From positions 37,842-101,841 of the forward strand of contig JAGCVH010000058.1 of the NCBI GenBank assembly GCA_017962495.1: a stretch of DNA of 64,000 bases. The letters run 5' to 3'. A model generated the notes under the pieces. It did not search any database and was not told the origin of the DNA. It was given only the letters and a program-made list of their open reading frames with translations. Both the position numbers and the translations under genes were made by a program. Source of the stretch: Bacteroidaceae bacterium (GTDB lineage: Bacteria > Bacteroidota > Bacteroidia > Bacteroidales > Bacteroidaceae). Below are positions 1 through 64,000 of this stretch, piece by piece. The first letter of the stretch is position 1, and every line of letters starts with the position of its first letter.

Positions 1-3000
1 GCCGCATTGCCATGGGAAGATTGCACGCTCCAAGTGAGGCATCATAGCCAGATGACGTCCATCAGCCGAACAGATACCTGCTACAGCATAATCGCTTCCG
101 TTGGGATTGCCAGGATATTCTGCATAGTTATACTTAGCCACGATGTTGTAGTCCTCTTCCTTGCCGGGCAACGAGAACTTGCCTTCTCCGTGGGCTACCC
201 AAATACCCAAGCGTTGTCCGCTAAGCGAGCCAAGCATAATGCTTTGGTTCTGAGGGATGGCAAGGGACAGGTATGCCGACTCAAACTTGTGACTGGTATT
301 GTGCAACATTCGTGCTTTTGGCGAATCTACAAGATCTAATTCCACCATGAGCTGGCACCCGTTGCAGATGCCGAGCGAGAGGGTGTCGGGGCGAGCAAAA
401 TATCGGTCGAGTGCTTCCTTTGCCTTGGGATTGTAAAGGAAGGCGCCTGCCCAACCTTTCGCAGAACCAAGTACGTCGGAGTTAGAGAATCCTCCACAGA
501 AGACGATGAGGTTGACATCATCGAGAGTTTCGCGTCCACTTACCAAGTCCGTCATCATGACATCCTTCACGTCAAAGCCTGCAAGATACATCGAGTAAGC
601 CATCTCGCGTTCGCCATTGGTACCTTTCTCGCGAATGATAGCGGCACGAATACCTGTTGGCTTTCTTCTGTCGGGATTCAGCCCATATTGCGATAGGCGT
701 CCGGTGAATTTAGGACTAAACTGTATCTCTACGGGTTGATGCTTATAGTTCTTGAAGCGTTCATCAGCCTGTCCATTCATGCTTTGCTTGCGATCTAAAA
801 CCATTGAAGGACGATACCAAACGTCGCGCAGACCATCAATGTCAAGTGTTTCCTCGTATTCGCCTTTACGCAAACGGATAGAACGGTCACGGCAAGGAAC
901 GCCAATATAGATAAAGCCTACACCCATCTCATCCATGAGTTTCTTAAACTCGGCTTCGCGGGAAGAGGCTACCTGTACTACTACACCTGGGTTCTCGGCA
1001 AAGAGTATCTTACTAAGGTCTGTCTCCTCAAAGTTATTAAGGTTTATCTTCAAACCGCCTTTGGTGTTGGCAAAACACATTTCGAGCAACGTGGTAATAA
1101 GTCCACCTGCAGAGATGTCGTGACCTGCCAGGAGCAAGCCTTTGCGAACACATTCTTGTATGGCCTCAAAGGCATCACGGAAGTATTCCGCATTGGTGAC
1201 AGTGGGAACGTCGCTTCCTACAAAACCTTGACTCTGTGCGTAAGCACTTCCTCCAAGTCGCAACTGATCGAAAGAGAAATCGATATGGTATAGAGCGCTC
1301 TTAGGTTCATCAGCCAATACAGGACTAACCACCTTGCGAATGTCGGATACTTGTCCGCCTGAGCTAACAATAACGGTTCCTGGGGCAATGATTTTAGAGC
1401 CATCGGGATATTTCTGACTCATGGAAAGGCTATCCTTACCCGTAGGAACATTGATTTCCAATTGACAGCAGAAGTCGCTAAGAGCTTCGACTGCCTCATA
1501 AAGGCGTGCATCCTCACCCTTCTGCGAACGGCAAGGCCACATCCAGTTGGCACTCAGACTTACACTATCGAGTCCCTCCACTAATGGTGCCCATACGATA
1601 TTGGTAAGGCTTTCTGCAACAGATAATACACTACCTGCAGCAGGGTTGGCAAGTCCTGCCTGTGGAGCATGGCCAAGAGCCGTGGCTATACCTTTTCTTC
1701 CACGATAGTCTAAGGCAACTACACCACAATCGCTTAATGGCAATTGCAGGGGACCTTGACATTGTTGGCGAGCCACCTTGCCCGTTACAGAGCGGTCGAC
1801 CTTATTTGTAAGCCAATCTTTGCACGCAACAGCTTCGAGGGAAAGAACTTTCTCCAATTGGGGCTTAAGCATCGAGCATTGAGAGTTATCAGTGCTCACA
1901 TCCTTATATTTGCGTTCCACCGTCTCGTCAACCATAATTGTTTTGGGCGAGTGACCGAACATCTGTGCCACATCGAGGTCAAAGGGACGTACACCATCGC
2001 CTTGTTCAAAGGCAAAGTGTGCATCTCCTGTTGTTTCTCCTACCACATACATAGGAGCACGTTCGCGTTCTGCAATCTTCCGTACATGTTCCAGATGTTC
2101 CTCTTGAATGAGAAGTCCCATGCGCTCCTGGCTTTCGTTGGCAATGATTTCCTTCGAAGATAGGGTGGGGTCGCCAATGGGCAATTGTGTCATATCGATA
2201 AGGCCTCCACACTCTTCCACAAGTTCTGAGAGGCAATTGACGTGTCCTGCCGACCCGTGATCGTGAATACTAACGACGGGATTCACTTCCTCCTCGCACA
2301 AAGCACGCACAAGATTGTTGGCACGCTTCTGCATCTCAGGGTTCGCACGTTGTACAGCATTCAACTCAATGCCACTGCTATAGCGACCTGTGTCAACACT
2401 TGACACGGAACCGCCACCTAATCCGATGCGGTAGTTATCACCACCTACGACAACAATCTTGTTACCCTTCTTTGGTGTGCCTTTCAGACAATCGCGTTTC
2501 GTTCCATAACCCACACCACCGGCAAGCATAATCACCTTATCATAACCATATTGTTCGCCATTCTCCTGATGCTCGAAGGTGAGTACCGAACCGCAAATAA
2601 GGGGCTGTCCAAACTTGTTACCAAAATCACTTGCGCCGTTTGAAGCCTTGATGAGGATTTGTTCGGGAGTTTGATAGAGCCACTTTCTAACGGGGAGCAG
2701 ACGTTCCCATTCGCGTTCCTCCTCAGTATTGCGAGGGTAACTGGTCATGTATACTGCCGTTCCTGCAATAGGCCACGAACCCGTTCCTCCTCCCATACGG
2801 TCTCGAATCTCTCCACCCGTACCTGTTGATGCACCATTGAAGGGTTCCACGGTAGTGGGGAAGTTGTGGGTCTCGGCCTTAAGGCTAATCACACTCTCAA
2901 TGTCGCGAATGACGAAGTAATCGCTGGTGGAATGGTCGCGTGGTGCAAATTGCTCCACAACAGGTCCTTCGGCAAAAGCTACATTATCCTTATAAGCCGA

Positions 3001-3615
3001 GATGATGTGATGAGGATTCTCCTGGGTCGTACGCTTTATCATCTGGAAAAGGCTGCTTTCCATCTCTTTCCCGTCGATAACGAATGTACCGCCGAATATC
3101 TTATGGCGGCAATGTTCGGAATTGATTTGTGCAAAGCCAAAGACTTCGCTATCGGTGAGTTGGCGTCCGAGTTGTTTCTCGACGTTGTGCAAGTAGTCTA
3201 TTTCCTCTGGACTCAGGGCAAGGCCTTCTTCCTCGTTGTATGCTTCCAGGTCTTCGATGAAGCGGATGGGAGCAGGCTTAACGTTGATGGTGAAGATGCC
3301 TTGGTTGAGGACCTTGTAGAGGCGTTGCAACATGGGGTCGTGCGGAGCATTCTCATCCTTTACGGGGAAATACTCTTCTATGCGAGATATACCCTGAATG
3401 TTCATGTTCTGGGTAATCTCCACAGCATTGGTACTCCAGGGAGTTACCATTTCGCGACGAGGGCCTGTGAAGAAGCCTTCCAACTCTTGTTTGTCGAGTA
3501 GTTCGGCCTTGCCATAAAGCCAGCAGAGTTTTTGTATATCTTCATCGTTGAGATGCTTTTCGCATTCTGTTGCGATGATGGTTCCTTGAGGTGTCTTGAA
3601 AAAGAGGATAGTCAT
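1..3615 (-). CDS. purL: Phosphoribosylformylglycinamidine synthase (FGAM synthase), 3' end cut by window edge
   Basis: Large single-chain FGAM synthase, which converts FGAR plus glutamine to FGAM in purine synthesis in the cytoplasm. I translated it from the ATG at 3613-3615 (MTILFFKTPQGT); 1205 codons are visible and the frame is open to base 1. Visible signatures include NSEHCRHKIFGG, AETHNFPT, the GGGTGSWPIAGTAVY region and GGGSVSSVDTG in the synthase halves. The C-terminal glutaminase domain shows the nucleophile motif GICNGCQ and the downstream histidine in MPHLERAIFPW. About 30-40 residues should be missing compared with the usual length near 1240. It starts 17 bp after the DUF5723 gene upstream and is probably cotranscribed with it. 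Other purine genes (purM, purC) lie elsewhere in the window, so the pathway is scattered. Confidence 0.96.
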   Translation of the reverse strand, partial: MTILFFKTPQGTIIATECEKHLNDEDIQKLCWLYGKAELLDKQELEGFFTGPRREMVTPWSTNAVEITQNMNIQGISRIEEYFPVKDENAPHDPMLQRLYKVLNQGIFTINVKPAPIRFIEDLEAYNEEEGLALSPEEIDYLHNVEKQLGRQLTDSEVFGFAQINSEHCRHKIFGGTFVIDGKEMESSLFQMIKRTTQENPHHIISAYKDNVAFAEGPVVEQFAPRDHSTSDYFVIRDIESVISLKAETHNFPTTVEPFNGASTGTGGEIRDRMGGGTGSWPIAGTAVYMTSYPRNTEEEREWERLLPVRKWLYQTPEQILIKASNGASDFGNKFGQPLICGSVLTFEHQENGEQYGYDKVIMLAGGVGYGTKRDCLKGTPKKGNKIVVVGGDNYRIGLGGGSVSSVDTGRYSSGIELNAVQRANPEMQKRANNLVRALCEEEVNPVVSIHDHGSAGHVNCLSELVEECGGLIDMTQLPIGDPTLSSKEIIANESQERMGLLIQEEHLEHVRKIAERERAPMYVVGETTGDAHFAFEQGDGVRPFDLDVAQMFGHSPKTIMVDETVERKYKDVSTDNSQCSMLKPQLEKVLSLEAVACKDWLTNKVDRSVTGKVARQQCQGPLQLPLSDCGVVALDYRGRKGIATALGHAPQAGLANPAAGSVLSVAESLTNIVWAPLVEGLDSVSLSANWMWPCRSQKGEDARLYEAVEALSDFCCQLEINVPTGKDSLSMSQKYPDGSKIIAPGTVIVSSGGQVSDIRKVVSPVLADEPKSALYHIDFSFDQLRLGGSAYAQSQGFVGSDVPTVTNAEYFRDAFEAIQECVRKGLLLAGHDISAGGLITTLLEMCFANTKGGLKINLNNFEETDLSKILFAENPGVVVQVASSREAEFKKLMDEMGVGFIYIGVPCRDRSIRLRKGEYEETLDIDGLRDVWYRPSMVLDRKQSMNGQADERFKNYKHQPVEIQFSPKFTGRLSQYGLNPDRRKPTGIRAAIIREKGTNGEREMAYSMYLAGFDVKDVMMTDLVSGRETLDDVNLIVFCGGFSNSDVLGSAKGWAGAFLYNPKAKEALDRYFARPDTLSLGICNGCQLMVELDLVDSPKARMLHNTSHKFESAYLSLAIPQNQSIMLGSLSGQRLGIWVAHGEGKFSLPGKEEDYNIVAKYNYAEYPGNPNGSDYAVAGICSADGRHLAMMPHLERAIFPWQCG

Positions 3616-3632
3616 GCTATGTATGATGTTTT

Positions 3633-5084
3633 TTAGTTGTCTTTAACTTTACCAAAGGGTATGTTCAAGCCGATGGTGACATCGGTATTGTTCTTTTTGG
3701 GATAGCCTTTCTTTGCCAGTTTACCTAACATGTGGTCGAGGCCGAGAAAGAGGTTGAATCCACGAGGATGAATGTTGATGACGCCACCCACACTTGCACC
3801 AAGGGTGCCAACTGCACCTGATAGAGCCATCTCGAATGCCTTTGCAGGGGAGAGATTGACACTAAGGCGTTCTTCATTCCAACTAAAGCTACCTTGAATG
3901 CGAGTGGTGGAGAGCAAGCCAAATCTTAGCTTGTCATAGGAAGGCAGAGCATACTCTACTCCAATGTTCAAGGTCGCTCCCAGAGGATGGGCTTTCTTTG
4001 TGGTGCCGTCGTCTTTCAGTTGATACAGGTCTTCGAGTCTTTCACCCAGATTCTCCCATTCAGCATCAACCATCTGGCCTCCAGCATAATATGTTTCTTC
4101 GTCATATCCGTCAAATACGAAAGGTTCTCCCGTGTTGCTGGCTCGCAATGTGTTCTTCCATCGGATGAAACCCAAGTCGAGTAGGGAGGCAGAGAGTTTA
4201 AGTCCGTCAAGCAGACCTTGTTTACCCAAATCCCATTCCGTTCCGAAATCTATGGCAAAACCTGCTCCTCCAACACCAGAATTGTCCAGCTCCATTTCCT
4301 CAAAGTCGACTTGTTCGTAGGTTGCAGGGCTGTTGGGGTGTTCTTTCATATATTCGGGCGAGTGCCTTTTGAGTTGCTTATCGCCCCATGTGAGACCTTT
4401 CATGCTAATGTCAACATCGGCATCAACTATAGCTGTCCATCTTTCCCTGCTTGAGAGGTCGAGATTAAGACTTCTTGCATTGACGCGTGCGCTAGCGGCT
4501 CCCAATAACAACTTGAACTTTCCACCTACGCGCCAGGCATCGTTCAACTGATGGCTGTGTCCCATACCCACTTCTACCCAACCGGTAGCGGTGCCTTTGA
4601 ACTTACCAACTTCGTAGTTCTGTTGCTGCAGGTTCTTCATCACATCGAATAGTTCGTACGGAGCAATGATTCCTGCATTGGTGCGAACCCCTATGTTGAA
4701 TGTGTTGAAGCCATTAAAGGCTTTGAAGCCAAAGCCTAATACTTCCAGATGAACCTCAGAGAGCATCTTGTTGTTCTTGTTGAATTTGCTCATTACCTCT
4801 TCTGTACTGAGGTCTGGATTCAGGAACGTTGTAACTCCATCGCCAAAGGGATTTTGATATAGGATGTCGTTTAAATTCAGGTTGCCATAGATGCCTGCTT
4901 TGATGTGGCCCAGTCCTGGGAAGCTGACATATCCCTTTCGGTCATAGTCTTTGGCGGGATTCATCTGGTGGCCATATGTGTAGCCATCAAGGAAATAAGC
5001 ACTATTCAGGTTCTGACCCAGTGTCTTGTTGGTGACAGCAAGGAGGCTTATGACAAATAATAGGCTAAGTCTTCTTCTTTTCAT
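3633..5084 (-). CDS. DUF5723 family predicted outer-membrane protein
   Basis: A 483-residue exported protein with a clear signal peptide (MKRRRLSLLFVISLLAVTNKTLGQ). After it come many short alternating hydrophobic/polar strands and repeated glycine-aromatic patterns, as in an outer-membrane beta-barrel of the PorV/DUF5723 type. The start NSAYFLDGYTYGHQMNPA and the C-terminal GLNIPFGKVKD strand fit DUF5723, a Bacteroidota-only family without an assigned role. The family name is from recognition of the sequence style, not a search. It lies 17 bp upstream of purL on the same strand. No TAnnTTTG promoter was seen in the 170 bp before it. Confidence 0.72.
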   Translation of the reverse strand: MKRRRLSLLFVISLLAVTNKTLGQNLNSAYFLDGYTYGHQMNPAKDYDRKGYVSFPGLGHIKAGIYGNLNLNDILYQNPFGDGVTTFLNPDLSTEEVMSKFNKNNKMLSEVHLEVLGFGFKAFNGFNTFNIGVRTNAGIIAPYELFDVMKNLQQQNYEVGKFKGTATGWVEVGMGHSHQLNDAWRVGGKFKLLLGAASARVNARSLNLDLSSRERWTAIVDADVDISMKGLTWGDKQLKRHSPEYMKEHPNSPATYEQVDFEEMELDNSGVGGAGFAIDFGTEWDLGKQGLLDGLKLSASLLDLGFIRWKNTLRASNTGEPFVFDGYDEETYYAGGQMVDAEWENLGERLEDLYQLKDDGTTKKAHPLGATLNIGVEYALPSYDKLRFGLLSTTRIQGSFSWNEERLSVNLSPAKAFEMALSGAVGTLGASVGGVINIHPRGFNLFLGLDHMLGKLAKKGYPKKNNTDVTIGLNIPFGKVKDN

Positions 5085-5182
5085 AAAGGTTCTTTAGGTT
5101 ACGGGACTTGAATGATGGTTCTTGATGTTTTATGTCTTTGTTGTTGTATGGTTGCTTTCGAGGCATTGTTGTATTACGACAC

Positions 5183-5216
5183 AATTGTGGCTGTTGCCAT
5201 AAGCACAGCCACAATT
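5183..5216. repeat. Perfect hairpin, 12-bp arms, downstream of glucokinase
   Basis: AATTGTGGCTGT at 5183-5194 is exactly complementary to ACAGCCACAATT at 5205-5216, with a 10-base loop. It sits between the glucokinase stop and the DUF5723 start. It could form a terminator-like hairpin for glk, but no T-tract follows on either strand, so intrinsic termination is unproven. GAGGCATTGT near 5160 is also repeated inverted (ACAATGCCTC, 5261-5270) at the 3' end of glk, giving a wider nested inverted repeat. Confidence 0.6.
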
Positions 5217-5256
5217 CGTAACCAGTTTCTCACCATACAATATAAATAGGTAAGTG

Positions 5257-6246
5257 TTATACAATGCCTCTTTCCATAGCGATTTCCCAACCCAGAGCAC
5301 TTGCTCCAAGCACAGCTGCTTTGGCGTCATCGAGTTGGCTTACCAGCATCTTAGCCTTGCCGCGATAGATTTTCAGCACCGTCTCTTCGTAGGCTCGCTT
5401 AATTGGATCCATGATGAGGTCTCCAGCCTTTGTGAGACCGCCAAAGAAGATGAAGGCTTCAGGGCTATTGAAAGCGGCAAAGTTGGCACATGCTTCACCA
5501 AGCATGCGGCCTGTGAACTCAAATATCTCCTTTGCCACCTCGTCGCCTTTCGCAGCAGCGATGCTGACATCCTTACTTTCGATTTCGTCCAGAGGAATTT
5601 CGCGAAGCAGGGTGGGGCGATCTGTCTTGCTGATAATCTCTCGTGCAGTACGAGCCACACCTGTAGCAGAGCAGTATGCCTCGAGGCATCCCTTGCGTCC
5701 ACATCCGCATTCGCGTCCATCCTTCTCTACGATAACATGTCCCAGTTCGCCTGCCATACCGTCGCATCCATAGACCATCTGTCCGTTGACAACGATACCG
5801 CTACCTACTCCCGTACCCAGGGTAATCATGATGAAATTCTTCATACCTTTTGCGGCACCATAGGTCATTTCACCGATAGCGGCAGCATTGGCGTCGTTAG
5901 TCATAGCTACGGGAATGCCCAGAGCCAAGCCAAACATCTTTGCCAAAGGCACTACGTCGCGTCCCCAAGGAAGGTTGGGAGCAAACTCGATACAGCCCGT
6001 GTAGTAGTTCCCATTGGGAGCACCGATACCCATAGCGCGAATCTTTTCGATGCCGCCTACCTGGTCGATGATCTTGCGGAGTTCCACGATGCAATCGTCC
6101 ACATACTGCTGGGCATTGTCGTTATGCCCTTTGGTTTTCACTGAGGTCTGTGCTACGACGTTGGCGTCGGCGTCAACGATGCCAAACACTGAATTGGTGC
6201 CTCCAAGGTCGAGACCAATTACATAAGGTTTTTCGGATTGTGACAT
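5257..6246 (-). CDS. ROK family glucokinase
   Basis: A 329-residue ATP-dependent sugar kinase of the ROK family, probably phosphorylating glucose to glucose-6-phosphate in the cytoplasm. The phosphate-binding motif GLDLGGTN is at residues 11-18 and the catalytic aspartate is in TNDANAAA (D118). GTGVGSGIV follows at about 144-152. The ROK zinc site comprises His170 in GELGH and the cysteines of CGCGRKGCLEAY (C180, C182, C187). The length is typical. A repressor role is unlikely because there is no N-terminal helix-turn-helix. Substrate choice (glucose versus N-acetylmannosamine or other hexoses) cannot be settled from the sequence. It is divergent from the LysE-type gene and has its own canonical promoter. 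Confidence 0.9.
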   Translation of the reverse strand: MSQSEKPYVIGLDLGGTNSVFGIVDADANVVAQTSVKTKGHNDNAQQYVDDCIVELRKIIDQVGGIEKIRAMGIGAPNGNYYTGCIEFAPNLPWGRDVVPLAKMFGLALGIPVAMTNDANAAAIGEMTYGAAKGMKNFIMITLGTGVGSGIVVNGQMVYGCDGMAGELGHVIVEKDGRECGCGRKGCLEAYCSATGVARTAREIISKTDRPTLLREIPLDEIESKDVSIAAAKGDEVAKEIFEFTGRMLGEACANFAAFNSPEAFIFFGGLTKAGDLIMDPIKRAYEETVLKIYRGKAKMLVSQLDDAKAAVLGASALGWEIAMERGIV

Positions 6247-6291
6247 TGTATATGTTTTTTGATGTTAGTGTGAACTTTTTATAACGCTGTA

Positions 6292-6322
6292 CAAAGGTAA
6301 CGCTTTTTGTCGAAAAATCAAA
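6292..6322 (-). promoter_or_regulatory. Bacteroidota-type promoter of the glucokinase gene
   Basis: Read on the minus strand, TTTG (6322-6319) is followed by a 19-bp spacer and TACCTTTG (6299-6292). This matches the -33 TTTG / -7 TAnnTTTG consensus of Bacteroidota housekeeping sigma factor promoters. The predicted transcript start is about 6286, giving a leader of about 40 nt before the ATG at 6246. Confidence 0.8.
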
Positions 6323-6403
6323 GGTCTGCCAAACAAATTATGTAAGTTTTTCGTCTCTCGCGAGGATATGCTTTTGGGCTTATGTGGTAAGATGAGGGTA
6401 AAA

Positions 6404-6436
6404 TGTTGCTCATGTGCCGATTTTTTCGTATCTTTG
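6404..6436 (+). promoter_or_regulatory. Bacteroidota-type promoter of the LysE-type gene
   Basis: TGTTG (6404-6408), a 20-bp spacer and TATCTTTG (6429-6436) form a good -33/-7 pair. Transcription should begin near 6442, only a few bases before the ATG codons at 6447 and 6450. The ATG at 6414 lies upstream of the -7 box and so cannot be the usual start. Confidence 0.75.
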
Positions 6437-6446
6437 CGCCCAACTT

Positions 6447-7109
6447 ATGATGTGGATTCAACATGTTGATGCAATAGACCTTGTATTCAAGGGAATAGTA
6501 ATCGGAGTCGTAGCTTCGGCACCGATGGGGCCTGTTGGTGTGCTAACGGTTCAGCGCACACTCAATAAAGGACGATGGTATGGTTTTGTCACAGGGCTTG
6601 GAGCTGCCTTGAGCGACATCATCTATGCACTTATCACAGGACTCGGCATGAGTTTCGTGATGGATTTCGTAGAACGGCCTCGCAACATGTACATACTCCA
6701 ACTGGTGGGTGCAGTCATGCTTTTCGCCTTCGGATGGATTACATTCAAGTCGAATCCCACCAAGGTTATTCACCCCTCAAAGGGGCAGCGAGGCACCCTC
6801 TGGCATAATGGTCTGACGGGTTTTCTGGTGACTTTGAGTAACCCCCTTATCGTATTCCTTTTCGTGGCTCTGTTTGCCCGGTTTGCCTTTATCGTACCCC
6901 GACATCCACTCGAACAAGGACTCGGCTATCTTGCCATCATGGCAGGAGCCATTGCATGGTGGTGGGGGCTGACATACAGTATTAACAAGGTGAGGAATAG
7001 CTTCAACATTCGTGGCATTTCATGGCTAAATCGCACCATCGGTGTGGTAGTTATGGTGGTGTCGTTGATGGGATTTTATTTCACTCTTAGAGGTAAAGCT
7101 TTATATTAA
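6447..7109 (+). CDS. LysE/RhtB-type translocator
   Basis: A 220-residue membrane protein with about six hydrophobic segments. The N-terminal family motif IVIGVVASAPMGPVGVLTVQRTLNKGR is followed by a segment around GLGAALSDIIYALITGLG. These are hallmarks of the LysE superfamily, whose known members export amino acids or related solutes. The Bacteroidota branch seen here has no known substrate. I chose 6447 rather than the in-frame ATG at 6414 because the -7 promoter element at 6429-6436 lies between them. The mRNA is then almost leaderless and no Shine-Dalgarno is visible. The next gene starts on the base after its stop, so the two are probably translated together. Confidence 0.85.
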   Translation: MMWIQHVDAIDLVFKGIVIGVVASAPMGPVGVLTVQRTLNKGRWYGFVTGLGAALSDIIYALITGLGMSFVMDFVERPRNMYILQLVGAVMLFAFGWITFKSNPTKVIHPSKGQRGTLWHNGLTGFLVTLSNPLIVFLFVALFARFAFIVPRHPLEQGLGYLAIMAGAIAWWWGLTYSINKVRNSFNIRGISWLNRTIGVVVMVVSLMGFYFTLRGKALY

Positions 7110-7652
7110 ATGAAGGTAGCCAAACAACTGATAGCCAGTAATGTATGTGAGTATCTTCTATACATGTGGCAGATAGAAGACACGCTTCGTGCCTTCTCCT
7201 TGGATACGGACAGGATAGCGAAGGAGTATGTCTCCCGTTTCCAGCTATCAGACTCGGAGGCTCGTGAGGAAATGGAGTGGATCGAGAACCTGGTAAGGAT
7301 GATGCGTGAGGAAGGATGCGTGGAGTCGGGACACCTGCAGATGAACCAAGGCACCCTGTCGCTTCTTGTCGACCTGCATCAGCAATTACTGCGCAGCCCC
7401 AAACATCCCTTCTACTCGGCAGCATATTACAAGGCGTTGCCGTTTATAGTCGAGCTGAGGGCAAAGAGTGGCAAGGAGGAGACGGGAGAACTGGAGACCT
7501 GCTTCAATTGCCTTTACGGCGTGATGATGCTGAGGTTGCAGGGACGCGAAGTCAGTAGTGAGACACAGGCTGCCCTTGCCGACATCTCCCACCTGTTGGC
7601 TCTCCTCGCCGATGCATACAAGAGGGAGAAGAACGGCGAACTTGAGTTGTAG
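7110..7652 (+). CDS. DUF4924 family protein
   Basis: A 180-residue, mostly helical, soluble protein (MKVAKQLIASNVCEYLLYMWQIEDTLRAF...) that I recognise as the Bacteroidota family DUF4924, of unknown function. No signal peptide or membrane segment is present. Its ATG directly follows the TAA of the LysE-type gene, which argues for translational coupling. A 22-bp-period repeat array and then prfC follow. The family assignment rests on the N-terminal sequence pattern and length. Confidence 0.78.
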   Translation: MKVAKQLIASNVCEYLLYMWQIEDTLRAFSLDTDRIAKEYVSRFQLSDSEAREEMEWIENLVRMMREEGCVESGHLQMNQGTLSLLVDLHQQLLRSPKHPFYSAAYYKALPFIVELRAKSGKEETGELETCFNCLYGVMMLRLQGREVSSETQAALADISHLLALLADAYKREKNGELEL

Positions 7653-7680
7653 CGAAGGAGGGCTTAGGCTTGATGGAAAT

Positions 7681-7768
7681 AAGACCTAAGGCCTTCCGAA
7701 ATAAGACCTAAGGTGCAAAAAAATAAGGCCTAAGGTTCGAGTCGCATCGAACAAGGGTTCGATTGGAA
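7681..7768 (+). repeat. 22-bp-period CCTAAGG array upstream of prfC
   Basis: AAGACCTAAGG recurs at 7681, 7703 and (as AAGGCCTAAGG) 7725, exactly 22 bp apart. A degenerate unit follows with the palindromic ATCGAAC/GGTTCGAT pair at 7745-7763. The same units (GACCTAAGGTGCAAAA in the sense direction) occur before lpxC and aroE. The array is the main content of the 140-bp gap before prfC; no promoter was seen there. Confidence 0.85.
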
Positions 7769-7792
7769 AAGGAATTAAGTTAAAAAGGATAT

Positions 7793-9361
7793 ATGAACGA
7801 AGAGATAACGAGAAGAAGAACATTTGCCATCATTTCGCACCCTGATGCGGGAAAGACGACGCTAACGGAGAAGTTTCTCCTCTTTGGCGGCCAGATACAA
7901 GTGGCTGGAGCCGTGAAGAGTAACAAAATTAAGAAGACGGCGACAAGCGACTGGATGGAAATCGAGAAGCAACGCGGTATCAGCGTCACTACCTCGGTGA
8001 TGGAGTTCGATTACAATGGATACAAGGTAAACATACTTGACACCCCTGGCCATCAGGACTTTGCAGAAGACACCTTCCGCACGCTGACAGCAGTCGATTC
8101 TTGCATCATCGTTGTCGACGGAGCCAAGGGTGTGGAGGCACAGACCCGGAAACTGATGACGGTCTGCCGTATGCGAAAGACTCCTGTGATAGTCTTCGTA
8201 AACAAGATGGACCGTGAGGGAAAAGACCCCTTCGACTTGCTCGACGAGTTGGAGACGGAACTCCAGATTCGGGTTCGCCCACTTTCGTGGCCCATCAATC
8301 AGGGGGCAAAGTTCAAGGGAGTCTATAACATCTACGAACAGAACCTGAACCTGTTCACACCCGAAAAGACGCGTGTGACGGAGAAGGTGGAAGTGGACAT
8401 CGACAGCGAGGAACTGGAGGCACAGGTGGGGACGGAGGATGCCCAGAAACTACGCGAAGACCTGGAACTGATAGGAGGCGTATATGACGAGTTTTCCGTT
8501 TCCGACTATCTCGAGGCTCGCACGGCTCCTGTCTTCTTCGGATCTGCCCTGAACAACTTCGGCGTGGAGGAGCTGCTGAATTGCTTCATCGAGATAGCCC
8601 CGTCGCCCCGTCCCACTCAGGCAGAGGAACGCCTTGTACAGCCCGACGAACCTAAGTTCACGGGTTTCATCTTCAAGATAACAGCCAACATCGACCCCAA
8701 CCACCGTTCGTGCATCGCCTTTTGCAAGGTTTGCTCAGGCAGGTTCGTCCGCAATGCCCCTTATCTGCATGTACGCCAGGGCAAGACCCTGCGTTTCAGC
8801 AGTCCTACGCAATTCATGGCGCAACGCAAGTCCACCATCGACGAGGCTTGGCCTGGTGACATTATAGGCCTGCCAGACAACGGCACCTTTAAGATTGGCG
8901 ACACCCTGACGGAAGGCGAGGTGATGCACTTCAGGGGATTGCCTTCCTTCTCGCCGGAGATGTTCAAGTATATCGAGAACGCCGACCCGATGAAGACAAA
9001 GCAGTTGCAGAAGGGTATAGAGCAATTGATGGACGAGGGTGTGGCGCAGTTATTCGTCAATCAGTTCAATGGACGGAAGATTATCGGAACCGTGGGTCAA
9101 CTGCAGTTCGAGGTCATCCAGTACCGTCTGGAAAACGAGTACGGCGCCAAGTGCCGCTGGGAGCCCCTCTCGCTGTTCAAGGCTTGCTGGATAGAGAGTG
9201 ACGACGAACAGGAGCTGGACGCATTCAAGAAGCGCAAGTACCAGTATATGGCTTGCGACAGGGAAGGGCGCGATGTCTTCCTTGCCGATTCCAACTATGT
9301 CTTGCAAATGGCTCAACAGGACTTCAAACATATCAAGTTCCACTTTACAAGCGAATTCTAA
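7793..9361 (+). CDS. prfC: Peptide chain release factor 3
   Basis: RF3 is the GTPase that recycles RF1/RF2 from the ribosome after peptide release. The 522-residue length is normal. The G1 loop [12 protein letters not shown] is at residues 16-27, the switch region [12 protein letters not shown] follows, then [12 protein letters not shown] (G3) and FVNKMDREG (G4). The C-terminal part contains the usual RF3 domain 2/3 sequences ([23 protein letters not shown]). The factor it acts on in this window is RF1 (prfA) at about 50 kb, and not adjacent. The leader contains the 22-bp array. Confidence 0.97.
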
Positions 9362-9390
9362 GTGATCTAATTCATAATTAATTCAATACG

Positions 9391-9486
9391 TGAGAGGGGG
9401 CAAGGGGCAAGAACCTCAAACCTAAAACCTCAAACCTCAAAACCTCATTCTTCATTCTTCATTCTTCATTCTTAATTTTATTATTT
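9391..9486 (+). repeat. Low-complexity tandem repeats forming the tsaC leader
   Basis: The sequence contains several CCTCAAA/CCTAAAA units and then four tandem copies of a 7-bp CATTCTT unit, running into AT-rich sequence up to the GTG start of the next gene. The start GAGAGGGGGCAAGGGGC resembles half of the G-rich inverted repeats seen elsewhere in the window. No promoter or Shine-Dalgarno is recognisable. Confidence 0.7.
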
Positions 9487-10056
9487 GTGAATTGCGATAT
9501 CGATATAAGAAATGCCGTTGAGGTGCTGAAGCAGGGTGGAGTCATCCTGTACCCCACGGATACGATTTGGGGCATCGGATGCGATGCACAGAACGAGGAA
9601 GCCGTACGCAGGGTGTACGAAATCAAAAAGCGCGAGGACTCCAAGGCACTGATATGCCTCGTGGACTCCGCCAATCGCATGCAACGCTACTTCCGTCAGG
9701 TTCCCGATGTGGCGTGGGACCTCATAGAGTATGCCGAACGCCCCCTGACGCTGATACTTGACGGTGCCGTCAATGTGGCTCCCAATCTCGTGGCAGAAGA
9801 CGGGTCTTTGGGCATCCGTGTCACGAAGGAGCAGTTCTCGCAGCAGCTTTGCTATCGTTTCCAGCGCGCCCTCGTCTCCACCTCCGCAAACTTGAGTGGG
9901 GAGCCTTCGCCGAGAAGTTTCTACGACATCCCGGAGGAGATAAAGTCGAAGGTCGACTACATAGTTCAGTTCGCCAGAGGGCGCAAATCCGACGGACGCC
10001 CCTCCAGCATCATCAAACTTACCAGCGACGGGGCGGTGACGGTAATTCGTAGGTAA
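9487..10056 (+). CDS. tsaC: L-threonylcarbamoyladenylate synthase (Sua5/YrdC/YwlC type)
   Basis: The enzyme makes threonylcarbamoyl-AMP from threonine, bicarbonate and ATP, the first step of t6A37 tRNA modification. The 189 residues form a single YrdC domain. Visible motifs are GGVILYPTDTIWGIGCDA (residues 15-32), the KKREDSKAL nucleotide-binding stretch near 50, and VSTSANLSGEPSP near 130. It has no Sua5 C-terminal domain, so it is the short form. The frame is set by a GTG at 9487; no ATG start in this frame precedes the YrdC core. The ClC channel gene follows after 24 bp. Confidence 0.93.
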   Translation: MNCDIDIRNAVEVLKQGGVILYPTDTIWGIGCDAQNEEAVRRVYEIKKREDSKALICLVDSANRMQRYFRQVPDVAWDLIEYAERPLTLILDGAVNVAPNLVAEDGSLGIRVTKEQFSQQLCYRFQRALVSTSANLSGEPSPRSFYDIPEEIKSKVDYIVQFARGRKSDGRPSSIIKLTSDGAVTVIRR

Positions 10057-10080
10057 CCATATATATATAAGAGAGGTATA

Positions 10081-11877
10081 ATGAGCAGGAACATCATCGA
10101 CAGGGCTTTTGCCCAACTCATGGTTTGGAGCAAACGGGGCATCAAGGAGAATCGCTTCATACTCTTGCTGGCTTTGCTTGTAGGAGTACTGACGGCTTTT
10201 GCCGGCTTGTTGCTGAAGTGGCTCATTGCCCACATTCAGTACTTGCTGACCCACCAGTTCAGCGACTCCTCGTCCAACTGGCTCTACCTCATCTATCCCG
10301 TAGTCGGCATCTTCCTCACTTCCGTCTTCATCCGTCGGATTGTGAGAGACGACATCGGGCATGGGGTGACAAAGATACTCTTCGCCCTGGCGCGGAAGCA
10401 GAGCAACATCAAGGCGCATAACTGTTGGAGCAGTCTCATAGCTTCTGCCATCACGATTGGGTTTGGTGGATCTGTCGGTGCCGAGGCACCTATCGTACTC
10501 ACGGGTTCTGCCATCGGCAGCAACCTGGGCCGCATGTTCCGCCTCAATGCCAAACAGCTGATGCTCCTTGTGGGCTGTGGTGCTGCCGGTGCTGTGGCAG
10601 GCATCTTCAAGGCACCCATAGCAGGCCTTGCCTTCGTGCTGGAGGTGTTGATGATAGACCTTTCCATGGGTTCGCTTCTGCCTCTGCTGGTATCCTGCGT
10701 TACGGCAGCAGCGGTGACATTCTCCATAACGGGTATCGACCCCCTGTTCGAGTTCCATCACGAATACGTCTTCTCTGCCACCCGCATTCCTGCCAACGTA
10801 CTGCTGGGCATCGGATGCGGGCTGGTGTCGTTGTATTTCACCCGCACCATGAACTTCCTCGAGGGCCTCTTCCGTAAGCTGAAGAATCCCTATGCACGGC
10901 TCGTCACGGGAGGAACCCTGCTTTCCGTCCTCATCTTCCTGTTCCCGTCGCTATATGGCGAAGGTTACGACCTCATCGAACTCTTGCTTTCCGGCAACGG
11001 CACGCAGGATTGGCTGGCAGCGATGAACCACTCCATCTTCTATGGCGACAATCACATGCTACTCATCTATCTCTCCCTCGTCATCGTCTTCAAGGTCTTT
11101 GCCACCACTGCCACGAATGGGGGAGGGGGATGCGGAGGAGTCTTCGCCCCCACGCTATTCCTGGGGTGCATCTTCGGATTCGTCTTCTCGCAGGTGTGGA
11201 ATCAGAGCGATGTCTTCGGCATCCATCTGGCAGAGAACAACTTCGCCCTTCTGGGCATGTGCGGACTCATGAGTGGCGTCATGCATGCCCCCCTGACGGG
11301 AATCTTCCTCATTGCCGAACTGACGGGAGGCTATCAGCTCTTCATGCCGCTGATGATTGTCTCCGTCTGCGCCTACCTCACCATCCACATCTTCGAACCC
11401 CACAGCATCTATGCCATGCGTCTGGCACGCCGTGGCGAGTTGCTGACCCACAACAAGGACCGAGCCATACTGACGCTGATGACCATCGACTCCGTCATAG
11501 ACCGTTACAGCAAGTTCCTCACTCCCGAGATGACGCTGGGAGAGGTGGTGAAGCAGATCTCCGCGTCGAAGCACAATGTCTATCCCGTCCTCAACGCCCA
11601 GCGCCAGCTGGTGGCAGTGTTGTATATCGATGACATCCGTCACATCATGTTCCGCACCGAACTCTACCAGCGCTTCACCGTCGCCCAGTTGATGGTGGAA
11701 CCGCCAACCCGCCTCTTCACCAACGACGAGATGGAGGACATCGTCAAGGTGTTCGAACGCACCGGTGCCTGGACGCTACCTGTCGTGGACGACGATGGTT
11801 GTTTCGTAGGCTTCATCCGCAAGTCCCGCGTCTTCACCATCTACCGCGAACTCCTCGCCGATATAAGTAATGACTAG
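10081..11877 (+). CDS. ClC family chloride channel/transporter with CBS domains
   Basis: A 598-residue inner-membrane protein: ClC core (about residues 1-430) followed by two CBS domains (about 460-595). ClC signatures visible are GGSVGAEAPIVLTGSAIGSN, which carries the gating-type glutamate; GCGAAGAVAGIFKAPIAGLAFVLEV; and GGGGCGGVFAPTLFLGCIFG. ClC proteins move chloride as channels or proton antiporters; which applies here cannot be told. CBS pairs usually bind adenine nucleotides and regulate the pore. The upstream AAGAGAGGTATA is the best Shine-Dalgarno-like leader in this part of the window. Confidence 0.93.
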   Translation: MSRNIIDRAFAQLMVWSKRGIKENRFILLLALLVGVLTAFAGLLLKWLIAHIQYLLTHQFSDSSSNWLYLIYPVVGIFLTSVFIRRIVRDDIGHGVTKILFALARKQSNIKAHNCWSSLIASAITIGFGGSVGAEAPIVLTGSAIGSNLGRMFRLNAKQLMLLVGCGAAGAVAGIFKAPIAGLAFVLEVLMIDLSMGSLLPLLVSCVTAAAVTFSITGIDPLFEFHHEYVFSATRIPANVLLGIGCGLVSLYFTRTMNFLEGLFRKLKNPYARLVTGGTLLSVLIFLFPSLYGEGYDLIELLLSGNGTQDWLAAMNHSIFYGDNHMLLIYLSLVIVFKVFATTATNGGGGCGGVFAPTLFLGCIFGFVFSQVWNQSDVFGIHLAENNFALLGMCGLMSGVMHAPLTGIFLIAELTGGYQLFMPLMIVSVCAYLTIHIFEPHSIYAMRLARRGELLTHNKDRAILTLMTIDSVIDRYSKFLTPEMTLGEVVKQISASKHNVYPVLNAQRQLVAVLYIDDIRHIMFRTELYQRFTVAQLMVEPPTRLFTNDEMEDIVKVFERTGAWTLPVVDDDGCFVGFIRKSRVFTIYRELLADISND

Positions 11878-11882
11878 TATAT

Positions 11883-11971
11883 AATTCATAATTCACAATT
11901 CACAATTCATCGCTCGAGCTTTGCTCGCTTGCGTAGTAAAATGGAGCAAGAATTCATAATTCACAATTCAT
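11883..11971 (+). repeat. Intergenic repeat: AATTCATAATTCAC units around a GCTTGCGTAG...GGAGCAAG core
   Basis: Two blocks of AATTCATAATTCACAATTCAT flank a GC-rich core with TCGCTCG, CGCTTGCGTAG and GGAGCAAGAATTC. The same core words occur in the same order at about 14119-14172, before rpe. The remaining bases up to 12018 hold no recognisable gene or promoter. Confidence 0.7.
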
Positions 11972-12018
11972 CCTTACCATGCTGACGCACAGTTATTATA
12001 TAGTTGTCTAAGGCAAAG

Positions 12019-12052
12019 CTCTCTCCCCGACGGGGAGAGCGGGGAAAGGGGC
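12019..12052. repeat. G/C-rich inverted repeat upstream of fmt
   Basis: CTCTCCCC (12021-12028) and GGGGAGAG (12032-12039) form 8-bp arms with a 3-base loop, followed by a second G-run (CGGGGAAAGGGGC). Related elements occur at about 12860 inside fmt, at 44168 and at 46897. It lies just before the fmt leader and could form a hairpin in the mRNA. Confidence 0.8.
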
Positions 12053-12084
12053 TTTCATTTTTCATTATTCATTCTTCATTTTTT

Positions 12085-13185
12085 ATGTCTCTCCGTATCA
12101 TATTCATGGGAACCCCCGACTTCGCAGTCGAATCCCTTCGCCGTCTTGTAGAGGACGGATGCCAGGTAGTAGCCGTTGTAACGATGCCAGACAAGGCGAT
12201 AGGCCGTCACCACGATGTCCTGCAGCAGAGTCCCGTCAAGCAATATGCCCTGTCGCAGAACATCCCCGTGTTACAACCCGAACGCCTGAAGGACGAAACC
12301 TTCCTCAGCGAGTTGCGTAGCTATCATGCCGACCTGCAGGTGGTGGTGGCATTCCGTATGTTACCCGAAGTCGTGTGGGCAATGCCGCGCCTCGGCACTT
12401 TCAACCTCCACGCCGCCCTCCTGCCGCAGTACCGCGGTGCTGCCCCCATCAACTGGGCTATCATCAACGGAGAGAAGGAGACTGGCATCACCACCTTCTT
12501 CCTCGACCACGACATCGACACGGGTCAGGTCATCTATCGCCAGTCCGTCCCCATCCATGACGATGACGATGCCGAGGCAGTCCACGACAGACTCATGCTC
12601 CTGGGTGCCGACCTCGTGTTGCGTACGGTCCACGATGTCGAGGCGGGTCAGGTCCGTCCCATCCCCCAGAGCCAGCTGCAGGTCGATGGTCCTCTTCGCC
12701 CTGCCCCCAAGATCTTCAAGGAGACCTGTCAGATTCGTTGGGCAGACCTCACGGCACGCGAAGTCTATAACTTCGTCCGTGGCCTCTCTCCCTATCCCGC
12801 CGCATGGACCACCCTCAATGGCACGATGCTGAAAATCTATAAAGTAAAAGACCTACCCCAGCCCTCCCTTAAAGGGAGGGAGAACTCAATGTCCAAGGCT
12901 GCGGTTGAGCGAGAGGAGAGTCAAACAAGTTTGAACTCTTCCGAGTGTGAGCAGGCTCGAGGCGAAGCCTCCAATCGTCCAATCGTTCAATTGTCCAATT
13001 GTCCAATCGTCCAATTGTCCAATTGTGCGCCTGGCACAATCATGTCTGACGGCAAAACCTACCTCCACATAGCCTGTCGCGAGGGTTGGGTATCGGTACT
13101 CTCCCTCCAGCTTGCGGGGAAGCGCCGAATGTCCATCGAAGACTTCCTTCGGGGTGCACACATCGATGCCAAGTGTGTAGAATAA
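12085..13185 (+). CDS. fmt: Methionyl-tRNA formyltransferase with an in-frame repeat insertion
   Basis: Formylates initiator Met-tRNA using 10-formyl-THF. The start MSLRIIFMGTPDFAVESL at 12085 is the family N-terminus; the frame stays open upstream to a TTG, but that part encodes repeats. The catalytic region has FNLHAALLPQYRGAAPINWAIINGE with the conserved N-H pair and TGITTFFLDHDIDTG. The C-terminal domain has FVRGLSPYPAAWT and GKRRMSIEDFLRG. At 366 residues it is about 50 longer than usual. The excess is residues about 259-314, between LKIYKVKDLP and APGTIMSDG, encoded by intergenic-type repeats (see separate entry). The frame is intact, so the enzyme is probably functional with a disordered loop in the C-terminal domain. 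Confidence 0.94.
   Translation: MSLRIIFMGTPDFAVESLRRLVEDGCQVVAVVTMPDKAIGRHHDVLQQSPVKQYALSQNIPVLQPERLKDETFLSELRSYHADLQVVVAFRMLPEVVWAMPRLGTFNLHAALLPQYRGAAPINWAIINGEKETGITTFFLDHDIDTGQVIYRQSVPIHDDDDAEAVHDRLMLLGADLVLRTVHDVEAGQVRPIPQSQLQVDGPLRPAPKIFKETCQIRWADLTAREVYNFVRGLSPYPAAWTTLNGTMLKIYKVKDLPQPSLKGRENSMSKAAVEREESQTSLNSSECEQARGEASNRPIVQLSNCPIVQLSNCAPGTIMSDGKTYLHIACREGWVSVLSLQLAGKRRMSIEDFLRGAHIDAKCVE
12859..13028 (+). repeat. Repeat element inserted in frame within fmt
   Basis: This stretch starts with the palindrome CCCTCCCTTAAAGGGAGGG, contains other short inverted repeats (GAGTCAAAC/GTTTGAACTC, GAGGCGAAGCCTC), and ends with seven tandem copies of the 8-bp unit AATYGTCC at 12973-13028. The same 8-bp unit makes an intergenic array at 49702-49749. 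Translated, it gives about 56 residues, including PIVQLSNC twice in a row. These residues have no counterpart in the normal Fmt fold. Confidence 0.88.
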
Positions 13186-13227
13186 GGCCTTTTTCGAGGA
13201 AAAAATAAAAAAAATGTCAATTTTCTA

Positions 13228-13257
13228 TTGTCAATTATCCATTCTTTATTACATTTG
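13228..13257 (+). promoter_or_regulatory. Promoter of the sigma-factor gene
   Basis: TTG (13228-13230, in CTATTG), a 19-bp spacer and TACATTTG (13250-13257) match the Bacteroidota consensus. The predicted start is about 13263, leaving a leader of about 65 nt before the ATG at 13329. It therefore looks transcribed by the housekeeping sigma factor, independently of fmt. Confidence 0.72.
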
Positions 13258-13328
13258 CACTCGCTAACCATTAAAAACAATACGCCTATCGACAAAACAT
13301 TACCCCAGTAATTGATAATTGTAAGGTA

Positions 13329-13943
13329 ATGGATAATTACATCAAGCAGACCGACGAACAACTGGTCCGCATGTACGAAGAAGGCGACTTCCAAGCATTC
13401 GATGTTCTTTTAGCACGTCATCAAGACTGTGTCTTTGGTTTCATATATGGTATGGTAGCCGACAATGAGCTGGCAAACGATGTCTTCCAGGACACCTTTG
13501 TCAAGGTCATCATGGCAATCCGCAATGGCAACTACACCGAGTCGGGTCAGTTCCTGGCATGGGTCAAGCGAGTAGCCCGCAATCTGGTCCTCGACCGTTT
13601 CCGCAGTCAGCGCACCGCCACCCGCAACGTCGTGTCCCACGAGGTAGTCGATGGCGAGGGCGAAGTCGTTGGCGACCTCTTCAACGACTCGTCGCTCTGC
13701 GAACCCAATATCGAGGAACTGATGCTTGTCGAGCAGTCCCACGACGATGTCCGTGACATGATCGACCTCCTCCCCGATGCCCAGCGCGAAGTCGTAGTCA
13801 TGCGCTACTATCGCGACATGTCCTTCAAGGAGATTGCCGAAGCCACTGGCGTCAGCATCAACACCTCCCTGGGTCGCATGCGTTACGCCATGATCAACCT
13901 CCGTCGCATGGCACAGCACCGCGATCTCTACCTCGACGCATAG
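13329..13943 (+). CDS. RNA polymerase sigma factor, ECF-like sigma-70 family
   Basis: A 204-residue two-domain sigma factor. Region 2 spans about residues 20-95 (FGFIYGMVADNELANDVFQDTFVKVI and the WVKRVARNLVLDRFRS DNA-melting part). Region 4 spans about 140-195 (LPDAQREVVVMRYYRDMSFKEIAEATGVSINTSLGRMRYAMINLRR) with a clear helix-turn-helix. Neither an anti-sigma gene (FecR type) nor a SusC gene is adjacent. It is therefore probably not one of the SusCD-linked ECF factors, and its regulon is unknown. It has its own promoter and terminator, so it is a single-gene unit. Confidence 0.9.
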   Translation: MDNYIKQTDEQLVRMYEEGDFQAFDVLLARHQDCVFGFIYGMVADNELANDVFQDTFVKVIMAIRNGNYTESGQFLAWVKRVARNLVLDRFRSQRTATRNVVSHEVVDGEGEVVGDLFNDSSLCEPNIEELMLVEQSHDDVRDMIDLLPDAQREVVVMRYYRDMSFKEIAEATGVSINTSLGRMRYAMINLRRMAQHRDLYLDA

Positions 13944-13972
13944 ACTCCGTCCCCACATCCTAACTTTTTCAT

Positions 13973-14014
13973 AAAAAAGCAGCCTGTCCGCACAATAAAC
14001 GGCAGGTTGCTTTC
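13973..14014 (+). terminator. Intrinsic terminator of the sigma-factor gene
   Basis: AGCAGCCTG (13978-13986) pairs with CAGGTTGCT (14003-14011) with one G-U pair. The left arm is preceded by six A and the right arm is followed by TTTCGTT. It begins about 30 bp after the sigma-factor stop. Confidence 0.75.
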
Positions 14015-14089
14015 GTTCTATATATAGAAAAAGAGAATATTCACCGCTCGGCGTTCCCAACGCTTGCAAAAGAGAAAGAACAAAGATGA

Positions 14090-14235
14090 GCAAAACTTTT
14101 AACTTTTAACTTTTAATTTTTCGCTCGGCGACGTCAGGAGACGCTTGCGTAGAGCAACGGAGCAAGAATTCTTAATATCATTTTGAATTTTGAATATCAT
14201 TTTTAATTTTTAATTTTTAATTTTGTATTTTTAAT
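14090..14235 (+). repeat. AT-rich low-complexity repeats with GCTTGCGTAG...GGAGCAAG core
   Basis: AACTTTTAACTTTTAATTTTT and TTTTTAATTTTTAATTTT tracts surround a GC-rich core (TCGCTCGGCGACG ... GACGCTTGCGTAG ... GGAGCAAGAATTC) that resembles the element at 11.9 kb. With the terminator it fills the 313-bp gap before the 34-codon ORF. I see no promoter consensus here. Confidence 0.7.
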
Positions 14236-14256
14236 TTCTAATTCCCCTCCTCGCCT

Positions 14257-14361
14257 ATGACCCAACAACTACCCCAAGAAGCACCACAACTCAACCCTGC
14301 AGTACTTCAGTTCATTCGCGACTTCGCTCGCAACTACAAACCCGTCCGCCCCACATGTTAG
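14257..14361 (+). CDS. Possible 34-residue peptide overlapping the rpe start
   Basis: ATG at 14257 opens a 34-codon frame (MTQQLPQEAPQLNPAVLQFI..., ending KPVRPTC) that stops at TAG 14359-14361. This stop overlaps the rpe ATG (14355) by 7 bases in a +1-shifted frame. The peptide is Gln/Pro-rich at the start and helical in the middle (LNPAVLQFIRDFARNY). I do not recognise it. Its base composition matches rpe rather than the AT-rich repeats before it, and the ATG-overlap geometry is typical of translational coupling. It may be a leader peptide or a genuine small protein; conservation would decide. Confidence 0.5.
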   Translation: MTQQLPQEAPQLNPAVLQFIRDFARNYKPVRPTC

Positions 14362-15002
14362 TAGCTCCGTCATTGCTGGCAGCAGATTTCGGCAATCTCG
14401 AACGTGAGATGCAATGGTTCAATGCGAGCCAGGCCGACTATCTCCATCTCGATGTCATGGACGGTGTCTTCGTCCCCAACATCTCGTTCGGTTTCCCTGT
14501 CCTTCGTCATGTAGCCCGTTTGTGCCGCAAGCCCCTCGACGTCCATCTCATGATAGTCGAGCCGCAGAAGTTCATCCCCCAGGTCGCCGAGCTTGGAGCC
14601 TATTACATGAATGTCCATTTCGAGGCGTTAACCCATCACCACCGTGTCCTTCAGCAGATCCGTGAGGCAGGTCTCCATCCCGCCATCACGCTATGTCCCT
14701 CCACGCCAGTCAGTTCTCTGGCAGACATCATTACCGATGTCGACATGGTGCTACTCATGTCTGTCAACCCCGGGTTCGGGGGACAGCAGTTCATTCCCCA
14801 CACCCTCGACAAGGTCCGTCAGCTGCGTCAGCTCATCCGTGAGTCCGGCAGTCATGCCTTGATAGAGATCGACGGAGGCGTCAACCTCCGCACGGGTCAG
14901 CAGCTTGCCGAGGCAGGAGCCGATGTCCTTGTTGCCGGTTCCTTTGTCTTCGGTGCTGATAAGCCAGCCGAAGCCATCACCGCCCTCAAGTGTCTTTCGT
15001 AA
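14355..15002 (+). CDS. rpe: Ribulose-phosphate 3-epimerase
   Basis: Interconverts ribulose-5-phosphate and xylulose-5-phosphate in the pentose phosphate pathway. The 215-residue TIM barrel has all family motifs: APSLLAADFGNLE (residues 3-15), DYLHLDVMDGVFVPNISFG (metal-binding His and Asp), PLDVHLMI, LMSVNPGFGGQQFI and IEIDGGVNLRTG, then GADVLVAGSFVFG. The ATG at 14355 gives the standard N-terminus. It overlaps the small ORF upstream and, by 13 bases, comEC downstream. Confidence 0.97.
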   Translation: MLVAPSLLAADFGNLEREMQWFNASQADYLHLDVMDGVFVPNISFGFPVLRHVARLCRKPLDVHLMIVEPQKFIPQVAELGAYYMNVHFEALTHHHRVLQQIREAGLHPAITLCPSTPVSSLADIITDVDMVLLMSVNPGFGGQQFIPHTLDKVRQLRQLIRESGSHALIEIDGGVNLRTGQQLAEAGADVLVAGSFVFGADKPAEAITALKCLS

Positions 15003-16267
15003 TTCCGAATAGATATTTGTTTTTGCTGATGGCCATTTCGTTGGCCATTGGCATATATTTTAGTTCCTTCGTTGCGCTTTCTATAAGTGCCTCCGTTTCG
15101 TTTCTTGTTGCTGCACTCCTTTTTTTAGTTTCTTTTTGGCAGACACGTAGGGGATGGGCCAATCTCACTGCATTGTGTTCATTCTTCTTTCTATTTGGAA
15201 TTGTTCGAGCACAATTACCAGATGTGAAATGGATTCCTGATACCATTTATTCACTATCCTTAGACCTTTCTGTTCATTTTCAACAATTGATTAGTAGCTC
15301 AGGTTTATCGAATGAAACGGAAACTCTGATATCTGCTTTATTGCTGGGAAATAGAGACGGTCTGTCTGCTGATACCGTAGATTTATTTCGTCAGACGGGA
15401 GCATCACATCTCCTTGCTTTGTCAGGTCTGCACCTTAGCATCTTATTTGGTGTTGTTTATTATTGTCTTTTACGCGTACTTATAAGTCCACTTCGCTACG
15501 TTCTTGGTATCGTAGGCTTGTTGTTATTATGGGGTTATGTTTTTGTAACCGGATTCCCAGTTTCACTTTGTCGTGCGTCGTTGATGATGTCTTTATTGAT
15601 GATTAGTCAAATGAGAATGGTCGGGAACGACACCTTTCATACACTTGCTTTTTCAGCCATATTATTGCTCCTCTTTGCTCCTTCCATGTTATATGATGTG
15701 GGTTTCCAATTATCGTTCATGTCAGTTGCAGGGTTGGCGTATTTTTATCGTCCATTAGTTGAAATAGGGTTACCTAGGCATTATATATTGCGATGGCTAT
15801 GGCAATTTTGGTTAGTATCACTTTCTGCACAACTGGGAGTACTTCCTTTACTATTATATTATTTCCATTCTATTTCAGTATCAGGAATTCTTTTAAGTCC
15901 CATATACATACTTATTGTCACTGCTATTATATATAATGCACTTGCCTTCTTGTTATTATTCTCTTGTGGTTATGGAATCTTTTTGCGTTACCTAATTGAA
16001 CTATTTGTTTCTTTACAACATAGTTTGATGTCATTTGCCTCTCATCTTCCTTTTGGTCGATTTGATGGTATCAGGATACGTGTAGAGCAAGTGATTCTAC
16101 TCTATGCAGCTCTGGTTATACTCTTACCAGTAATTCGTGTTTTGCGTCAGCCTGATTCTCAGCCTCCAGGCTATCGATTAGCCATGTTTTTCCGTTCATG
16201 GCCTTATGTGCTTTCTATTATAGTTTTATTGTTCACCATCTTCCTCCTTTCTTTCCCCCTTTTTTGA
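14990..16267 (+). CDS. ComEC/Rec2-type protein, short form without metallo-beta-lactamase domain
   Basis: A 425-residue polytopic membrane protein. The ComEC core signature (residues about 103-150) is clear: ISALLLGNRDGLSADTVDLFRQTGASHLLALSGLHLSILFG. About ten hydrophobic segments follow. ComEC normally forms the inner-membrane DNA channel for natural transformation. Here the usual N-terminal OB-type domain is nearly absent and the chain ends without the C-terminal metallo-beta-lactamase domain, so it is a channel-only version. It starts with GTG inside rpe; ATG 15029 is an alternative. It is far more AT-rich than rpe: 16 G+C in the 60 bases from 15841, against 38 in the 60 from 14881. Confidence 0.85.
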   Translation: MSFVIPNRYLFLLMAISLAIGIYFSSFVALSISASVSFLVAALLFLVSFWQTRRGWANLTALCSFFFLFGIVRAQLPDVKWIPDTIYSLSLDLSVHFQQLISSSGLSNETETLISALLLGNRDGLSADTVDLFRQTGASHLLALSGLHLSILFGVVYYCLLRVLISPLRYVLGIVGLLLLWGYVFVTGFPVSLCRASLMMSLLMISQMRMVGNDTFHTLAFSAILLLLFAPSMLYDVGFQLSFMSVAGLAYFYRPLVEIGLPRHYILRWLWQFWLVSLSAQLGVLPLLLYYFHSISVSGILLSPIYILIVTAIIYNALAFLLLFSCGYGIFLRYLIELFVSLQHSLMSFASHLPFGRFDGIRIRVEQVILLYAALVILLPVIRVLRQPDSQPPGYRLAMFFRSWPYVLSIIVLLFTIFLLSFPLF

Positions 16268-16289
16268 ATTGGTGTTATAAATTGGAAAG

Positions 16290-16317
16290 CCCGCACCCCC
16301 GTGGGGGGATGCGAGCC
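16290..16317. terminator. Bidirectional terminator-like hairpin between comEC and the SusD gene
   Basis: GCCCGCACCCCC (16290-16301) faces GGGGGGATGCGAGC (16304-16317), making a long GC-rich stem between two converging genes. The plus strand continues CTTCTCTC and the minus strand TTTCC, so the T-tracts are weak. It is also similar in style to the G/C-rich intergenic inverted repeats. Confidence 0.6.
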
Positions 16318-16352
16318 TTCTCTCAGTTTAGTTAGTAACAGGTAAGTTTTTC

Positions 16353-18572
16353 TTACTTAGTGGGGAGGGGGAAGTACCAGTTCTTGGGGTTCTGGAGCTT
16401 ACCCAACAGGGCCGGGTCGCGACGTGCCACGCGAGAAGCGAGGTAGTTGGCATCGCCACGGCGGTGTGCCACACGCAGGAGGTCGAAGAAGCGGGTGCCT
16501 TCGAAGGCAAGCTCGAGGGCTTCCTCATCGACGATGAGGTCTTCGACACAGTCCTTCACGACGTCGTCGTAACTGCCGCTGTAGATGTCGGCCTTAGTGA
16601 GGGTGACACCGTAGTTCTCCTGTGCCTTCTTCGTGATCTGCTTCACATAGTCATAGACACTCTCCTTGTTCTTCACAAGAGGCACGGTACCGCATCCGTG
16701 GGTGTGGATGCCCTTGGTGAACTTGTCGTCGCCTTCGGCAGCAACAGACTTCGAACCAATGCCACGCTCGGTGAGTGAGGTGCGGTAGTAGATCTGCTCG
16801 GCAGCCATGTTACCATTGAGCTCCTCGAACGAGAAGTTGAGGAACGACGGACTGCGCTCTACCTCACGCTTGTCGAGGTAGTAGAGGACTGCCTGACAAC
16901 CATCGTCGGGGTAGTTCTCATAAGTGACGGCACGCCACTGGAGTGGAATTTGAGTTTCCTCATCAACGACGATAACAGAGTCGGCAATCAACTGATCGAT
17001 GTATGCAATAAGGGACTCACGGGTCGGACAAGTGGCATTTTCCATCCAGTCAGCGGGATACCATTCGTCATTGTAACGAGCTGCCCATGAACTATCGCGT
17101 GCTGCATAGTCTGGTGAATTGGGAACAGGATACCAGATATCGTTCTTGCAGAGTCCGTTCTTCAGGATGGCGAAGGCGTAGCTGGGATAGCCGGCACGGT
17201 TGAGGGCCTCGGCATAGCGCAGCCAGATCATGGACTTGCGGTAGATCATGTGTGCCACGGTGGAGAAGGAACCGGTGGGGTTGATCTTGCGGATGAACCA
17301 CTCGCGGTTGGTGAGTCCGTTCTCATACTCCACACGTTCCTCCTGTACCCAGTACTGGCGTGCGTCGCCAACGACGGTGTCGACAGTGAGGACAAGGTCG
17401 CCAACGGTGCTGCTGCTGGCACCTACGCAAATCTCGAACTGCTGTGCCTTGCACAGGTCGTAGTAGGCGTCGGATGCCATGAGCTGCTTGACATCGTACT
17501 GAGGACGGATGACAACGGAAGCGTTGGTGGTGGAGGTGGTGTCGTTGAGGTCGCTGGTGAGTACGGAGATTTCACTGTCGTAGCCATAGAGCTGGTTGAC
17601 ACCACGAAGCACGGTACCCCACAACTTGTTGGTGGAGGAGGGGATGCAGGTGACGGACTCGCGGTCGGAGGCGACAGCGCCAGTCTCGGTCCAGGGAATG
17701 TTACCCGTGTATCCGTAGTTGGGACGTTCCATGCCCTCGCCCTTGTAACCGTAGCAGATGTTGCGGTCGGGGAGTGCGCCACCGGGTACCATGAGACCCT
17801 GTCCCTGGTTGTTGGAGAGGTAGTCGTAGTAGTACTGCGCTGCCTTCTCACAGCTCTGGGGATCGCCCTTGGCGAGATAGAGGTCGCCGAGGATGAGGTT
17901 GAGGGGTATCATCGCCTTGGTGCTGTGACAGACATTCTTGTAGTTGTCGTACTGAGGAAGTCCGTAGAGCTGTTCGATGCGAAGTGACTTCTCGAGTTCG
18001 GGTGCGAGGCGATCGGCAAGATTGTCGATGCTGACCTTATCGGGATAGATCATGAAGGCGGTGATGTCGTCGGTGGTGAGCAGGGGCTCGGTGTAGAAGG
18101 GTACCTCACCATAGACCTGCACGAGCTGGAGATAGACCCATGCGCGGATGGCTGTCACCTGGGCGGCCTCCTTCAGCATGTAGGGCTGGAGGGTGCCGGT
18201 GGTGCGCAGCGTGTCGCAGTTTGCCAGATAGGCGTTGCAGGAGTTGATGATGTGGTAGTAGTCGCTGGCACGCAGGAAACGGCAGGTGCCGTCGGTGGCC
18301 TTAGACATGTCGAAGTCGAGGAGTGCCGTGATGGAATCGCTGACATAACCCGTACCGCTGACGAGTTCGCCACGGCATTCTCCCAGCACGATGTAGCGTT
18401 CGGCTACGTTCTGGAGCGACTTGACAATGCCCCAGTAGCTGTAAAGGGTGTCCTCTGCTATCTCGTAGCTGTGGCGCTCGCTGCTGGGCGAAAGCATGTC
18501 CTCGCACGACGTGAATACAGCGCCGAAGAGCATGCAGCTAATCAGTAAACTTATAATAGATGTCTTTTTCAT
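16353..18572 (-). CDS. SusD/RagB family surface lipoprotein (long form)
   Basis: A 739-residue SusD-like protein from the ATG at 18572 (MKKTSIISLL); upstream in-frame TTG/ATG codons give only MIMI. The signal peptide ends in the lipobox FTSC (C23) followed by EDM, an acidic surface-export type sequence. SusD-like features include AAQVTAIRAWVYLQLVQVYGEVPFYTEPL, MIWLRYAEALNRAGYPSYAFAILKNG and the C-terminal EEALELAFEGTRFFDLLRVAHRRGD. It is longer than the usual 500-600 residues, with extra sequence in the middle. It is the last gene of the seven-gene block and pairs with the SusC just upstream; together they should form one lid-and-channel importer. Confidence 0.93.
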   Translation of the reverse strand: MKKTSIISLLISCMLFGAVFTSCEDMLSPSSERHSYEIAEDTLYSYWGIVKSLQNVAERYIVLGECRGELVSGTGYVSDSITALLDFDMSKATDGTCRFLRASDYYHIINSCNAYLANCDTLRTTGTLQPYMLKEAAQVTAIRAWVYLQLVQVYGEVPFYTEPLLTTDDITAFMIYPDKVSIDNLADRLAPELEKSLRIEQLYGLPQYDNYKNVCHSTKAMIPLNLILGDLYLAKGDPQSCEKAAQYYYDYLSNNQGQGLMVPGGALPDRNICYGYKGEGMERPNYGYTGNIPWTETGAVASDRESVTCIPSSTNKLWGTVLRGVNQLYGYDSEISVLTSDLNDTTSTTNASVVIRPQYDVKQLMASDAYYDLCKAQQFEICVGASSSTVGDLVLTVDTVVGDARQYWVQEERVEYENGLTNREWFIRKINPTGSFSTVAHMIYRKSMIWLRYAEALNRAGYPSYAFAILKNGLCKNDIWYPVPNSPDYAARDSSWAARYNDEWYPADWMENATCPTRESLIAYIDQLIADSVIVVDEETQIPLQWRAVTYENYPDDGCQAVLYYLDKREVERSPSFLNFSFEELNGNMAAEQIYYRTSLTERGIGSKSVAAEGDDKFTKGIHTHGCGTVPLVKNKESVYDYVKQITKKAQENYGVTLTKADIYSGSYDDVVKDCVEDLIVDEEALELAFEGTRFFDLLRVAHRRGDANYLASRVARRDPALLGKLQNPKNWYFPLPTK

Positions 18573-18608
18573 AATCATTATCAATTATAAATTGTCAATG
18601 TCAATCGG

Positions 18609-21600
18609 TTACAGGTTGATGGAGAAACCGAGGTTGAAGCTGCGTCCGCTGGGGAGCAGACCGGTATCGACGCCCTGGTAAAGCACATTGTTGCGGCAGG
18701 ACATTTCGGGATCGGTGCCCAGGTAGCGGGTAATGGTCCAGAGGTTGTTGCCCTCAGCCCATATCTTCAGACCATGGAGCCATGAGTTGTTGTAAGGCAG
18801 GGTGTAGGTGAGGCGGACATTCTTGAGCTTAAGGTAGCTTCCGTCCTCAATCCAGCGGTCACTCATGCGTTCGTTGTTACGCCATCCGTCGTTGTCGGTG
18901 TAGCATGCACGGGGCAGGTCGGTCTGCTGGCCCTCATAGGTCCAGCGACGCAGGGTGGCAGTGGTCTGGTTGTAGGTGGTGTTGAGACCTTCGAGGATGC
19001 TGCGCTGGTAGTTGTAGATGTCGTTGCCGAGCGAATACTTCCAGTTGAGATCGAGACGAAGGTTCTTCCACGTGAGACTGGTGTAGAGGTTACCGTAGAT
19101 GTCGGGGTTGGGGTTGCCAATGACAACTCTGTCGCCATCGTCGATGACGCCGTCGCCATTCTGGTCAACGAAGCGTACATCACCTGCCTGGAAGTCGCGG
19201 TAGGGTGCCTCGACAAGTCCGGTAGGATACTTCAGGTAACCCATAGCGCCTGCCTGCGATGCAGTGGCATCGTCGGCAAGGATGCCGTTGGTCTTCCATC
19301 CGAAGAAACTGCCAGCAGCATAGCCAACGGCAGTGAGTACGTTCTCCTTGCCATAGACGCTGTTGAGTGAACCGTTGATGCTCTTCGTGAGGTTTCCGTT
19401 GACGTCACGAAGTTCGAAGTGGTTCTCCTCGGGCAGTGCGGTAATCTCGTTGTTGTAGTGGCCGAGGGTGGCTCCGAACTCCCACTTCCAGTCCTTCTTG
19501 TTGACGAGGACGGCGTTGGCGTTGAACTCGAAACCTGTGTTACGCATGGCACCCTCGTTGGCCCAATACTTCTGCATACCGGACACATAGGGGAGGTCCT
19601 TGACGGTGAGCAGATTGTCGATCTTGTGCCAGTAGAGGTCGACGCCGGCGTGGAGGCGATTCTTGAGGAATGAACCCTCGAGGCCTACGTTGTACTTCGT
19701 AACAGTTTCCCACTGTACGGTGCTGTTCTCGATGTTGGCAAGAACGAGGCCGACGGTGGTCTCCGTTACCTGCTGGCTCTCCCAATAGGTGCGGGCTGCG
19801 TAGTAGTCGATGTTGTCGTTACCACTCTGGTCGACACCGGCGGTGAGCTTCAGGTAGTTGACTCCTGTGTGGGACTTGAACCACTTCTCGTTGGTGAGAA
19901 CCCATCCGAGCTGGAGGCTCGGGAAGATGCCCCAGCTGACACCGGCAATCTGTACGCCGTCCTTCGTGTTGTCACCAAAGACACTGCTTGCCTGGCTGCT
20001 GACGGTGAGGTCGGCATAGTACTTGTGGGCATAGTTGTAAGAGGCATTGAAGTAGTAGGTCATGTCGATCCAGTTGTCCTTCGTACCGCCATAGTTGGCA
20101 TACTGCATGTTCTTGGCGAGGTTGGGCAACTTGTCGTTCTCGTTGTTGTAACCACGGAGGTAACTATAGGAGAAGCTGTAGTTGTTGTAGCGCCATCCGC
20201 CGAAGATGTCGATGTTGTGGGCTCCGTAGGTGTTTGCCCATTCGAGACGCAGGTCGTTGTTGAGCGTTGTCTCCTTGGTGAACTGGTTCTTGACAACGGA
20301 GGTGATGTTACCCAGGTCGGTCAGCATGTACTGTGTGGTACCGGCGATGGGGAGGAAGTACTTCTCGTTGTTGCGGTTCAGCTGATAGTTGAAGCGATCG
20401 CTGATGGAGAACTGCTTTGTGATTTGATACTTAGGACTCACGTTGATGTTGATCTGCGAGAGTTCGGCGTAGTTCTTGTTCTTACCCTTACCGTTGGCGA
20501 GAATCCAATAGGGATTGCGAAGACTCTCGTTGATACCCATCTTCTCGGGGAAGTTGAAGGGGTTCTGAATCCACGTGCTGCGGGTGTCGGAGGCATACTT
20601 ACCTGCATACTCCTTGGAGAGGAGCAGACCACCTGCATCATCGTCGTGGTAATAGGCGTAGGGGCTGATCATGGGGCTCTGTACGAGTCCGAGAACGTTG
20701 GTGCTACCGATGTTCTGCATGTCGTAGTTCTCGCTCCATCCGTTGTCAAGAATCTTGTAGCTGGTCTGGTTGTAAGCAATGTCGAGGCCAGTGGAAATCT
20801 TGTCGGTAATCTTGATGTCGGTGTTGAAGCGGAGGTTGAGACGGTTCATGTCGGTGTTCTTCAGCGTGGCGTCGGCCTTCGTGTAACCCAGCGACAGGGA
20901 GTACATACCCACTTCGTCACCACCTTCTACATTAATCTTATAGTTCTGGACGAAGGTGTTGCGATACATGTCCTTCTGCCAGTCGGTGTCGTTGTGGAAG
21001 ATGTTGTAGTAGTAGTTGCTAGGGTTGTCGTTGAGGAATGCCCAACGCTGTGCGTCGATGCCGTTGTCGGTACTCATGACGTTGACGTCGCGAACGGTGC
21101 TGGTGAGGTCGCCCAGATAGGTGCGATATTCCTTACCGTTGAGCATGCTGAGCTTCTTCGGTGTGAGCTCGGTACCACCATAGGCTCGGAAGTTGATCTT
21201 GGTGGTGAGGCTCTTACCGCGGCGAGTGGTGATGATGATGACACCGTTACCACCCTTGGCGCCGTAGAGGGCTGTACCGTTCTTCAGTACCTGGATGCTC
21301 TCGACATTTTCGGGATCGAGACCTGCGAGCAGATTGTTGTAATAGCCCTCGTGGAGGCTTGTACGTTCGTACTCGGGGTCGATGATGTTGCCGTCGATCA
21401 CTATCAGGGGCTGGGCATTGGCATTGAGGGAGTTGACGCCTCGGATGCTGAGGTAGGCACCCTGTCCGGGCAGACCACTGCGGGAGACGCTGTGGATGGA
21501 GCCGGCGAGGTGGTTCTCGATATCCGTCTCCACCGTGATGCTGCTGGTTTCGTCGAGCAGCAGTCCGTCGGTGGCAGTAATGCTGGTCTTTTCGGCATAG

Positions 21601-22046
21601 TAGTTCCGGAATGCATCGCTCAGCATGGAGGTGTTGGCGTCACGACCCGGCTTGATGGCAAGCTGCTGGGTAACGTAGCCTGGCACATTGAGATAGAGGG
21701 AGTGGACGAACACGGGAACTCTGATCTCGTAGGTTCCGTCCTCCTCAGTCAGTGTGGAGAACTTCTCGTATCCGAACGCCTGAACTCGTACACCACCAAG
21801 GGGCTGACCCGTGGCATTGTCAGTAATAAGACCTTTGACTGTCTTCATCTCGTAGAGCTTTTCGGCTTTCTCCTGCTCAGCCTTGCGCTTGTTGTAGATG
21901 ACTTTGGCCTGTTCTTCGGCCTCGATGTCCTCTTCAACTTCATCGGTTTGGGCAAAGGCTGGAGTGTAGCATAGGCCCGAAAGCATCATAAGGCACAGTC
22001 CTCTCCAGAGGATGTTGCGCACGATATTATAGCTTGTCTTTTTCAT
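18609..22046 (-). CDS. SusC/RagA family TonB-linked outer-membrane protein (second of two)
   Basis: A 1145-residue TonB-dependent importer. The signal peptide ends about residue 32 (CYTPAFAQ). An acidic/charged stretch (about 34-66: DEVEEDIEAEEQAKVIYNKR...), probably helical, follows. Then come a carboxypeptidase-regulatory-like domain (KTVKGLITDNATGQPLGGVRVQAFG), the plug (YLSIRGVNSLNANAQPLIVIDGNII, IQVLKNGTALYGAKGGNGVIIITTRRG), and the barrel ending RSFNLGFSINL. The SusD start lies 36 bp downstream. The charged stretch before the regulatory domain is not usual and differs from the other SusC here. The imported ligand is unknown. Confidence 0.95.
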   Translation of the reverse strand: MKKTSYNIVRNILWRGLCLMMLSGLCYTPAFAQTDEVEEDIEAEEQAKVIYNKRKAEQEKAEKLYEMKTVKGLITDNATGQPLGGVRVQAFGYEKFSTLTEEDGTYEIRVPVFVHSLYLNVPGYVTQQLAIKPGRDANTSMLSDAFRNYYAEKTSITATDGLLLDETSSITVETDIENHLAGSIHSVSRSGLPGQGAYLSIRGVNSLNANAQPLIVIDGNIIDPEYERTSLHEGYYNNLLAGLDPENVESIQVLKNGTALYGAKGGNGVIIITTRRGKSLTTKINFRAYGGTELTPKKLSMLNGKEYRTYLGDLTSTVRDVNVMSTDNGIDAQRWAFLNDNPSNYYYNIFHNDTDWQKDMYRNTFVQNYKINVEGGDEVGMYSLSLGYTKADATLKNTDMNRLNLRFNTDIKITDKISTGLDIAYNQTSYKILDNGWSENYDMQNIGSTNVLGLVQSPMISPYAYYHDDDAGGLLLSKEYAGKYASDTRSTWIQNPFNFPEKMGINESLRNPYWILANGKGKNKNYAELSQININVSPKYQITKQFSISDRFNYQLNRNNEKYFLPIAGTTQYMLTDLGNITSVVKNQFTKETTLNNDLRLEWANTYGAHNIDIFGGWRYNNYSFSYSYLRGYNNENDKLPNLAKNMQYANYGGTKDNWIDMTYYFNASYNYAHKYYADLTVSSQASSVFGDNTKDGVQIAGVSWGIFPSLQLGWVLTNEKWFKSHTGVNYLKLTAGVDQSGNDNIDYYAARTYWESQQVTETTVGLVLANIENSTVQWETVTKYNVGLEGSFLKNRLHAGVDLYWHKIDNLLTVKDLPYVSGMQKYWANEGAMRNTGFEFNANAVLVNKKDWKWEFGATLGHYNNEITALPEENHFELRDVNGNLTKSINGSLNSVYGKENVLTAVGYAAGSFFGWKTNGILADDATASQAGAMGYLKYPTGLVEAPYRDFQAGDVRFVDQNGDGVIDDGDRVVIGNPNPDIYGNLYTSLTWKNLRLDLNWKYSLGNDIYNYQRSILEGLNTTYNQTTATLRRWTYEGQQTDLPRACYTDNDGWRNNERMSDRWIEDGSYLKLKNVRLTYTLPYNNSWLHGLKIWAEGNNLWTITRYLGTDPEMSCRNNVLYQGVDTGLLPSGRSFNLGFSINL

Positions 22047-22051
22047 AGTCT

Positions 22052-23920
22052 TTAGTCTTCTTTACTTCTAAGAATGAAACGGTCGATGCAGAACGAGTTG
22101 CTGTAGCCCTCGCGGCGCTCCTTACTCGTTGTCTTCGTGGTAAGGGAGATCGTGGGGTAGCACTGGCGCATGTTCTTGTAACTATAGGGGAACTCGAAGT
22201 CCGGGAACAGCAGGATGGTGTCGACCTTCTCACCCAGATACTCAATGACATCCGTCGACAGACTGGCTTCGTTGCCATTGGCGTTGCCGTTGCAGTAGTT
22301 CAGGGTGGCAACAATCTTGTGTTTCACGGTGTCACCAACGATGGTGTCGGAACTGGTGATGTAGAAGTCGGGAACCATGACAACATAGATGTCATACTTG
22401 CCACTCATAACATCGCTTTCGCGATTCTCACCATGGGTACCCACCAACTTAAAGTCGAACTTGGGGTTACCAGAGGCACTGCTGGGCCAAATGTAGTAGA
22501 AGTTGTCCTCACTGACACGGCCTACACTGTCGATCCATGCCTCGGCAGCAGCATTGCTGAATGGCACAGCCTGGTAGTTACCCGTTGCCTTACCGGTGTT
22601 GAAGAAGCTGCGATAGCCCACTTCAATGTGGAGGTCGGGCTGGTAGAGCTTGAGGGGGAAGTCCCACTCGTCCTTGATGATGGCAACGCCGTTGCTGACG
22701 TCGACCTGCTTACCCTCGAGGAGGCTGCTCTTGTCCCAGTTGGCATCGCTGCGAAGCGTGTCACCAAAGGTGTTGAGGAAGTATTCGGCACTCTGGCCCT
22801 TTTCTGCCATGAAGTCGTCGAGCTTCCAGCGACCTATCTGACCTCCTGCGTTAGGCTGGAAGTGGAGGTTGAAGCAAAGCGGGGAAACAATGTCCATGGC
22901 AATGTTCTTCTCCTTCAGAGAGTCGGGGTTGGTGACGTCGCGATAGAGGGTACTCTTGCTGTCGCCACCCAGATCAAACTTCTCCTTGTCGACATACTTC
23001 TCGGCGTAGTTGTAGAGGCGCTCCAGCTTCTGGTGTGCCTTCTCCCAAGCCTCGTCGGTGGGGTAGAGCATGATGAAGGTGGAGTCCTCACCCACCAGGT
23101 TGGCACCGAAACTTTCGTCATAGGTGAGGTACTGGTCGGTGTTGTTCTGGCTGGGGAAAGCGTGGGTCTGACGGAACATGGTGTTGGTGATGTTGTATAC
23201 GCTGTCGACATAGGTGGGGTTACCATTGATGTCGGGGTTACCCTCAACACTCCTGTTCTCATCGAAGTACGTGGTGTCGTTTTCTACCACGAAGTCGTGG
23301 AAAATACCAACATTGTTGGCAGATGCGTTACGTTCGTCCTTCAGGTATTCGTAGAGATTGTACTTGAAGGGGAGGGGAGCAGGCATGATGTGCAGTGTAC
23401 CATTGGTGGCAGCGATGTTGTAAGGCTTCATCGGGATGAACTGCATTGTGAAATCATCCTTGTTAAACTCCAGCTTCTTGCCGTTTAGCATTGCCAGGGT
23501 GTCGATGCCACCACCAGTGGCGACATGGCGATAGAGGGCAATGCTGTTTGCCATCAGCTGCTGCTGAACGGTGAACCCATTGGTCTCTGCCATCTCCATC
23601 CACTCCTGAAATTCGGCATCGGTGAAGGCACTGTTTTCAGGCACCCATGCTGTAATCAGCATAGAGCCGTTGAGCATGTCCTTGAAGGTGTAGTTGTCCT
23701 GAGGACGAGTCTCGTCGCGGTAGTATGTCGATTTCTCGGCAATCTGCTTGAAGCGGCTCAGCTCAGGCCTTTCGCAGATGAGTTCCCAAAGCGTCTTGTT
23801 GGCAAAGGTACCCTCATCTATTTTGTCGTAGTGGTCGTCCCACGTCTCGGTGCAACTTGGAATAGCCAGTGTGGCAAATCCCAGCAGTGCTGCTCCGATG
23901 TATTTATTAATCCTTTTCAT
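22052..23920 (-). CDS. Fasciclin (FAS1) domain lipoprotein, 622 residues
   Basis: Start set at ATG 23920 (MKRINKYIGAALLG); the lipobox is IPSC with C23, followed by TETWDD, an acidic surface-export signal. FAS1 core motifs are visible twice: ITAWVPENSAFTDAEF (about residues 89-104) and TFIMLYPTDEAWEKA (about 285). GTLHIMPAP between them matches the end of a FAS1 unit. The C-terminal third is beta-rich and may be a separate binding domain. FAS1 domains mediate adhesion or ligand binding elsewhere. Its position directly before the second SusC suggests an accessory surface-binding protein for that importer. It sits 5 bp from the SusC start. Confidence 0.85.
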   Translation of the reverse strand: MKRINKYIGAALLGFATLAIPSCTETWDDHYDKIDEGTFANKTLWELICERPELSRFKQIAEKSTYYRDETRPQDNYTFKDMLNGSMLITAWVPENSAFTDAEFQEWMEMAETNGFTVQQQLMANSIALYRHVATGGGIDTLAMLNGKKLEFNKDDFTMQFIPMKPYNIAATNGTLHIMPAPLPFKYNLYEYLKDERNASANNVGIFHDFVVENDTTYFDENRSVEGNPDINGNPTYVDSVYNITNTMFRQTHAFPSQNNTDQYLTYDESFGANLVGEDSTFIMLYPTDEAWEKAHQKLERLYNYAEKYVDKEKFDLGGDSKSTLYRDVTNPDSLKEKNIAMDIVSPLCFNLHFQPNAGGQIGRWKLDDFMAEKGQSAEYFLNTFGDTLRSDANWDKSSLLEGKQVDVSNGVAIIKDEWDFPLKLYQPDLHIEVGYRSFFNTGKATGNYQAVPFSNAAAEAWIDSVGRVSEDNFYYIWPSSASGNPKFDFKLVGTHGENRESDVMSGKYDIYVVMVPDFYITSSDTIVGDTVKHKIVATLNYCNGNANGNEASLSTDVIEYLGEKVDTILLFPDFEFPYSYKNMRQCYPTISLTTKTTSKERREGYSNSFCIDRFILRSKED

Positions 23921-23963
23921 ATTGTTATCAATTATCAATTGTCAATAATCAATTTCATAGAGG

Positions 23964-26141
23964 TTACCAAATGTCTTCGGGAGTCATGGGGTTGTCATAT
24001 ACTTCCTTCGAACATATCTCAAAGTAGTCCATATAGAATTCCTTGTCAGTGGCATCAAGCACACTCTTGAACTTCAGGTAGTAGGTGTTCTCGGGATACA
24101 GATACTCGCGGACGAGGATGCGGCGAAGTTTTCTTTCCTCATGACGTGCGGGATTAGAGAAGTTACCTGCACCACAGTCATAGAGAGCCGGGCCCTTCAT
24201 GAAGCCATTGTTACGCATCTTCTTGTCGACTTCTGCATTGTAGTCGTCGTCTTCGATATCCTGTTCCCATCCTACAAGGGTGGAAGGTACGTTACCACTT
24301 GCCAAAGCACGATAGGTACCAGCCTGACGAATGTCGAGAGGAAGACCCATGGCAGGAAGGTTGCCCTTGTCCTTACCAAAGTATACCTGACACATGCCTC
24401 GCAAGTTACTGTTCGACTGTACGGCGAAGCGTACCTCATAGGTACCTGCCTTGGGAACGGGTGGCAACGTGAATATCATTTCGAGGGTTCCACGTACATT
24501 GAATTCATCACCCTGCCAGTTGAACCAGTAGTTGTCATATCCGCTGAGATAATAGAACTGTGTGCCTTTCAACAGGTCGATGTTCGTCAGATACTTGTAA
24601 TTGTCATCGATGGGCATACCGGTGTAGAGGTTCAGGGTAGTGCCACGAAGGTCGTTATTGGCGAACTCGGGGGTGATGGTGGTCAGGTCGAAACGGATAC
24701 GCTGCTTCTGCAGGTTCGTACGTACGTTCTCGTCATAAACCACGGGTTTGTCGACAGGATAGATGTAGGCATTGATGAGGTCGATGGCATTCTCGGTATC
24801 GATGACAATACCTTCTGTCTCAGGTGTAATGCTCTTCTCGGAATAGTCGTCACGGCGTCCGTTGTTCAATACGGGGAAACGATTGATGTAAATCTTGCCT
24901 TCGCCATCCAAGCAATAGCGTGGACCTGCCTGATAAATCTTCATCAAGCGACGCTTACCCATGGTGGTCCAAATCTCGTAGATGGGAACAGTGAAGGGCT
25001 TGTTCTTGTCCTTGTAGGTATATCCATGTTCGTTGTAGTGGATAACCAACTTGTTGGCAGGAAGGCGTTCGGGCAGCAGGTGATAGGTAAAGAACTGGTT
25101 CAGTACATTATCCTCATCCTCGTAGTTGGTGTCATCCTTGGCATCGGGATAGAAGCCTTGACTTACTACCCATGCCTGGATGTCGGCGACACTGATGTCC
25201 TTTGGCTCCTTGCCTAAAGTGGCACGCCAGAAATCGTCGGTCTCGGCAAAGAGGGTGTAGCCATAATATCTGTGTTCTGGCAGGTCACCCGAATTAGCAT
25301 TACCCTTGAAGTCACCGATATTGGCAAGGCGGGGGTCTTCGTTCAGTTTCATGTCTTCGTACACCTCATCCTTTTCCTTCGTCAGGGTGTCGGTAAGACC
25401 CGTTGCCAACATCATCTTTGCTGCCACAATGTAGTCACCAGTGTTCTCGTCGATGTATCTCTGCAAGAGGTCGGCAAGGGTCTCGTTGCTGGGAGCCACT
25501 ACGGAGTGAACCTGATGGATGTAGCCGTTGATGGTGTAGATGTCGCGGTTCTTCAAGTCGATGAGACAACCCTTGATGATGTTGCCTTCCTTGTCCTTGA
25601 CACCACTGACAAACACACTGTCGGGGTTCTTGTCGTAGGCAATTTTAAGCTTACGTTCGTTCATGTTGGGGATGGTAAATTCGAAGCCATCCTCGGGGAA
25701 ACTACCACTCTGGAAGGGTTCGATGTCGTCCTTCGTACCATCGAGGATACTGTTGTAAACAATAATCTTCTGAATGGAGTCGAGGGTGCGATCGTTGGGG
25801 AATCCATCCCATGAGGGTTCTGAGATGATGCCCTTGGCGCAAAGCGTATCCAGATAGTTGTGGATAGCCTTGTTGGTAGGTGCAAACATCGTGTATTTAC
25901 CACGTGCCGACATCAACTGGAATACAGTGGACTTGGAACGGTGGCTTATATTGACTTTCTTAAGCAAGTCGATGTACTCGCTGTATGTGCTGTCGTGCTC
26001 TGTCAGGTAGCTGGCGATGGTGTACTCCTTGAAGGTGTAACGGTCCGACATATCGATGTCTTCCTTACAACCTTGCAGGAAACCAAGTGCTAATGCCAAC
26101 AGAGGCAGGAAAGCATATTTTGTCAGATTATTCTTTTTCAT
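23964..26141 (-). CDS. Fasciclin (FAS1) domain lipoprotein, 725 residues
   Basis: Signal peptide with lipobox LQGC (C25) followed by KEDIDMSD. The FAS1 unit at about residues 40-215 has GKYTMFAPTNKAIHNYLD and ends near YTINGYIHQVHSVV. A second, more degenerate FAS1-like unit lies around 220-360. The C-terminal region (about 540-720: PPVPKAGTYEVRFAVQSNSNLRGMCQVYFG) looks like a beta-sandwich carbohydrate-binding type domain. The gene follows the first SusD after 21 bp and precedes the 622-residue FAS1 gene, so it bridges the two SusCD pairs. The ligand is unknown. Confidence 0.85.
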   Translation of the reverse strand: MKKNNLTKYAFLPLLALALGFLQGCKEDIDMSDRYTFKEYTIASYLTEHDSTYSEYIDLLKKVNISHRSKSTVFQLMSARGKYTMFAPTNKAIHNYLDTLCAKGIISEPSWDGFPNDRTLDSIQKIIVYNSILDGTKDDIEPFQSGSFPEDGFEFTIPNMNERKLKIAYDKNPDSVFVSGVKDKEGNIIKGCLIDLKNRDIYTINGYIHQVHSVVAPSNETLADLLQRYIDENTGDYIVAAKMMLATGLTDTLTKEKDEVYEDMKLNEDPRLANIGDFKGNANSGDLPEHRYYGYTLFAETDDFWRATLGKEPKDISVADIQAWVVSQGFYPDAKDDTNYEDEDNVLNQFFTYHLLPERLPANKLVIHYNEHGYTYKDKNKPFTVPIYEIWTTMGKRRLMKIYQAGPRYCLDGEGKIYINRFPVLNNGRRDDYSEKSITPETEGIVIDTENAIDLINAYIYPVDKPVVYDENVRTNLQKQRIRFDLTTITPEFANNDLRGTTLNLYTGMPIDDNYKYLTNIDLLKGTQFYYLSGYDNYWFNWQGDEFNVRGTLEMIFTLPPVPKAGTYEVRFAVQSNSNLRGMCQVYFGKDKGNLPAMGLPLDIRQAGTYRALASGNVPSTLVGWEQDIEDDDYNAEVDKKMRNNGFMKGPALYDCGAGNFSNPARHEERKLRRILVREYLYPENTYYLKFKSVLDATDKEFYMDYFEICSKEVYDNPMTPEDIW

Positions 26142-26162
26142 GACTTAGTTCCTCCTTTCGAC

Positions 26163-28136
26163 TTAATCATATAGAGATTTGTTCCATACGGGATTCTGCT
26201 CCAGATTGCCGTTGGAGGCCTGAATCTCTTTATAATAAATAAGGTTGTATAATCCGTAGCGGTTCTTCATACGATTGATGAGAGTCTTGCGCTTTTCAGT
26301 GCTGTACTCACCTGTCATCAAATCGTTAACCATTGCTTTCACACCAGCAAGACCGCTATTGATGTTGTTCTCCTCTGTCCATTCGCGTGGGTCTCTTGTT
26401 CCGTCAGGACCACCTGCGTGGCGTTCGGCATAGCGAACAAGGTCGAACCAGCGCTTTCCTTCACCCAGGAACTCGAGCTGGCGTTCGTTGAGAACTGCCG
26501 TCTCATAGTTGCGAACCTTATCGGAAATACCTGGGTCGATGGCATTACCTAATGTGGCAAGAGTAGCAGTATTGAAGAACCTTGTACCATTATCGTCAGT
26601 TACGTTCTCCAGAGGCTGTGAACTGTCGTTTCTGTCATCGTTGCAGAACCAACGGCGATGGATAGCGTTGACGTAGCGCATGGCTTCGGCACCGTCTCCG
26701 AGAATTGCCATTGCCTCGGCTTTCTGTAACATAACATCGCTGATGCGATAGATAATCCAGTTGCAGTAGTTCATAGCATTGTTGATGTCAACCTTGATGC
26801 TGCTGCACTGATGGTCGTCTGGCATCGACATGTTAAATTCACCACCTGACCACTTGAAGCAGAAGTATCCGGGAAGTGACATGGATTCACCCATGGCTTG
26901 GTTCCATGCCGAGAACCACATACGGCTGTCACGAGGACGAGCACTGGCACTTCCTGAGTATATGCGAGCCAACGTACCATCACTTACTGCCAAGTGAGTG
27001 CGGGTTGCATAGCCCCAGATACCTCCATTGCCACCACTTGAGCCGTTTAGGCTATGGGTACGGCCCTCGCTTTGGCTGAACTGCAACTCAAAGATGCTTT
27101 CCTCACTGTTGCCACCAAAGATTTCACGGAAGGCAATCAGGCTTGGTGGGTTGCCACTGGAGAAGTTCTCGAAGCGATTCTTGTAGAGAGAAACGTTTTC
27201 CAAACCATAGTTTAAGGTTTCTGACAATGCATCGCCATAATTTGCGTTTCTGCGATCGTTCTGGATGGCAAGTGTAGAAAGGGCAAGGTCGGCATATTCG
27301 ATAGCCTTCTGATAGTCACCACGAATAGTGTGGGCTACATAGCCAGTGCCTTTCGTAGGCTTGTTGTTAATGTAAACGGTATCCTCCTGATCGAGATTGT
27401 TGTATCTGCCGTGACGAAGTGATGCACGCCACAGATACATATCGCTTAGCATAGCATAAAGGGCAGGGTTGGTGATGAGGCCCTTGGTGTCGGCTTTTTG
27501 CGAGAAACGATTACGGGCCTGTCCTGCTACTTCCTCAACATCGATGATGAGGGAGTCGAGGATTACCAACTGATTGGTGGCGCCAAAGCGAACTACTTCA
27601 GAGTCGTTGTTGATAACCTTCGTGGTGTAGGGAACATCCTTGAAGGCGCGAATCAGATAGAAGTAGTTCAGGGCACGAAGTCCGGTAATCTCTGCCTTCA
27701 TCTGTCGCCACTCGGCATTGGTGAACTGTTTGTCCCTCTCCAATACCTCGGCACCATGCTGCAGTACCTTATTACAATAGTTAATAGTCTTATAGAAGCC
27801 TTCCCAATCGAAATAGGTGTTGGCGGAGTCGCGTTCGATATTAGCATTGCGAATCTCACTGTAAAGGCTCACAACAGCAGTAGCTTGGTCGCCACTGTAT
27901 TGTGTGTATGAGTCGGAACGGAGGTCGCCCCAGAGTGCCATGCTAGATATACAACTGCACATCTGCTTGTAGGCGGCGTAGCGCACACCCTCAAGGTCGT
28001 TCTTGTCCTCCCAGTAGTTTTCCTCGACAATCTTGTCTTGGGGATAGATGGTGAGCCAATCCTGACATGAAGATAATGTCCAGGCGACAAAACCCAGGAC
28101 GAGGGCCATCTTTATGGAATTATGATATCTTTTCAT
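26163..28136 (-). CDS. SusD/RagB family surface lipoprotein
   Basis: A 657-residue SusD-like protein with signal peptide and lipobox LSSC (C24). The mature N-terminus QDWLTIYPQDKIVEENYWEDKNDLEG is classic SusD. Other hallmarks are ITGLRALNYFYLIRAFKDVPYTTKVI (the TPR-forming helices), DVMLQKAEAMAILGDGAEAMRYVNAIHRR and NERQLEFLGEGKRWFDLVRYAERH. It starts 11 bp after the first SusC and should form the extracellular lid of that channel. Confidence 0.96.
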   Translation of the reverse strand: MKRYHNSIKMALVLGFVAWTLSSCQDWLTIYPQDKIVEENYWEDKNDLEGVRYAAYKQMCSCISSMALWGDLRSDSYTQYSGDQATAVVSLYSEIRNANIERDSANTYFDWEGFYKTINYCNKVLQHGAEVLERDKQFTNAEWRQMKAEITGLRALNYFYLIRAFKDVPYTTKVINNDSEVVRFGATNQLVILDSLIIDVEEVAGQARNRFSQKADTKGLITNPALYAMLSDMYLWRASLRHGRYNNLDQEDTVYINNKPTKGTGYVAHTIRGDYQKAIEYADLALSTLAIQNDRRNANYGDALSETLNYGLENVSLYKNRFENFSSGNPPSLIAFREIFGGNSEESIFELQFSQSEGRTHSLNGSSGGNGGIWGYATRTHLAVSDGTLARIYSGSASARPRDSRMWFSAWNQAMGESMSLPGYFCFKWSGGEFNMSMPDDHQCSSIKVDINNAMNYCNWIIYRISDVMLQKAEAMAILGDGAEAMRYVNAIHRRWFCNDDRNDSSQPLENVTDDNGTRFFNTATLATLGNAIDPGISDKVRNYETAVLNERQLEFLGEGKRWFDLVRYAERHAGGPDGTRDPREWTEENNINSGLAGVKAMVNDLMTGEYSTEKRKTLINRMKNRYGLYNLIYYKEIQASNGNLEQNPVWNKSLYD

Positions 28137-28147
28137 TGTAGTGCGTT

Positions 28148-31100
28148 TTAGAATCCAACATTAACACTGCAGGTAAATGAACGACGTACGGGGGTCTTAC
28201 TGTTGTCGACAGCAATACCAAAACCACCAGGACTAACTTCGGGGTCAACACCGGTGTACTTCGACCAGCAGAATACATTGTTGATGGTAGCAGAGAGGTA
28301 GAGCTGACGAACGCCAATCTTCTTCAGTTTCTTGGCATCGAAGTCATACTTCAGCTGGATGTACTGCAGACGCAGATAGTTTCCATCCTCAATGTAGCGG
28401 TCTGATACAAGCGAGTTGTAACTTGCATAGTTGTTGACACCTGTCAGAGCACGTGGAATCTCAGTGATGTCGCCATTCTTGCGCCAGCGCCATGTTGTAG
28501 CATAGCTCTGGTTGGTGATGGTACTCATGCTTTCGTAACGGCTCTTAGCCAAATTCAAAATCTGGTTACCCATACGGAAGTTGAAGGAGGCGTTCAGAGA
28601 GAAGCGTCCATAGAAAAGGTTGATACCAAAACCACCATAGAGTTTGGGGTTGGAGTTACCCAGGTATACAACGTCGTATCGGTCGATAGATCCATCATGG
28701 TTGATGTCCTCGTAGATTGCATCACCACCTTGGAACTGATAGCGGCTACCCTCGCTGTAGCAGTAGTACATGGGGAGGGGGTTACCCTTGGCATCGGTTA
28801 GCATGTTGCCGTTGGCGTCGAAGGCCAGAGGACAGGTTGCGTCCTCACCACGGCGTGAAGCTGCTGCAGCGGTGTTGATAGCATAGTCGCGATACCAATT
28901 ACCATTGGCATCCTGACTATAGTGATAACCATCACCAAGAGCTCTGGCTTCGTCGGCGGTCTCTGCATTGCGATATCCTCCGTTTCCGTTGGGAACGCTT
29001 TCAGCATATCCGTAAGCCTTGAAGGTAGCGTTGTCGTATCCATTATGATTGTAGTCGTAGCGGTAAACACCCTTTGACTTCAAACCGTAGATGGAACCCA
29101 GTGCATTGTGAATCTGCACACGGGTCTGGTAGGCAAAGTTTGTGGGATTCCAGGTATCGTCGCCATTCAGGTTCTCGAGCAACAGGGGATCCATTTCCTC
29201 AACCTCGTTGAAGTTCTGTGAAACATTACCACGCAACTTCATTGAGAACTTGCCAACCTTGGCAAACTTGGCGGTAGAACCGTTCAACTCCCAACCCTTG
29301 TTACGCATGACACCGCCGTTGACCCAGTTCAGAGTGGCAAAACCATTGGCGCTGGGGATGCGGAGGCCTGACATCAACAGGTCGGTTGTCTTCTTATTAT
29401 ATACCTCAAATTCGAAGGTAAACAAGTCGTCGAGCAAACCTAAGTTGAAACCGAGGTTCCACTGAGTTGTCTTTTCCCACTTCAGTTCGGGCAGAGAAAG
29501 GTTCTCTGGGATAACGATGGTGTGTCCGTTGTAGTAACCACCCGATGCATAACGGTTGTACTGGTTACCACCTGCGGCACCGGGGTTACCTGTGACGCCC
29601 CATGTGGGACGGAAGGCTAACATGCTGATGACTTTGCGTGTCTTCTCCATGAACTTTTCGTCGCTGATGTTCCAGCGTGCTCCGATGGAGGGGAAGGTTC
29701 CGTACTTGTGGGAACGTCCGAAGTTGGTACGTCCGTCGGTACGTAATGTAAAGTCGAGTGAGTATTTACTCTTGTAGGAGTAGTGCAACTGCTCGAAGAA
29801 GCTGTGACTGCGAAATTCGCCGTTTGATGCGCTGGCAGCATCGAGAAGAGCCACAACGGTGGGGTCGGTGATGCCGTTAGGAACGTTCCAAAGACCCATG
29901 TTCTGACGAGAACTGGTACCTGTGCTCATTTCGAAACGGAACATACCAGAGAGGCTGTGGTCCACATTCTTGAAGTGAGAATAGTAACGCAAGTCGTGGC
30001 GAGTACTGAAGTCCAGTGACTTATATTCATTATTAGTAACCACATTACGCTGGTTGCTGGTGAGGTTGGATTTGTTATCGCCACCCCAAACCCAAGGCAT
30101 GGTGTGCAGCTCTGCAGGAACATAGGTGTCGTCGCTGGTGTTGTTGATGTTCAGCTGTACGTCACCCACATAGTTCAACTGATGCTGGTCAGGATCCTTA
30201 CCCCACAACTTATAGGTGACATCGAACTGCGGTGTCAAGCTATATTGCTTCTTCTCGTGCCATGCGAGTTTCGACCATGCAACGGGGTTACCGTTGGTAA
30301 ACATCTGGCGCAATTCCCAAGAGGTCATTGTTCCATCGTTGCGAATCTCACTTGTACTTGAATTACTCCAGTTTGCTGCCAGAGGAAGCATGTTGAAGTA
30401 GTTTCCTGTCAGGTTACCCATTGCGTCGTACTCGTATATGCTCATGTTAGGCATGGCATTGTAGGCACGGTCCATGGGGTTGGTTTCAGCGTTCTGGTGG
30501 TTTGTGGTAAACGTCATTTGCATCGTAGCGCGGAACTGGATACGGTCGCTGACGTTGTAGTCAAGTGTTGTGGACTCGGTGAACTGATCCATCTTCTGTC
30601 CGATAACGACACCAGTCGACTTGTTGTAACCGGCACCAATGCGGAATGTGGCTTTCTCACCACCACCATCGAGACCGATGAAGTAGCGGTGTTCCTTACC
30701 AAACTGCTTCACTGCATCCAGCCAATCGGTGTTGTGACTATAATGATTATAGATGTAAGGAACTTCAGTGTTGTAGTCCAACTCGTAGATGTTGGTCTGG
30801 CGCTGAGTGGGATTGAAGAAGGCTTCCTTCTGCATCATAGTGTATCCGTCACCATTCAGCATCTTGTATCCTTCTGGTTGCCATGTTCCGTTGAACTTGT
30901 ACATGAAGTTGACGCGGGTAGGACCACGACGACCTCTGCGTAACTTAATTTCGATAACACCATTAGAACCACGCACACCCCACTTTGCCGATGATGCGGC
31001 GTCTTTCAGGACGGTGATGCTTTCGATATCCTCTGGGTTAACGTTCAGCAGGGTAGAGAACTGCTCCTCGTTGTCCATGTCCTCGAAGTTGACGGGCTGG

Positions 31101-31708
31101 GCATCGTCGGGAAGTTCAAAGATGTGGTCGTTCACAACAATCAGAGGTTGTGCATTACCATTAATGGTAGAAGTACCGCGAAGACGCATGGTGGTACCCG
31201 AACCCAGGTTTCCAGAGTTGGCAACAATGTCAAGACCGGCAATCTGTCCTTGCAGGGCTTGGTCGACAGACTCGAATGCCAAACCTTCCAGGTCATCCAT
31301 CTTCATGGAGCTGACGGCACCGGCATATTCACGCTGTGGAATGTCAAGACCCGTGGTGGGGGCTTTCTTCTTGGCTGTGACGACAGCTTCCTTCATGACT
31401 TTCACAGCTTCTGCCATATTCACCTTGTAGACGGTCTTGTTAATCTGATACGTCTGGTCTTTGTATCCCATGCCGTGGAAGACCAGCTTGTTCTTCTGGT
31501 TCTTCACTGTCATGGTGAAGTTACCGTTGGCGTCGGTGATGGCACTGCTGACGATACGATTGTTGCTATCCAACTCCTTGACTTGAATGCCAGGGATGCC
31601 ACCGAACTCGTCAGAAACCGTACCGCTGATACGGCTTATCTGTGCGCTTGCAGGCAGTGAGAATAGGACAACTGCCCAAAGCATTATGACTTTGATATAT
31701 TTATTCAT
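28148..31708 (-). CDS. SusC/RagA family TonB-linked outer-membrane protein (first of two)
   Basis: A 1186-residue TonB-dependent importer. The signal peptide ends at about ASAQ (residue 23), and a carboxypeptidase-regulatory-like domain (ISGTVSDEFGGIPGIQVKELD) runs to about residue 100. The plug is then marked by MRLRGTSTINGNAQPLIVVNDHIF and ITVLKDAASSAKWGVRGSNGVIEI. The long barrel has many YxYxF-type strands and ends RRSFTCSVNVGF. It lacks the charged N-terminal stretch of the other SusC. It lies 12 bp after the large FAS1 gene and 11 bp before its SusD. Confidence 0.96.
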   Translation of the reverse strand: MNKYIKVIMLWAVVLFSLPASAQISRISGTVSDEFGGIPGIQVKELDSNNRIVSSAITDANGNFTMTVKNQKNKLVFHGMGYKDQTYQINKTVYKVNMAEAVKVMKEAVVTAKKKAPTTGLDIPQREYAGAVSSMKMDDLEGLAFESVDQALQGQIAGLDIVANSGNLGSGTTMRLRGTSTINGNAQPLIVVNDHIFELPDDAQPVNFEDMDNEEQFSTLLNVNPEDIESITVLKDAASSAKWGVRGSNGVIEIKLRRGRRGPTRVNFMYKFNGTWQPEGYKMLNGDGYTMMQKEAFFNPTQRQTNIYELDYNTEVPYIYNHYSHNTDWLDAVKQFGKEHRYFIGLDGGGEKATFRIGAGYNKSTGVVIGQKMDQFTESTTLDYNVSDRIQFRATMQMTFTTNHQNAETNPMDRAYNAMPNMSIYEYDAMGNLTGNYFNMLPLAANWSNSSTSEIRNDGTMTSWELRQMFTNGNPVAWSKLAWHEKKQYSLTPQFDVTYKLWGKDPDQHQLNYVGDVQLNINNTSDDTYVPAELHTMPWVWGGDNKSNLTSNQRNVVTNNEYKSLDFSTRHDLRYYSHFKNVDHSLSGMFRFEMSTGTSSRQNMGLWNVPNGITDPTVVALLDAASASNGEFRSHSFFEQLHYSYKSKYSLDFTLRTDGRTNFGRSHKYGTFPSIGARWNISDEKFMEKTRKVISMLAFRPTWGVTGNPGAAGGNQYNRYASGGYYNGHTIVIPENLSLPELKWEKTTQWNLGFNLGLLDDLFTFEFEVYNKKTTDLLMSGLRIPSANGFATLNWVNGGVMRNKGWELNGSTAKFAKVGKFSMKLRGNVSQNFNEVEEMDPLLLENLNGDDTWNPTNFAYQTRVQIHNALGSIYGLKSKGVYRYDYNHNGYDNATFKAYGYAESVPNGNGGYRNAETADEARALGDGYHYSQDANGNWYRDYAINTAAAASRRGEDATCPLAFDANGNMLTDAKGNPLPMYYCYSEGSRYQFQGGDAIYEDINHDGSIDRYDVVYLGNSNPKLYGGFGINLFYGRFSLNASFNFRMGNQILNLAKSRYESMSTITNQSYATTWRWRKNGDITEIPRALTGVNNYASYNSLVSDRYIEDGNYLRLQYIQLKYDFDAKKLKKIGVRQLYLSATINNVFCWSKYTGVDPEVSPGGFGIAVDNSKTPVRRSFTCSVNVGF

Positions 31709-31720
31709 GGCTTGTCGGTT

Positions 31721-34708
31721 TTATTGGATTGCAAAACGTGTCATATACTTCTTAGCCTCGCCTGAGTTCCCGAAGTCGGGAATGTCGGCATGATAGAGTG
31801 GGGTAGGAATCTGATGGATGACAGCAAAGCTTGATCCATCGATGGTGATTCCATTCATAGTAGTCTGTTTGGCAGGTGTCTTACTACATGATACATCACG
31901 TGCAAGAATGTTGACATTGCCTTCAGCCGTGATCCAGTCGCCACCATTGGCGTCTTTAACTTGCAGTACACCAGATTCCGGACGTTGCATGTTGATTTTG
32001 CAGAACAGGCCCTTCACGTTGTCGTAACTTGCGGTAACGAATTCTGTGCTGGGAACGATGCTCTTATCAACAAACATGCTGTTGTCGGCGAAGTGGTAAC
32101 GAATGAAGTTAATAAGGTAAGTAATCTTGGCTTGCAGGCGCAGACTATCGGCGGTGTTGAGAAGGTGCATGTCTGCGGAGTCCTTGTCGCATTCCTCATA
32201 GTCGGCAGCAATGTCCTCCCAAGTAGGCAGACCCTTCGAAATGGCATCCTGAACGGCATCGTTGGTGGGTGCCAGGATGGTGTAACGATAGTTGTTGAAG
32301 AACTGAATGTTGAAGTCTGGACCTTTATCATCGATAAAGATTTGATACTTCTTCAGCTCTGCCTTCTGCTGAGTCGTTGACAAGTGAGTCTCATCAACCA
32401 GACCGCAAGCACGAATGATTTCTTCATTTACTTCACACAACTCGTAGAAATTGTTGTAGGTATAGTCCTCTTCGAAGTTTCCGTCATTGGTGAAGATGCT
32501 GTATACACTATGGCTTGCAGGAACAACGGGGCTATCGAGAATATAAGTGGTACCGTTCGACATGTTTTGTTCGTCGGTAACAATATTCTTTTGTACTCCG
32601 TGAAGTTCAGTGTAAGCATTTTTGTTAGTTGCACTGATGCTACCTTCGATACCTGCTTCCTCGTTTTCAAGCTGGAATCCACCTTGTACACTTACCACGT
32701 GTCCTCCCTCGCGATAAACCTTCACGGGAGAACCGTTCTTGGCGAGATACCATTCATCGATACCACTATTGATTTCATCGACACCGTCGAGCACTACAGT
32801 GTGGCTCTCCAGAATATCCTTCAGACGGTTGGTGATTTCACCGTTAGCCATCTTCTCAAGGTTGTATTCTTGTGCGAGTTCGCCAATCGTGGCATTGTAG
32901 CTGTACATCTTATAAGAGATGGGGAATGAACCGCTCTTGTAGTAGAGCTGCAACATACGACTCTTCTGGCTCTTGAAGCTGGTGGGGTCGTAGTAATATT
33001 TCATACCTTCGTCGCTGGGCAGGAAGAATGCGAAGCGGCTCTGCATGGCCTTCAGGTAGGCGTAGTAGTTCAAACCCATATAGTCGGTAGCACTGGTAGA
33101 ACCATTGTAGATGGCCCAGCGCAATACCAGGTTCGTGTTGGAGATGTATGCCGGAGCAGCAACAGAGGTATAGTCTGCAGGACCATACACCTTATCGGTA
33201 ATGTAAATCATACCATTGGTGGCCAACATTGTGCCAGTGATGTGGTCGATATCCTCGGGATAGAAAATCTGCTCCTGGGCATCGTCACGCAACGACGACA
33301 TCTTGCTGGGAACAGAACCCGTGAAACTCGGGAACATTACTACGTTAAGCAAAGAACGCAACGTGGAGATGGGTATCTGGTCAATTTGACGATACAACTC
33401 TTCCAACGTTGTGGGGCGCTCGTATGGAATCTCCTGTGAAGTTCCTTCCTTCATGTAGTAGGTACGGATAAGTTGCCATCCACCACCGCCTTCGGTGAAG
33501 TATTTCCACATGGTATCGTCATCGGGAACGAACATTGACGCCATGTCGTATTGGGGTGCTGTAGCGGAACTGTTACTCCAATTCGAGTCATCGAAAGCAT
33601 AGGCATTCCATGCGGGGTCGAACTTCAACGTTACATCCGTACTTTGTGAATCACGGAACTTCTCACCATTGGGGTCGGTGTTCAGTGCTCTGTGTCCATA
33701 GCTGAGATCAGAGAAGTAACGCTTGCTGAAGATGGAGTCGCTCCATGTTATACCACGGGAAGCCATCAGGTTCTTGTAGGCTTCTGTCACCGTGTTGTTG
33801 TAGAAAGGTGCACTCCAACGGTCGAGCATGTGGCTGAAGATGTTAGTCTTGCCATTGGTGCGAAGCAACTCTGCCATGTTGGGAAGAGGCTTAATCACCT
33901 TCTCGGTCTTGTTGATGTAACCATTCTCTGCAACACCGTCCTTCTCCAGCAACAAAGCGTCGTAGATGTGTACGTCGCTGGTCTTGCGCTCACGTCCCAT
34001 GAAGATGGCGAAGTCCTCGTCAGTAACGTTGTTCTTCGTCAGATGTTCATTGGTGAAGTGAAGCATCATGGTCAAAGAAGAGTCGTTCACCAGATACAGA
34101 CCTTTACCGCCATTTTCGCTACGGAAGCGCCACCAGTAGTCTTTCTCCTGATTGCCAACATTGTAGTTCACGGGCAGTGTGTTGCCATCGAGGTAGGTGA
34201 TGGTGTCTGTTGCCTCTACATCGGTGTAGCGACGCATGAAATCACCTCGCGAACTGATGTCGCTTGTACTCGAGGAGAGGTTCTCCATTACGATGGCGTT
34301 GTTGAGCATGCTGGTGTGAATCAGCAGCTTCTTTTGGCTCACACTCAGTTTTTCGTAGCTTGTAGCCGTGTGCCAAGGATCGGTCTCGGGCAACTTCGCG
34401 TTTTGCTCGAAGAAGGCCTTCCAGGCATCGTCGTCGGCAACGAACACTGTTTTTGAACCAGTTCGTGACAGCACCTCAGTGAGGGGGCGCGCATTAGTGG
34501 GATTGACATCAGGGTCACCGAGCAGGCGCAGGTAGTTGGTATACTTACCAGTACTTTCCAGGCCTTCGTAGATGCTGGTCGTTAGCCATGAAGGCTTTTC
34601 GTCGTCCAGCGTGTACTCGTCCTTGCACGATGATGTCAGACCGCAGGCTGCCAGCAGGAGAATGCCGTAAGTGGCTTTCCTACTCATTTTGCTTAAACGG
34701 TTTTCCAT
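31721..34708 (-). CDS. Large fasciclin (FAS1) repeat lipoprotein, 995 residues
   Basis: First gene of the SusCD/FAS1 block. The signal peptide (MSRKATYGILLLAACGLTSSC) has lipobox TSSC with C28 and is followed by KDEYTLDDE, a strongly acidic surface-export sequence. At least three FAS1 motifs are visible: KTVFVADDDAWKAFF (about residue 86), RFAFFLPSDEGMKYYYD (about 557) and YTILAPTNDAVQDAI (about 807), and DDDTMWKYF near 390 may mark a fourth. The protein would therefore be a chain of FAS1 units on the cell surface. Binding or adhesion is the likely role; no catalytic motif was seen. Confidence 0.85.
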   Translation of the reverse strand: MENRLSKMSRKATYGILLLAACGLTSSCKDEYTLDDEKPSWLTTSIYEGLESTGKYTNYLRLLGDPDVNPTNARPLTEVLSRTGSKTVFVADDDAWKAFFEQNAKLPETDPWHTATSYEKLSVSQKKLLIHTSMLNNAIVMENLSSSTSDISSRGDFMRRYTDVEATDTITYLDGNTLPVNYNVGNQEKDYWWRFRSENGGKGLYLVNDSSLTMMLHFTNEHLTKNNVTDEDFAIFMGRERKTSDVHIYDALLLEKDGVAENGYINKTEKVIKPLPNMAELLRTNGKTNIFSHMLDRWSAPFYNNTVTEAYKNLMASRGITWSDSIFSKRYFSDLSYGHRALNTDPNGEKFRDSQSTDVTLKFDPAWNAYAFDDSNWSNSSATAPQYDMASMFVPDDDTMWKYFTEGGGGWQLIRTYYMKEGTSQEIPYERPTTLEELYRQIDQIPISTLRSLLNVVMFPSFTGSVPSKMSSLRDDAQEQIFYPEDIDHITGTMLATNGMIYITDKVYGPADYTSVAAPAYISNTNLVLRWAIYNGSTSATDYMGLNYYAYLKAMQSRFAFFLPSDEGMKYYYDPTSFKSQKSRMLQLYYKSGSFPISYKMYSYNATIGELAQEYNLEKMANGEITNRLKDILESHTVVLDGVDEINSGIDEWYLAKNGSPVKVYREGGHVVSVQGGFQLENEEAGIEGSISATNKNAYTELHGVQKNIVTDEQNMSNGTTYILDSPVVPASHSVYSIFTNDGNFEEDYTYNNFYELCEVNEEIIRACGLVDETHLSTTQQKAELKKYQIFIDDKGPDFNIQFFNNYRYTILAPTNDAVQDAISKGLPTWEDIAADYEECDKDSADMHLLNTADSLRLQAKITYLINFIRYHFADNSMFVDKSIVPSTEFVTASYDNVKGLFCKINMQRPESGVLQVKDANGGDWITAEGNVNILARDVSCSKTPAKQTTMNGITIDGSSFAVIHQIPTPLYHADIPDFGNSGEAKKYMTRFAIQ

Positions 34709-34843
34709 ACATTTAGTAATTTAGGTTTAATTGTTAGTTTTCTCGGTTTTCATCCAATTATGGCTAAGCCATATATGTGCTAAATGGCGTGGAAACATAG
34801 TTCCTCACACCCAAAAACGCATTTTTCAGCGAATTACACCCTA

Positions 34844-34851
34844 CAAATATA
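34844..34851 (-). promoter_or_regulatory. Candidate -7 element for the FAS1/SusCD block
   Basis: TATATTTG on the minus strand (34851-34844) matches TAnnTTTG and is followed by TAG, as in the GH43 promoter. No TTTG is found at 19-20 bp upstream, so either the -33 is degenerate or another factor assists. The leader to the ATG at 34708 would be about 130 nt. The rest of the 413-bp gap is AT-rich with no ORF. Confidence 0.5.
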
Positions 34852-35064
34852 AACCAAATTTCATAATAATTAAGACTTGCCAACCTTGAAACTTGTAGTA
34901 ATTAACACAAATTAACAATTAAAGTCTTTCAAAATGTTAAAATCGTTTCCTCGCAAGTTTAATCAAGAGCAAAATCCTGTCTAATATTATAATAGTTAAG
35001 GTTTCCGCGTGCGCGTGTAACTTTTCATCTATTTCCTAGCTCAATTCTCTTACTTTTCGACCAT

Positions 35065-35099
35065 AAAAAATGCCCCCATGGCATTCACCATGAGGGCAT
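35065..35099 (-). terminator. Intrinsic terminator of the GH43-GH128 unit
   Basis: ATGCCCCCATGG (35070-35081) and CCATGAGGGCAT (35088-35099) form a 12-bp stem with one mismatch and a 6-base loop. On the minus strand it is followed by a run of six T. It lies 22 bp after the GH128 stop and separates this unit from the FAS1/SusCD block. Confidence 0.9.
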
Positions 35100-35121
35100 A
35101 TCTGAATCTGTTCCGTAAGTT

Positions 35122-37872
35122 TTATTTCACTCTTACCTTCACATGTTGTTTTCCGTTGGTGACAATATACACTCCAGCAGGAAGGGGTTGGCCCATTCTA
35201 ACTTGTGCTCCACTGGTGGAATAGGCTTTCAGGCCTTTGCCATCAGCATAAATAGCATTGTTGTGTACACTTACTGAGAATCCGAGGTTCTTCTTAACAC
35301 CTTCGATTGCCGTTGGGACGATGATGGGTTCTTCGTCACCCGTTCCGTTGGGATCATCACTGATAATGAACCAACCTATATAATCACCATTGGCTTTCGC
35401 ATTGTTTGTGGTGGTACTTGTGCTGGTTCCATCGACTTGGCGACGGATACTTGCAGAGTGTACACCTTTGCCATCATCAACGGTGCTATGCATGCGGAAC
35501 ACACTTGCCTTGTCGTAGTTGTCGGTCTGCGATGCTGCGATGATGAATGGGTTGATAAAGAACAATGAGTCGCCTGCTTCGTTGCGGAATGTTACAGTTT
35601 GGCGTGCGCTTCCGCCTACTGGCGTCTCTTTGTCAAGACCCACGGTGAGCATCTTTCCGTTACCGATGGAAATCTGGCCGGGAGTTGCAGCAAAGTAGTT
35701 CACGTTCTGTCCGTTAAAGGCTGTTGTAACACCTTCTTGTCGCACAAGCTTCACTTTAAAGCCCGTATTTGTTACGCCATAAACCCTGACGGTAACAGGA
35801 GGATATGTTGCGATGCTGGTGTTCTGCTGAGCAACAACCACAGGCGTTACACCCTCAGGGAAAGCTTCTGGGAAGGTGATTTCCACTTCGTCGCCCTTAA
35901 TGCTTCCGGCTTTCTGTGATATAATCATCATGTAGTCGTTAAGATGATATATCGTGTCGGGTGGAAGAACCAGGTAGCTGACAGTCTCGGTAGAATTGAA
36001 TGTGGCGGGGGTTGTCAACTGCCAGGGATAGAATCGGAATTTGAAACTCGTCTTGCCAAGGGATTGTATCTGATTGGTTATACCATTGGACGCGTTCTTG
36101 TTCGACATCATTCCCATTACCACGTATGGTGCTGACTCCTGGGCGACAATGTCGGTTGTAACGGGTTCCGTGTTAGCAATCTTCAACTCTCCATATTGCA
36201 GAGAACCGACAGCATTAGCTGCAGAGATGGTTATGCTGGCTTCACCCGTACTAAACTTCTTGCCCTCATAATATTCGGTGGCACGATAGTAGTAGATGCC
36301 GGGGTCGGAAATATTATCAGTAAAGGTATAGGAGACATCTTCCGCACTGGACTTGTCCTTAGGATCTACATTGCCCCGTTTAACCCATTTGGTTGTGTTT
36401 GGCAATTTGCATTCAACGATAATGCTGTCCAGCATATCGCCGTTGGGGTCACGCCAGACGATGGTTGCCTGCTTCTTGGTCTTGTTGTAAGTGGCGCTGA
36501 TGCCGTAAGGAGCCTTATAGACAACTTTGGGAATGTATTCATACTTCTTATTGTATGCCAGTCCAGTTTCCATGGAGGCATAATACTCTCCCAGTGCTGT
36601 CAGCTTACCGTTTTCGTAAACATGAGCCTTACTTTCGCTGTTCCAATAGGCGTAGCGCTCCACGCGTGGATTGCTGTTGAGCGTTGTCAGGATGTTCTTT
36701 GTCTCATTGAGGATGGTGTTTTCGTTGTTTGTGCCGAAAGCGCCGTTCTTATTCCACGATGCACCCCATATCCACTCGGAAATCCAGATGGGACGTCCCT
36801 TGCCATAGTTGTCGCTATACCAATTGAGGTTGTTGAAGCCAGAAGCCCAATAGCAATGCAAGTCCAGAATGTCGCAACGCCATCCACGAGCATCGATACT
36901 GTCGATAAACGACTTCAGGTGGTTCATGCTACCGTCGTGGGACGATTCGGAGCAGAGACGCATACCCGTACGCATCAGGTTCTGCCAGTTGGCAAGCACT
37001 TCATCTACTGTCTGCGGATGGTCGTCGGCGGAGTTGCCTGGTTCGTTATTTGTCTTCATGTGACACGAACCTGTGACGCCTCCACATGTTGCTACAGAAG
37101 GCCAGTCTTCGTAGATGTGGTTGGGAACCCATTCCACATCGGGAAGTAATGAGGCGTTTCCTTGCGCCCAGTCATAGCACCAAGAGGAGTTCAGGGCTGC
37201 ATTGGCATTTTTGTCTCCGTTGCTGGCAAGACCTTTCTTTTGTGCATCGTACCACTTGAAGATACGATAACTTGAAATGCGACCGTCGAGAACATGGGGT
37301 AGGGTTGCCAGCTCCAGGTCCTCGGTGTCGGCAATGAAGCAACGGCTATATCCCCAACCTCCAGTGCCGACAGCAAAGGTGACCATGTATCCGCGCTTCA
37401 GCTTGAAGCTACGAATCTGATTGTTGAGTTGCTTGACTGACAACGTATTCATAAAGCCTCCAGTGTTTCCCGTACCGTACGTGTTGTATGACTCGCCTTC
37501 AAAGTTTTGCTCGGTATAGCAAGTCAAAGGCTTAATGGTTCGGCTGTATGGCATTACGATTGCTCCCTGGGCATACATCTTTACCTGACAGTTGACATCG
37601 TTCTTTGCCGCCTCGCCATTGATGAGAATATTGCCCATCAGTTGGCTGATGACCTTGCTCGGACGGATGTTCTTGAAAATCAGTACAGCATGCTCCGTAT
37701 TCTGAATGTCAACACTCCCAGCTGTGGCAAAAGGTGTTTGGCTGGTTATCACGTAGTCTACATCAGTAGTCAGTGTCACTCCGCTTGTTACTTGGGTGAC
37801 CTGCGTGATAGTGTTTCCTGCTAACGCCGTTGATGATACCAGCAACGCCGCTAAGAATGCTTTCAGTTTCAT
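35122..37872 (-). CDS. GH128-like (Asl1-type) glycosidase with Fn3 domain and T9SS-like C-terminal tail
   Basis: A 916-residue secreted protein with signal peptide MKLKAFLAALLVSSTALAGN. The middle domain (about residues 200-445) resembles the Asl1/GH128 catalytic core, known for beta-1,3-glucanase activity: TNNEPGN carries a candidate acid/base E277 and WISEWIWG the candidate nucleophile E366, with DILDLHCYW between. A fibronectin-III-like domain follows (about 455-560). The last 60 residues (LKAYSTSGAQV...LPAGVYIVTNGKQHVKVRVK) look like a type IX secretion sorting domain, implying export to the surface or medium. The N-terminal 190 residues are a beta-rich region of unknown role. The family call is from motifs only. 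Confidence 0.75.
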   Translation of the reverse strand: MKLKAFLAALLVSSTALAGNTITQVTQVTSGVTLTTDVDYVITSQTPFATAGSVDIQNTEHAVLIFKNIRPSKVISQLMGNILINGEAAKNDVNCQVKMYAQGAIVMPYSRTIKPLTCYTEQNFEGESYNTYGTGNTGGFMNTLSVKQLNNQIRSFKLKRGYMVTFAVGTGGWGYSRCFIADTEDLELATLPHVLDGRISSYRIFKWYDAQKKGLASNGDKNANAALNSSWCYDWAQGNASLLPDVEWVPNHIYEDWPSVATCGGVTGSCHMKTNNEPGNSADDHPQTVDEVLANWQNLMRTGMRLCSESSHDGSMNHLKSFIDSIDARGWRCDILDLHCYWASGFNNLNWYSDNYGKGRPIWISEWIWGASWNKNGAFGTNNENTILNETKNILTTLNSNPRVERYAYWNSESKAHVYENGKLTALGEYYASMETGLAYNKKYEYIPKVVYKAPYGISATYNKTKKQATIVWRDPNGDMLDSIIVECKLPNTTKWVKRGNVDPKDKSSAEDVSYTFTDNISDPGIYYYRATEYYEGKKFSTGEASITISAANAVGSLQYGELKIANTEPVTTDIVAQESAPYVVMGMMSNKNASNGITNQIQSLGKTSFKFRFYPWQLTTPATFNSTETVSYLVLPPDTIYHLNDYMMIISQKAGSIKGDEVEITFPEAFPEGVTPVVVAQQNTSIATYPPVTVRVYGVTNTGFKVKLVRQEGVTTAFNGQNVNYFAATPGQISIGNGKMLTVGLDKETPVGGSARQTVTFRNEAGDSLFFINPFIIAASQTDNYDKASVFRMHSTVDDGKGVHSASIRRQVDGTSTSTTTNNAKANGDYIGWFIISDDPNGTGDEEPIIVPTAIEGVKKNLGFSVSVHNNAIYADGKGLKAYSTSGAQVRMGQPLPAGVYIVTNGKQHVKVRVK

Positions 37873-37877
37873 AATTC

Positions 37878-39017
37878 TTATTTTAGGAATTTCTGTATAA
37901 TCTTGGCCTGAGCCTTATATGCCTTTGCAGAGGCTTTTCCTTTCAGCACTTGTTGAGTCTTGTCGAGTAAAGCCTTGCGTCCGTCGAGTTGTTCCAGAGT
38001 GAAAGTGGGAACGCTGCGTGTGCGCAGTTCCTGATTGGCTTGCATGAGAGCATCCCATGACTGCAGCAGTTCCAATTCGTCCTTTGTAATGGCAATTACC
38101 GTGCCGTGACGCGGAGTGAAGGCTCCTGTGGTTTGTGTGTCTTGTACTTGCTTGAAGGTACGCAGATCCGTCGATTTGCAGAACTGGTAATGTCCGCTGG
38201 TGTAGCAATCGTACATGAGCACCCAAGTGCCATCGAACAGACGGAAGACTCCGCTTCCCTCAACGGCCTTGTTCGTGTCTTGGCACATACCGGGTTGCAG
38301 TTCCCATTTCGACTTGTCGTGCAGAACGGGAGTGATGAATTGCTTAATGCCTTTCTGGCGTTGTCCTTCGGTCTTGAAGAAGACGTGGTACAAACCGTCG
38401 TCGTCTCGCACGATATCGGTGTCGATGCTGGCGTTCTCTACGTCGAAGAGAACCTTGGGCTCACCCTCCAGGTCGCTGAAGTCGCTATTGGCATAGGCGT
38501 AGTAAACACGGTCGTAAGGGCATGAACCATCGTCGGTGAGGATGGAGAAGTATACCATGTACTTGCCAGCTTCTTTATCAAAGATGGTTTGAGGCGCCCA
38601 CACGCGCGTTACGTGCTCGAACATTGTTCCCTTATAGCGTTCGGGGAAGTGGATGGTGTGGTGTTGCCAGTGGATGAGGTCACGACTGCGCAAGAGCACC
38701 ATTCCACGGTTGCTGCTCCATCCGAGGCTCGAACGCATGTCGGTCACTACCTGATAGAACCATCCGTCCTCACCGCGCAGGATGTGGGGGTCGCGTACGC
38801 ACTTTGTCAATGCTATCGAGTCGCTTGCAATCACGGGTAGTCCGTTGTTCATGGGAGTGTAGTTCCATCCGTCGTTGCTCAGGGCATAACAAATCTGTTC
38901 TTGCTCAGGTGCATTGCCCGTGAAATAGGTAAACAGGTAGGCTACATAGTTCTTGTTGGATGCTGCGTTGCACAACATGCTCAGCAACAGGGCCAGTGTG
39001 AAGGTAAGTTTTCTCAT
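37878..39017 (-). CDS. GH43-like five-bladed propeller glycosidase
   Basis: A 379-residue exported protein with signal peptide ending about CNAAS (residue 20). The GH43-type catalytic set is visible: RDPHIL with base D76, the RVWAPQ motif at 138-143, IDTDIVRDDDG with modulating Asp199, and VEGSGVF with candidate acid E253. GH43 enzymes mostly remove arabinose, xylose or galactose from plant polysaccharides; the actual substrate is not deducible. The GH128-like gene starts 5 bp downstream, so the two form an operon with its own promoter and terminator. Confidence 0.8.
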   Translation of the reverse strand: MRKLTFTLALLLSMLCNAASNKNYVAYLFTYFTGNAPEQEQICYALSNDGWNYTPMNNGLPVIASDSIALTKCVRDPHILRGEDGWFYQVVTDMRSSLGWSSNRGMVLLRSRDLIHWQHHTIHFPERYKGTMFEHVTRVWAPQTIFDKEAGKYMVYFSILTDDGSCPYDRVYYAYANSDFSDLEGEPKVLFDVENASIDTDIVRDDDGLYHVFFKTEGQRQKGIKQFITPVLHDKSKWELQPGMCQDTNKAVEGSGVFRLFDGTWVLMYDCYTSGHYQFCKSTDLRTFKQVQDTQTTGAFTPRHGTVIAITKDELELLQSWDALMQANQELRTRSVPTFTLEQLDGRKALLDKTQQVLKGKASAKAYKAQAKIIQKFLK

Positions 39018-39076
39018 TTTCAGTTATGTTTTTTAATTTGATATCTGACAGTTAGGTCTAAGGCATATTTCGACTA

Positions 39077-39107
39077 CAAATATAATAATATTTGTTGAAA
39101 TGGCAAA
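39077..39107 (-). promoter_or_regulatory. Promoter of the GH43-GH128 operon
   Basis: On the minus strand TTTG (39107-39104), a 19-bp spacer and TATATTTG (39084-39077) match the Bacteroidota consensus exactly. The predicted start is about 39071, with a leader of about 54 nt. Confidence 0.85.
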
Positions 39108-39173
39108 ACATTCTTCGCTTTTTTTATTAAATTAAGGTAAGTTCATCCTTTGTGGGATTGTGTTGCCGTAAAC

Positions 39174-39390
39174 GTGACATTGTGACATTGTGACATTTAG
39201 TTTTTTCGTAATTTGGAAGGAGGTTACAATCAGTTATTTTCTTTCTGCAGAGATTTATAAATTATAAGGATTATAATTTATATTATATATTATAATTTAT
39301 TATAATATATAATATACTTTTTCGTTTCAAGTTCCATTCCGTAAATGCAAAACATCGGATGTCACAATGTCACAATGTCACAATGTCACA
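39174..39390. repeat. Inverted pair of GTGACATT arrays around an AT-rich core
   Basis: Three tandem 8-bp GTGACATT units (39174-39197) face four tandem ATGTCACA units (39359-39390) in the opposite orientation. Between them is a very AT-rich segment with nested TTATAATTTATATTATA-type palindromes (39249-39315). The left array lies about 70 bp upstream of the GH43 promoter. The 439-bp gap contains no ORF of its own. Confidence 0.85.
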
Positions 39391-39412
39391 TTCCGCTGTC
39401 TGGAAATGAAAA

Positions 39413-39438
39413 AGGAGAGCCTCTTTCGAGACTCTCCT
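39413..39438 (-). terminator. Intrinsic terminator of PBP1A and its operon
   Basis: AGGAGAG (39413-39419) and CTCTCCT (39432-39438), extended by CTC/GAG across one mismatch, form the stem with loop TTTC. On the minus strand a T-run follows (TTTTTC). It lies 18 bp after the PBP1A stop. Confidence 0.88.
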
Positions 39439-39456
39439 AACTTGTTGAATATCAAT

Positions 39457-41898
39457 TTACTCATTAACCTCCGAACTGACTGGTTCAATGGGCTCTTGCG
39501 TGCCAGACGGAGCAACTTCATCGGTAATTTCTCCCTCGTTTTCTGTTTCGGAGTCGTCTTCTTCGTCATCCAACGCCGGACGGCGATAATACGAACCCAC
39601 ACACGACCAGCATTGCGGATCTATTTCCTCCTTAGGCGCTTCGAATTTGCGATAGTATTTTGCAAAATGAGCATCCTTTAATAACGATTGTATGAAGTAT
39701 CCAAAGATGGGCAGGGCCGTTCGACTACCTTGTCCCAATGCCCCTGTGCGGAAGTGAATGCTTCGGTATTCGCCACCAACCCATGCACCTGCCACCAAGC
39801 CTGGTGTAACACCCACAAACCATGCATCGGAATGGTTGTTGCTGGTTCCCGTCTTTCCCCCGAATTCAGTGCGATCGAGCACCGGATGAATGTATTGCCA
39901 CAGAGCCGCAGTTGTACCTCCCGGCTCGGTCAGACCAGCTCGCAACATCTGTTGCATGAGGTAGGCAGAACGGTATGGGATGGCTTGTTCTTTTTTGAGC
40001 TTAGGTTCATAGATGACTTTACCATTTCGATTCTCAATGCGAGTGATGAGTACGGGCATGTTGTATATGCCATCGTCGATAATGGTACAATAGGCATTGG
40101 TGAGTTCGAGCAGGTTTACATCACACGCACCAAGACTTAGCGAAGGAATGTTCTCAAGTTTCGTTTTGATACCCATAGCGTGTGCCGTCTTGATGATGTT
40201 GGGAATGCCACATTCGTATCCCAGTTTCACGGCAATGCTGTTGATGCTTCGTGCAAAAGCCGTCTTCAGCGTCATGTTGGCGTGCGTGAAATAGCCATTG
40301 GCATTGTGTGGAGCCCACATCTTCACCTTGCCATTCATCGTATCAGGATAGGCCTTCCACTCATCGAGCCTGCGATCGCAGGGGATAAGGCCTTGGTTCA
40401 TGGCCTCGGTATATACAAATAGTTTGAAGGTGGAACCAGGTTGGCGCATGGCGGTGACTTTGTCGTACTCCCACGAGTTATAGTCAACATCTCCCACCCA
40501 TGCCTTCACTTGCCTTGTGTCGGGCTCTATAGCCACGAAGCCGCAATGCATGAAGTTCACCATATATCGGATGGAATCCATTACGCTGAGTTCGCGTGTT
40601 TCAGGACCGTCGTATGTGAATACCTCCACAGGGTGAGGCTGGTTCATGTAATAATGGATGGAGTCGGCATTGTTGTCGAATTTCTTTGCCAGATAACGGT
40701 ATTCCTGGGTGTTTTTGGCGATGTTCTCTATGAAGTTGGGTATCTCCTTGTATTGCGCGTCTCGCCATGGTGCTGTCGAACCCCAATGCTCCTTGAATCG
40801 TTGTTGTATGACACGCATTTGTTTCAGTGCTGCCGCTTCGGCATATTGCTGGATGCGTGTGTCGAGTGTGGTGTATATCTTCAGTCCGCTTACGTCCAAG
40901 TCGAGCATGTGCTGGGCATTGAACCCAGGTATAAGCCCCCTACGACAAAGGACTTCGACGTAATCCTTCAGCGCCTCACGGAAGTATGGAACGGGACCGA
41001 GCTGGTTGTGACCCGTGGCTCGGGTAGTGGTAATCATGGGCAGGTTTTGCAAGCTGTCAAGCTGTTGTGCTGTAGCAGGTTGTCCGTTGATAATCATCTG
41101 CCCGTAGTTGTACAGGTTTGCCAAGACCACATTGCGGCGTTCCGTACTGTTCTTCGGATTGCGTTTGGGATTATAGGTACTAGTGGCTTTTAATAGGCCT
41201 ACAAGCGTTGCTGCTTGTTCGTAGGTGAGGTTGTCAGGCATGGTGGCAAAGTAAGTCTCACACGCCGTTTTTATGCCGTATGCGTTATTTCCGAAGTCAA
41301 CGGTATTGAAATACATGGTTAGAATCTCTTCTTTCGAGAAGAGCATTTCCAACTTCGTTGCCACAATCCACTCTTTGAGTTTAATCGTAAGCATTCGTGT
41401 GGCAGGGAACTTGTCAAGGAGACCCGTCGAGTATTCTTCTTTCGTTCGGACGCGGAACAGGTTCTTTGCCAACTGTTGCGTGATGGTGCTTGCTCCGCGT
41501 GCATGCCCGCCAAACATATCTTTTATTGCGGCAAAGATGCCCTTAAAGTCGATGCCGTGATGGTGATAGAACCGTTCGTCTTCGGTAGCAATGAGTGTGC
41601 GGACAAGTATGGGACTGATTTCCTCAAACGATACGGGTGTTCTGTTCTCGTCGTAGAAGCGTCCTATAGGTACGCTGTCGGCACTGATGATGATACTTGC
41701 CTCGTTGGTGACGGGGTTCTTGATGTCGCTAAAGCCTGGCGAACGACCGAAAAGCCACAGAAAGTTCATGTCGACAGCTCCAAGGAACAACAGGAACAAC
41801 AGCATGAGGGTGGCCATCCAAACGATTGTCCGCTTCCACCACGGTCCACCATACATGTCCTTAAAGACGCTTTTCGTTTTATTCCAAAATGCTTTCAT
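39457..41898 (-). CDS. Bifunctional penicillin-binding protein 1A
   Basis: An 813-residue class A PBP that polymerises and cross-links peptidoglycan. One N-terminal membrane segment (about residues 24-41) precedes the GT51 glycosyltransferase domain with ATEDERFYHHHGID (catalytic E106) and GASTITQQLAKNLF (135-148). The transpeptidase domain has the active-site S489 in GSTFK, the SIN motif at 551-553 and KTGTS at 682-686. The tail after about 770 is acidic and low-complexity (DDEEDDSETENEGEITDE). Its start overlaps the miaA stop by 20 bases, and it ends the long minus-strand run at the terminator. Confidence 0.96.
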   Translation of the reverse strand: MKAFWNKTKSVFKDMYGGPWWKRTIVWMATLMLLFLLFLGAVDMNFLWLFGRSPGFSDIKNPVTNEASIIISADSVPIGRFYDENRTPVSFEEISPILVRTLIATEDERFYHHHGIDFKGIFAAIKDMFGGHARGASTITQQLAKNLFRVRTKEEYSTGLLDKFPATRMLTIKLKEWIVATKLEMLFSKEEILTMYFNTVDFGNNAYGIKTACETYFATMPDNLTYEQAATLVGLLKATSTYNPKRNPKNSTERRNVVLANLYNYGQMIINGQPATAQQLDSLQNLPMITTTRATGHNQLGPVPYFREALKDYVEVLCRRGLIPGFNAQHMLDLDVSGLKIYTTLDTRIQQYAEAAALKQMRVIQQRFKEHWGSTAPWRDAQYKEIPNFIENIAKNTQEYRYLAKKFDNNADSIHYYMNQPHPVEVFTYDGPETRELSVMDSIRYMVNFMHCGFVAIEPDTRQVKAWVGDVDYNSWEYDKVTAMRQPGSTFKLFVYTEAMNQGLIPCDRRLDEWKAYPDTMNGKVKMWAPHNANGYFTHANMTLKTAFARSINSIAVKLGYECGIPNIIKTAHAMGIKTKLENIPSLSLGACDVNLLELTNAYCTIIDDGIYNMPVLITRIENRNGKVIYEPKLKKEQAIPYRSAYLMQQMLRAGLTEPGGTTAALWQYIHPVLDRTEFGGKTGTSNNHSDAWFVGVTPGLVAGAWVGGEYRSIHFRTGALGQGSRTALPIFGYFIQSLLKDAHFAKYYRKFEAPKEEIDPQCWSCVGSYYRRPALDDEEDDSETENEGEITDEVAPSGTQEPIEPVSSEVNE

Positions 41899-42793
41899 GT
41901 ATTTTCCGATTTATATGTTCTTTTATTTGCGAGATATCGTCGGGATGGAACCAGGCAATTTGCTCATCATGCTGGAACCAGGTCAGTTGTTTCTTGGCAT
42001 ACACGCGAGTGTTCTTCTTTATTCTCTCCACTGCCATCTCCAAAGGCCATTCGCCATCGATTACGCGAAAGAGTTCCTTGTAGCCAACGGTATTCAGTGC
42101 GTTGCAATGTCGGAAGGGGATGAGGTTTTGCACTTCATCCATCAGTCCGTCGTTCATCATCTGGTCAACTCTCGCATTGATTCTTGCGAACAATTCCTCG
42201 CGAGGGCGATTGAGTCCAATCTTGATGATTTGGAAAGGTCTTTCCTTGTGGGTGTTGGTGCGGAATTCCGAATAAGGGCGTCCGCTCATAAGACACACTT
42301 CAAGGGCATGAACCACCCTGCGCACGTTTTTCTTGTCAACGATGTCGTAGTAGGCAGGGTCGAGCGTGCGAAGTTCCTCTGCCAGAGGTTCGAGACCCTC
42401 CGTGGCGAGCCTTTCCTTGACGGCGGTTCGTATCTCTTCGCTAATGGTGGGAATGTCGTCGATGCCTCGACAAACCGCGTCGATGTACATCATGCTTCCT
42501 CCCGACATCAGTAGTGTGTCGTGGGTTTGAAAGAGTTCGTGGGTCAGTTGGAGCACGTCGGCCTCGTATTGCGCGGCATTGTAATAGTCGTCCAACTTCA
42601 GCGTGCCAACGAAATAGTGCTTAACGCGTTGCATTTGCTCGGGAGTCGGTGATGCCGTACCGATGCGCAGGTCGGCAAACAACTGACGACTATCGCAATT
42701 GATAATAGGGCTTCCAAGCATCTCTGCAAGAGAAAGGCTTAGGTCCGTCTTACCAACGGCGGTAGGGCCAAGCAATACAACAAGCGACTTCAT
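41879..42793 (-). CDS. miaA: tRNA dimethylallyltransferase
   Basis: Transfers a dimethylallyl group to A37 of tRNAs that read UNN codons. The 304 residues start MKSLVVLLGPTAVGKTDLS, with the P-loop at 9-16. INCDSRQLFADLRIGTASPT is the DSxQ/Y substrate motif region, and LMSGGSMMYIDAVCRGIDDIP and DKKNVRRVVHALEV follow. The gene order with PBP1A overlapping its 3' end suggests cotranscription with the Lpx genes upstream. Confidence 0.97.
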   Translation of the reverse strand: MKSLVVLLGPTAVGKTDLSLSLAEMLGSPIINCDSRQLFADLRIGTASPTPEQMQRVKHYFVGTLKLDDYYNAAQYEADVLQLTHELFQTHDTLLMSGGSMMYIDAVCRGIDDIPTISEEIRTAVKERLATEGLEPLAEELRTLDPAYYDIVDKKNVRRVVHALEVCLMSGRPYSEFRTNTHKERPFQIIKIGLNRPREELFARINARVDQMMNDGLMDEVQNLIPFRHCNALNTVGYKELFRVIDGEWPLEMAVERIKKNTRVYAKKQLTWFQHDEQIAWFHPDDISQIKEHINRKIHESILE

Positions 42794-42801
42794 CGTTCTG
42801 C

Positions 42802-43332
42802 CTAATCCAAGATGTCGAAGCCTTCCATGTCAAGGTCTTCCTCCTCGAAGCCGTCCTCTCCATAAAACTCTTCCTCGAGTTCCTCGGAAATTACGATGGG
42901 ACTGATGACCTCATCCTCTTGCAACAATTGTGGAGGTGCTTCGCCGTGACGGCGTGTGAGTATGCCTTCCGGCGCTACAGGGTCGCCGAATGAGGTTTCG
43001 GTGAGTTCTATGAGGAACATTCGACGGTCCTCAGGGTCGAAACGATAGGTGATGCGTTGCCCTTCGTCCTCAAGGAACTCTCCCAGGTCGGTGTCGGACA
43101 TCAAGTACACGTCCTCGTCGATGCTCACATTGTCCTCGTCGCTAAGGAGTATGCGTTGGGTGGGCTTCCAGTGTTCGTCGCATATAAAGAACCGTTGGCC
43201 TTGCATCTCCTGATATCCGCAATGGCGGAGAATTAACCTATGGAGGTCGGCAAACGAGGAGTCGGCGTCAATCTTGAATTCGAGGATGAAATCCTCTACT
43301 TCATTGCTTATTAGTGTCAGTCGTAATGTCAT
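42802..43332 (-). CDS. pRiA4b ORF-3-like protein
   Basis: A 176-residue acidic soluble protein. The first 140 residues (IDADSSFADLHRLILRHCGYQEMQGQRFFICD...RITYRFD) fit the plasmid pRiA4b ORF-3-like fold, a family common on chromosomes despite its name and without a settled function. The C-terminus is very acidic (EEELEEEFYGEDGFEEEDLDMEGFDILD), perhaps a protein-protein or nucleic-acid-mimic tail. It sits between lpxA and miaA, 8 bp before miaA. I see no sign of mobile DNA. Confidence 0.75.
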   Translation of the reverse strand: MTLRLTLISNEVEDFILEFKIDADSSFADLHRLILRHCGYQEMQGQRFFICDEHWKPTQRILLSDEDNVSIDEDVYLMSDTDLGEFLEDEGQRITYRFDPEDRRMFLIELTETSFGDPVAPEGILTRRHGEAPPQLLQEDEVISPIVISEELEEEFYGEDGFEEEDLDMEGFDILD

Positions 43333-43359
43333 GTTGATTTAAGATTAGGTTTCACGATG

Positions 43360-44127
43360 TTAGCGGATAAACCCGCGTTTCTCTGTATCCTTTATGAAGT
43401 CCAGTATGTATTCCGTCTCAGGCGTCATCCCGATTTCTTCCTTCACGCGTGCAACCTTGTCGGCAAGCAATCCTTCGCCCATGATGATGTTGAAAGCATG
43501 ATGCAGTAGTGTGATGGTTTCAGGCGTGAATCCTCTGCGACGCAGGCCTACCAGGTTGAGGCCGCAATAGCTTGCCGGTTCGCGAGCCGTCATGGTGTAG
43601 GGGAGGATGTTCTGATTGATTTTCGAACCTCCGCCCACCATTGTGTAACCTCCGATTCGGCAGAACTGATGCACCAGTACGTGTGCGCTGAGAATGGCGT
43701 TGTCGTCGATAACGACTTCGCCTGCCAGCTTTGTACCATTACCCAGTATGCATCCATTGCCCACTATCGTGTCGTGAGCCACATGTGCGCCTTCCATCAG
43801 GAGGTTGCCATTTCCAACAACGGTCTTGCCTTTTGCTTTTGTGCCTCGGTTGACGGTGACATTTTCGCGAATCTGGTTGTTGTCGCCTATCTCGGCAGTA
43901 GTGTCTTCGCCCACGAACTTCAGGTCTTGGGGAATGGCGCTAATGACGGCGCCAGGGAAGAAGATGTTGCCGTTGCCAATGCGTGCGCCATAAAGCACGG
44001 TGACGCTATTCATCAGGGTATTGTTGTCGCCTATCACGACATTCTTGTCAATGTAGCAGAAGGGGCCTATTTCACAGTTCTCGCCTATGACTGCCTCAGG
44101 ATGGATGTATGCTAATGGACTTATCAT
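43360..44127 (-). CDS. lpxA: Acyl-ACP--UDP-N-acetylglucosamine O-acyltransferase
   Basis: First step of lipid A synthesis. The 255 residues start with a left-handed beta helix made of hexapeptide repeats (SPLAYIHPEAVIGENCEIGPFCYIDKNVVIGDNN). They include GGTKAKGKTVVGNGNLLMEGAHVAHDTIVG with the catalytic His, and end in the helical C-terminal domain (LLHHAFNIIMGEG). It is downstream of lpxC-fabZ and lpxD, giving a cluster for the first lipid A steps. Confidence 0.96.
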   Translation of the reverse strand: MISPLAYIHPEAVIGENCEIGPFCYIDKNVVIGDNNTLMNSVTVLYGARIGNGNIFFPGAVISAIPQDLKFVGEDTTAEIGDNNQIRENVTVNRGTKAKGKTVVGNGNLLMEGAHVAHDTIVGNGCILGNGTKLAGEVVIDDNAILSAHVLVHQFCRIGGYTMVGGGSKINQNILPYTMTAREPASYCGLNLVGLRRRGFTPETITLLHHAFNIIMGEGLLADKVARVKEEIGMTPETEYILDFIKDTEKRGFIR

Positions 44128-44129
44128 AT

Positions 44130-44200
44130 CAATTCATAATTTTTAATTCATAATTCATAATAATTCTCTTTCCCCTCGGGGGAGGTTGGGAGAGGTGTCT
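44130..44200. repeat. AATTCATAAT repeats and a CCCCTCGGGGGAGG inverted repeat before lpxA
   Basis: The 75-bp gap before lpxA consists of AT-rich AATTCATAAT units next to the lpxA start and a G/C-rich element (TTTCCCCTCGGGGGAGG TTGGGAGAGG). The latter is of the same style as those at 12.02 and 46.9 kb. Confidence 0.7.
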
Positions 44201-44202
44201 CT

Positions 44203-45591
44203 TTATTTGTTCTTAATCACTTGCGCCATGAAGGTTGCCTCTGCAACACATTCCTCGCCCACGAAGGCATAGCCTTGCATGGTGGCGATGTTATGTGAGA
44301 GAGGAGCCAGCAACTCGCATTTCATGATTAGGGTATCGCCTGGCACCACTTTCTGGCGGAAACGAGCATTGTCTATCCTAAGGAAATAGGTGCTGTAACG
44401 CTCGGGTTCGTCAAGCAGGCTTAGGATGTAGAGGCCTCCCGTCTGTGCCATAGCCTCGAGCTGAAGCACACCAGGCATCACGGGCTCTTGTGGGAAGTGG
44501 CCTTGGAAGAAGGGCTCGTTGGATGTGATGTTTTTGATGGCAACGACACTCTTTTCCTTCAGTTCAATCACCTTGTCCACCAGCTGGAACGGATAACGGT
44601 GTGGCAACAATTCCTTGATGCGGTTGTTGTCCATGACTGCAGGCTTGGTGGGATTGTAAACAGGGGCTTGCACGTCGAACTTGCGAATCTTCTTTCGCAT
44701 GAGTCGGGCAAACTTGTTGTTGATGGTGTGTCCGGGTCGCGTTGCGATGATGCGTCCCTTGATGGGTCTTCCTATCAGTGCCATGTCGCCAATGATGTCG
44801 AGCAACTTGTGGCGTGCAGGTTCGTTGTCCCAGACAAGGGGCTTGTGCTGAATGTATCCAAGCACGTTGGCGTCGCGATGTTCGACTCCCGTCTTGTCAC
44901 AAAGTTTGTCGAGGGCCTCCTGTGTTGTTTGGCGTTCGTAGATGACAATTGCGTTGTCGAGGTCGCCTCCTTTCACCAGTCCTGCCATCAGCAGGGGTTC
45001 TATCTCGCGAACGAATACGAAGGTGCGAGCTGCTGCAATCTCTGTCTCGAAGTCCTCCATGCTGTCGAGTGTGGCAAATTGACTGCTGATGAACTTCGAC
45101 TGGAAGTCAATCATCGTCGTAATGGAGAAATCCTCGTCAGGCAAAAGCGTAATGCAAGAACCCGATTCTTCGTCCTTGATTTCTATCTTGCCCGTGATGA
45201 TATAGTAATTCTTTGCGGCTTCCTGTTCCTTGATTCCCACACGGCGAATCTCCTTGACGTAAGTTTCTGAACTTCCGTCGAGGATGGGGAATTCGGGACC
45301 ATCGACCTGAATGAGAACATTGTCGACTCCCAGCGCATAGAGGGCCGCCATGCCATGTTCGATGGTGCTAACCTTGATGTCCTTCTTTCCGAGAACCGTG
45401 CCTCGGGTGGTCTCGATGACATTCTCTGCCACTGCGTCCAGAATGGGTTGGTCGGGCAAGTCGATGCGTTGTATTTTATACCCGTAGTTTTCTGGGGCAG
45501 GATTGAACGTCACAGTCAGGTTCAAGCCTGTGTGTAAGCCTTTTCCGCTAAGTGAGAAACTTTCGTTTAGCGTGTTTTGCTTATTAGTCAT
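44203..45591 (-). CDS. lpxC/fabZ: Bifunctional LpxC deacetylase / FabZ dehydratase
   Basis: A 462-residue fusion typical of Bacteroidota. Residues about 1-305 are LpxC (UDP-3-O-acyl-GlcNAc deacetylase): [10 protein letters not shown] at 13-22, zinc ligands in [10 protein letters not shown] and [13 protein letters not shown] (H, D), and the catalytic region FVREIEPL. Residues about 320-462 are FabZ (3-hydroxyacyl-ACP dehydratase): [16 protein letters not shown] and [20 protein letters not shown] with the catalytic His and Glu. The fusion couples lipid A and fatty acid synthesis. The leader contains a 22-bp repeat array. Confidence 0.97.
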
Positions 45592-45640
45592 AATCGTAAG
45601 TGTTTATTCTTGTTTTCTGTTATCTCTATGGCTTCTTGCC

Positions 45641-45744
45641 AGAGGGCTTAGGCCCTCCGATTTTGCACCTTAGGTCTTCCGTTCATCGAACCTATATTCA
45701 ATTGCCATCGAACCTATATTCGATTCACATCGAGCCTAAGGCCT
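45641..45744 (-). repeat. 22-bp-period array between lpxD and lpxC
   Basis: CTTAGG recurs at 45647 and 45669, then CCTATATTC/CCTAAGG units continue at 22-23 bp spacing to the lpxD stop. Some units carry ATCGAACCTATATTCGAT, a near-palindrome. On the lpxC sense strand the units read GACCTAAGGTGCAAAA, the same orientation as the arrays before prfC and aroE. Confidence 0.85.
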
Positions 45745-46794
45745 TCATTGCACAGCCTCTAATTTCTTCTTCAGTTCTTCTATTTCTTTCTCCATCTGAT
45801 AGACTTGCTTACTCAGTTCGGGCAAGTTCTTGAAGACGGCACTCGACTTCCAGAAGGTGCGGAAATCGATGGCGGGAGTGCCCTGCACCGCAGTTCCTTC
45901 CTTCTTCACGCTATTGGGGATGCCTGCCTGAGCCCCTGCCTGAGTGCGATTGGCAATAGTGGCGTGGCCTGCAATGCCTACCTGTCCGCCAAACATACAC
46001 CATTCGCCTACCTTCGTGCTTCCTGCTACGCCAACTTGTGCACTCATGACCGTGTGTGCTCCAATGTCGTCGTTGTGGGCTATCTGAACAAGGTTGTCGA
46101 GTTTCACACCTTTGCGGACATAGGTTGAACCCATCGTGGAACGATCGACGCAAGTGTTTGCTCCGATTTCAACATTGTCTTCGATGGTGACTATGCCTAT
46201 CTGCGGAATCTTCTCATATCCTTCCTCCGAAGGTGCAAAGCCGAATCCGTCGGCGCCAATCACACATCCTGCGTGCAGAATGCAATTGTTGCCAACCTTG
46301 CAATCGTGATACACTACGGCATTGCTGTATATCTCCGTGTTGTCTCCGATAGTTGCATTTGCTCCGATGGTCACATGGGGATGCAACACACAACCTTTGC
46401 CTATCACCACTCCCTCGCCAATGGCAACAAAGGGACCAATGTAACAATCTTCGCCGACGCTTGCAGACGGGTCGATGAATGCCAGCGAGTCGATGCCCTT
46501 CTTCTTGGGTTTCATGCTATCGTAGATGGTGAGCAACTTGGCAACGGTCTCATAGGCGTTGTCAACTCGAATCAGGGTTGCCTGCGTCTCACCTTCCAAT
46601 TGGAAGTCTTTGTTCACAAGCACGATACTGCTCTTAGTCTCGTACAGATAGTGTGCATATTTAGGATTGGCAAGGAAGGAGATGCAGCCCGGACGGCCTT
46701 CTTCAATCTTTGCAAAGTCGTTAATCTTCACTCCGGGGTCTCCCTCGATAGTGCCTCCCACGAGGCCTGCTATTTGCTGTGCTGAAAATTCCAT
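45745..46794 (-). CDS. lpxD: UDP-3-O-acylglucosamine N-acyltransferase
   Basis: Adds the N-linked acyl chain in lipid A synthesis. The 349 residues have an N-terminal uridine-binding domain (about 1-100: [34 protein letters not shown]). A hexapeptide-repeat beta helix follows ([26 protein letters not shown]), with the catalytic His in [29 protein letters not shown]-terminal coiled-coil helix ends it ([21 protein letters not shown]). It is upstream of lpxC-fabZ and lpxA on the same strand. Confidence 0.96.
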
Positions 46795-46930
46795 CTTATG
46801 TAAAATTCAAAATAATTTAATTCAAAATTCAAAATGTCTGAGTCCTCAATCTCTCATCCTCTCATTTTCTGAATGAGCCGCTGTGCTTTGCAAGCCCTCC
46901 TCCCACGGGGGGAGCGGGGAGAGGGGCCGT
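46795..46930. repeat. AAAATTCAAAAT repeats and a G/C-rich inverted repeat before lpxD
   Basis: Next to the lpxD start are tandem AAAATTCAAAATAATTT-like units. Further upstream, close to the pyrF stop, is CTCCTCCCACGGGGGGAG followed by CGGGGAGAGGGG, a member of the G/C-rich inverted-repeat family. No promoter consensus seen. Confidence 0.7.
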
Positions 46931-47758
46931 TCATTTTCTCATTCTCTCAATTTCCAACGCCATTTGCTGTTGAACTTTATGTGCTTCTTCGCCAGCTCGC
47001 AGGGCAAAGTCCTCGCCGTTGGATGCATAGATGATGGCACGACTGCTATTAACGATGAGTCCGCAATCTTTTGTCATTCCATACTTGCAAACCTCCTCCA
47101 GGCTTCCACCTTGTGCGCCTATGCCAGGCACCAGCAGGAAGTGGTTGGGAACTATCTTGCGTATCTCCTCAAAGGCTCGTCCTTGCGTGGCACCGACAAC
47201 ATACATCATCTGGTCCTCATCTGCCCACTCCTGACTCTTGCGAAGCACTTTCTCGAACAGCCGTTCGCCGTCCTTATCTTCTGTCAACTGGAAGTCGGAA
47301 GAGCCTTTGTTGCTGGTCAGGGCAAGCAGAATGACCCATTTACCTTCGTACCCCATGAAGGGCGTAACACTGTCCTCGCCCATATATGGGGCAACAGTTA
47401 CGGCATCAACGTCGAGTGTCTCGAAGAACGTGCGTGCATAAAGCTTCGAGGTATTGCCTATGTCGCCTCGTTTGGCATCGGCTATGATGAATTGGTCGGG
47501 ATAGTTCGTGCGGATGTATTCGATGGTCTTCTCAAAAGCAATCCATCCCTTCACGCCCAAAGCCTCGTAGAAAGCCAGGTTGGGCTTATAGGCAATGCAG
47601 TAAGGCGCTGTTGCGTCAATAATAGCGCGGTTGAATGCGAAGATAGGGTCTTCTTCCGCAAGCAGGTGCTGGGGAATCTTCTTGATGTCGGTATCAAGCC
47701 CTACGCAGAGGAAACTCTGCTTTCGCATTATGTTGTCTATGAGTTTTTTTTGGGTCAT
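46931..47758 (-). CDS. pyrF: Orotidine 5'-phosphate decarboxylase
   Basis: Last step of UMP synthesis. The 275-residue length fits the longer (PyrF type 2) family: [17 protein letters not shown] (residues 15-31), [16 protein letters not shown], and [18 protein letters not shown] with the catalytic Asp-Lys-Asp set. Then come [15 protein letters not shown] and [12 protein letters not shown]. It lies between the small membrane protein gene and lpxD. Confidence 0.97.
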
Positions 47759-47766
47759 ATTTCTCT

Positions 47767-47958
47767 CTATCCTTTAAGTCCCTTGATTAAATCTACCGCA
47801 ATGTTCAAAGGTATATAAATTAGCATAAAAGCAAGTAAGAAGGCAAAGAAATTGTGCTGCCATCCCAATTGCTCTAACACAATAGTTGTTGTGAATCCGC
47901 TAATGAAGGCAACAAGGCATCCAATCCAATTATTCTTTAAAAAATTCATCAGTCTCAT
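47767..47958 (-). CDS. Small two-helix membrane protein
   Basis: A 63-residue peptide from ATG 47958 ([14 protein letters not shown]); a TTG 18 bases upstream in frame is less likely. Two hydrophobic segments are visible: [18 protein letters not shown] and [19 protein letters not shown], joined by EQLGWQHN. I do not recognise the family. It is 8 bp from pyrF and 24 bp from the DUF4153 gene, so it is probably cotranscribed. Confidence 0.7.
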
Positions 47959-47982
47959 ATAATTTGTTTTTATCAATGTTCG

Positions 47983-49677
47983 TTATTTGGTGAATAAGTA
48001 TCCTTCCAGGTTTATATTGTATTCGCTGAAATAGAAATAGGTCATGTAATACGCACAATTCCCTTGTTTCGTCTTCAGTTCTACGGCGTACAGCATTTTC
48101 TTGTCGAGTTTCTTCAGGGCATCGAGATTAACACGTAGTGTGTCTATGCAATTTCCGTCGTTGTCGTTGACGGGGATATCTACGAAACCACTCTTCCGCT
48201 CTAAGGATTTGGAAAGTCTCCTTTCCTCCACCTTACTGTATCCTTCTGGGATATCTATCTGTTTGTTTTCGGCATTGTTGCTGAATGAGAACTGCTCCTC
48301 CTTCTTTTCCTCCTCTTGTTTGTTGACATATGTGAGGAAGGGGATGCCTTCATTCTCCTGGTTTACGAGGGATTCTATCGACGCTTTGTTAAATGTGCTC
48401 TCCAGATAGGAAAGTTTGGCACTGATGGTCGAAGCCTCGTCTTTCGATAATGACTTCATCAACTTGTCGTAACTATCCGCATTAAGGGGTGTTACCACTT
48501 TATTGTTCACCAGCATTTGACGCACTTCACGCATCAATTGACGGCGGGTAAAGTTCGTGAAGTTATAGGGCAATGCCGACGTCAAAAGGAATAGTGCAGC
48601 AAAGGAGATACTTATCCAATTGATGCGACGCGCACGGGTCAGGTATAGGGTAATGCATACGGCATAGAACCAGAGATTGAGTAGGACGAGGTAGAGTCGG
48701 GAAATCGTGATTCCATAGTCGCTCAGTCGACGAATAATGCCTATACTCATCAGCACGATTAAGGGGATGAGCAGGAGAGGCAGATAGCGTGCCACATTCT
48801 CGTCGTACTTGCGTCCTTCCCGCTTTCGGACAGGGTAGAGTCCAAACTCGATGGCGATGCATCCTATCATGGAAATGATGACGAGCCACGACACATGTCC
48901 GTTTGGCAATTCCCATTGGAAGAGGATGCGAATGGCATAGGCATACAATACCACCAAGAACAAGCCCTCGAGCGGCACAAAGATGTATCGCATGACATTG
49001 CCAAGGAAGGCTGATGGCAAGGGCTCCCGTTGGTGTTTCTCTTCGTCCTTGGGTATGCGGCCAAGGAATAGCAGTGTCGGCAAGTAGAAGGCGCAGAGCG
49101 TACCCATGACGGCATACCACTCCCATTCCAATTTAACGTTAAACAACCAGTCGAGGGAAACCAACAGAATGCTGATGCCTCCCCATAGCACAAAGCCTAT
49201 CAGGAAGCATACAACAAGATTAATCAGTATCCGCAGGGTAAAGTTCCATGAGGCTATGTCGTCTCGCTCTCGTCGGAATGAAAGGAAGAATATGCTTAGT
49301 ACCAACGCAAAGATTGCCGAAGCATGCATGAGGAATACTTCCACCCCGTTGCCACTGCCGAAGTTGATGCTGTAAAGATATATGGTATCGGCAAAAAGAA
49401 TGGCGTATGACACGATTTGAATGGTATCGGTCCGTCGGTTTTCTTCCTTCTCTTCCATCCAAAGCGCAAGTGTGAGTGAAAGCAACAAGCCTACCGAGAG
49501 GAAATAGCCCAAGGCCTTTATCAATTGCTCATAGGGCTTAATCTGGTCGGATGCAACGATGGTGTAGATGAGGAACAGGGCCAGTGCCGTAGCAAATGCC
49601 ATCGGTGCCGGAAAGCGCTTTGCACAAGTGTGGAGGGCAGTTGTCACAAATCTTAAGTTCTTCTGTATCCTGTTCAT
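47983..49677 (-). CDS. DUF4153 family membrane protein
   Basis: A 564-residue protein with about eleven membrane segments in the first 390 residues, matching DUF4153 (unknown function, common in Bacteroidota). Typical parts are FGSGNGVEVFLMHASAIFAL, FVPLEGLFLVVLYAYAIRILFQWELPNGHVS and the C-terminal soluble part after about 400. That part starts QMLVNNKVVTPLNADSYDKLMKSLSKDEAS and ends AYYMTYFYFSEYNINLEGYLF. It has no enzyme motif I can name. Confidence 0.82.
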   Translation of the reverse strand: MNRIQKNLRFVTTALHTCAKRFPAPMAFATALALFLIYTIVASDQIKPYEQLIKALGYFLSVGLLLSLTLALWMEEKEENRRTDTIQIVSYAILFADTIYLYSINFGSGNGVEVFLMHASAIFALVLSIFFLSFRRERDDIASWNFTLRILINLVVCFLIGFVLWGGISILLVSLDWLFNVKLEWEWYAVMGTLCAFYLPTLLFLGRIPKDEEKHQREPLPSAFLGNVMRYIFVPLEGLFLVVLYAYAIRILFQWELPNGHVSWLVIISMIGCIAIEFGLYPVRKREGRKYDENVARYLPLLLIPLIVLMSIGIIRRLSDYGITISRLYLVLLNLWFYAVCITLYLTRARRINWISISFAALFLLTSALPYNFTNFTRRQLMREVRQMLVNNKVVTPLNADSYDKLMKSLSKDEASTISAKLSYLESTFNKASIESLVNQENEGIPFLTYVNKQEEEKKEEQFSFSNNAENKQIDIPEGYSKVEERRLSKSLERKSGFVDIPVNDNDGNCIDTLRVNLDALKKLDKKMLYAVELKTKQGNCAYYMTYFYFSEYNINLEGYLFTK

Positions 49678-49701
49678 TATCTTTAAATCCTCAAATCTTT
49701 A

Positions 49702-49749
49702 AATCGTCCAATCGTGAAATTGTCAAATTGTTCAATCGTCCAATCGTTA
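49702..49749 (-). repeat. 8-bp AATYGTNN tandem array touching the prfA stop codon
   Basis: Six consecutive 8-bp units: AATCGTCC, AATCGTGA, AATTGTCA, AATTGTTC, AATCGTCC, AATCGTTA. The last unit includes the prfA stop (TAA on the minus strand at 49749-49747). The unit AATYGTCC is the same as inside fmt. Confidence 0.9.
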
Positions 49750-50859
49750 CAGTTCTGTTTCCTTCATACGCTCGGCATTTTCAGCCACGATGAGGTGGTC
49801 GATGCAGTCTTGTATGTCTCCGTCCATGAAGGCGGCAAGGTTGTAGATGGTGTATCCGATGCGGTGGTCAGTGATGCGTCCTTGTGGATAGTTGTATGTA
49901 CGTATCTTTGCCGAACGGTCACCGGTGGAGACCATCGTCTTGCGTCGGCTTGCGATGTCGTCGATGTATTTCTGGTGTTCCTTGTCGTAAATGAATGTGC
50001 GAAGGCGAGCCAAAGCCCTTTCTTTGTTCTTCGGTTGGTCTCGGGTTTCGGTACATTCCACGAGTATCTCCTCTGTCTCGCCCGTGTTCGGATTGGTCCA
50101 CATGTATCGGGCTCGAACACCTGATTCAACCTTGTTCACGTTCTGTCCTCCAGCGCCAGAGGAACGGAATGTATCCCACTTGATAGCGCCTTCGTTTATC
50201 TCCACGTCGAATTCCTCTGCCTCGGGCAATACCGCAACGGTGGCGGCACTTGTGTGTACTCGGCCTTGCGTCTCTGTGACGGGTACGCGCTGAACGCGAT
50301 GCACACCTGATTCGTATTTAAGTATGCCGTATGCGCCTTCACCTGTCACACTGAAGACGATTTCCTTATAACCGCCCGATGCTCCTTCGCTAAAACTGGA
50401 TACGGAAGTTTTCCAACCCTTCGCCTCACAATATTTCGAGTACATGCGGAACAGGTCGCCAGCAAAAAGAGCGGCTTCGTCGCCTCCTGTTCCTCCGCGT
50501 ATCTCCATGATGACGTTCTTGTCGTCTTCGGGATCGGCAGGGACGAGAAGCAATTTGATTTCCTCCTCCAACTTGGGCAACCTTTGTTCGCTGGTCGCCA
50601 TCTCCTCGCGTAACATGTCCTTTGTCTCGGGGTCATTCTCCAGCGCCAATAGTTCCTTGGCATCTTGCACATTCTGAAGGTGTCCCATGTATTCCTTCCG
50701 CGCCTCCATGATTTTACCCAAGTCCTTGTATTCCTTGGTTAGCTTCACATAGCGCTTTTGGTCGGCTATTACGTTGGGGTCGGTGATGAGTGTGGACACT
50801 TCTTCGTATCGCGCCACCAACCCTTCCAGCTTATCTAATAGAGAATTGTTTTCTGCCAT
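49747..50859 (-). CDS. prfA: Peptide chain release factor 1
   Basis: Recognises UAA/UAG and triggers peptide release. 370 residues. GGQ is at 237-239 (SSGAGGQNVNK) and the RF1 tripeptide-type PVT is at 193-195 (RVPVTETQGRVHTS). IMEIRGGTGGDEAALFAGDLFRMY is the family's domain 2/4 signature. It follows the esterase gene after 56 bp that contain ACTCGTCA-type short repeats. Confidence 0.97.
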   Translation of the reverse strand: MAENNSLLDKLEGLVARYEEVSTLITDPNVIADQKRYVKLTKEYKDLGKIMEARKEYMGHLQNVQDAKELLALENDPETKDMLREEMATSEQRLPKLEEEIKLLLVPADPEDDKNVIMEIRGGTGGDEAALFAGDLFRMYSKYCEAKGWKTSVSSFSEGASGGYKEIVFSVTGEGAYGILKYESGVHRVQRVPVTETQGRVHTSAATVAVLPEAEEFDVEINEGAIKWDTFRSSGAGGQNVNKVESGVRARYMWTNPNTGETEEILVECTETRDQPKNKERALARLRTFIYDKEHQKYIDDIASRRKTMVSTGDRSAKIRTYNYPQGRITDHRIGYTIYNLAAFMDGDIQDCIDHLIVAENAERMKETEL

Positions 50860-50915
50860 TCAATATTTTATGTTTGTTGACTCGTCAGCTCGTGACTTTT
50901 TACTCGTCAACTTGT

Positions 50916-51770
50916 TTACTTAAAGTTCCTCGATACAAAGGGCAGACACAGGCGAAGGGCATTGTGCCAATATTCCCATGCATGTCCTCCGTCGCGAACG
51001 CGCATTTGTGCATCGAAGCGCTTTAGACGCAGTTTCTTGTATAATTCGTAGTTCTGTTCAATGAGGAAGTCGTCATCGCCACAATCGATGAAGAACTTAA
51101 TCTGGCGTAAGGTGCTCAGTTCTGCATCGCTGGCGTTGTCAATCTTGGTAAAGGGATTGCGCTCGCTAACAGCTGCAGTCAATAGTGCCATCTTGTCATC
51201 GGGTGCAGCTTCGCCCCTTGTTTCTGAGTTCAGCCAAGCACTCATGGCATAGCAGGCAAAGAACATGTCGGGATGGCCCAAAGCATAGCCAACGCTTCCG
51301 CCGCCGCCCATCGACAGACCTGCAACGGCACGTTGGTCACGACTGCCTCCGGCTCTGTATTTCTTTTCAACGGCAGGCAAGAGTTCCTGGAAGAAATGGT
51401 CTTCGTAGGCCCAACCTTTCATGTTGAAGTATCCGTTCCAGATATTCTTTGTGTCAGGACCTCCGGCACAAGGCATCACGATTACCATCTGTTTGGCTTC
51501 ACCACTGGCCATCAGTTCATCGGCAACGCGATCCATCTGTCCCTTATCCAACCACGAACGTTCATCATCGGTAAGCCCATGCAGTAGGTACAATACGGGG
51601 TAGTGGCGGTCTGTCTCTCTTTGGAAGCCAGCAGGCACATACACCATGAAATAGCGTTGCACACCCAGCACTTCACTCTTAATGGAGTCGCGGATTACTG
51701 CAGCATCTGCCGATGTCGCAAACATAAATGCAACGAGTAAGCATAAAGCTTTTTGAACGGTCTTTTTCAT
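50916..51770 (-). CDS. Exported alpha/beta-hydrolase esterase
   Basis: A 284-residue secreted esterase of the esterase D / S-formylglutathione hydrolase-like fold. The start is ATG 51770 (MKKTVQKALCLLVAF) and the signal peptide ends about ADA (residue 23). The oxyanion region is YLLHGLTDDERSW, the nucleophile S153 is in AGLSMGGGGSVGYALGHPDMF, an Asp lies in IDCGDDDF, and the His is in RDGGHAWEYW. Such exported enzymes often remove acetyl or feruloyl groups from polysaccharides; the real substrate is unknown. It starts 20 bp after purM. Confidence 0.88.
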   Translation of the reverse strand: MKKTVQKALCLLVAFMFATSADAAVIRDSIKSEVLGVQRYFMVYVPAGFQRETDRHYPVLYLLHGLTDDERSWLDKGQMDRVADELMASGEAKQMVIVMPCAGGPDTKNIWNGYFNMKGWAYEDHFFQELLPAVEKKYRAGGSRDQRAVAGLSMGGGGSVGYALGHPDMFFACYAMSAWLNSETRGEAAPDDKMALLTAAVSERNPFTKIDNASDAELSTLRQIKFFIDCGDDDFLIEQNYELYKKLRLKRFDAQMRVRDGGHAWEYWHNALRLCLPFVSRNFK

Positions 51771-51789
51771 AATTCGATATTTTAAACTT

Positions 51790-52956
51790 TTAATACTCAA
51801 ACGTACCAAATTCGCTCTTGATAGTCAGGCTCTTCTTGCCTTCTTCGATGCGTCCGATGACTTGTGCGTCGATGTTGAAGGAACGACTTATCTCGATAAC
51901 TCTTTCGGCATCTTCCGGAGACAGGTATATTTCCATTCGATGTCCCATGTTGAAGACCTTGTAAGCTTCTGCATAGTCGGTTCCGCTTTCCTTGATGATG
52001 GCTTTGAATAAGGGAGGAACGGGGAACATATTGTCCTTAATCACGCGACAATTCTCACCTACGAAGTGCAACACCTTTGTCTGTGCTCCACCTGTGCAGT
52101 GTACCATTCCGTGAATCTTTGGACGCAATTCGTCGAGCAGTTTTTTGACTACTGGTGCATAAGTTCGTGTGGGAGACAGAACGAGTTTGCCTGCGTTGAT
52201 GGGTGAGCCTTCAACTTCGTCTGTTAGTTTGTATGAACCGCTGTAAACGAGTTCTTCAGGCACGGCCTTGTCATAGCTCTCAGGATATTTCTCGGCCAAG
52301 TATTTGCTGAAGACATCGTGTCGGGCAGATGTCAATCCGTTTGACCCCATTCCGCCGTTGTATTCCTTCTCGTATGTGGCTTGCCCAAAGCTTGCCAGGC
52401 CTACGATGACATCGCCAGGGCGAATGTTGGCATTGTCAATCACGTCACTTCGCTTCATGCGACATGTAACTGTGCTGTCAACGATGATGGTGCGTACGAG
52501 GTCGCCCACGTCTGCGGTTTCTCCACCGGTGGCGTAGATACCTATACCCATGTCGCGCATCTGTTGCAGGAGTTCGTCAGTGCCATTGATGATGGCAGAG
52601 ATGACCTCGCCAGGGATGAGCATCTTGTTTCGTCCTATGGTGCTTGATACCAGGATGTTATCCGTTGCACCCACGCACAACAAGTCGTCGGTGTTCATGA
52701 TCAGGGCATCCTGTGCAATGCCTTTCCACACACCAAGGTCGCCTGTCTCGCGCCAGTACATATAAGCCAAGCTTGACTTCGTGCCAGCTCCGTCGGCATG
52801 CATGATGTTGCAGTAATCAGGGTCGCCACCCAGTATGTCGGGAATGATTTTGCAGAAAGCCTGCGGAAAAAGTCCTTTGTCAATGTTCTTTATTGCATTG
52901 TGGACGTCTTCCTTTGCGGCTGATACTCCACGCAGCATGTAACGTTGATTTTCCAT
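51790..52956 (-). CDS. purM: Phosphoribosylformylglycinamidine cyclo-ligase (AIR synthase)
   Basis: Closes the imidazole ring in purine synthesis, acting after PurL. The 388 residues are typical of the Bacteroidota version, with an N-terminus YMLRGVSAAKEDVHNAI. Motifs are HADGAGTKSSLAYMYWRETGD, ALIMNTDDLLCVGATDNILVS, GIYATGGETADVGDLVRTI, GLASFGQATYEKEYNGGMGSNGLTSARHD and MGHRMEIYL. It has its own promoter and is probably the first gene of the run toward PBP1A. Confidence 0.95.
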   Translation of the reverse strand: MENQRYMLRGVSAAKEDVHNAIKNIDKGLFPQAFCKIIPDILGGDPDYCNIMHADGAGTKSSLAYMYWRETGDLGVWKGIAQDALIMNTDDLLCVGATDNILVSSTIGRNKMLIPGEVISAIINGTDELLQQMRDMGIGIYATGGETADVGDLVRTIIVDSTVTCRMKRSDVIDNANIRPGDVIVGLASFGQATYEKEYNGGMGSNGLTSARHDVFSKYLAEKYPESYDKAVPEELVYSGSYKLTDEVEGSPINAGKLVLSPTRTYAPVVKKLLDELRPKIHGMVHCTGGAQTKVLHFVGENCRVIKDNMFPVPPLFKAIIKESGTDYAEAYKVFNMGHRMEIYLSPEDAERVIEISRSFNIDAQVIGRIEEGKKSLTIKSEFGTFEY

Positions 52957-52988
52957 TCTTCGTATGCTCGTTTTTTACTATTCGGGCG

Positions 52989-53019
52989 TAAAGATACGAA
53001 GAATTATCGAGCTGGCAAA
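52989..53019 (-). promoter_or_regulatory. Promoter of purM, overlapped by an inverted repeat
   Basis: TTTG (53019-53016), 19-bp spacer, TATCTTTA (52996-52989) on the minus strand; the last G of the -7 consensus is A. The start is about 52983 and the leader about 27 nt. GGCAAAA (53014-53020) and TTTTGCC (53034-53040) form an inverted repeat over the -33 box that may be an operator. Confidence 0.7.
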
Positions 53020-53121
53020 ATCTTGTGCGCGCGTTTTGCCCCTTTTGTGTGAAAAGGGACATCTTTTGTTACATTCAGGTGTGTAACTGCTGGGCAATGA
53101 AGGCGTATTGAACGGCGTTTT

Positions 53122-55107
53122 CTATAAAGAACGTACGTTCAGGTTGGTGACTGAACTCTTGAAGTTTCCGGTTTGTTTGAGTGGGAAGAAAAGTGTGGGT
53201 ACGTAATACATGCGATTGCCCGTTGAATATACCGTGGGATGGAATGGAGCCTTGTCGGTAAGGTGGTCGACGCGGTTCTCTTCCGTAATGACATAGACGG
53301 GCTGGGTGCTAAGCACTTGCTGACGACGTCCGTTGACGAATAGGCGCGTTTCCTTGTTTGTTCCTTCGATGCGGATGTTGACTTTGCCCGACTGAGGGAG
53401 TGTGTAATTAAATTCGTTGAGGTAGTTGTCACGTTCAAAGGCTAATCGTCCGGTTTGTGGACTACTGAGGTAGAAAATAGCATAGTCGCTCTGGGCGAGG
53501 ATGGCGCCTTTTGATTCGGGCTGGCAGTCGATGTCGAACGACACGGCATAGTCGAAGCCGACATCGTCAAGGCCTAAATTCAAGGTTTTTCCGCTTTCCA
53601 TTTTCGCGAGTTTCTGTTCGCCCGCTCTCAGTCGTCCCAGTTCGTTGATGCCAGGTGCCTCGCTCAATGTGTGTCGAAGCTTGTCAAACTCGGCATAAGG
53701 AAGGGTGGTCTTCTGTCCCGTCCAGCACTTGGTGGAGAGCGTTTGCATGGCGGGGAATATGCGATGGTGAATGTCCTTGGTCGAAATGCCATTACCGAAA
53801 TGGTCGTTCCACACGGCAAACATACCGCCTTCGATTTGTGGATGTTGTTCGGGAAAGGTCTTGTCGGCAATCCTCGCCGGCGTCCACTCGTTGTAAAGGA
53901 ATTCGCAGTTCAGGTAGTCGTAATAGTATCCAGCCGCAGGCACTATATAGACCCATCTGTCGGGAATGGATACGACCTGATAGCCAAGTTGTATCATGGA
54001 ATCGGGTTGGGCATAACCATTGTACCAGCAGTTCATCAGCACGTCTTCGACCTGCATTGGCGTCTTGCCCTTGGCGTGGGTCAGCGCACCCCACAACATG
54101 GGGTGTTTGCCGTATTGCTTGATTAGCGAAAGATAGTGATCGGTATAGGCGCGGAACTGTTCCACCACTTCCTGCTTGCGGTTCGAATATTCGTCCGTAC
54201 CAATGTTTACGTGCGGTCCGCGGAATACGGGTTCCTTGCCTGAAAGATATTCCTTGAAGAGGTCGTCCATGAAAGTGTAAACGTCAGGGTTCGACAAATC
54301 GAAGTGGTCCATGCCATACTCCTTCGAACCGAGTTCTGGGCGGTAGTGTGTGAATCCTAAAGCATGTGCTGGCGCATCGATCTCGGGGATTATTTCCACA
54401 TGCAGTCCTTCGGCCATCTTCTGCAGTTCGATGAATTCCTCTTTGGTGTAATAGCCATCGGTAGAAGCCAGTCCTGGATAGGTGTCGCACTCAAGGCGGA
54501 ATGTGCCGGGTGTCTTGTCCCAGTCGTTCTCGAAATATCGTTGTTCCCCCTTGTCGTTGAGGTGAATCTGCAACGTATTCATCTTATAATATGCCATGAA
54601 GCGGACAAGGTTCTTCAGGTATTGCAGAGGCACGAACTTCCGGCCTACATCTATCATGAATCCGCGCAGGCGATATTGTGGGACGTCCATGGCTTCACCC
54701 TTTGGCAGGGGACCTTGCTCGAGCAGTTGCAGAAGTGTCTGCGTACCCCAGAAAGCACCGATGGCGGCGGGAGCATCGATTTCCACCATATCGCCAATCT
54801 TAAGCCGATAGCCTTCGCTGGGTGTGACGTCAAGCTTCTTGCAGGTCAGCACAATGTCGCCCGGACGTGCATTTCCACTGACAACTGTAAGTTTCTTTCC
54901 CTTGAAGAGCAGGGCGTAGTCATTGGCCAATTGGTTTGCAACGGGGCGTAGTTGCTTACTCTTGACAATGATGCGTCCGCTGGGTTCCATGGTGCCGGTG
55001 GAACCATCCCAGCTTGTCAGTTCGGGTATGGTGAACGGACGCTTTGTATCTTCTGCCATTGCCGTGGCTCCTATTAGGACCATCAGCGCTACGATTAGCT
55101 GTTTCAT
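53122..55107 (-). CDS. Beta-N-acetylhexosaminidase, GH20
   Basis: A 661-residue exported enzyme that removes terminal beta-linked GlcNAc/GalNAc. Start ATG 55107 (MKQLIVALMVLIGATAMAEDT) with a signal peptide ending about AMA. The N-terminal GH20b domain runs to about 145. The catalytic barrel has YRLRGFMIDVGRKFVPLQYLKNLVRFMAYYKMNTLQIHLND, EIIPEIDAPAHALGF, and HVNIGTDEYSN with the catalytic Asp-Glu pair. The last 170 residues are a beta-sandwich that ends NFKSSVTNLNVRSL. It has its own promoter. Likely role: periplasmic or surface release of amino sugars from host or fungal glycans. Confidence 0.93.
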   Translation of the reverse strand: MKQLIVALMVLIGATAMAEDTKRPFTIPELTSWDGSTGTMEPSGRIIVKSKQLRPVANQLANDYALLFKGKKLTVVSGNARPGDIVLTCKKLDVTPSEGYRLKIGDMVEIDAPAAIGAFWGTQTLLQLLEQGPLPKGEAMDVPQYRLRGFMIDVGRKFVPLQYLKNLVRFMAYYKMNTLQIHLNDKGEQRYFENDWDKTPGTFRLECDTYPGLASTDGYYTKEEFIELQKMAEGLHVEIIPEIDAPAHALGFTHYRPELGSKEYGMDHFDLSNPDVYTFMDDLFKEYLSGKEPVFRGPHVNIGTDEYSNRKQEVVEQFRAYTDHYLSLIKQYGKHPMLWGALTHAKGKTPMQVEDVLMNCWYNGYAQPDSMIQLGYQVVSIPDRWVYIVPAAGYYYDYLNCEFLYNEWTPARIADKTFPEQHPQIEGGMFAVWNDHFGNGISTKDIHHRIFPAMQTLSTKCWTGQKTTLPYAEFDKLRHTLSEAPGINELGRLRAGEQKLAKMESGKTLNLGLDDVGFDYAVSFDIDCQPESKGAILAQSDYAIFYLSSPQTGRLAFERDNYLNEFNYTLPQSGKVNIRIEGTNKETRLFVNGRRQQVLSTQPVYVITEENRVDHLTDKAPFHPTVYSTGNRMYYVPTLFFPLKQTGNFKSSVTNLNVRSL

Positions 55108-55137
55108 GTCTTTATTCTTGTTTTTGTACTTATTGTA

Positions 55138-55169
55138 CAAAGTTACTAAATGTTTTTCATTTATGCAAA
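55138..55169 (-). promoter_or_regulatory. Promoter of the GH20 gene
   Basis: TTTG (55169-55166), 20-bp spacer, TAACTTTG (55145-55138) on the minus strand. Predicted start about 55131, leader about 24 nt to the ATG at 55107; this supports 55107 rather than the upstream alternative at 55140. Confidence 0.82.
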
Positions 55170-55224
55170 TAATTTGAGCAAAGATTTCTCGTTTGTGTGA
55201 TTAATTATTATGGCATTGGGGGAT

Positions 55225-55252
55225 GAATGTGACATGTCGACATGTCACATTC
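55225..55252. repeat. Perfect 28-bp palindrome between manA and the GH20 gene
   Basis: The 14 bases GAATGTGACATGTC are followed at once by their exact reverse complement, centred between 55238 and 55239. It contains TGTGACAT/ATGTCACA, the word of the arrays at 39.2-39.4 kb. It lies about 56 bp upstream of the GH20 -33 box and downstream of manA. Confidence 0.9.
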
Positions 55253-55311
55253 GACGTTCTGTCTTCTACCGCTTGGTGGTGGGGCCTATTGTAAGCTTAT
55301 ATGCCTGAATG

Positions 55312-56286
55312 TCAAACTGTTGCCGTCAACAAAGTGGCTTTTCCCGCAATGTCGAGTTTGTTGGCGCATGCTGGAACTAATAGCGTTTCGCCACGATGTG
55401 TTTCGATGCCATTTACGATAATGTTGCCATCGAGACACATGACGATGACGAATGAATCGCAATGGTAGTCGATGGTGGTTTCTCCGCAAACATTTTCCCG
55501 ACGAACGGTAAAGTAAGGACAGGCGACCAGTTCGGTGGAGGGTTGTTCCTTGTCGTAAAGCGTGCGATATTCGGGGAATACGGTGTAGTCGATGGCTTTC
55601 TTCGCCTGTTGGATGTGTAGCTCGCGTGGATGGCCGTCGGCGTCCTTTCTTCCATAGTCATAGACGCGATAGGTAATGTCGCTTGTCTGCTGAATCTCTG
55701 CCAGCAGGTTGCCTGCTCCGATGGCGTGGAGGCGTCCGTCGGGTAGAAAGAAACAATCGCCAGGGTGGCTGTCGTAATTTGCCATAATGTCTTCAAATGG
55801 ATTTTGACCTTCTTCGGCTTCTGACAGCGCTAAATGCTCATATTCTTCTGGGGTGATTTGCGTCTTCAGTCCTACGTGTATTTTCGCCCCCTCCTCGGCT
55901 TGGATGATATACCACATCTCGGTTTTTCCGGCGCAGTTGTGGCGCTGGCGGGCTAACTGGTCGTCGGGGTGTACTTGTATGCTCAAGTCTTGGCGCGAGT
56001 CGATAATCTTTATGAGTAGGGGAAAGGTGGCGCCAAAGCGTTCGTAGGCATGCTTGCCCAACAGGCGTTCTTTGTATTTGCCTATAAGCTGGAATAGGGT
56101 AAGGCCTTTGTCCTCGTCGTTTTCCAAACCTCGGTCGGTAGATACGCTTTCGTGTCCAGGCACTCCGCTAATTTCCCAACTCTCTCCGATGTTTTCTTTG
56201 TCGGTTTTGATACCTTTGAACGGGGCGATTTTATCCCCTCCCCAGATGACGGTTTTTAGATATGGTTTGAATTTGAATGGTTTCAT
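55312..56286 (-). CDS. manA: Mannose-6-phosphate isomerase, class I
   Basis: Interconverts mannose-6-P and fructose-6-P. The 324-residue short form has KPYLKTVIWGGDKI at the start, GESWEISGVPGHES and the zinc-binding LSIQVHPDDQLAR. KTEMWYIIQAEEGAKIHVGL, GDCFFLPDGRLHAIGAGNLLAEIQQTSDITYRVYDYGR (further zinc His and the catalytic Arg) follow. Its start codon directly abuts an 8-bp repeat array, so no Shine-Dalgarno exists. It follows aroE. Confidence 0.95.
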   Translation of the reverse strand: MKPFKFKPYLKTVIWGGDKIAPFKGIKTDKENIGESWEISGVPGHESVSTDRGLENDEDKGLTLFQLIGKYKERLLGKHAYERFGATFPLLIKIIDSRQDLSIQVHPDDQLARQRHNCAGKTEMWYIIQAEEGAKIHVGLKTQITPEEYEHLALSEAEEGQNPFEDIMANYDSHPGDCFFLPDGRLHAIGAGNLLAEIQQTSDITYRVYDYGRKDADGHPRELHIQQAKKAIDYTVFPEYRTLYDKEQPSTELVACPYFTVRRENVCGETTIDYHCDSFVIVMCLDGNIIVNGIETHRGETLLVPACANKLDIAGKATLLTATV

Positions 56287-56374
56287 GATTTGACAATTAC
56301 ACGATTTGACGATTTGACGATTTCACAATTTGACAATTGACCATTGAACATTGACCATTGATGATTGGACGATT
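56287..56374 (-). repeat. 8-bp then 7-bp tandem array abutting the manA start codon
   Basis: Starting at the base next to the manA ATG, units are GATTTGAC, AATTACAC, GATTTGAC, GATTTGAC, GATTTCAC, AATTTGAC. From 56335 the period shifts to 7 bp (ATTGACC, ATTGAAC, ATTGACC, ATTGATG, ATTGGAC). The manA ribosome-binding region is thus made of repeat. Confidence 0.9.
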
Positions 56375-56393
56375 CTTTCGATGTAAGTATATT

Positions 56394-57140
56394 TTACTCT
56401 TTGTTCCATATTTCCCAACTGGCAATTGCTTGCAGGTGCAACATTTCCAACCCGTTTTTCGTGGTGGCTCCGTGTTCGGCGCCACGCTTTAGGAATAGTG
56501 TCTCGTCGGGGTTGTACACAAGATCGTAAAGCAAGTGGTTCTCGGTTAGTGCCTCGTAGGGTAGGGCTGGTGCCTCGTCGGTGTGTGGAAACATGCCAAC
56601 TGGGGAACAGTTGACAACGATTTCGTATTGCTGCATCAGTGCTGGAGTGACGTCCTCGTAACACAGCATTCCAGGTTGTGGCTTACGACTAACATACTTC
56701 CAGTTTATCCCTAAGTCGGTTAGTGCAACGCGTATTGCTTGTGATGCTCCACCCGTTCCGAGAATCAGTGCGTTACGATGGTTGGGTTTAAGTAAAGGTT
56801 TAATACTTTCCTTAAAGCCGATATAGTCAGAGTTGAATCCTTCCAAGATGCATTTTTTACCATCTTTCCTATGGATTCGTATCACATTCACGGCGCCAAT
56901 CTCACGCGCTTCATCCGATATGGAATCGAGCAGAGACATGATGGCTCTCTTGTGAGGAATCGTGCAATTCAATCCTCGAAGTTCCGGATTTTCCTTGACG
57001 ACATCCAACAACATACGGGCATCGGCTATCTCATAGTTGTCATAGACGGCATCGATGCCCTCACGCAAGAATTTTTCAGTGAAGAATTGCTTGCTGAAAC
57101 TATGTTTTAAAGGATAACCAATGAGTCCGTATTTGTCCAT
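56394..57140 (-). CDS. aroE: Shikimate dehydrogenase
   Basis: NADP-dependent step of the shikimate pathway. 248 residues, slightly short as usual for this group. GLIGYPLKHSFSKQFF (residues 5-20) is the shikimate-binding SxS region, LNCTIPHKRAI has the catalytic Lys, and LILGTGGASQAIRVAL is the NADP loop. VNCSPVGMFPHTDEAP and the C-terminal YDLVYNPDETLFLKRGAEHGATTKNGLEML follow. Its leader contains the five-unit 22-bp array. Confidence 0.95.
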   Translation of the reverse strand: MDKYGLIGYPLKHSFSKQFFTEKFLREGIDAVYDNYEIADARMLLDVVKENPELRGLNCTIPHKRAIMSLLDSISDEAREIGAVNVIRIHRKDGKKCILEGFNSDYIGFKESIKPLLKPNHRNALILGTGGASQAIRVALTDLGINWKYVSRKPQPGMLCYEDVTPALMQQYEIVVNCSPVGMFPHTDEAPALPYEALTENHLLYDLVYNPDETLFLKRGAEHGATTKNGLEMLHLQAIASWEIWNKE

Positions 57141-57188
57141 ATTTTTCGTAACAATTATGCGCTGTTGTCTAAGCCCTTTGCTCTCTGT

Positions 57189-57300
57189 TTTTGCACCTCA
57201 GGTCTTCCACTTTTGCACCTCAGGTCTTCCACTTTTGCACCTTAGGTCCTCCGCTTTTGCACCTTTGGTCCTCCGTTTTTGCACCTTAGGTCTTCACGCA
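57189..57300 (-). repeat. Five-unit 22-bp array upstream of aroE
   Basis: TTTTGCACCTYAGGTCYTCC recurs at 57189, 57211, 57233, 57255 and 57277, exactly 22 bp apart, with single-base variation. Flanks at 57169-57180 (CTAAGCCCTTTG) and 57295-57310 (CTTCACGCACTAAGGC) hold degenerate ends. On the aroE strand it reads GACCTAAGGTGCAAAA. Confidence 0.93.
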
Positions 57301-57335
57301 CTAAGGCAAGCGTGTTTCGTCAATTTGGCAATTGT

Positions 57336-58286
57336 TTACTTTCGGTTGTTAAGCCATTCGGTTACATTCCTGCAGATGCGTTTTTCCAAGTCACCCTCGG
57401 TGTCAGCAGGGACGAATTTTTCGCCAATGATGTGTTCGTAGAGTTCAATGTATCTTTCGCTTACACTTTGGGCGTATTCGTCCGTTATCTCTGGCATCAC
57501 CTGACCAGGTTGGTTCATGAAGTTGTGTTCGATGAGCCATTGGCGCACAAATTCCTTAGACAGTTGTCGCTGAGGTTCGCCTTTCAGGAAACGCTCTTCG
57601 TATCCATCGGCATAGAAGTATCGGCTGGAGTCGGGGGTGTGTATCTCGTCGATGAGGATAACCTTGCCGTCGCGCTTGCCAAACTCATATTTTGTGTCAA
57701 CTAAGATGAGCCCTTTGCTTGCGGCAATCTCTGAGCCACGCTGGAAGAGCAAACGGGTGTACTTAACCATTGTCTCCCAATCTTCCTTGCTAACCAGTCC
57801 CTGACGGACGATTTCCTCGGCTGAGATGTTCTCATCGTGTCCTTCTTCGGCTTTGGTGGTAGGTGTGATGATGGGTTCTGGGAAGCGTTCGTTCTCGCGC
57901 ATGCCATCGGGCAATTTCACGCCACACAACTCACGGCAACCCTGCTTATACTCGCGCCATGCAGAGCCGGTAAGGTAACCACGAATAATCATTTCGACAC
58001 GGAAGCCTTCGGCTTTCAGACCTACGGTCACCATGGGGTCGGGCGTAGCCAACTTCCAGTTGGGAACAATGTCGGCGGTAAGGTCCAGGAAGGATGCCGC
58101 AATCTGATTCAGCACCTGTCCCTTGTAGGGGATGCCCTTAGGCAAAATGACATCGAAGGCCGATATGCGGTCTGTTGCCACCATTACCATCAGATCATCG
58201 TTGATGTTATATACATCACGAACTTTACCATGATACACACTCTTCTGCCCAGGCAGATTCAACTCTGTTCTTGTTAATGCTTTCAT
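57336..58286 (-). CDS. purC: Phosphoribosylaminoimidazolesuccinocarboxamide (SAICAR) synthase
   Basis: Adds aspartate to CAIR in purine synthesis. The 316 residues start [42 protein letters not shown], the family ATP-binding signature. They continue with [38 protein letters not shown] and [30 protein letters not shown]. It follows phoH after 24 bp. Confidence 0.97.
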
Positions 58287-58310
58287 CTTGACTTATTTAG
58301 TTTTACGATT

Positions 58311-59267
58311 TCACGAATTATGCTCTTCCTCCTTACCCTTTTGTTTCTCGTAGGCTTCCACGATTCGGGTCACGAGCTTATGGCGCACGATGTCGCCTTT
58401 ATCGGTCTCTATGAACGATATTCCCTTCACGTCCTTTAGTATCTTTATGGCATTCACCAATCCCGATTGTGTGGAGTGGGGGAGGTCGATCTGGGTCATA
58501 TCGCCCGTTATTATCATCTTACAATTCATACCCATGCGCGTGAGGAACATCTTCAATTGTGGTATAGTTGTGTTCTGGGCTTCGTCGAGGACAACGACAG
58601 CATCATTAAGCGTGCGCCCACGCATGAAGGCGAGCGGAGCAATCTGAATGATTTTTTGCTCCATCATTTCCTGTAATTTGACGGCAGGAATCATGTCCTC
58701 CAACGCATCGTATAGAGGTTGCAGGTAAGGGTCGATTTTGTCTTTCATGTCGCCAGGCAGGAATCCTAGTTTCTCTCCAGCCTCTACGGCAGGACGTGAG
58801 AGGATGATCTTGCGAACGGCCTTCTGTTTGAGTGCCTGAACGGCAAGGGCAATGCCCGTGTATGTTTTTCCGCTTCCTGCAGGGCCAATGGCAAACACCA
58901 TATCATCTTTGTGGAATGCCTCCACCATGCGCTGTTGGTTCTTCGTACGAGCCATGATGGGCCTTCCCGAAGTGCTATATACGATAACACCCTGCACCCC
59001 CTCCTTGTTCGTCTTCTCGCCTCTCACTATTTGCAGGATTTCTTCTTCCGTGAGACTGTTGTAGGTGAGGCAATGACGTTGTAGTTGGTTTGTCTTTTCT
59101 TCAAACTCGGCCATCACATCCTCGTCTCCCATAACGTGCATAACATTGCCACGAGCCACAATCCTCAATTTGGGGTACAGCGCTTTAATGATTTGCAGAT
59201 TTGCATTATTTGCCCCATAGAAAACGATGGGGTCGACGTCTTCAAGTACAATATGTTTTTCTATCAT
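58311..59267 (-). CDS. PhoH family ATPase
   Basis: A 318-residue cytoplasmic ATPase of the PhoH/PhoL type, linked in other bacteria to RNA and ribosome-related processes. ATG 59267 (MIEKHIVLEDVDPIVFYG) is chosen because the -7 promoter box at 59284-59291 excludes the further-upstream start. Walker A GPAGSGKTYTGIALA and Walker B VVLDEAQNTTIPQLKMFLTRMG are clear, with TGDMTQIDLPHSTQSGL after. First gene of the phoH-purC-aroE-manA run. Confidence 0.93.
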   Translation of the reverse strand: MIEKHIVLEDVDPIVFYGANNANLQIIKALYPKLRIVARGNVMHVMGDEDVMAEFEEKTNQLQRHCLTYNSLTEEEILQIVRGEKTNKEGVQGVIVYSTSGRPIMARTKNQQRMVEAFHKDDMVFAIGPAGSGKTYTGIALAVQALKQKAVRKIILSRPAVEAGEKLGFLPGDMKDKIDPYLQPLYDALEDMIPAVKLQEMMEQKIIQIAPLAFMRGRTLNDAVVVLDEAQNTTIPQLKMFLTRMGMNCKMIITGDMTQIDLPHSTQSGLVNAIKILKDVKGISFIETDKGDIVRHKLVTRIVEAYEKQKGKEEEHNS

Positions 59268-59283
59268 AGTTTTAATTTCGCCA

Positions 59284-59291
59284 CAAATATA
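59284..59291 (-). promoter_or_regulatory. Candidate -7 box of phoH
   Basis: TATATTTG on the minus strand. No TTTG at the normal distance upstream. The ATG at 59267 would follow after a leader of about 10 nt. Confidence 0.55.
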
Positions 59292-59345
59292 CAAATAATT
59301 GCGAAAATAAGAGAATGACAGCATGAGAATTTGGCAAATAATTCT

Positions 59346-59353
59346 TATCTTTG
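59346..59353 (+). promoter_or_regulatory. Candidate -7 box of the DUF5715 gene
   Basis: TATCTTTG on the plus strand, 8 bases before the ATG at 59362. A TTTG at 59330-59333 is too close (12 bp) to be the normal -33. It is divergent from the phoH box 55 bp away. Confidence 0.55.
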
Positions 59354-59361
59354 TCGCTGAA

Positions 59362-60087
59362 ATGCGCCGACTGAAGAAAAAAATATACTATGGGGCTTGT
59401 GCGCTCACTTTTGCCATGCTGGCCGTAGTGCGCCAATGTGCCCATGTGCTTCCAGATGACAATCCGACGGAGGACGAAGTGGTGGTGGAAACGGCACATC
59501 TGCCAACGCCTTCATTGCCGAAGGCTTCTGCCACTCCGCATCCCATTCGAAGCGTGCATAGTTATAAGGATTGTTTCCCTGATGCGCAAGACGTGCAAAT
59601 CGTTGCCGCCCATCGATGGGGCGTTAGGCCAGTTCGTGACAGAGCGCAGGCCGAAGAGCGAAAGGACGAACTTGTGTTCATTGGCTCGAATCCTTATTAT
59701 CAGATAGACCGCGGGATGGCGAGCAGCATTCCCTATCTCGTTCCTCGTGCGGCATTGTTGCTTCAGGACATCGGACGCTCTTACCTCGATTCACTTTTCG
59801 TGAAAGGCGTACCCTTGCATCGCATCATTGTCACCAGTGTGTTGCGAAGCGAGGAGGACGTGCGTAATCTGCAGAAACGCAATGGAAATGCAAGTCCGGA
59901 AAGTTGCCATAGGTTTGGTACAACTTTTGACATTGCCTATAATCGATATGCCCATGTCGGTCGCCCCGTAACCAACGACACACTTAAATGGGTGCTTTCC
60001 GAAGTCCTTCGCGATAAGCGCCAGCAAGGACGGTGCTACATCCGTTATGAAGTGAAGCAGGGATGTTTCCACATAACGACACGCTGA
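59362..60087 (+). CDS. DUF5715 family protein
   Basis: A 241-residue protein starting MRRLKKKIYYGACALTFAMLAVV, an N-terminal membrane anchor or signal. The C-terminal domain (about residues 105-240) includes ALLLQDIGRSYLDSLFVKGVPLHRIIVTSVLRSEEDVRNLQKRNGNASPESCHRFGTTFDIAYNRY. Its SCHRFGTTFDI resembles the SxHxxGxAxD zinc motif of M15-type peptidases, so a peptidoglycan-linked role is possible but unproven. I chose ATG 59362 over 59323 because the -7 box lies between. The mRNA is then almost leaderless. Confidence 0.7.
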   Translation: MRRLKKKIYYGACALTFAMLAVVRQCAHVLPDDNPTEDEVVVETAHLPTPSLPKASATPHPIRSVHSYKDCFPDAQDVQIVAAHRWGVRPVRDRAQAEERKDELVFIGSNPYYQIDRGMASSIPYLVPRAALLLQDIGRSYLDSLFVKGVPLHRIIVTSVLRSEEDVRNLQKRNGNASPESCHRFGTTFDIAYNRYAHVGRPVTNDTLKWVLSEVLRDKRQQGRCYIRYEVKQGCFHITTR

Positions 60088-60208
60088 ACAATTAAATCAA
60101 AAAATTTTTCATTTGCTTTTAAACCCTCATGTCAGTTGGGGGTCATATAGACGTGTGAATTATTTTTGAGCTCAATTATTGTTTTATAATCATTTAATTT
60201 CTTAAAAC

Positions 60209-60796
60209 ATGAAAAAGATATTGGTATTGTCCTTAGTGACTATGATGAGTTTGAGCGCAATGGCTCAGCGTTCCCAAGAGAACATGCAGGCACGTCGTGC
60301 AGAGATGATTTCAACAATGGCTGATCGTGTAGCAAAAGACCTGAATTTGAAAGATGACGCTAAGACCCAGTTCGTTGCAACCTACAAGGCCTATCAGGAA
60401 GAACTGATGGGAACCTACCAGATTGGTCGTAATCAGGGTCAGGGCCAGCGTGGCGAGCGCCAGAACGATAGAAAACTTTCTGATGAGGAAGCACAGAAGC
60501 AAGTAGAACAATACTTCGAGCGTCAGGAGCAGCAAATCAAGCAATCGCAGGCTCGTCTGGAAATAGAGAAGAAGTATCTGGCTGAATTCCAGAAGACTCT
60601 CACCCCTCAGCAACTTGCCAAGGTATTTACTCAGCGCCAGCAGATGGGTATGCGCCAGGGTGGTCAAGGTGGTCGTAACTTTGGTGGCCAAGGTGGCATG
60701 CGTCCCGGCGGTGGCTTCGGCGGTGGCTTCGGCGGTGGCGGTGGCGGTGGCTTCGGCGGTGGCGGTGGCGGTGGCTTCGGCGGTGGTGATTTCTAA
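60209..60796 (+). CDS. Exported LTxxQ/Spy-like protein with Gly-rich tail
   Basis: A 195-residue exported protein with signal peptide MKKILVLSLVTMMSLSAMAQ. The helical middle (residues 25-150) is rich in Gln/Arg/Glu and has LEIEKKYLAEFQKTLTPQQLAKVF, reminiscent of the CpxP/Spy LTxxQ chaperone repeat. The last 45 residues are Gly/Phe repeats (RPGGGFGGGF...GGGDF) encoded by a 24-bp direct repeat, likely to vary in copy number. Its real function is unknown. A terminator follows. Confidence 0.78.
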   Translation: MKKILVLSLVTMMSLSAMAQRSQENMQARRAEMISTMADRVAKDLNLKDDAKTQFVATYKAYQEELMGTYQIGRNQGQGQRGERQNDRKLSDEEAQKQVEQYFERQEQQIKQSQARLEIEKKYLAEFQKTLTPQQLAKVFTQRQQMGMRQGGQGGRNFGGQGGMRPGGGFGGGFGGGGGGGFGGGGGGGFGGGDF

Positions 60797-60880
60797 CCGA
60801 TACCACAACCTATACTAAGTTCATTGTTAGTATTATATATTAGTTGTTAGTTAGTAAATGAAGCGCGTGATGCGTTATGC

Positions 60881-60915
60881 AAGGCTGTAATGGGTTCCGT
60901 TACAGCCTTTTTTAA
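60881..60915 (+). terminator. Intrinsic terminator of the Spy-like gene
   Basis: AAGGCTGTAA (60881-60890) and TTACAGCCTT (60900-60909) form a perfect 10-bp stem with a 9-base loop, followed by a T-run. Confidence 0.95.
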
Positions 60916-60995
60916 TGCTTGATAGCGAGGAAGGGATTTTTTAATTATGATAAAACTTTTTTCATTTATAATTTTCGTTTCTTGATTTATTATAT

Positions 60996-61003
60996 TAACT
61001 TTG
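60996..61003 (+). promoter_or_regulatory. Candidate promoter -7 box of the LYS1-like gene
   Basis: TAACTTTG matches TAnnTTTG and is 40 bp before the ATG at 61043. A -33 element is only weakly present (TTTCG near 60973-60977). Confidence 0.6.
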
Positions 61004-61042
61004 TCCTCGTATGTATTGACGAAATTATCATTATAAAATATC

Positions 61043-62278
61043 ATGGGAAAAGTTTTAATTATTGGCGCAGGTGGTGTTGCAACAGTAGCAGCACACAAGG
61101 TTGCACAGAAACCACAAGTGTTTAACGACGTAATGATTGCCAGCAGGACAAAAAGTAAATGCGACCGCTTGGCAGAAGTGCTTAATAAGAAGTATGGAAC
61201 GAAGGTGAAGACAGCGCAAGTCGATGCCGATAGTGTGGAGCAGTTAGTGGAACTCTTGTCGAGCTATAAGCCCGACATCGTCATGAACCTGGCTCTTCCG
61301 TATCAGGATTTGACCATCATGGAGGCATGTCTGCAGACGGGTTGCAACTACCTCGACACGGCCAACTACGAGCCAAAGGACGAGGCACACTTCGAGTATT
61401 CGTGGCAGTGGGCTTATCGCGAGCGTTTCGAGAAGGCTGGTCTGACGGCAATTCTTGGTTGTGGTTTCGACCCGGGTGTAACAAGCATTTACACGGCATA
61501 TGCAGCAAAGCACTATTTCGATGAGATTCACTATCTCGATATCGTCGATTGCAATGCCGGCAATCATCACAAGGCTTTTGCCACTAACTTCAACCCTGAA
61601 ATCAACATTCGTGAGATTACACAGAAGGGCCTGTATTATGAAGGTGGCAAATGGATAGAGACCGAACCGATGGAAATACATCAGACTTTATACTATCCCA
61701 ATATCGGTCCAAAAGAGAGTTATTTGCTCCATCACGAAGAGTTGGAATCACTCGTGTTGAACTATCCCACCATCCGGCGTGCACGCTTCTGGATGACTTT
61801 CGGACAACAATACCTGAACTATCTCGATGTCATTCAGAACATTGGTATGGCCCGCATTGACGAAGTGGAATATAAGGCGCCAAAGGCTGACGGTTCAGGT
61901 GATGCCGTAGTTAAGATTGTTCCTCTTCAGTTCTTAAAGGCCGTCTTGCCTAACCCGCAGGATTTGGGTGAGAACTATGATGGCGAGACCTCTATCGGTT
62001 GTCGTATTCGTGGAATTAAGGATGGGCAAGAGCGCACGTATTATGTCTATAACAACTGTTCTCACCAAGCGGCTTATGAAGAGACAGGCATGCAAGGCGT
62101 TTCCTACACGACGGGTGTGCCTGCGATGATTGGCGCAATGATGTTCCTTGAAGGAAAGTGGAGAATGCCGGGAGTGCATAACGTGGAGGAATTCGATCCC
62201 GATCCTTTCATGGAGCGCCTTAACCAGGATGGTCTTCCTTGGCACGAAATGTTTAATGTAGATCTTGAGTTCGATTAA
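61043..62278 (+). CDS. Saccharopine dehydrogenase family protein, probable carboxynorspermidine dehydrogenase
   Basis: A 411-residue NAD(P)-dependent enzyme. The Rossmann loop GKVLIIGAGGVATVAAHKVA is at 2-21, with ASRTKSKCDRLAE after, CGFDPGVTSIYTAYAAKH near 145, and YNNCSHQAAYEETGMQGVSYTTGVPA near 335. This subset of the saccharopine dehydrogenase family (LYS1) contains the carboxynorspermidine dehydrogenases that make carboxyspermidine from putrescine and aspartate semialdehyde. Activity on that substrate is inferred. recA follows after 40 bp and is probably cotranscribed. Confidence 0.87.
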   Translation: MGKVLIIGAGGVATVAAHKVAQKPQVFNDVMIASRTKSKCDRLAEVLNKKYGTKVKTAQVDADSVEQLVELLSSYKPDIVMNLALPYQDLTIMEACLQTGCNYLDTANYEPKDEAHFEYSWQWAYRERFEKAGLTAILGCGFDPGVTSIYTAYAAKHYFDEIHYLDIVDCNAGNHHKAFATNFNPEINIREITQKGLYYEGGKWIETEPMEIHQTLYYPNIGPKESYLLHHEELESLVLNYPTIRRARFWMTFGQQYLNYLDVIQNIGMARIDEVEYKAPKADGSGDAVVKIVPLQFLKAVLPNPQDLGENYDGETSIGCRIRGIKDGQERTYYVYNNCSHQAAYEETGMQGVSYTTGVPAMIGAMMFLEGKWRMPGVHNVEEFDPDPFMERLNQDGLPWHEMFNVDLEFD

Positions 62279-62318
62279 TGATAATAAGTTTTATAATTAA
62301 TAAATAAGTAAAAGTTAT

Positions 62319-63395
62319 ATGGCAAAAAAGGTAGAAGTAAATGTAACCGGCAATTCAGTCGCTGAAAAGCTGAAGGCATTGCAGGCCGCAATGACGAAGA
62401 TAGAGAAAGACTTCGGCAAGGGAAGTATTATGAAATTGGGTGATGAAAACGTTGCAGACGTTGAAGTCATTCCCACCGGAAGCATATCATTGAATGCTGC
62501 ATTAGGCGTTGGTGGTTATCCCAAGGGCCGCATTATTGAAATCTATGGTCCGGAATCCTCTGGTAAAACGACATTGGCCATTCATGCCATTGCTGAAGCA
62601 CAAAAACTTGGTGGCATTGCCGCATTTATAGATGCAGAACACGCCTTTGATCGTTTCTATGCCCAGAAATTAGGCGTTGACATTGATAACTTATTGGTAT
62701 CACAACCCGATAACGGAGAACAGGCTTTGGAGATTGCAGACCAACTCATTCGCTCTTCGGCCATCGACATCATTGTCGTGGACTCTGTTGCCGCTCTTAC
62801 TCCGAAGGCTGAGATTGAGGGCGACATGGGTGATAACAAGGTTGGTTTGCAAGCTCGACTGATGAGTCAGGCATTACGCAAACTGACATCGACCATTAGC
62901 AAGACGAATACCACCTGCATCTTCATCAATCAGCTTCGTGAGAAGATAGGCGTGATGTTTGGCAATCCTGAAACCACAACTGGTGGTAATGCTTTGAAGT
63001 TCTACTCTTCGGTTCGACTCGACATCCGTAAGAGCACGTCAATTAAGGATGGTGACAACATCATTGGTAACGTCGTGAAAGTGAAGGTCGTGAAGAATAA
63101 GGTGGCTCCTCCATTCCGAAAGGCAGAATTCGAAATCATGTTTGGCGAGGGCATTAGCCGCATAGGTGAAATTATTGATCTCGGTGTGGAATACGATATC
63201 ATCAAGAAGAGTGGCTCGTGGTTTAGTTATGAGAATTCGCGTTTGGCACAAGGTCGTGATGCCACTAAGGCACTGTTGAGAGACAATCCTGAACTATGCG
63301 AGGAGATAGCCAACCGCATAACAACTGCAATGTCCAGCATGCCCGCTTCGCAAGTTGCTAAGAAAGAGGAGGAAAAAGAGGCCGCAGAAGACTGA
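62319..63395 (+). CDS. recA: Recombinase RecA
   Basis: Strand exchange in recombination and SOS control. The 358 residues carry GKGSIMKLG, Walker [20 protein letters not shown] and [20 protein letters not shown]. Walker [19 protein letters not shown], the L1/L2 DNA-binding loops ([48 protein letters not shown]) and the acidic tail [11 protein letters not shown] are also present. No LexA-like palindrome was recognised upstream. Confidence 0.98.
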
Positions 63396-63423
63396 TTTTG
63401 TCAGTCATACTGACATAATGTCG

Positions 63424-63464
63424 CGAGGAGAAGACTTTTTTAAAAGTTTTTTCCTCGTTTTTTT
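63424..63464 (+). terminator. Intrinsic terminator of recA
   Basis: CGAGGAGAAGACTTTT (63424-63439) pairs with AAAAGTTTTTTCCTCG (63442-63457) through a long stem with two G-U pairs, followed by seven T. Confidence 0.93.
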
Positions 63465-63540
63465 GCGAATTGGCACATACTTTGTTTAACATAGTGTGTG
63501 ATTATAAATCCGAAGTTAAACAAATAAAAATATACAATTA

Positions 63541-64000
63541 TGGGAAAGATTATTGGAATCGACTTGGGTACCACTAACTCGTGTGTATCTGTTTTTGAGG
63601 GCAACGAGCCCGTAGTTATTGCTAACAGCGAAGGCAAGCGTACAACTCCTTCTGTTGTTGCATTTGTGGAAGGTGGCGAACGTAAGGTGGGCGATCCAGC
63701 CAAGCGTCAAGCTATCACGAACCCTAAAAAGACCATCTTCAGTATCAAGCGTTTCATGGGTGAGACCTATGATCAGGTACAGAAGGAAATCTCGCGCGTA
63801 CCTTATAATGTAGTACGCGGTGATAACAACACTCCTCGTGTGGACATCGACGGTCGCCAGTACACTCCGCAGGAAATCTCTGATATGATTCTTCAGAAGA
63901 TGAAGAAGACTGCAGAGGACTATCTGGGTCAGGAGGTGAGGGAAGCCGTTATTACAGGGCCCGCATACTTCCGCGACTCTCAGCGTCAGGCCACTAAGGA
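63541..64000 (+). CDS. dnaK: Chaperone DnaK, 3' end beyond the window
   Basis: The N-terminal 153 codons of Hsp70. [20 protein letters not shown] is the first nucleotide-binding motif, followed by [11 protein letters not shown] and [25 protein letters not shown]. Close to the edge the protein reads [18 protein letters not shown], where the family almost always has [16 protein letters not shown]. The V-to-G and N-to-R differences hit very conserved positions; a sequence error or real divergence cannot be told apart here. No CIRCE inverted repeat was seen in the 145-bp gap upstream. Confidence 0.96.

Follow-up and report, generated by a model that had tools for sequence, protein, structure and literature searches.

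A conserved seven-gene module of FAS1 lipoproteins and two SusCD pairs is probably the uptake core of a system for polysaccharide utilisation

Why does a rumen bacterium encode three fasciclin (FAS1) lipoproteins among two SusC/SusD (SusCD) importer pairs? The locus lies in a 64,000-nucleotide stretch of a Bacteroidaceae genome, henceforth referred to as the window, on the minus strand from 34708 to 16353. Its seven genes follow the order FASA-SusC1-SusD1-FASB-FASC-SusC2-SusD2. FASA (31721..34708) encodes a lipoprotein of 995 aa that aligns as four FAS1 repeats, FASB (23964..26141) one of 725 aa with two FAS1 repeats and a C-terminal jelly-roll-like domain (about residues 520-725), and FASC (22052..23920) one of 622 aa, counted from the ATG, with two FAS1 repeats and a C-terminal domain. 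The TonB-dependent channels SusC1 (28148..31708) and SusC2 (18609..22046) have 1186 and 1145 aa, respectively. They are paired with the SusD/RagB lipoprotein SusD1 (26163..28136; 657 aa) and a second SusD lipoprotein, SusD2 (16353..18572). The SusD2 reading frame opens with TTG at 18584 and its MKKTS start is at 18572. From FASA to SusD2, in order of transcription, the intergenic gaps are 12, 11, 21, 43, 5 and 36 bp. A first-pass annotation of the window had given the gene order, single strand, coordinates and short gaps correctly; the measured gaps span 5-43 bp.

Both channels exceed the TIGR04056 cut-off of 368 bits (624.9 bits for SusC1 and 595.5 for SusC2) and contain a plug domain. Both SusD proteins match PF07980 above its cut-off of 23.1 bits (75.5 bits for SusD1 and 37 for SusD2), and SusD1 also matches PF14322 (50.4 bits). 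Each SusD has a lipobox and directly follows its SusC, at gaps of 11 and 36 bp. We placed the channels in a SusC tree built by a quick method, in which the SusC1 and SusC2 labels were assigned from module profiles at over 750 bits. SusC1 formed one clade of 37 rows and SusC2 one clade of 33 rows (support 100 and 99), and the branching of the two clades is mirrored. This separation supports the earlier claim of two distinct SusCD pairs.

We assessed how widely the arrangement is kept. FASA was detected in 99 of 101 genus genomes. Besides the window, 15 of 16 genus loci have the uninterrupted seven-gene order, or 14 of 15 distinct loci if L038 and L053, apparently a single contig, are counted once; FASB is doubled in one genus locus (L049). 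The uninterrupted order was also found in 19 of the 29 loci fetched from other families, and 4 more are collinear up to the end of the contig or fetched piece; loci with weak FASA matches, in G128, G197, G238, G257, G288 and G299, were left out of the fetched set. The 19 include all seven full-length FASA loci found outside the order, each of which contains the whole module. A FAS1 gene before each SusC, which the first-pass annotation had pointed out, is thus a conserved rule in the genus and in other families, and the survey of relatives that it had proposed as a test found FAS1 genes kept beside SusCD. This conservation excludes a chance arrangement. Comparing the distance matrices of the module's seven proteins across 25 loci gave correlations of r 0.81-0.94, values computed among linked module proteins, for which shared descent alone would also give such r. 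In the 4 pairs tested by permutation, the observed value was reached by 0 of 2000. Together with the mirrored branching of SusC1 and SusC2, this co-divergence points to an old, co-inherited module. The retained gene order and the co-divergence also favour the operon-like unit proposed earlier, and the seven genes would be read as one transcript.

The genus loci are mostly at one chromosomal place, with MiaA flanking them upstream in 9 of 11. This placement and the near-universal presence of FASA in the genus would fit a housekeeping function in the outer membrane instead of nutrient uptake, for example in assembling other surface proteins or controlling their quality, and the BAM complex of Bacteroidota has extracellular lipoprotein canopies (PMC12611786, in the text available to us). 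We regard such a function as very improbable: within the order FASA is patchy (22 of 295 genomes), it can be present in more than one copy, and in several lineages its neighbours are CAZymes. A relationship to the BAM complex was set aside because the available text of PMC12611786 has BamG as a FadL-type barrel and does not describe BamH or BamM as FAS1 proteins.

Adjacency of FAS1 and SusCD was rejected as a general rule. In a small sample of non-module FAS1 loci, 0 of 12 adjoin SusCD; the nearest genes are a SusD 3.7 kb away (L190) and a SusC 4.5 kb away (L187), as detected with models derived from the module, which very distant SusC/SusD may escape. Phylum-wide Pfam FAS1 matches (112 of 247 genomes) were likewise discarded as a module count, since most of them are proteins of a different kind, 170-220 aa long.

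The three FAS1 proteins match the fasciclin family PF02469 at 23.4, 25.4 and 23.3 bits in a Pfam scan, all barely above the cut-off of 22. A PF02469 search of the bacterium's own genome returned matches in a second module copy only, missing the window copies because these score near the cut-off. The FAS1 assignment stands despite the marginal scores because, among solved structures, the family profiles matched FAS1 domains of periostin/TGFBI best (3.4e-23 in five stretches for FASA, 8e-16 for FASB). Periostin and TGFBI (ig-h3) have four FAS1 repeats, and FASA resembles them in aligning as four, the first over about residues 43-138 and the others over about 275-514, 530-735 and 735-975. Unlike periostin/TGFBI, FASA, FASB and FASC are bacterial lipoproteins in an importer operon, and FASB and FASC combine two repeats with a C-terminal jelly-roll-like domain.

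The C-terminal domain of FASC is weakly related to that of FASB. Among 21 FASB C-termini, 6 matched DUF5108 (PF17133; best 5.6e-07), a Pfam family of no known function, 6 matched the delta-endotoxin C domain (best 1.6e-04) and 1 matched CBM35 (0.013); a further match of these C-termini was to PDB 7ehg 'MiXBM' (0.0023). The window FASB itself matched 0 families at its C-terminus, DUF5108 included. A search for DUF5108 in 198 phylum genomes gave a single match, the FASB gene of a module (G387). By these matches, which are weak or to unnamed families, the FASB C-termini look like carbohydrate-binding jelly-rolls. No SusE/F-type Pfam family was detected at E 1 for FASA, FASB or FASC. The FAS1 lipoproteins occupy the place usual for SusE/F-type surface glycan-binding proteins, and we infer that they may bind the ligand.

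Lipoboxes are present in all five lipoproteins (FASA, FASB, FASC, SusD1 and SusD2), as the first-pass annotation had stated. The acidic export signal that it also gave to all five is clear in FASA (C-KDE) and FASB (C-KED) only, where it is mostly retained in the orthologues. FASC (C-TETWDD), SusD1 (C-QDW) and SusD2 (C-EDM) fit loosely to the export signals published for Bacteroidota surface lipoproteins (PMC5080379, in the portion available). The three FAS1 proteins are predicted to lie on the outer membrane surface.

Surface FAS1 chains could form an adhesion machine, binding feed particles, other microbes or host matrix, and the SusCD pairs would then have only a loose functional link to them. 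FAS1 domains are better known for adhesion and protein binding, mostly in animal matrix and plant cell-wall proteins. The periostin and TGFBI matches agree with such a role, as do the solo FASB-like proteins that also occur away from SusCD in the genus and the 12 non-module FAS1 loci, none of them adjoining SusCD. We nevertheless consider adhesion unlikely, because the FAS1 genes keep a fixed order with the two SusCD pairs from family to family and co-diverge with them, and because the module is accompanied by enzymes and, in some lineages, by HTCS-type regulators.

The first-pass annotation held that no glycosidase lies inside the locus. This is literally true of the seven genes, but a picture without enzymes misleads: directly upstream of the module, on the same strand, are two genes of glycosidase families. 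The first (37878..39017, minus strand) encodes a GH43-like or GH32-like five-bladed-propeller glycosidase of 379 aa that matches PF04616 (48.1 bits, cut-off 32.2). It also matches PF00251 (GH32N; 39.0 bits, cut-off 22.1) and its nearest solved structures are beta-fructosidases (8e-4), so that it may be either GH43 or GH32-like. All 11 orthologous upstream loci contain the gene, and RDPH, IDTDI and VEG are invariant in the 12 rows of the alignment. The second gene (35122..37872, minus strand) encodes a GH128-like protein of 916 aa with phmmer similarity to PDB 6ub0 Glyco_hydro_cc (9.9e-07). We take the Glyco_hydro_cc structures (PDB 6uaq-6ufz series) to be family GH128. The protein resembles GH128 enzymes in its catalytic core (1e-6) and in the conserved NEP and SEW glutamates, and differs in having ~200 extra residues before the core and a weak H-type lectin match after it; its tail is type-IX-secretion-like, as judged by eye. 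N276-E277-P278 and E366-W367 are invariant in 11 aligned rows, E277 and E366 presumably being the catalytic glutamates. The window protein does not reach PF11790 at E 1, and a homologue (L132) passes it at 6.3e-25. In the genus, 12 genomes were searched for the GH128-like gene and 11 carry it at the locus (G022 is without it; L062 has one). In each of G283, G203 and G279 the genome's sole match adjoins FASA. Matches were found in 2 of 18 control genomes. Of 21 module genomes outside the genus, 3 have the gene next to FASA, 2 have it within about 10 kb and 6 have it elsewhere; in the other 10 it was not found.

Neighbours of the module in other lineages, pectin/arabinose enzymes among them, bear on the substrate. 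They are GH115, GH28, GH88, GH2, GH106 and PL4 in one genome (G361), PL11 beside a GH128-like gene in another (G353), and GH51, GH2, GH30, GH43 and hybrid two-component regulators in further lineages. L126 encodes a complete HTCS, and L137 and L143 encode pieces of HTCS-type propellers. RagAB-type SusCD pairs import peptides and FAS1 domains often bind proteins. Both points would suit a RagAB-type importer of peptides or glycopeptides whose FAS1 proteins capture protein ligands, and a peptidase gene would be unnecessary if the peptides came from outside. We give this reading little credence: among 40 neighbours of other loci, glycosidases, lyases and lectin-type domains recur and no peptidase family is listed, and peptidase M28 accounts for 2 of 69 flanking proteins in a batch tally (the 25 commonest of 131 families). 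The batch tallies, made on module loci alone, cover 69 and 63 flanking proteins and the 25 commonest families, with housekeeping genes among them.

The 30 window proteins scanned include no pectin lyase, GH28 or GH88/105, and no HTCS or ECF/anti-sigma gene adjoining the locus was found among the window proteins scanned. An ECF sigma gene (13329-13943) lies 2.4 kb from the module on the other strand. Since the enzyme genes linked to the module in the window are limited to the GH43-like and the GH128-like one, the substrate in the genus is uncertain. Host matrix or protein-linked glycan, suggested as ligand by the first-pass annotation, is not supported, as the linked genes point to plant cell-wall glycans. 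Our best guess from sequence is pectic rhamnogalacturonan, arabinan or arabinogalactan.

The gene order recurs in distant relatives, several times among plant-polysaccharide enzymes, which makes it probably an undescribed kind of glycan uptake system. We think it likely that a polysaccharide utilisation system has its uptake core here, with two SusCD channels and FAS1 lipoproteins in the SusE/F place. As generally understood, Sus and SusCD-type polysaccharide utilisation loci have in common with it SusC/SusD pairs in order, neighbouring lipoprotein genes, adjacent glycosidase-family genes and, in some lineages, hybrid two-component regulators. Unlike these systems, the module joins two dissimilar SusCD pairs in a single conserved unit, has three FAS1 lipoproteins in place of SusE/F-type binding proteins, and leaves the enzymes outside its seven-gene core. 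In such a system, surface or secreted enzymes would cut a branched plant cell-wall glycan, and FASA, FASB and FASC would hold the fragments on the outer membrane via the jelly-roll-like C-termini of FASB and FASC, FAS1 surfaces or both. Each SusD would close over the SusC it is paired with, allowing two kinds of fragment to enter by two channels, with import through SusC1 and SusC2 powered by TonB. Far more tentatively, the seven proteins might form one outer-membrane complex, a 'double utilisome', in which FAS1 chains (eight repeats per set) bridge two unlike SusCD channels as a bacterial glycan-binding scaffold and two fragments of one branched polymer are taken at once. Several surface lipoproteins would be expected on SusC in the module, as in utilisomes and in pectin loci that contain more than one SusCD pair; to our knowledge, FAS1 proteins are not among the known components of either. 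We found no description of FAS1-SusCD modules in open-licence PMC text among the matches listed, and one paper, in the text available, names both SusCD and a FAS1 protein for a single genome, without linkage (PMC10199937). If our reading is true, FAS1 domains would have a specific role in how bacteria capture nutrients, and two different SusCD channels would be operated by some Bacteroidota as a single inherited unit. A near-universal, unlabelled locus of a large, apparently uncultured rumen genus would become a testable uptake system, and the seven-gene order could serve as a marker for finding and assaying the module in cultivable Bacteroidia.

The GH43-like and GH128-like genes are probably a transcription unit separate from the seven-gene module. 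Promoter and terminator scans of the whole region gave chance numbers (17 terminator-like sites found vs 15.7 expected), and we used sites at the unit borders alone. Upstream of the GH43-like gene, a pattern scan found TTTG-N19-TATATTTG (39077..39107, minus strand), which we take to be the Bacteroidota-type promoter consensus; the full pattern occurs 3 times in the window against a mean of 0.96 by chance, mildly above chance as 8 of 100 shuffles reach 3. A terminator-like hairpin (35070..35099, minus strand; 13 pairs, 7 G-C, then TTTTT; -22.1 kcal/mol) lies 22 bp past the GH128-like stop. Raw counts over 11 orthologous gaps gave 7 in which a hairpin of -13 kcal/mol or stronger is followed by a T-rich tail, 2 with a weak hairpin and 2 without any. 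This set leaves out a near-duplicate (L051) and a duplicate (L053), and the L062 gap was ended at an antisense ORF; L067, which is included, is without the GH128-like gene. A possible -7 box of the seven-gene operon, TATATTTG (34844..34851, minus strand), lies 143 bp before FASA, and TANNTTTG is present in 10 of the 11 orthologous gaps against a first-order Markov mean of 2.2 and a maximum of 7 in 500.

The seven genes proposed in the first-pass annotation as one surface system proved to be real and lie on the minus strand in the order FASA-SusC1-SusD1-FASB-FASC-SusC2-SusD2, from 34708 (start of FASA) to 16353 (end of SusD2). FASA, FASB and FASC are fasciclin (FAS1) lipoproteins, and the other four genes form two SusCD pairs. 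The encoded proteins have 995, 1186, 657, 725, 622, 1145 and about 739 amino acids, respectively, and the intergenic gaps of this module are 12, 11, 21, 43, 5 and 36 bp in transcription order. Directly upstream is a GH128-like gene (35122-37872, minus strand) and, beyond it, a GH43-like gene (37878-39017, minus strand); PBP1A, then MiaA and LpxA/LpxC, lie further upstream. Downstream, in opposite orientation, are a ComEC-like gene, Rpe, an ECF sigma factor gene and Fmt. The sigma factor gene (13329-13943, plus strand) lies 2.4 kb away from the module, and no anti-sigma gene adjoins it among the window proteins scanned. The genome comprises 2.9 Mb in 104 contigs. The closest named record for FASB is the MAG RUG14659 (94% identity), whose RUG prefix we take to mean rumen; titles of further named records from this search mention yak rumen or omasum and red deer.

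A hairpin (35099-35070) of 13 pairs followed by TTTTT is located 22 bp past the GH128-like stop. The motif TATATTTG, presumably the Bacteroidota -7 box, occurs 143 bp before FASA, and a complete TTTG-N19-TATATTTG match lies upstream of the GH43-like gene (8 of 100 shuffled windows gave at least this number of matches). We infer two transcription units, one with the two enzyme genes and the other a seven-gene operon. Among 11 orthologous gaps before FASA, which are related sequences (L051 and L053 were dropped), TANNTTTG is found in 10 (Markov mean 2.2, maximum 7 in 500 trials), and seven have a strong hairpin followed by a T-rich tail.

The FAS1 genes are kept next to SusCD in relatives, a point on which the annotation's interpretation had been made to depend. 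Within the rumen genus, FASB was detected in 59 of 60 sampled relatives and in the window's own genome, and in none of 40 genomes from other families. The FASA profile was positive in 99 of 101 genus genomes, with no match in G005 and G020. Besides the window, 15 of 16 genus loci have the identical uninterrupted seven-gene order (14 of 15 distinct loci, as L038 and L053 are apparently one contig), and L049 has FASB doubled. The GH43-like gene is upstream of the module in all 11 genus loci examined, and the GH128-like gene is at the module in 11 of 12 genus genomes; in G037 one ORF stands between it and FASA. MiaA is on the upstream side in 9 of 11 loci, and therefore the chromosomal place is mostly the same in the genus.

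The window's own genome also carries a second, divergent, complete module (G000:C65:11173-28771; 1174-18771 in fetched locus L032). Both its SusC1 and its SusC2 cluster with modules from a different family (f111) instead of with those of the window; the two copies therefore have distinct histories. Solo FASB-like proteins are also encoded in the genus (L031:9784-11913, L045:7287-9422, L046:7591-12182 and L055-L059), with up to at least 11 matches per genome, some in tandem, and none beside a module SusC or SusD in the loci examined. We rejected FAS1 as a general companion of SusCD, given that in a small sample none of 12 non-module FAS1 loci adjoins SusCD.

Outside the genus, the FASA profile was positive in 22 of 295 order-level genomes, and a wider FASA profile in 86 of 296 phylum-level genomes, mostly as partial matches; none of 3 genomes that share the window's family but not its genus gave a FASA match. 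We fetched 20 order-level loci from 15 of the 22 positive genomes and, at the phylum level, 7 full-length loci (6 additional genomes) plus 2 partial loci. Because these 29 loci were picked by their FASA gene, the counts speak of gene order given FASA: 19 have the uninterrupted seven-gene order, four (L137, L140, L144 and L145) are collinear up to the end of the contig or fetched piece, and in L126, L128, L129 and L138 the order is rearranged, FASB is missing from its place or SusD1 is split. The split SusD1 (L129:10887-12584) consists of two ORFs of 427 and 118 amino acids, perhaps reflecting an assembly error or a broken reading frame. L153 and L154 carry a six-gene form, FAS1-SusC-SusD-FAS1-SusC-SusD, with a single FAS1 gene between the SusCD pairs, possibly an older arrangement.

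We built a tree of 80 SusC proteins by a quick method, with SH-aLRT support only and 6 other SusC rows as the outgroup. SusC1 (37 rows) and SusC2 (33 rows) each form one clade, with support of 100 and 99, respectively; branching within the two is largely mirrored, and in both, the seven-gene module has the six-gene form as its sister. The distance matrices of the seven proteins across 25 loci, compared among module proteins only, show correlations of 0.81-0.94, and for the four protein pairs tested none of 2000 permutations reached the observed correlation. At the level of sequence, the tree and distance correlation show co-inheritance, rather than physical contact, of the module proteins. In the SusC1 tree, one locus from a genome of the window's order (L140, G118:C445) falls inside a clade from another family group, which suggests module transfer between orders.

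Pfam fasciclin scores of the module FAS1 proteins are only 23-25 bits, just above the cut-off of 22; family profiles give a much clearer FAS1 signal for FASA and FASB. Compared with solved structures, the FASA profile matched periostin and TGFBI over five stretches (3.4e-23) and the FASB profile matched them at 8e-16. When the first FAS1 domain of FASB was used for profile-profile alignment, four successive repeats were recovered in FASA and two each in FASB and FASC. The C-terminal 200 residues of 21 FASB members matched DUF5108 in 6 (best 5.6e-07), with weak matches to the delta-endotoxin C-terminal domain (6 members) and CBM35 (1 member); for the FASB of the window, the search gave no family match. 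Among solved structures the FASB C-terminus matched 'MiXBM' at 0.0023, and the FASC C-terminus is weakly related to it by profile-profile alignment. We infer that both C-termini may be galactose-binding-like jelly-rolls. Across 198 phylum genomes, the sole DUF5108 match (G387:C1:1376267-1376497) is inside the FASB gene of a module, and thus DUF5108, a Pfam family of no known role, may be the FASB C-terminal domain. Acidic export signals had been attributed to all FAS1 and SusD proteins; set against the signals in PMC5080379, those of FASA and FASB are convincing, and those of FASC, SusD1 and SusD2 are weaker.

The GH128-like gene was searched for in 21 module-bearing genomes outside the genus. 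It adjoins FASA in three (G283, G203 and G279), as the sole match of each genome, has a match no more than about 10 kb from the module in two (G353 and G171, first 548 of 916 positions only), is elsewhere in the genome in six (G138, G168, G387, G605, G375 and G556) and was not found in 10. As a control, 2 of 18 genomes without a module match in the FASB or FASA searches had a GH128-like match. GH43-like relatives flank modules in G279, G283, G138, G605 and the second copy in the window's own genome. The G361 module is surrounded by GH115, a SASA esterase, two GH28, GH88, two GH2, GH106 and a PL4 rhamnogalacturonan lyase, and the GH128-like gene of G353 lies next to a PL11 rhamnogalacturonan lyase. 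Further neighbours include GH51, GH2, GH30, GH43, an alginate-lyase-family protein and lectin-type domains, along with a primase, a phenylalanyl-tRNA synthetase and a CotH protein. The 25 commonest families of 69 class-level flanking proteins, a tally that partly re-counts G361 proteins, include GH2, GH28, GH88, GH106, GH95 and oligogalacturonate lyase as well as GTPases and thioredoxin-like proteins. Those of 63 order-level flanking proteins include Laminin-G, GH43, GH51, GH67, GH2 and GH28, and also Mur ligases. In these tallies, which cover module neighbourhoods only, the apparent pectin/arabinose leaning is suggestive.

What we observe directly is the gene arrangement, how far it is conserved and which enzyme genes are linked to it. 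The locus carries a double-SusCD module of seven genes, equipped with FAS1 lipoproteins, that is old and probably serves plant-derived glycans. This confirms what the annotation observed, and it partly supports and sharpens the annotation's interpretation, in which the ligand was perhaps protein-linked glycan or host matrix. The enzymes would cut a branched plant cell-wall glycan, the FAS1 lipoproteins would hold the fragments at the surface, standing in for SusE/F-type glycan-binding proteins, and the two SusD-lidded channels would bring in two kinds of fragment. The parts are known protein families, and the module can be placed as a form of SusCD-type uptake system, with which it shares core features and a predicted way of working; unlike the usual systems of this type, the window module has no SusE/F-type binding protein and no adjacent regulator. 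In open-licence PMC text, the matches listed, which were partly noisy, described no coupling of FAS1 lipoproteins to SusCD. Near modules elsewhere, we found one complete hybrid two-component regulator and fragments of two others. Two module sets lie close together in G168:C7:83000-132500 (L126, L183 and L184), where a hybrid two-component regulator is located between two FASA genes.
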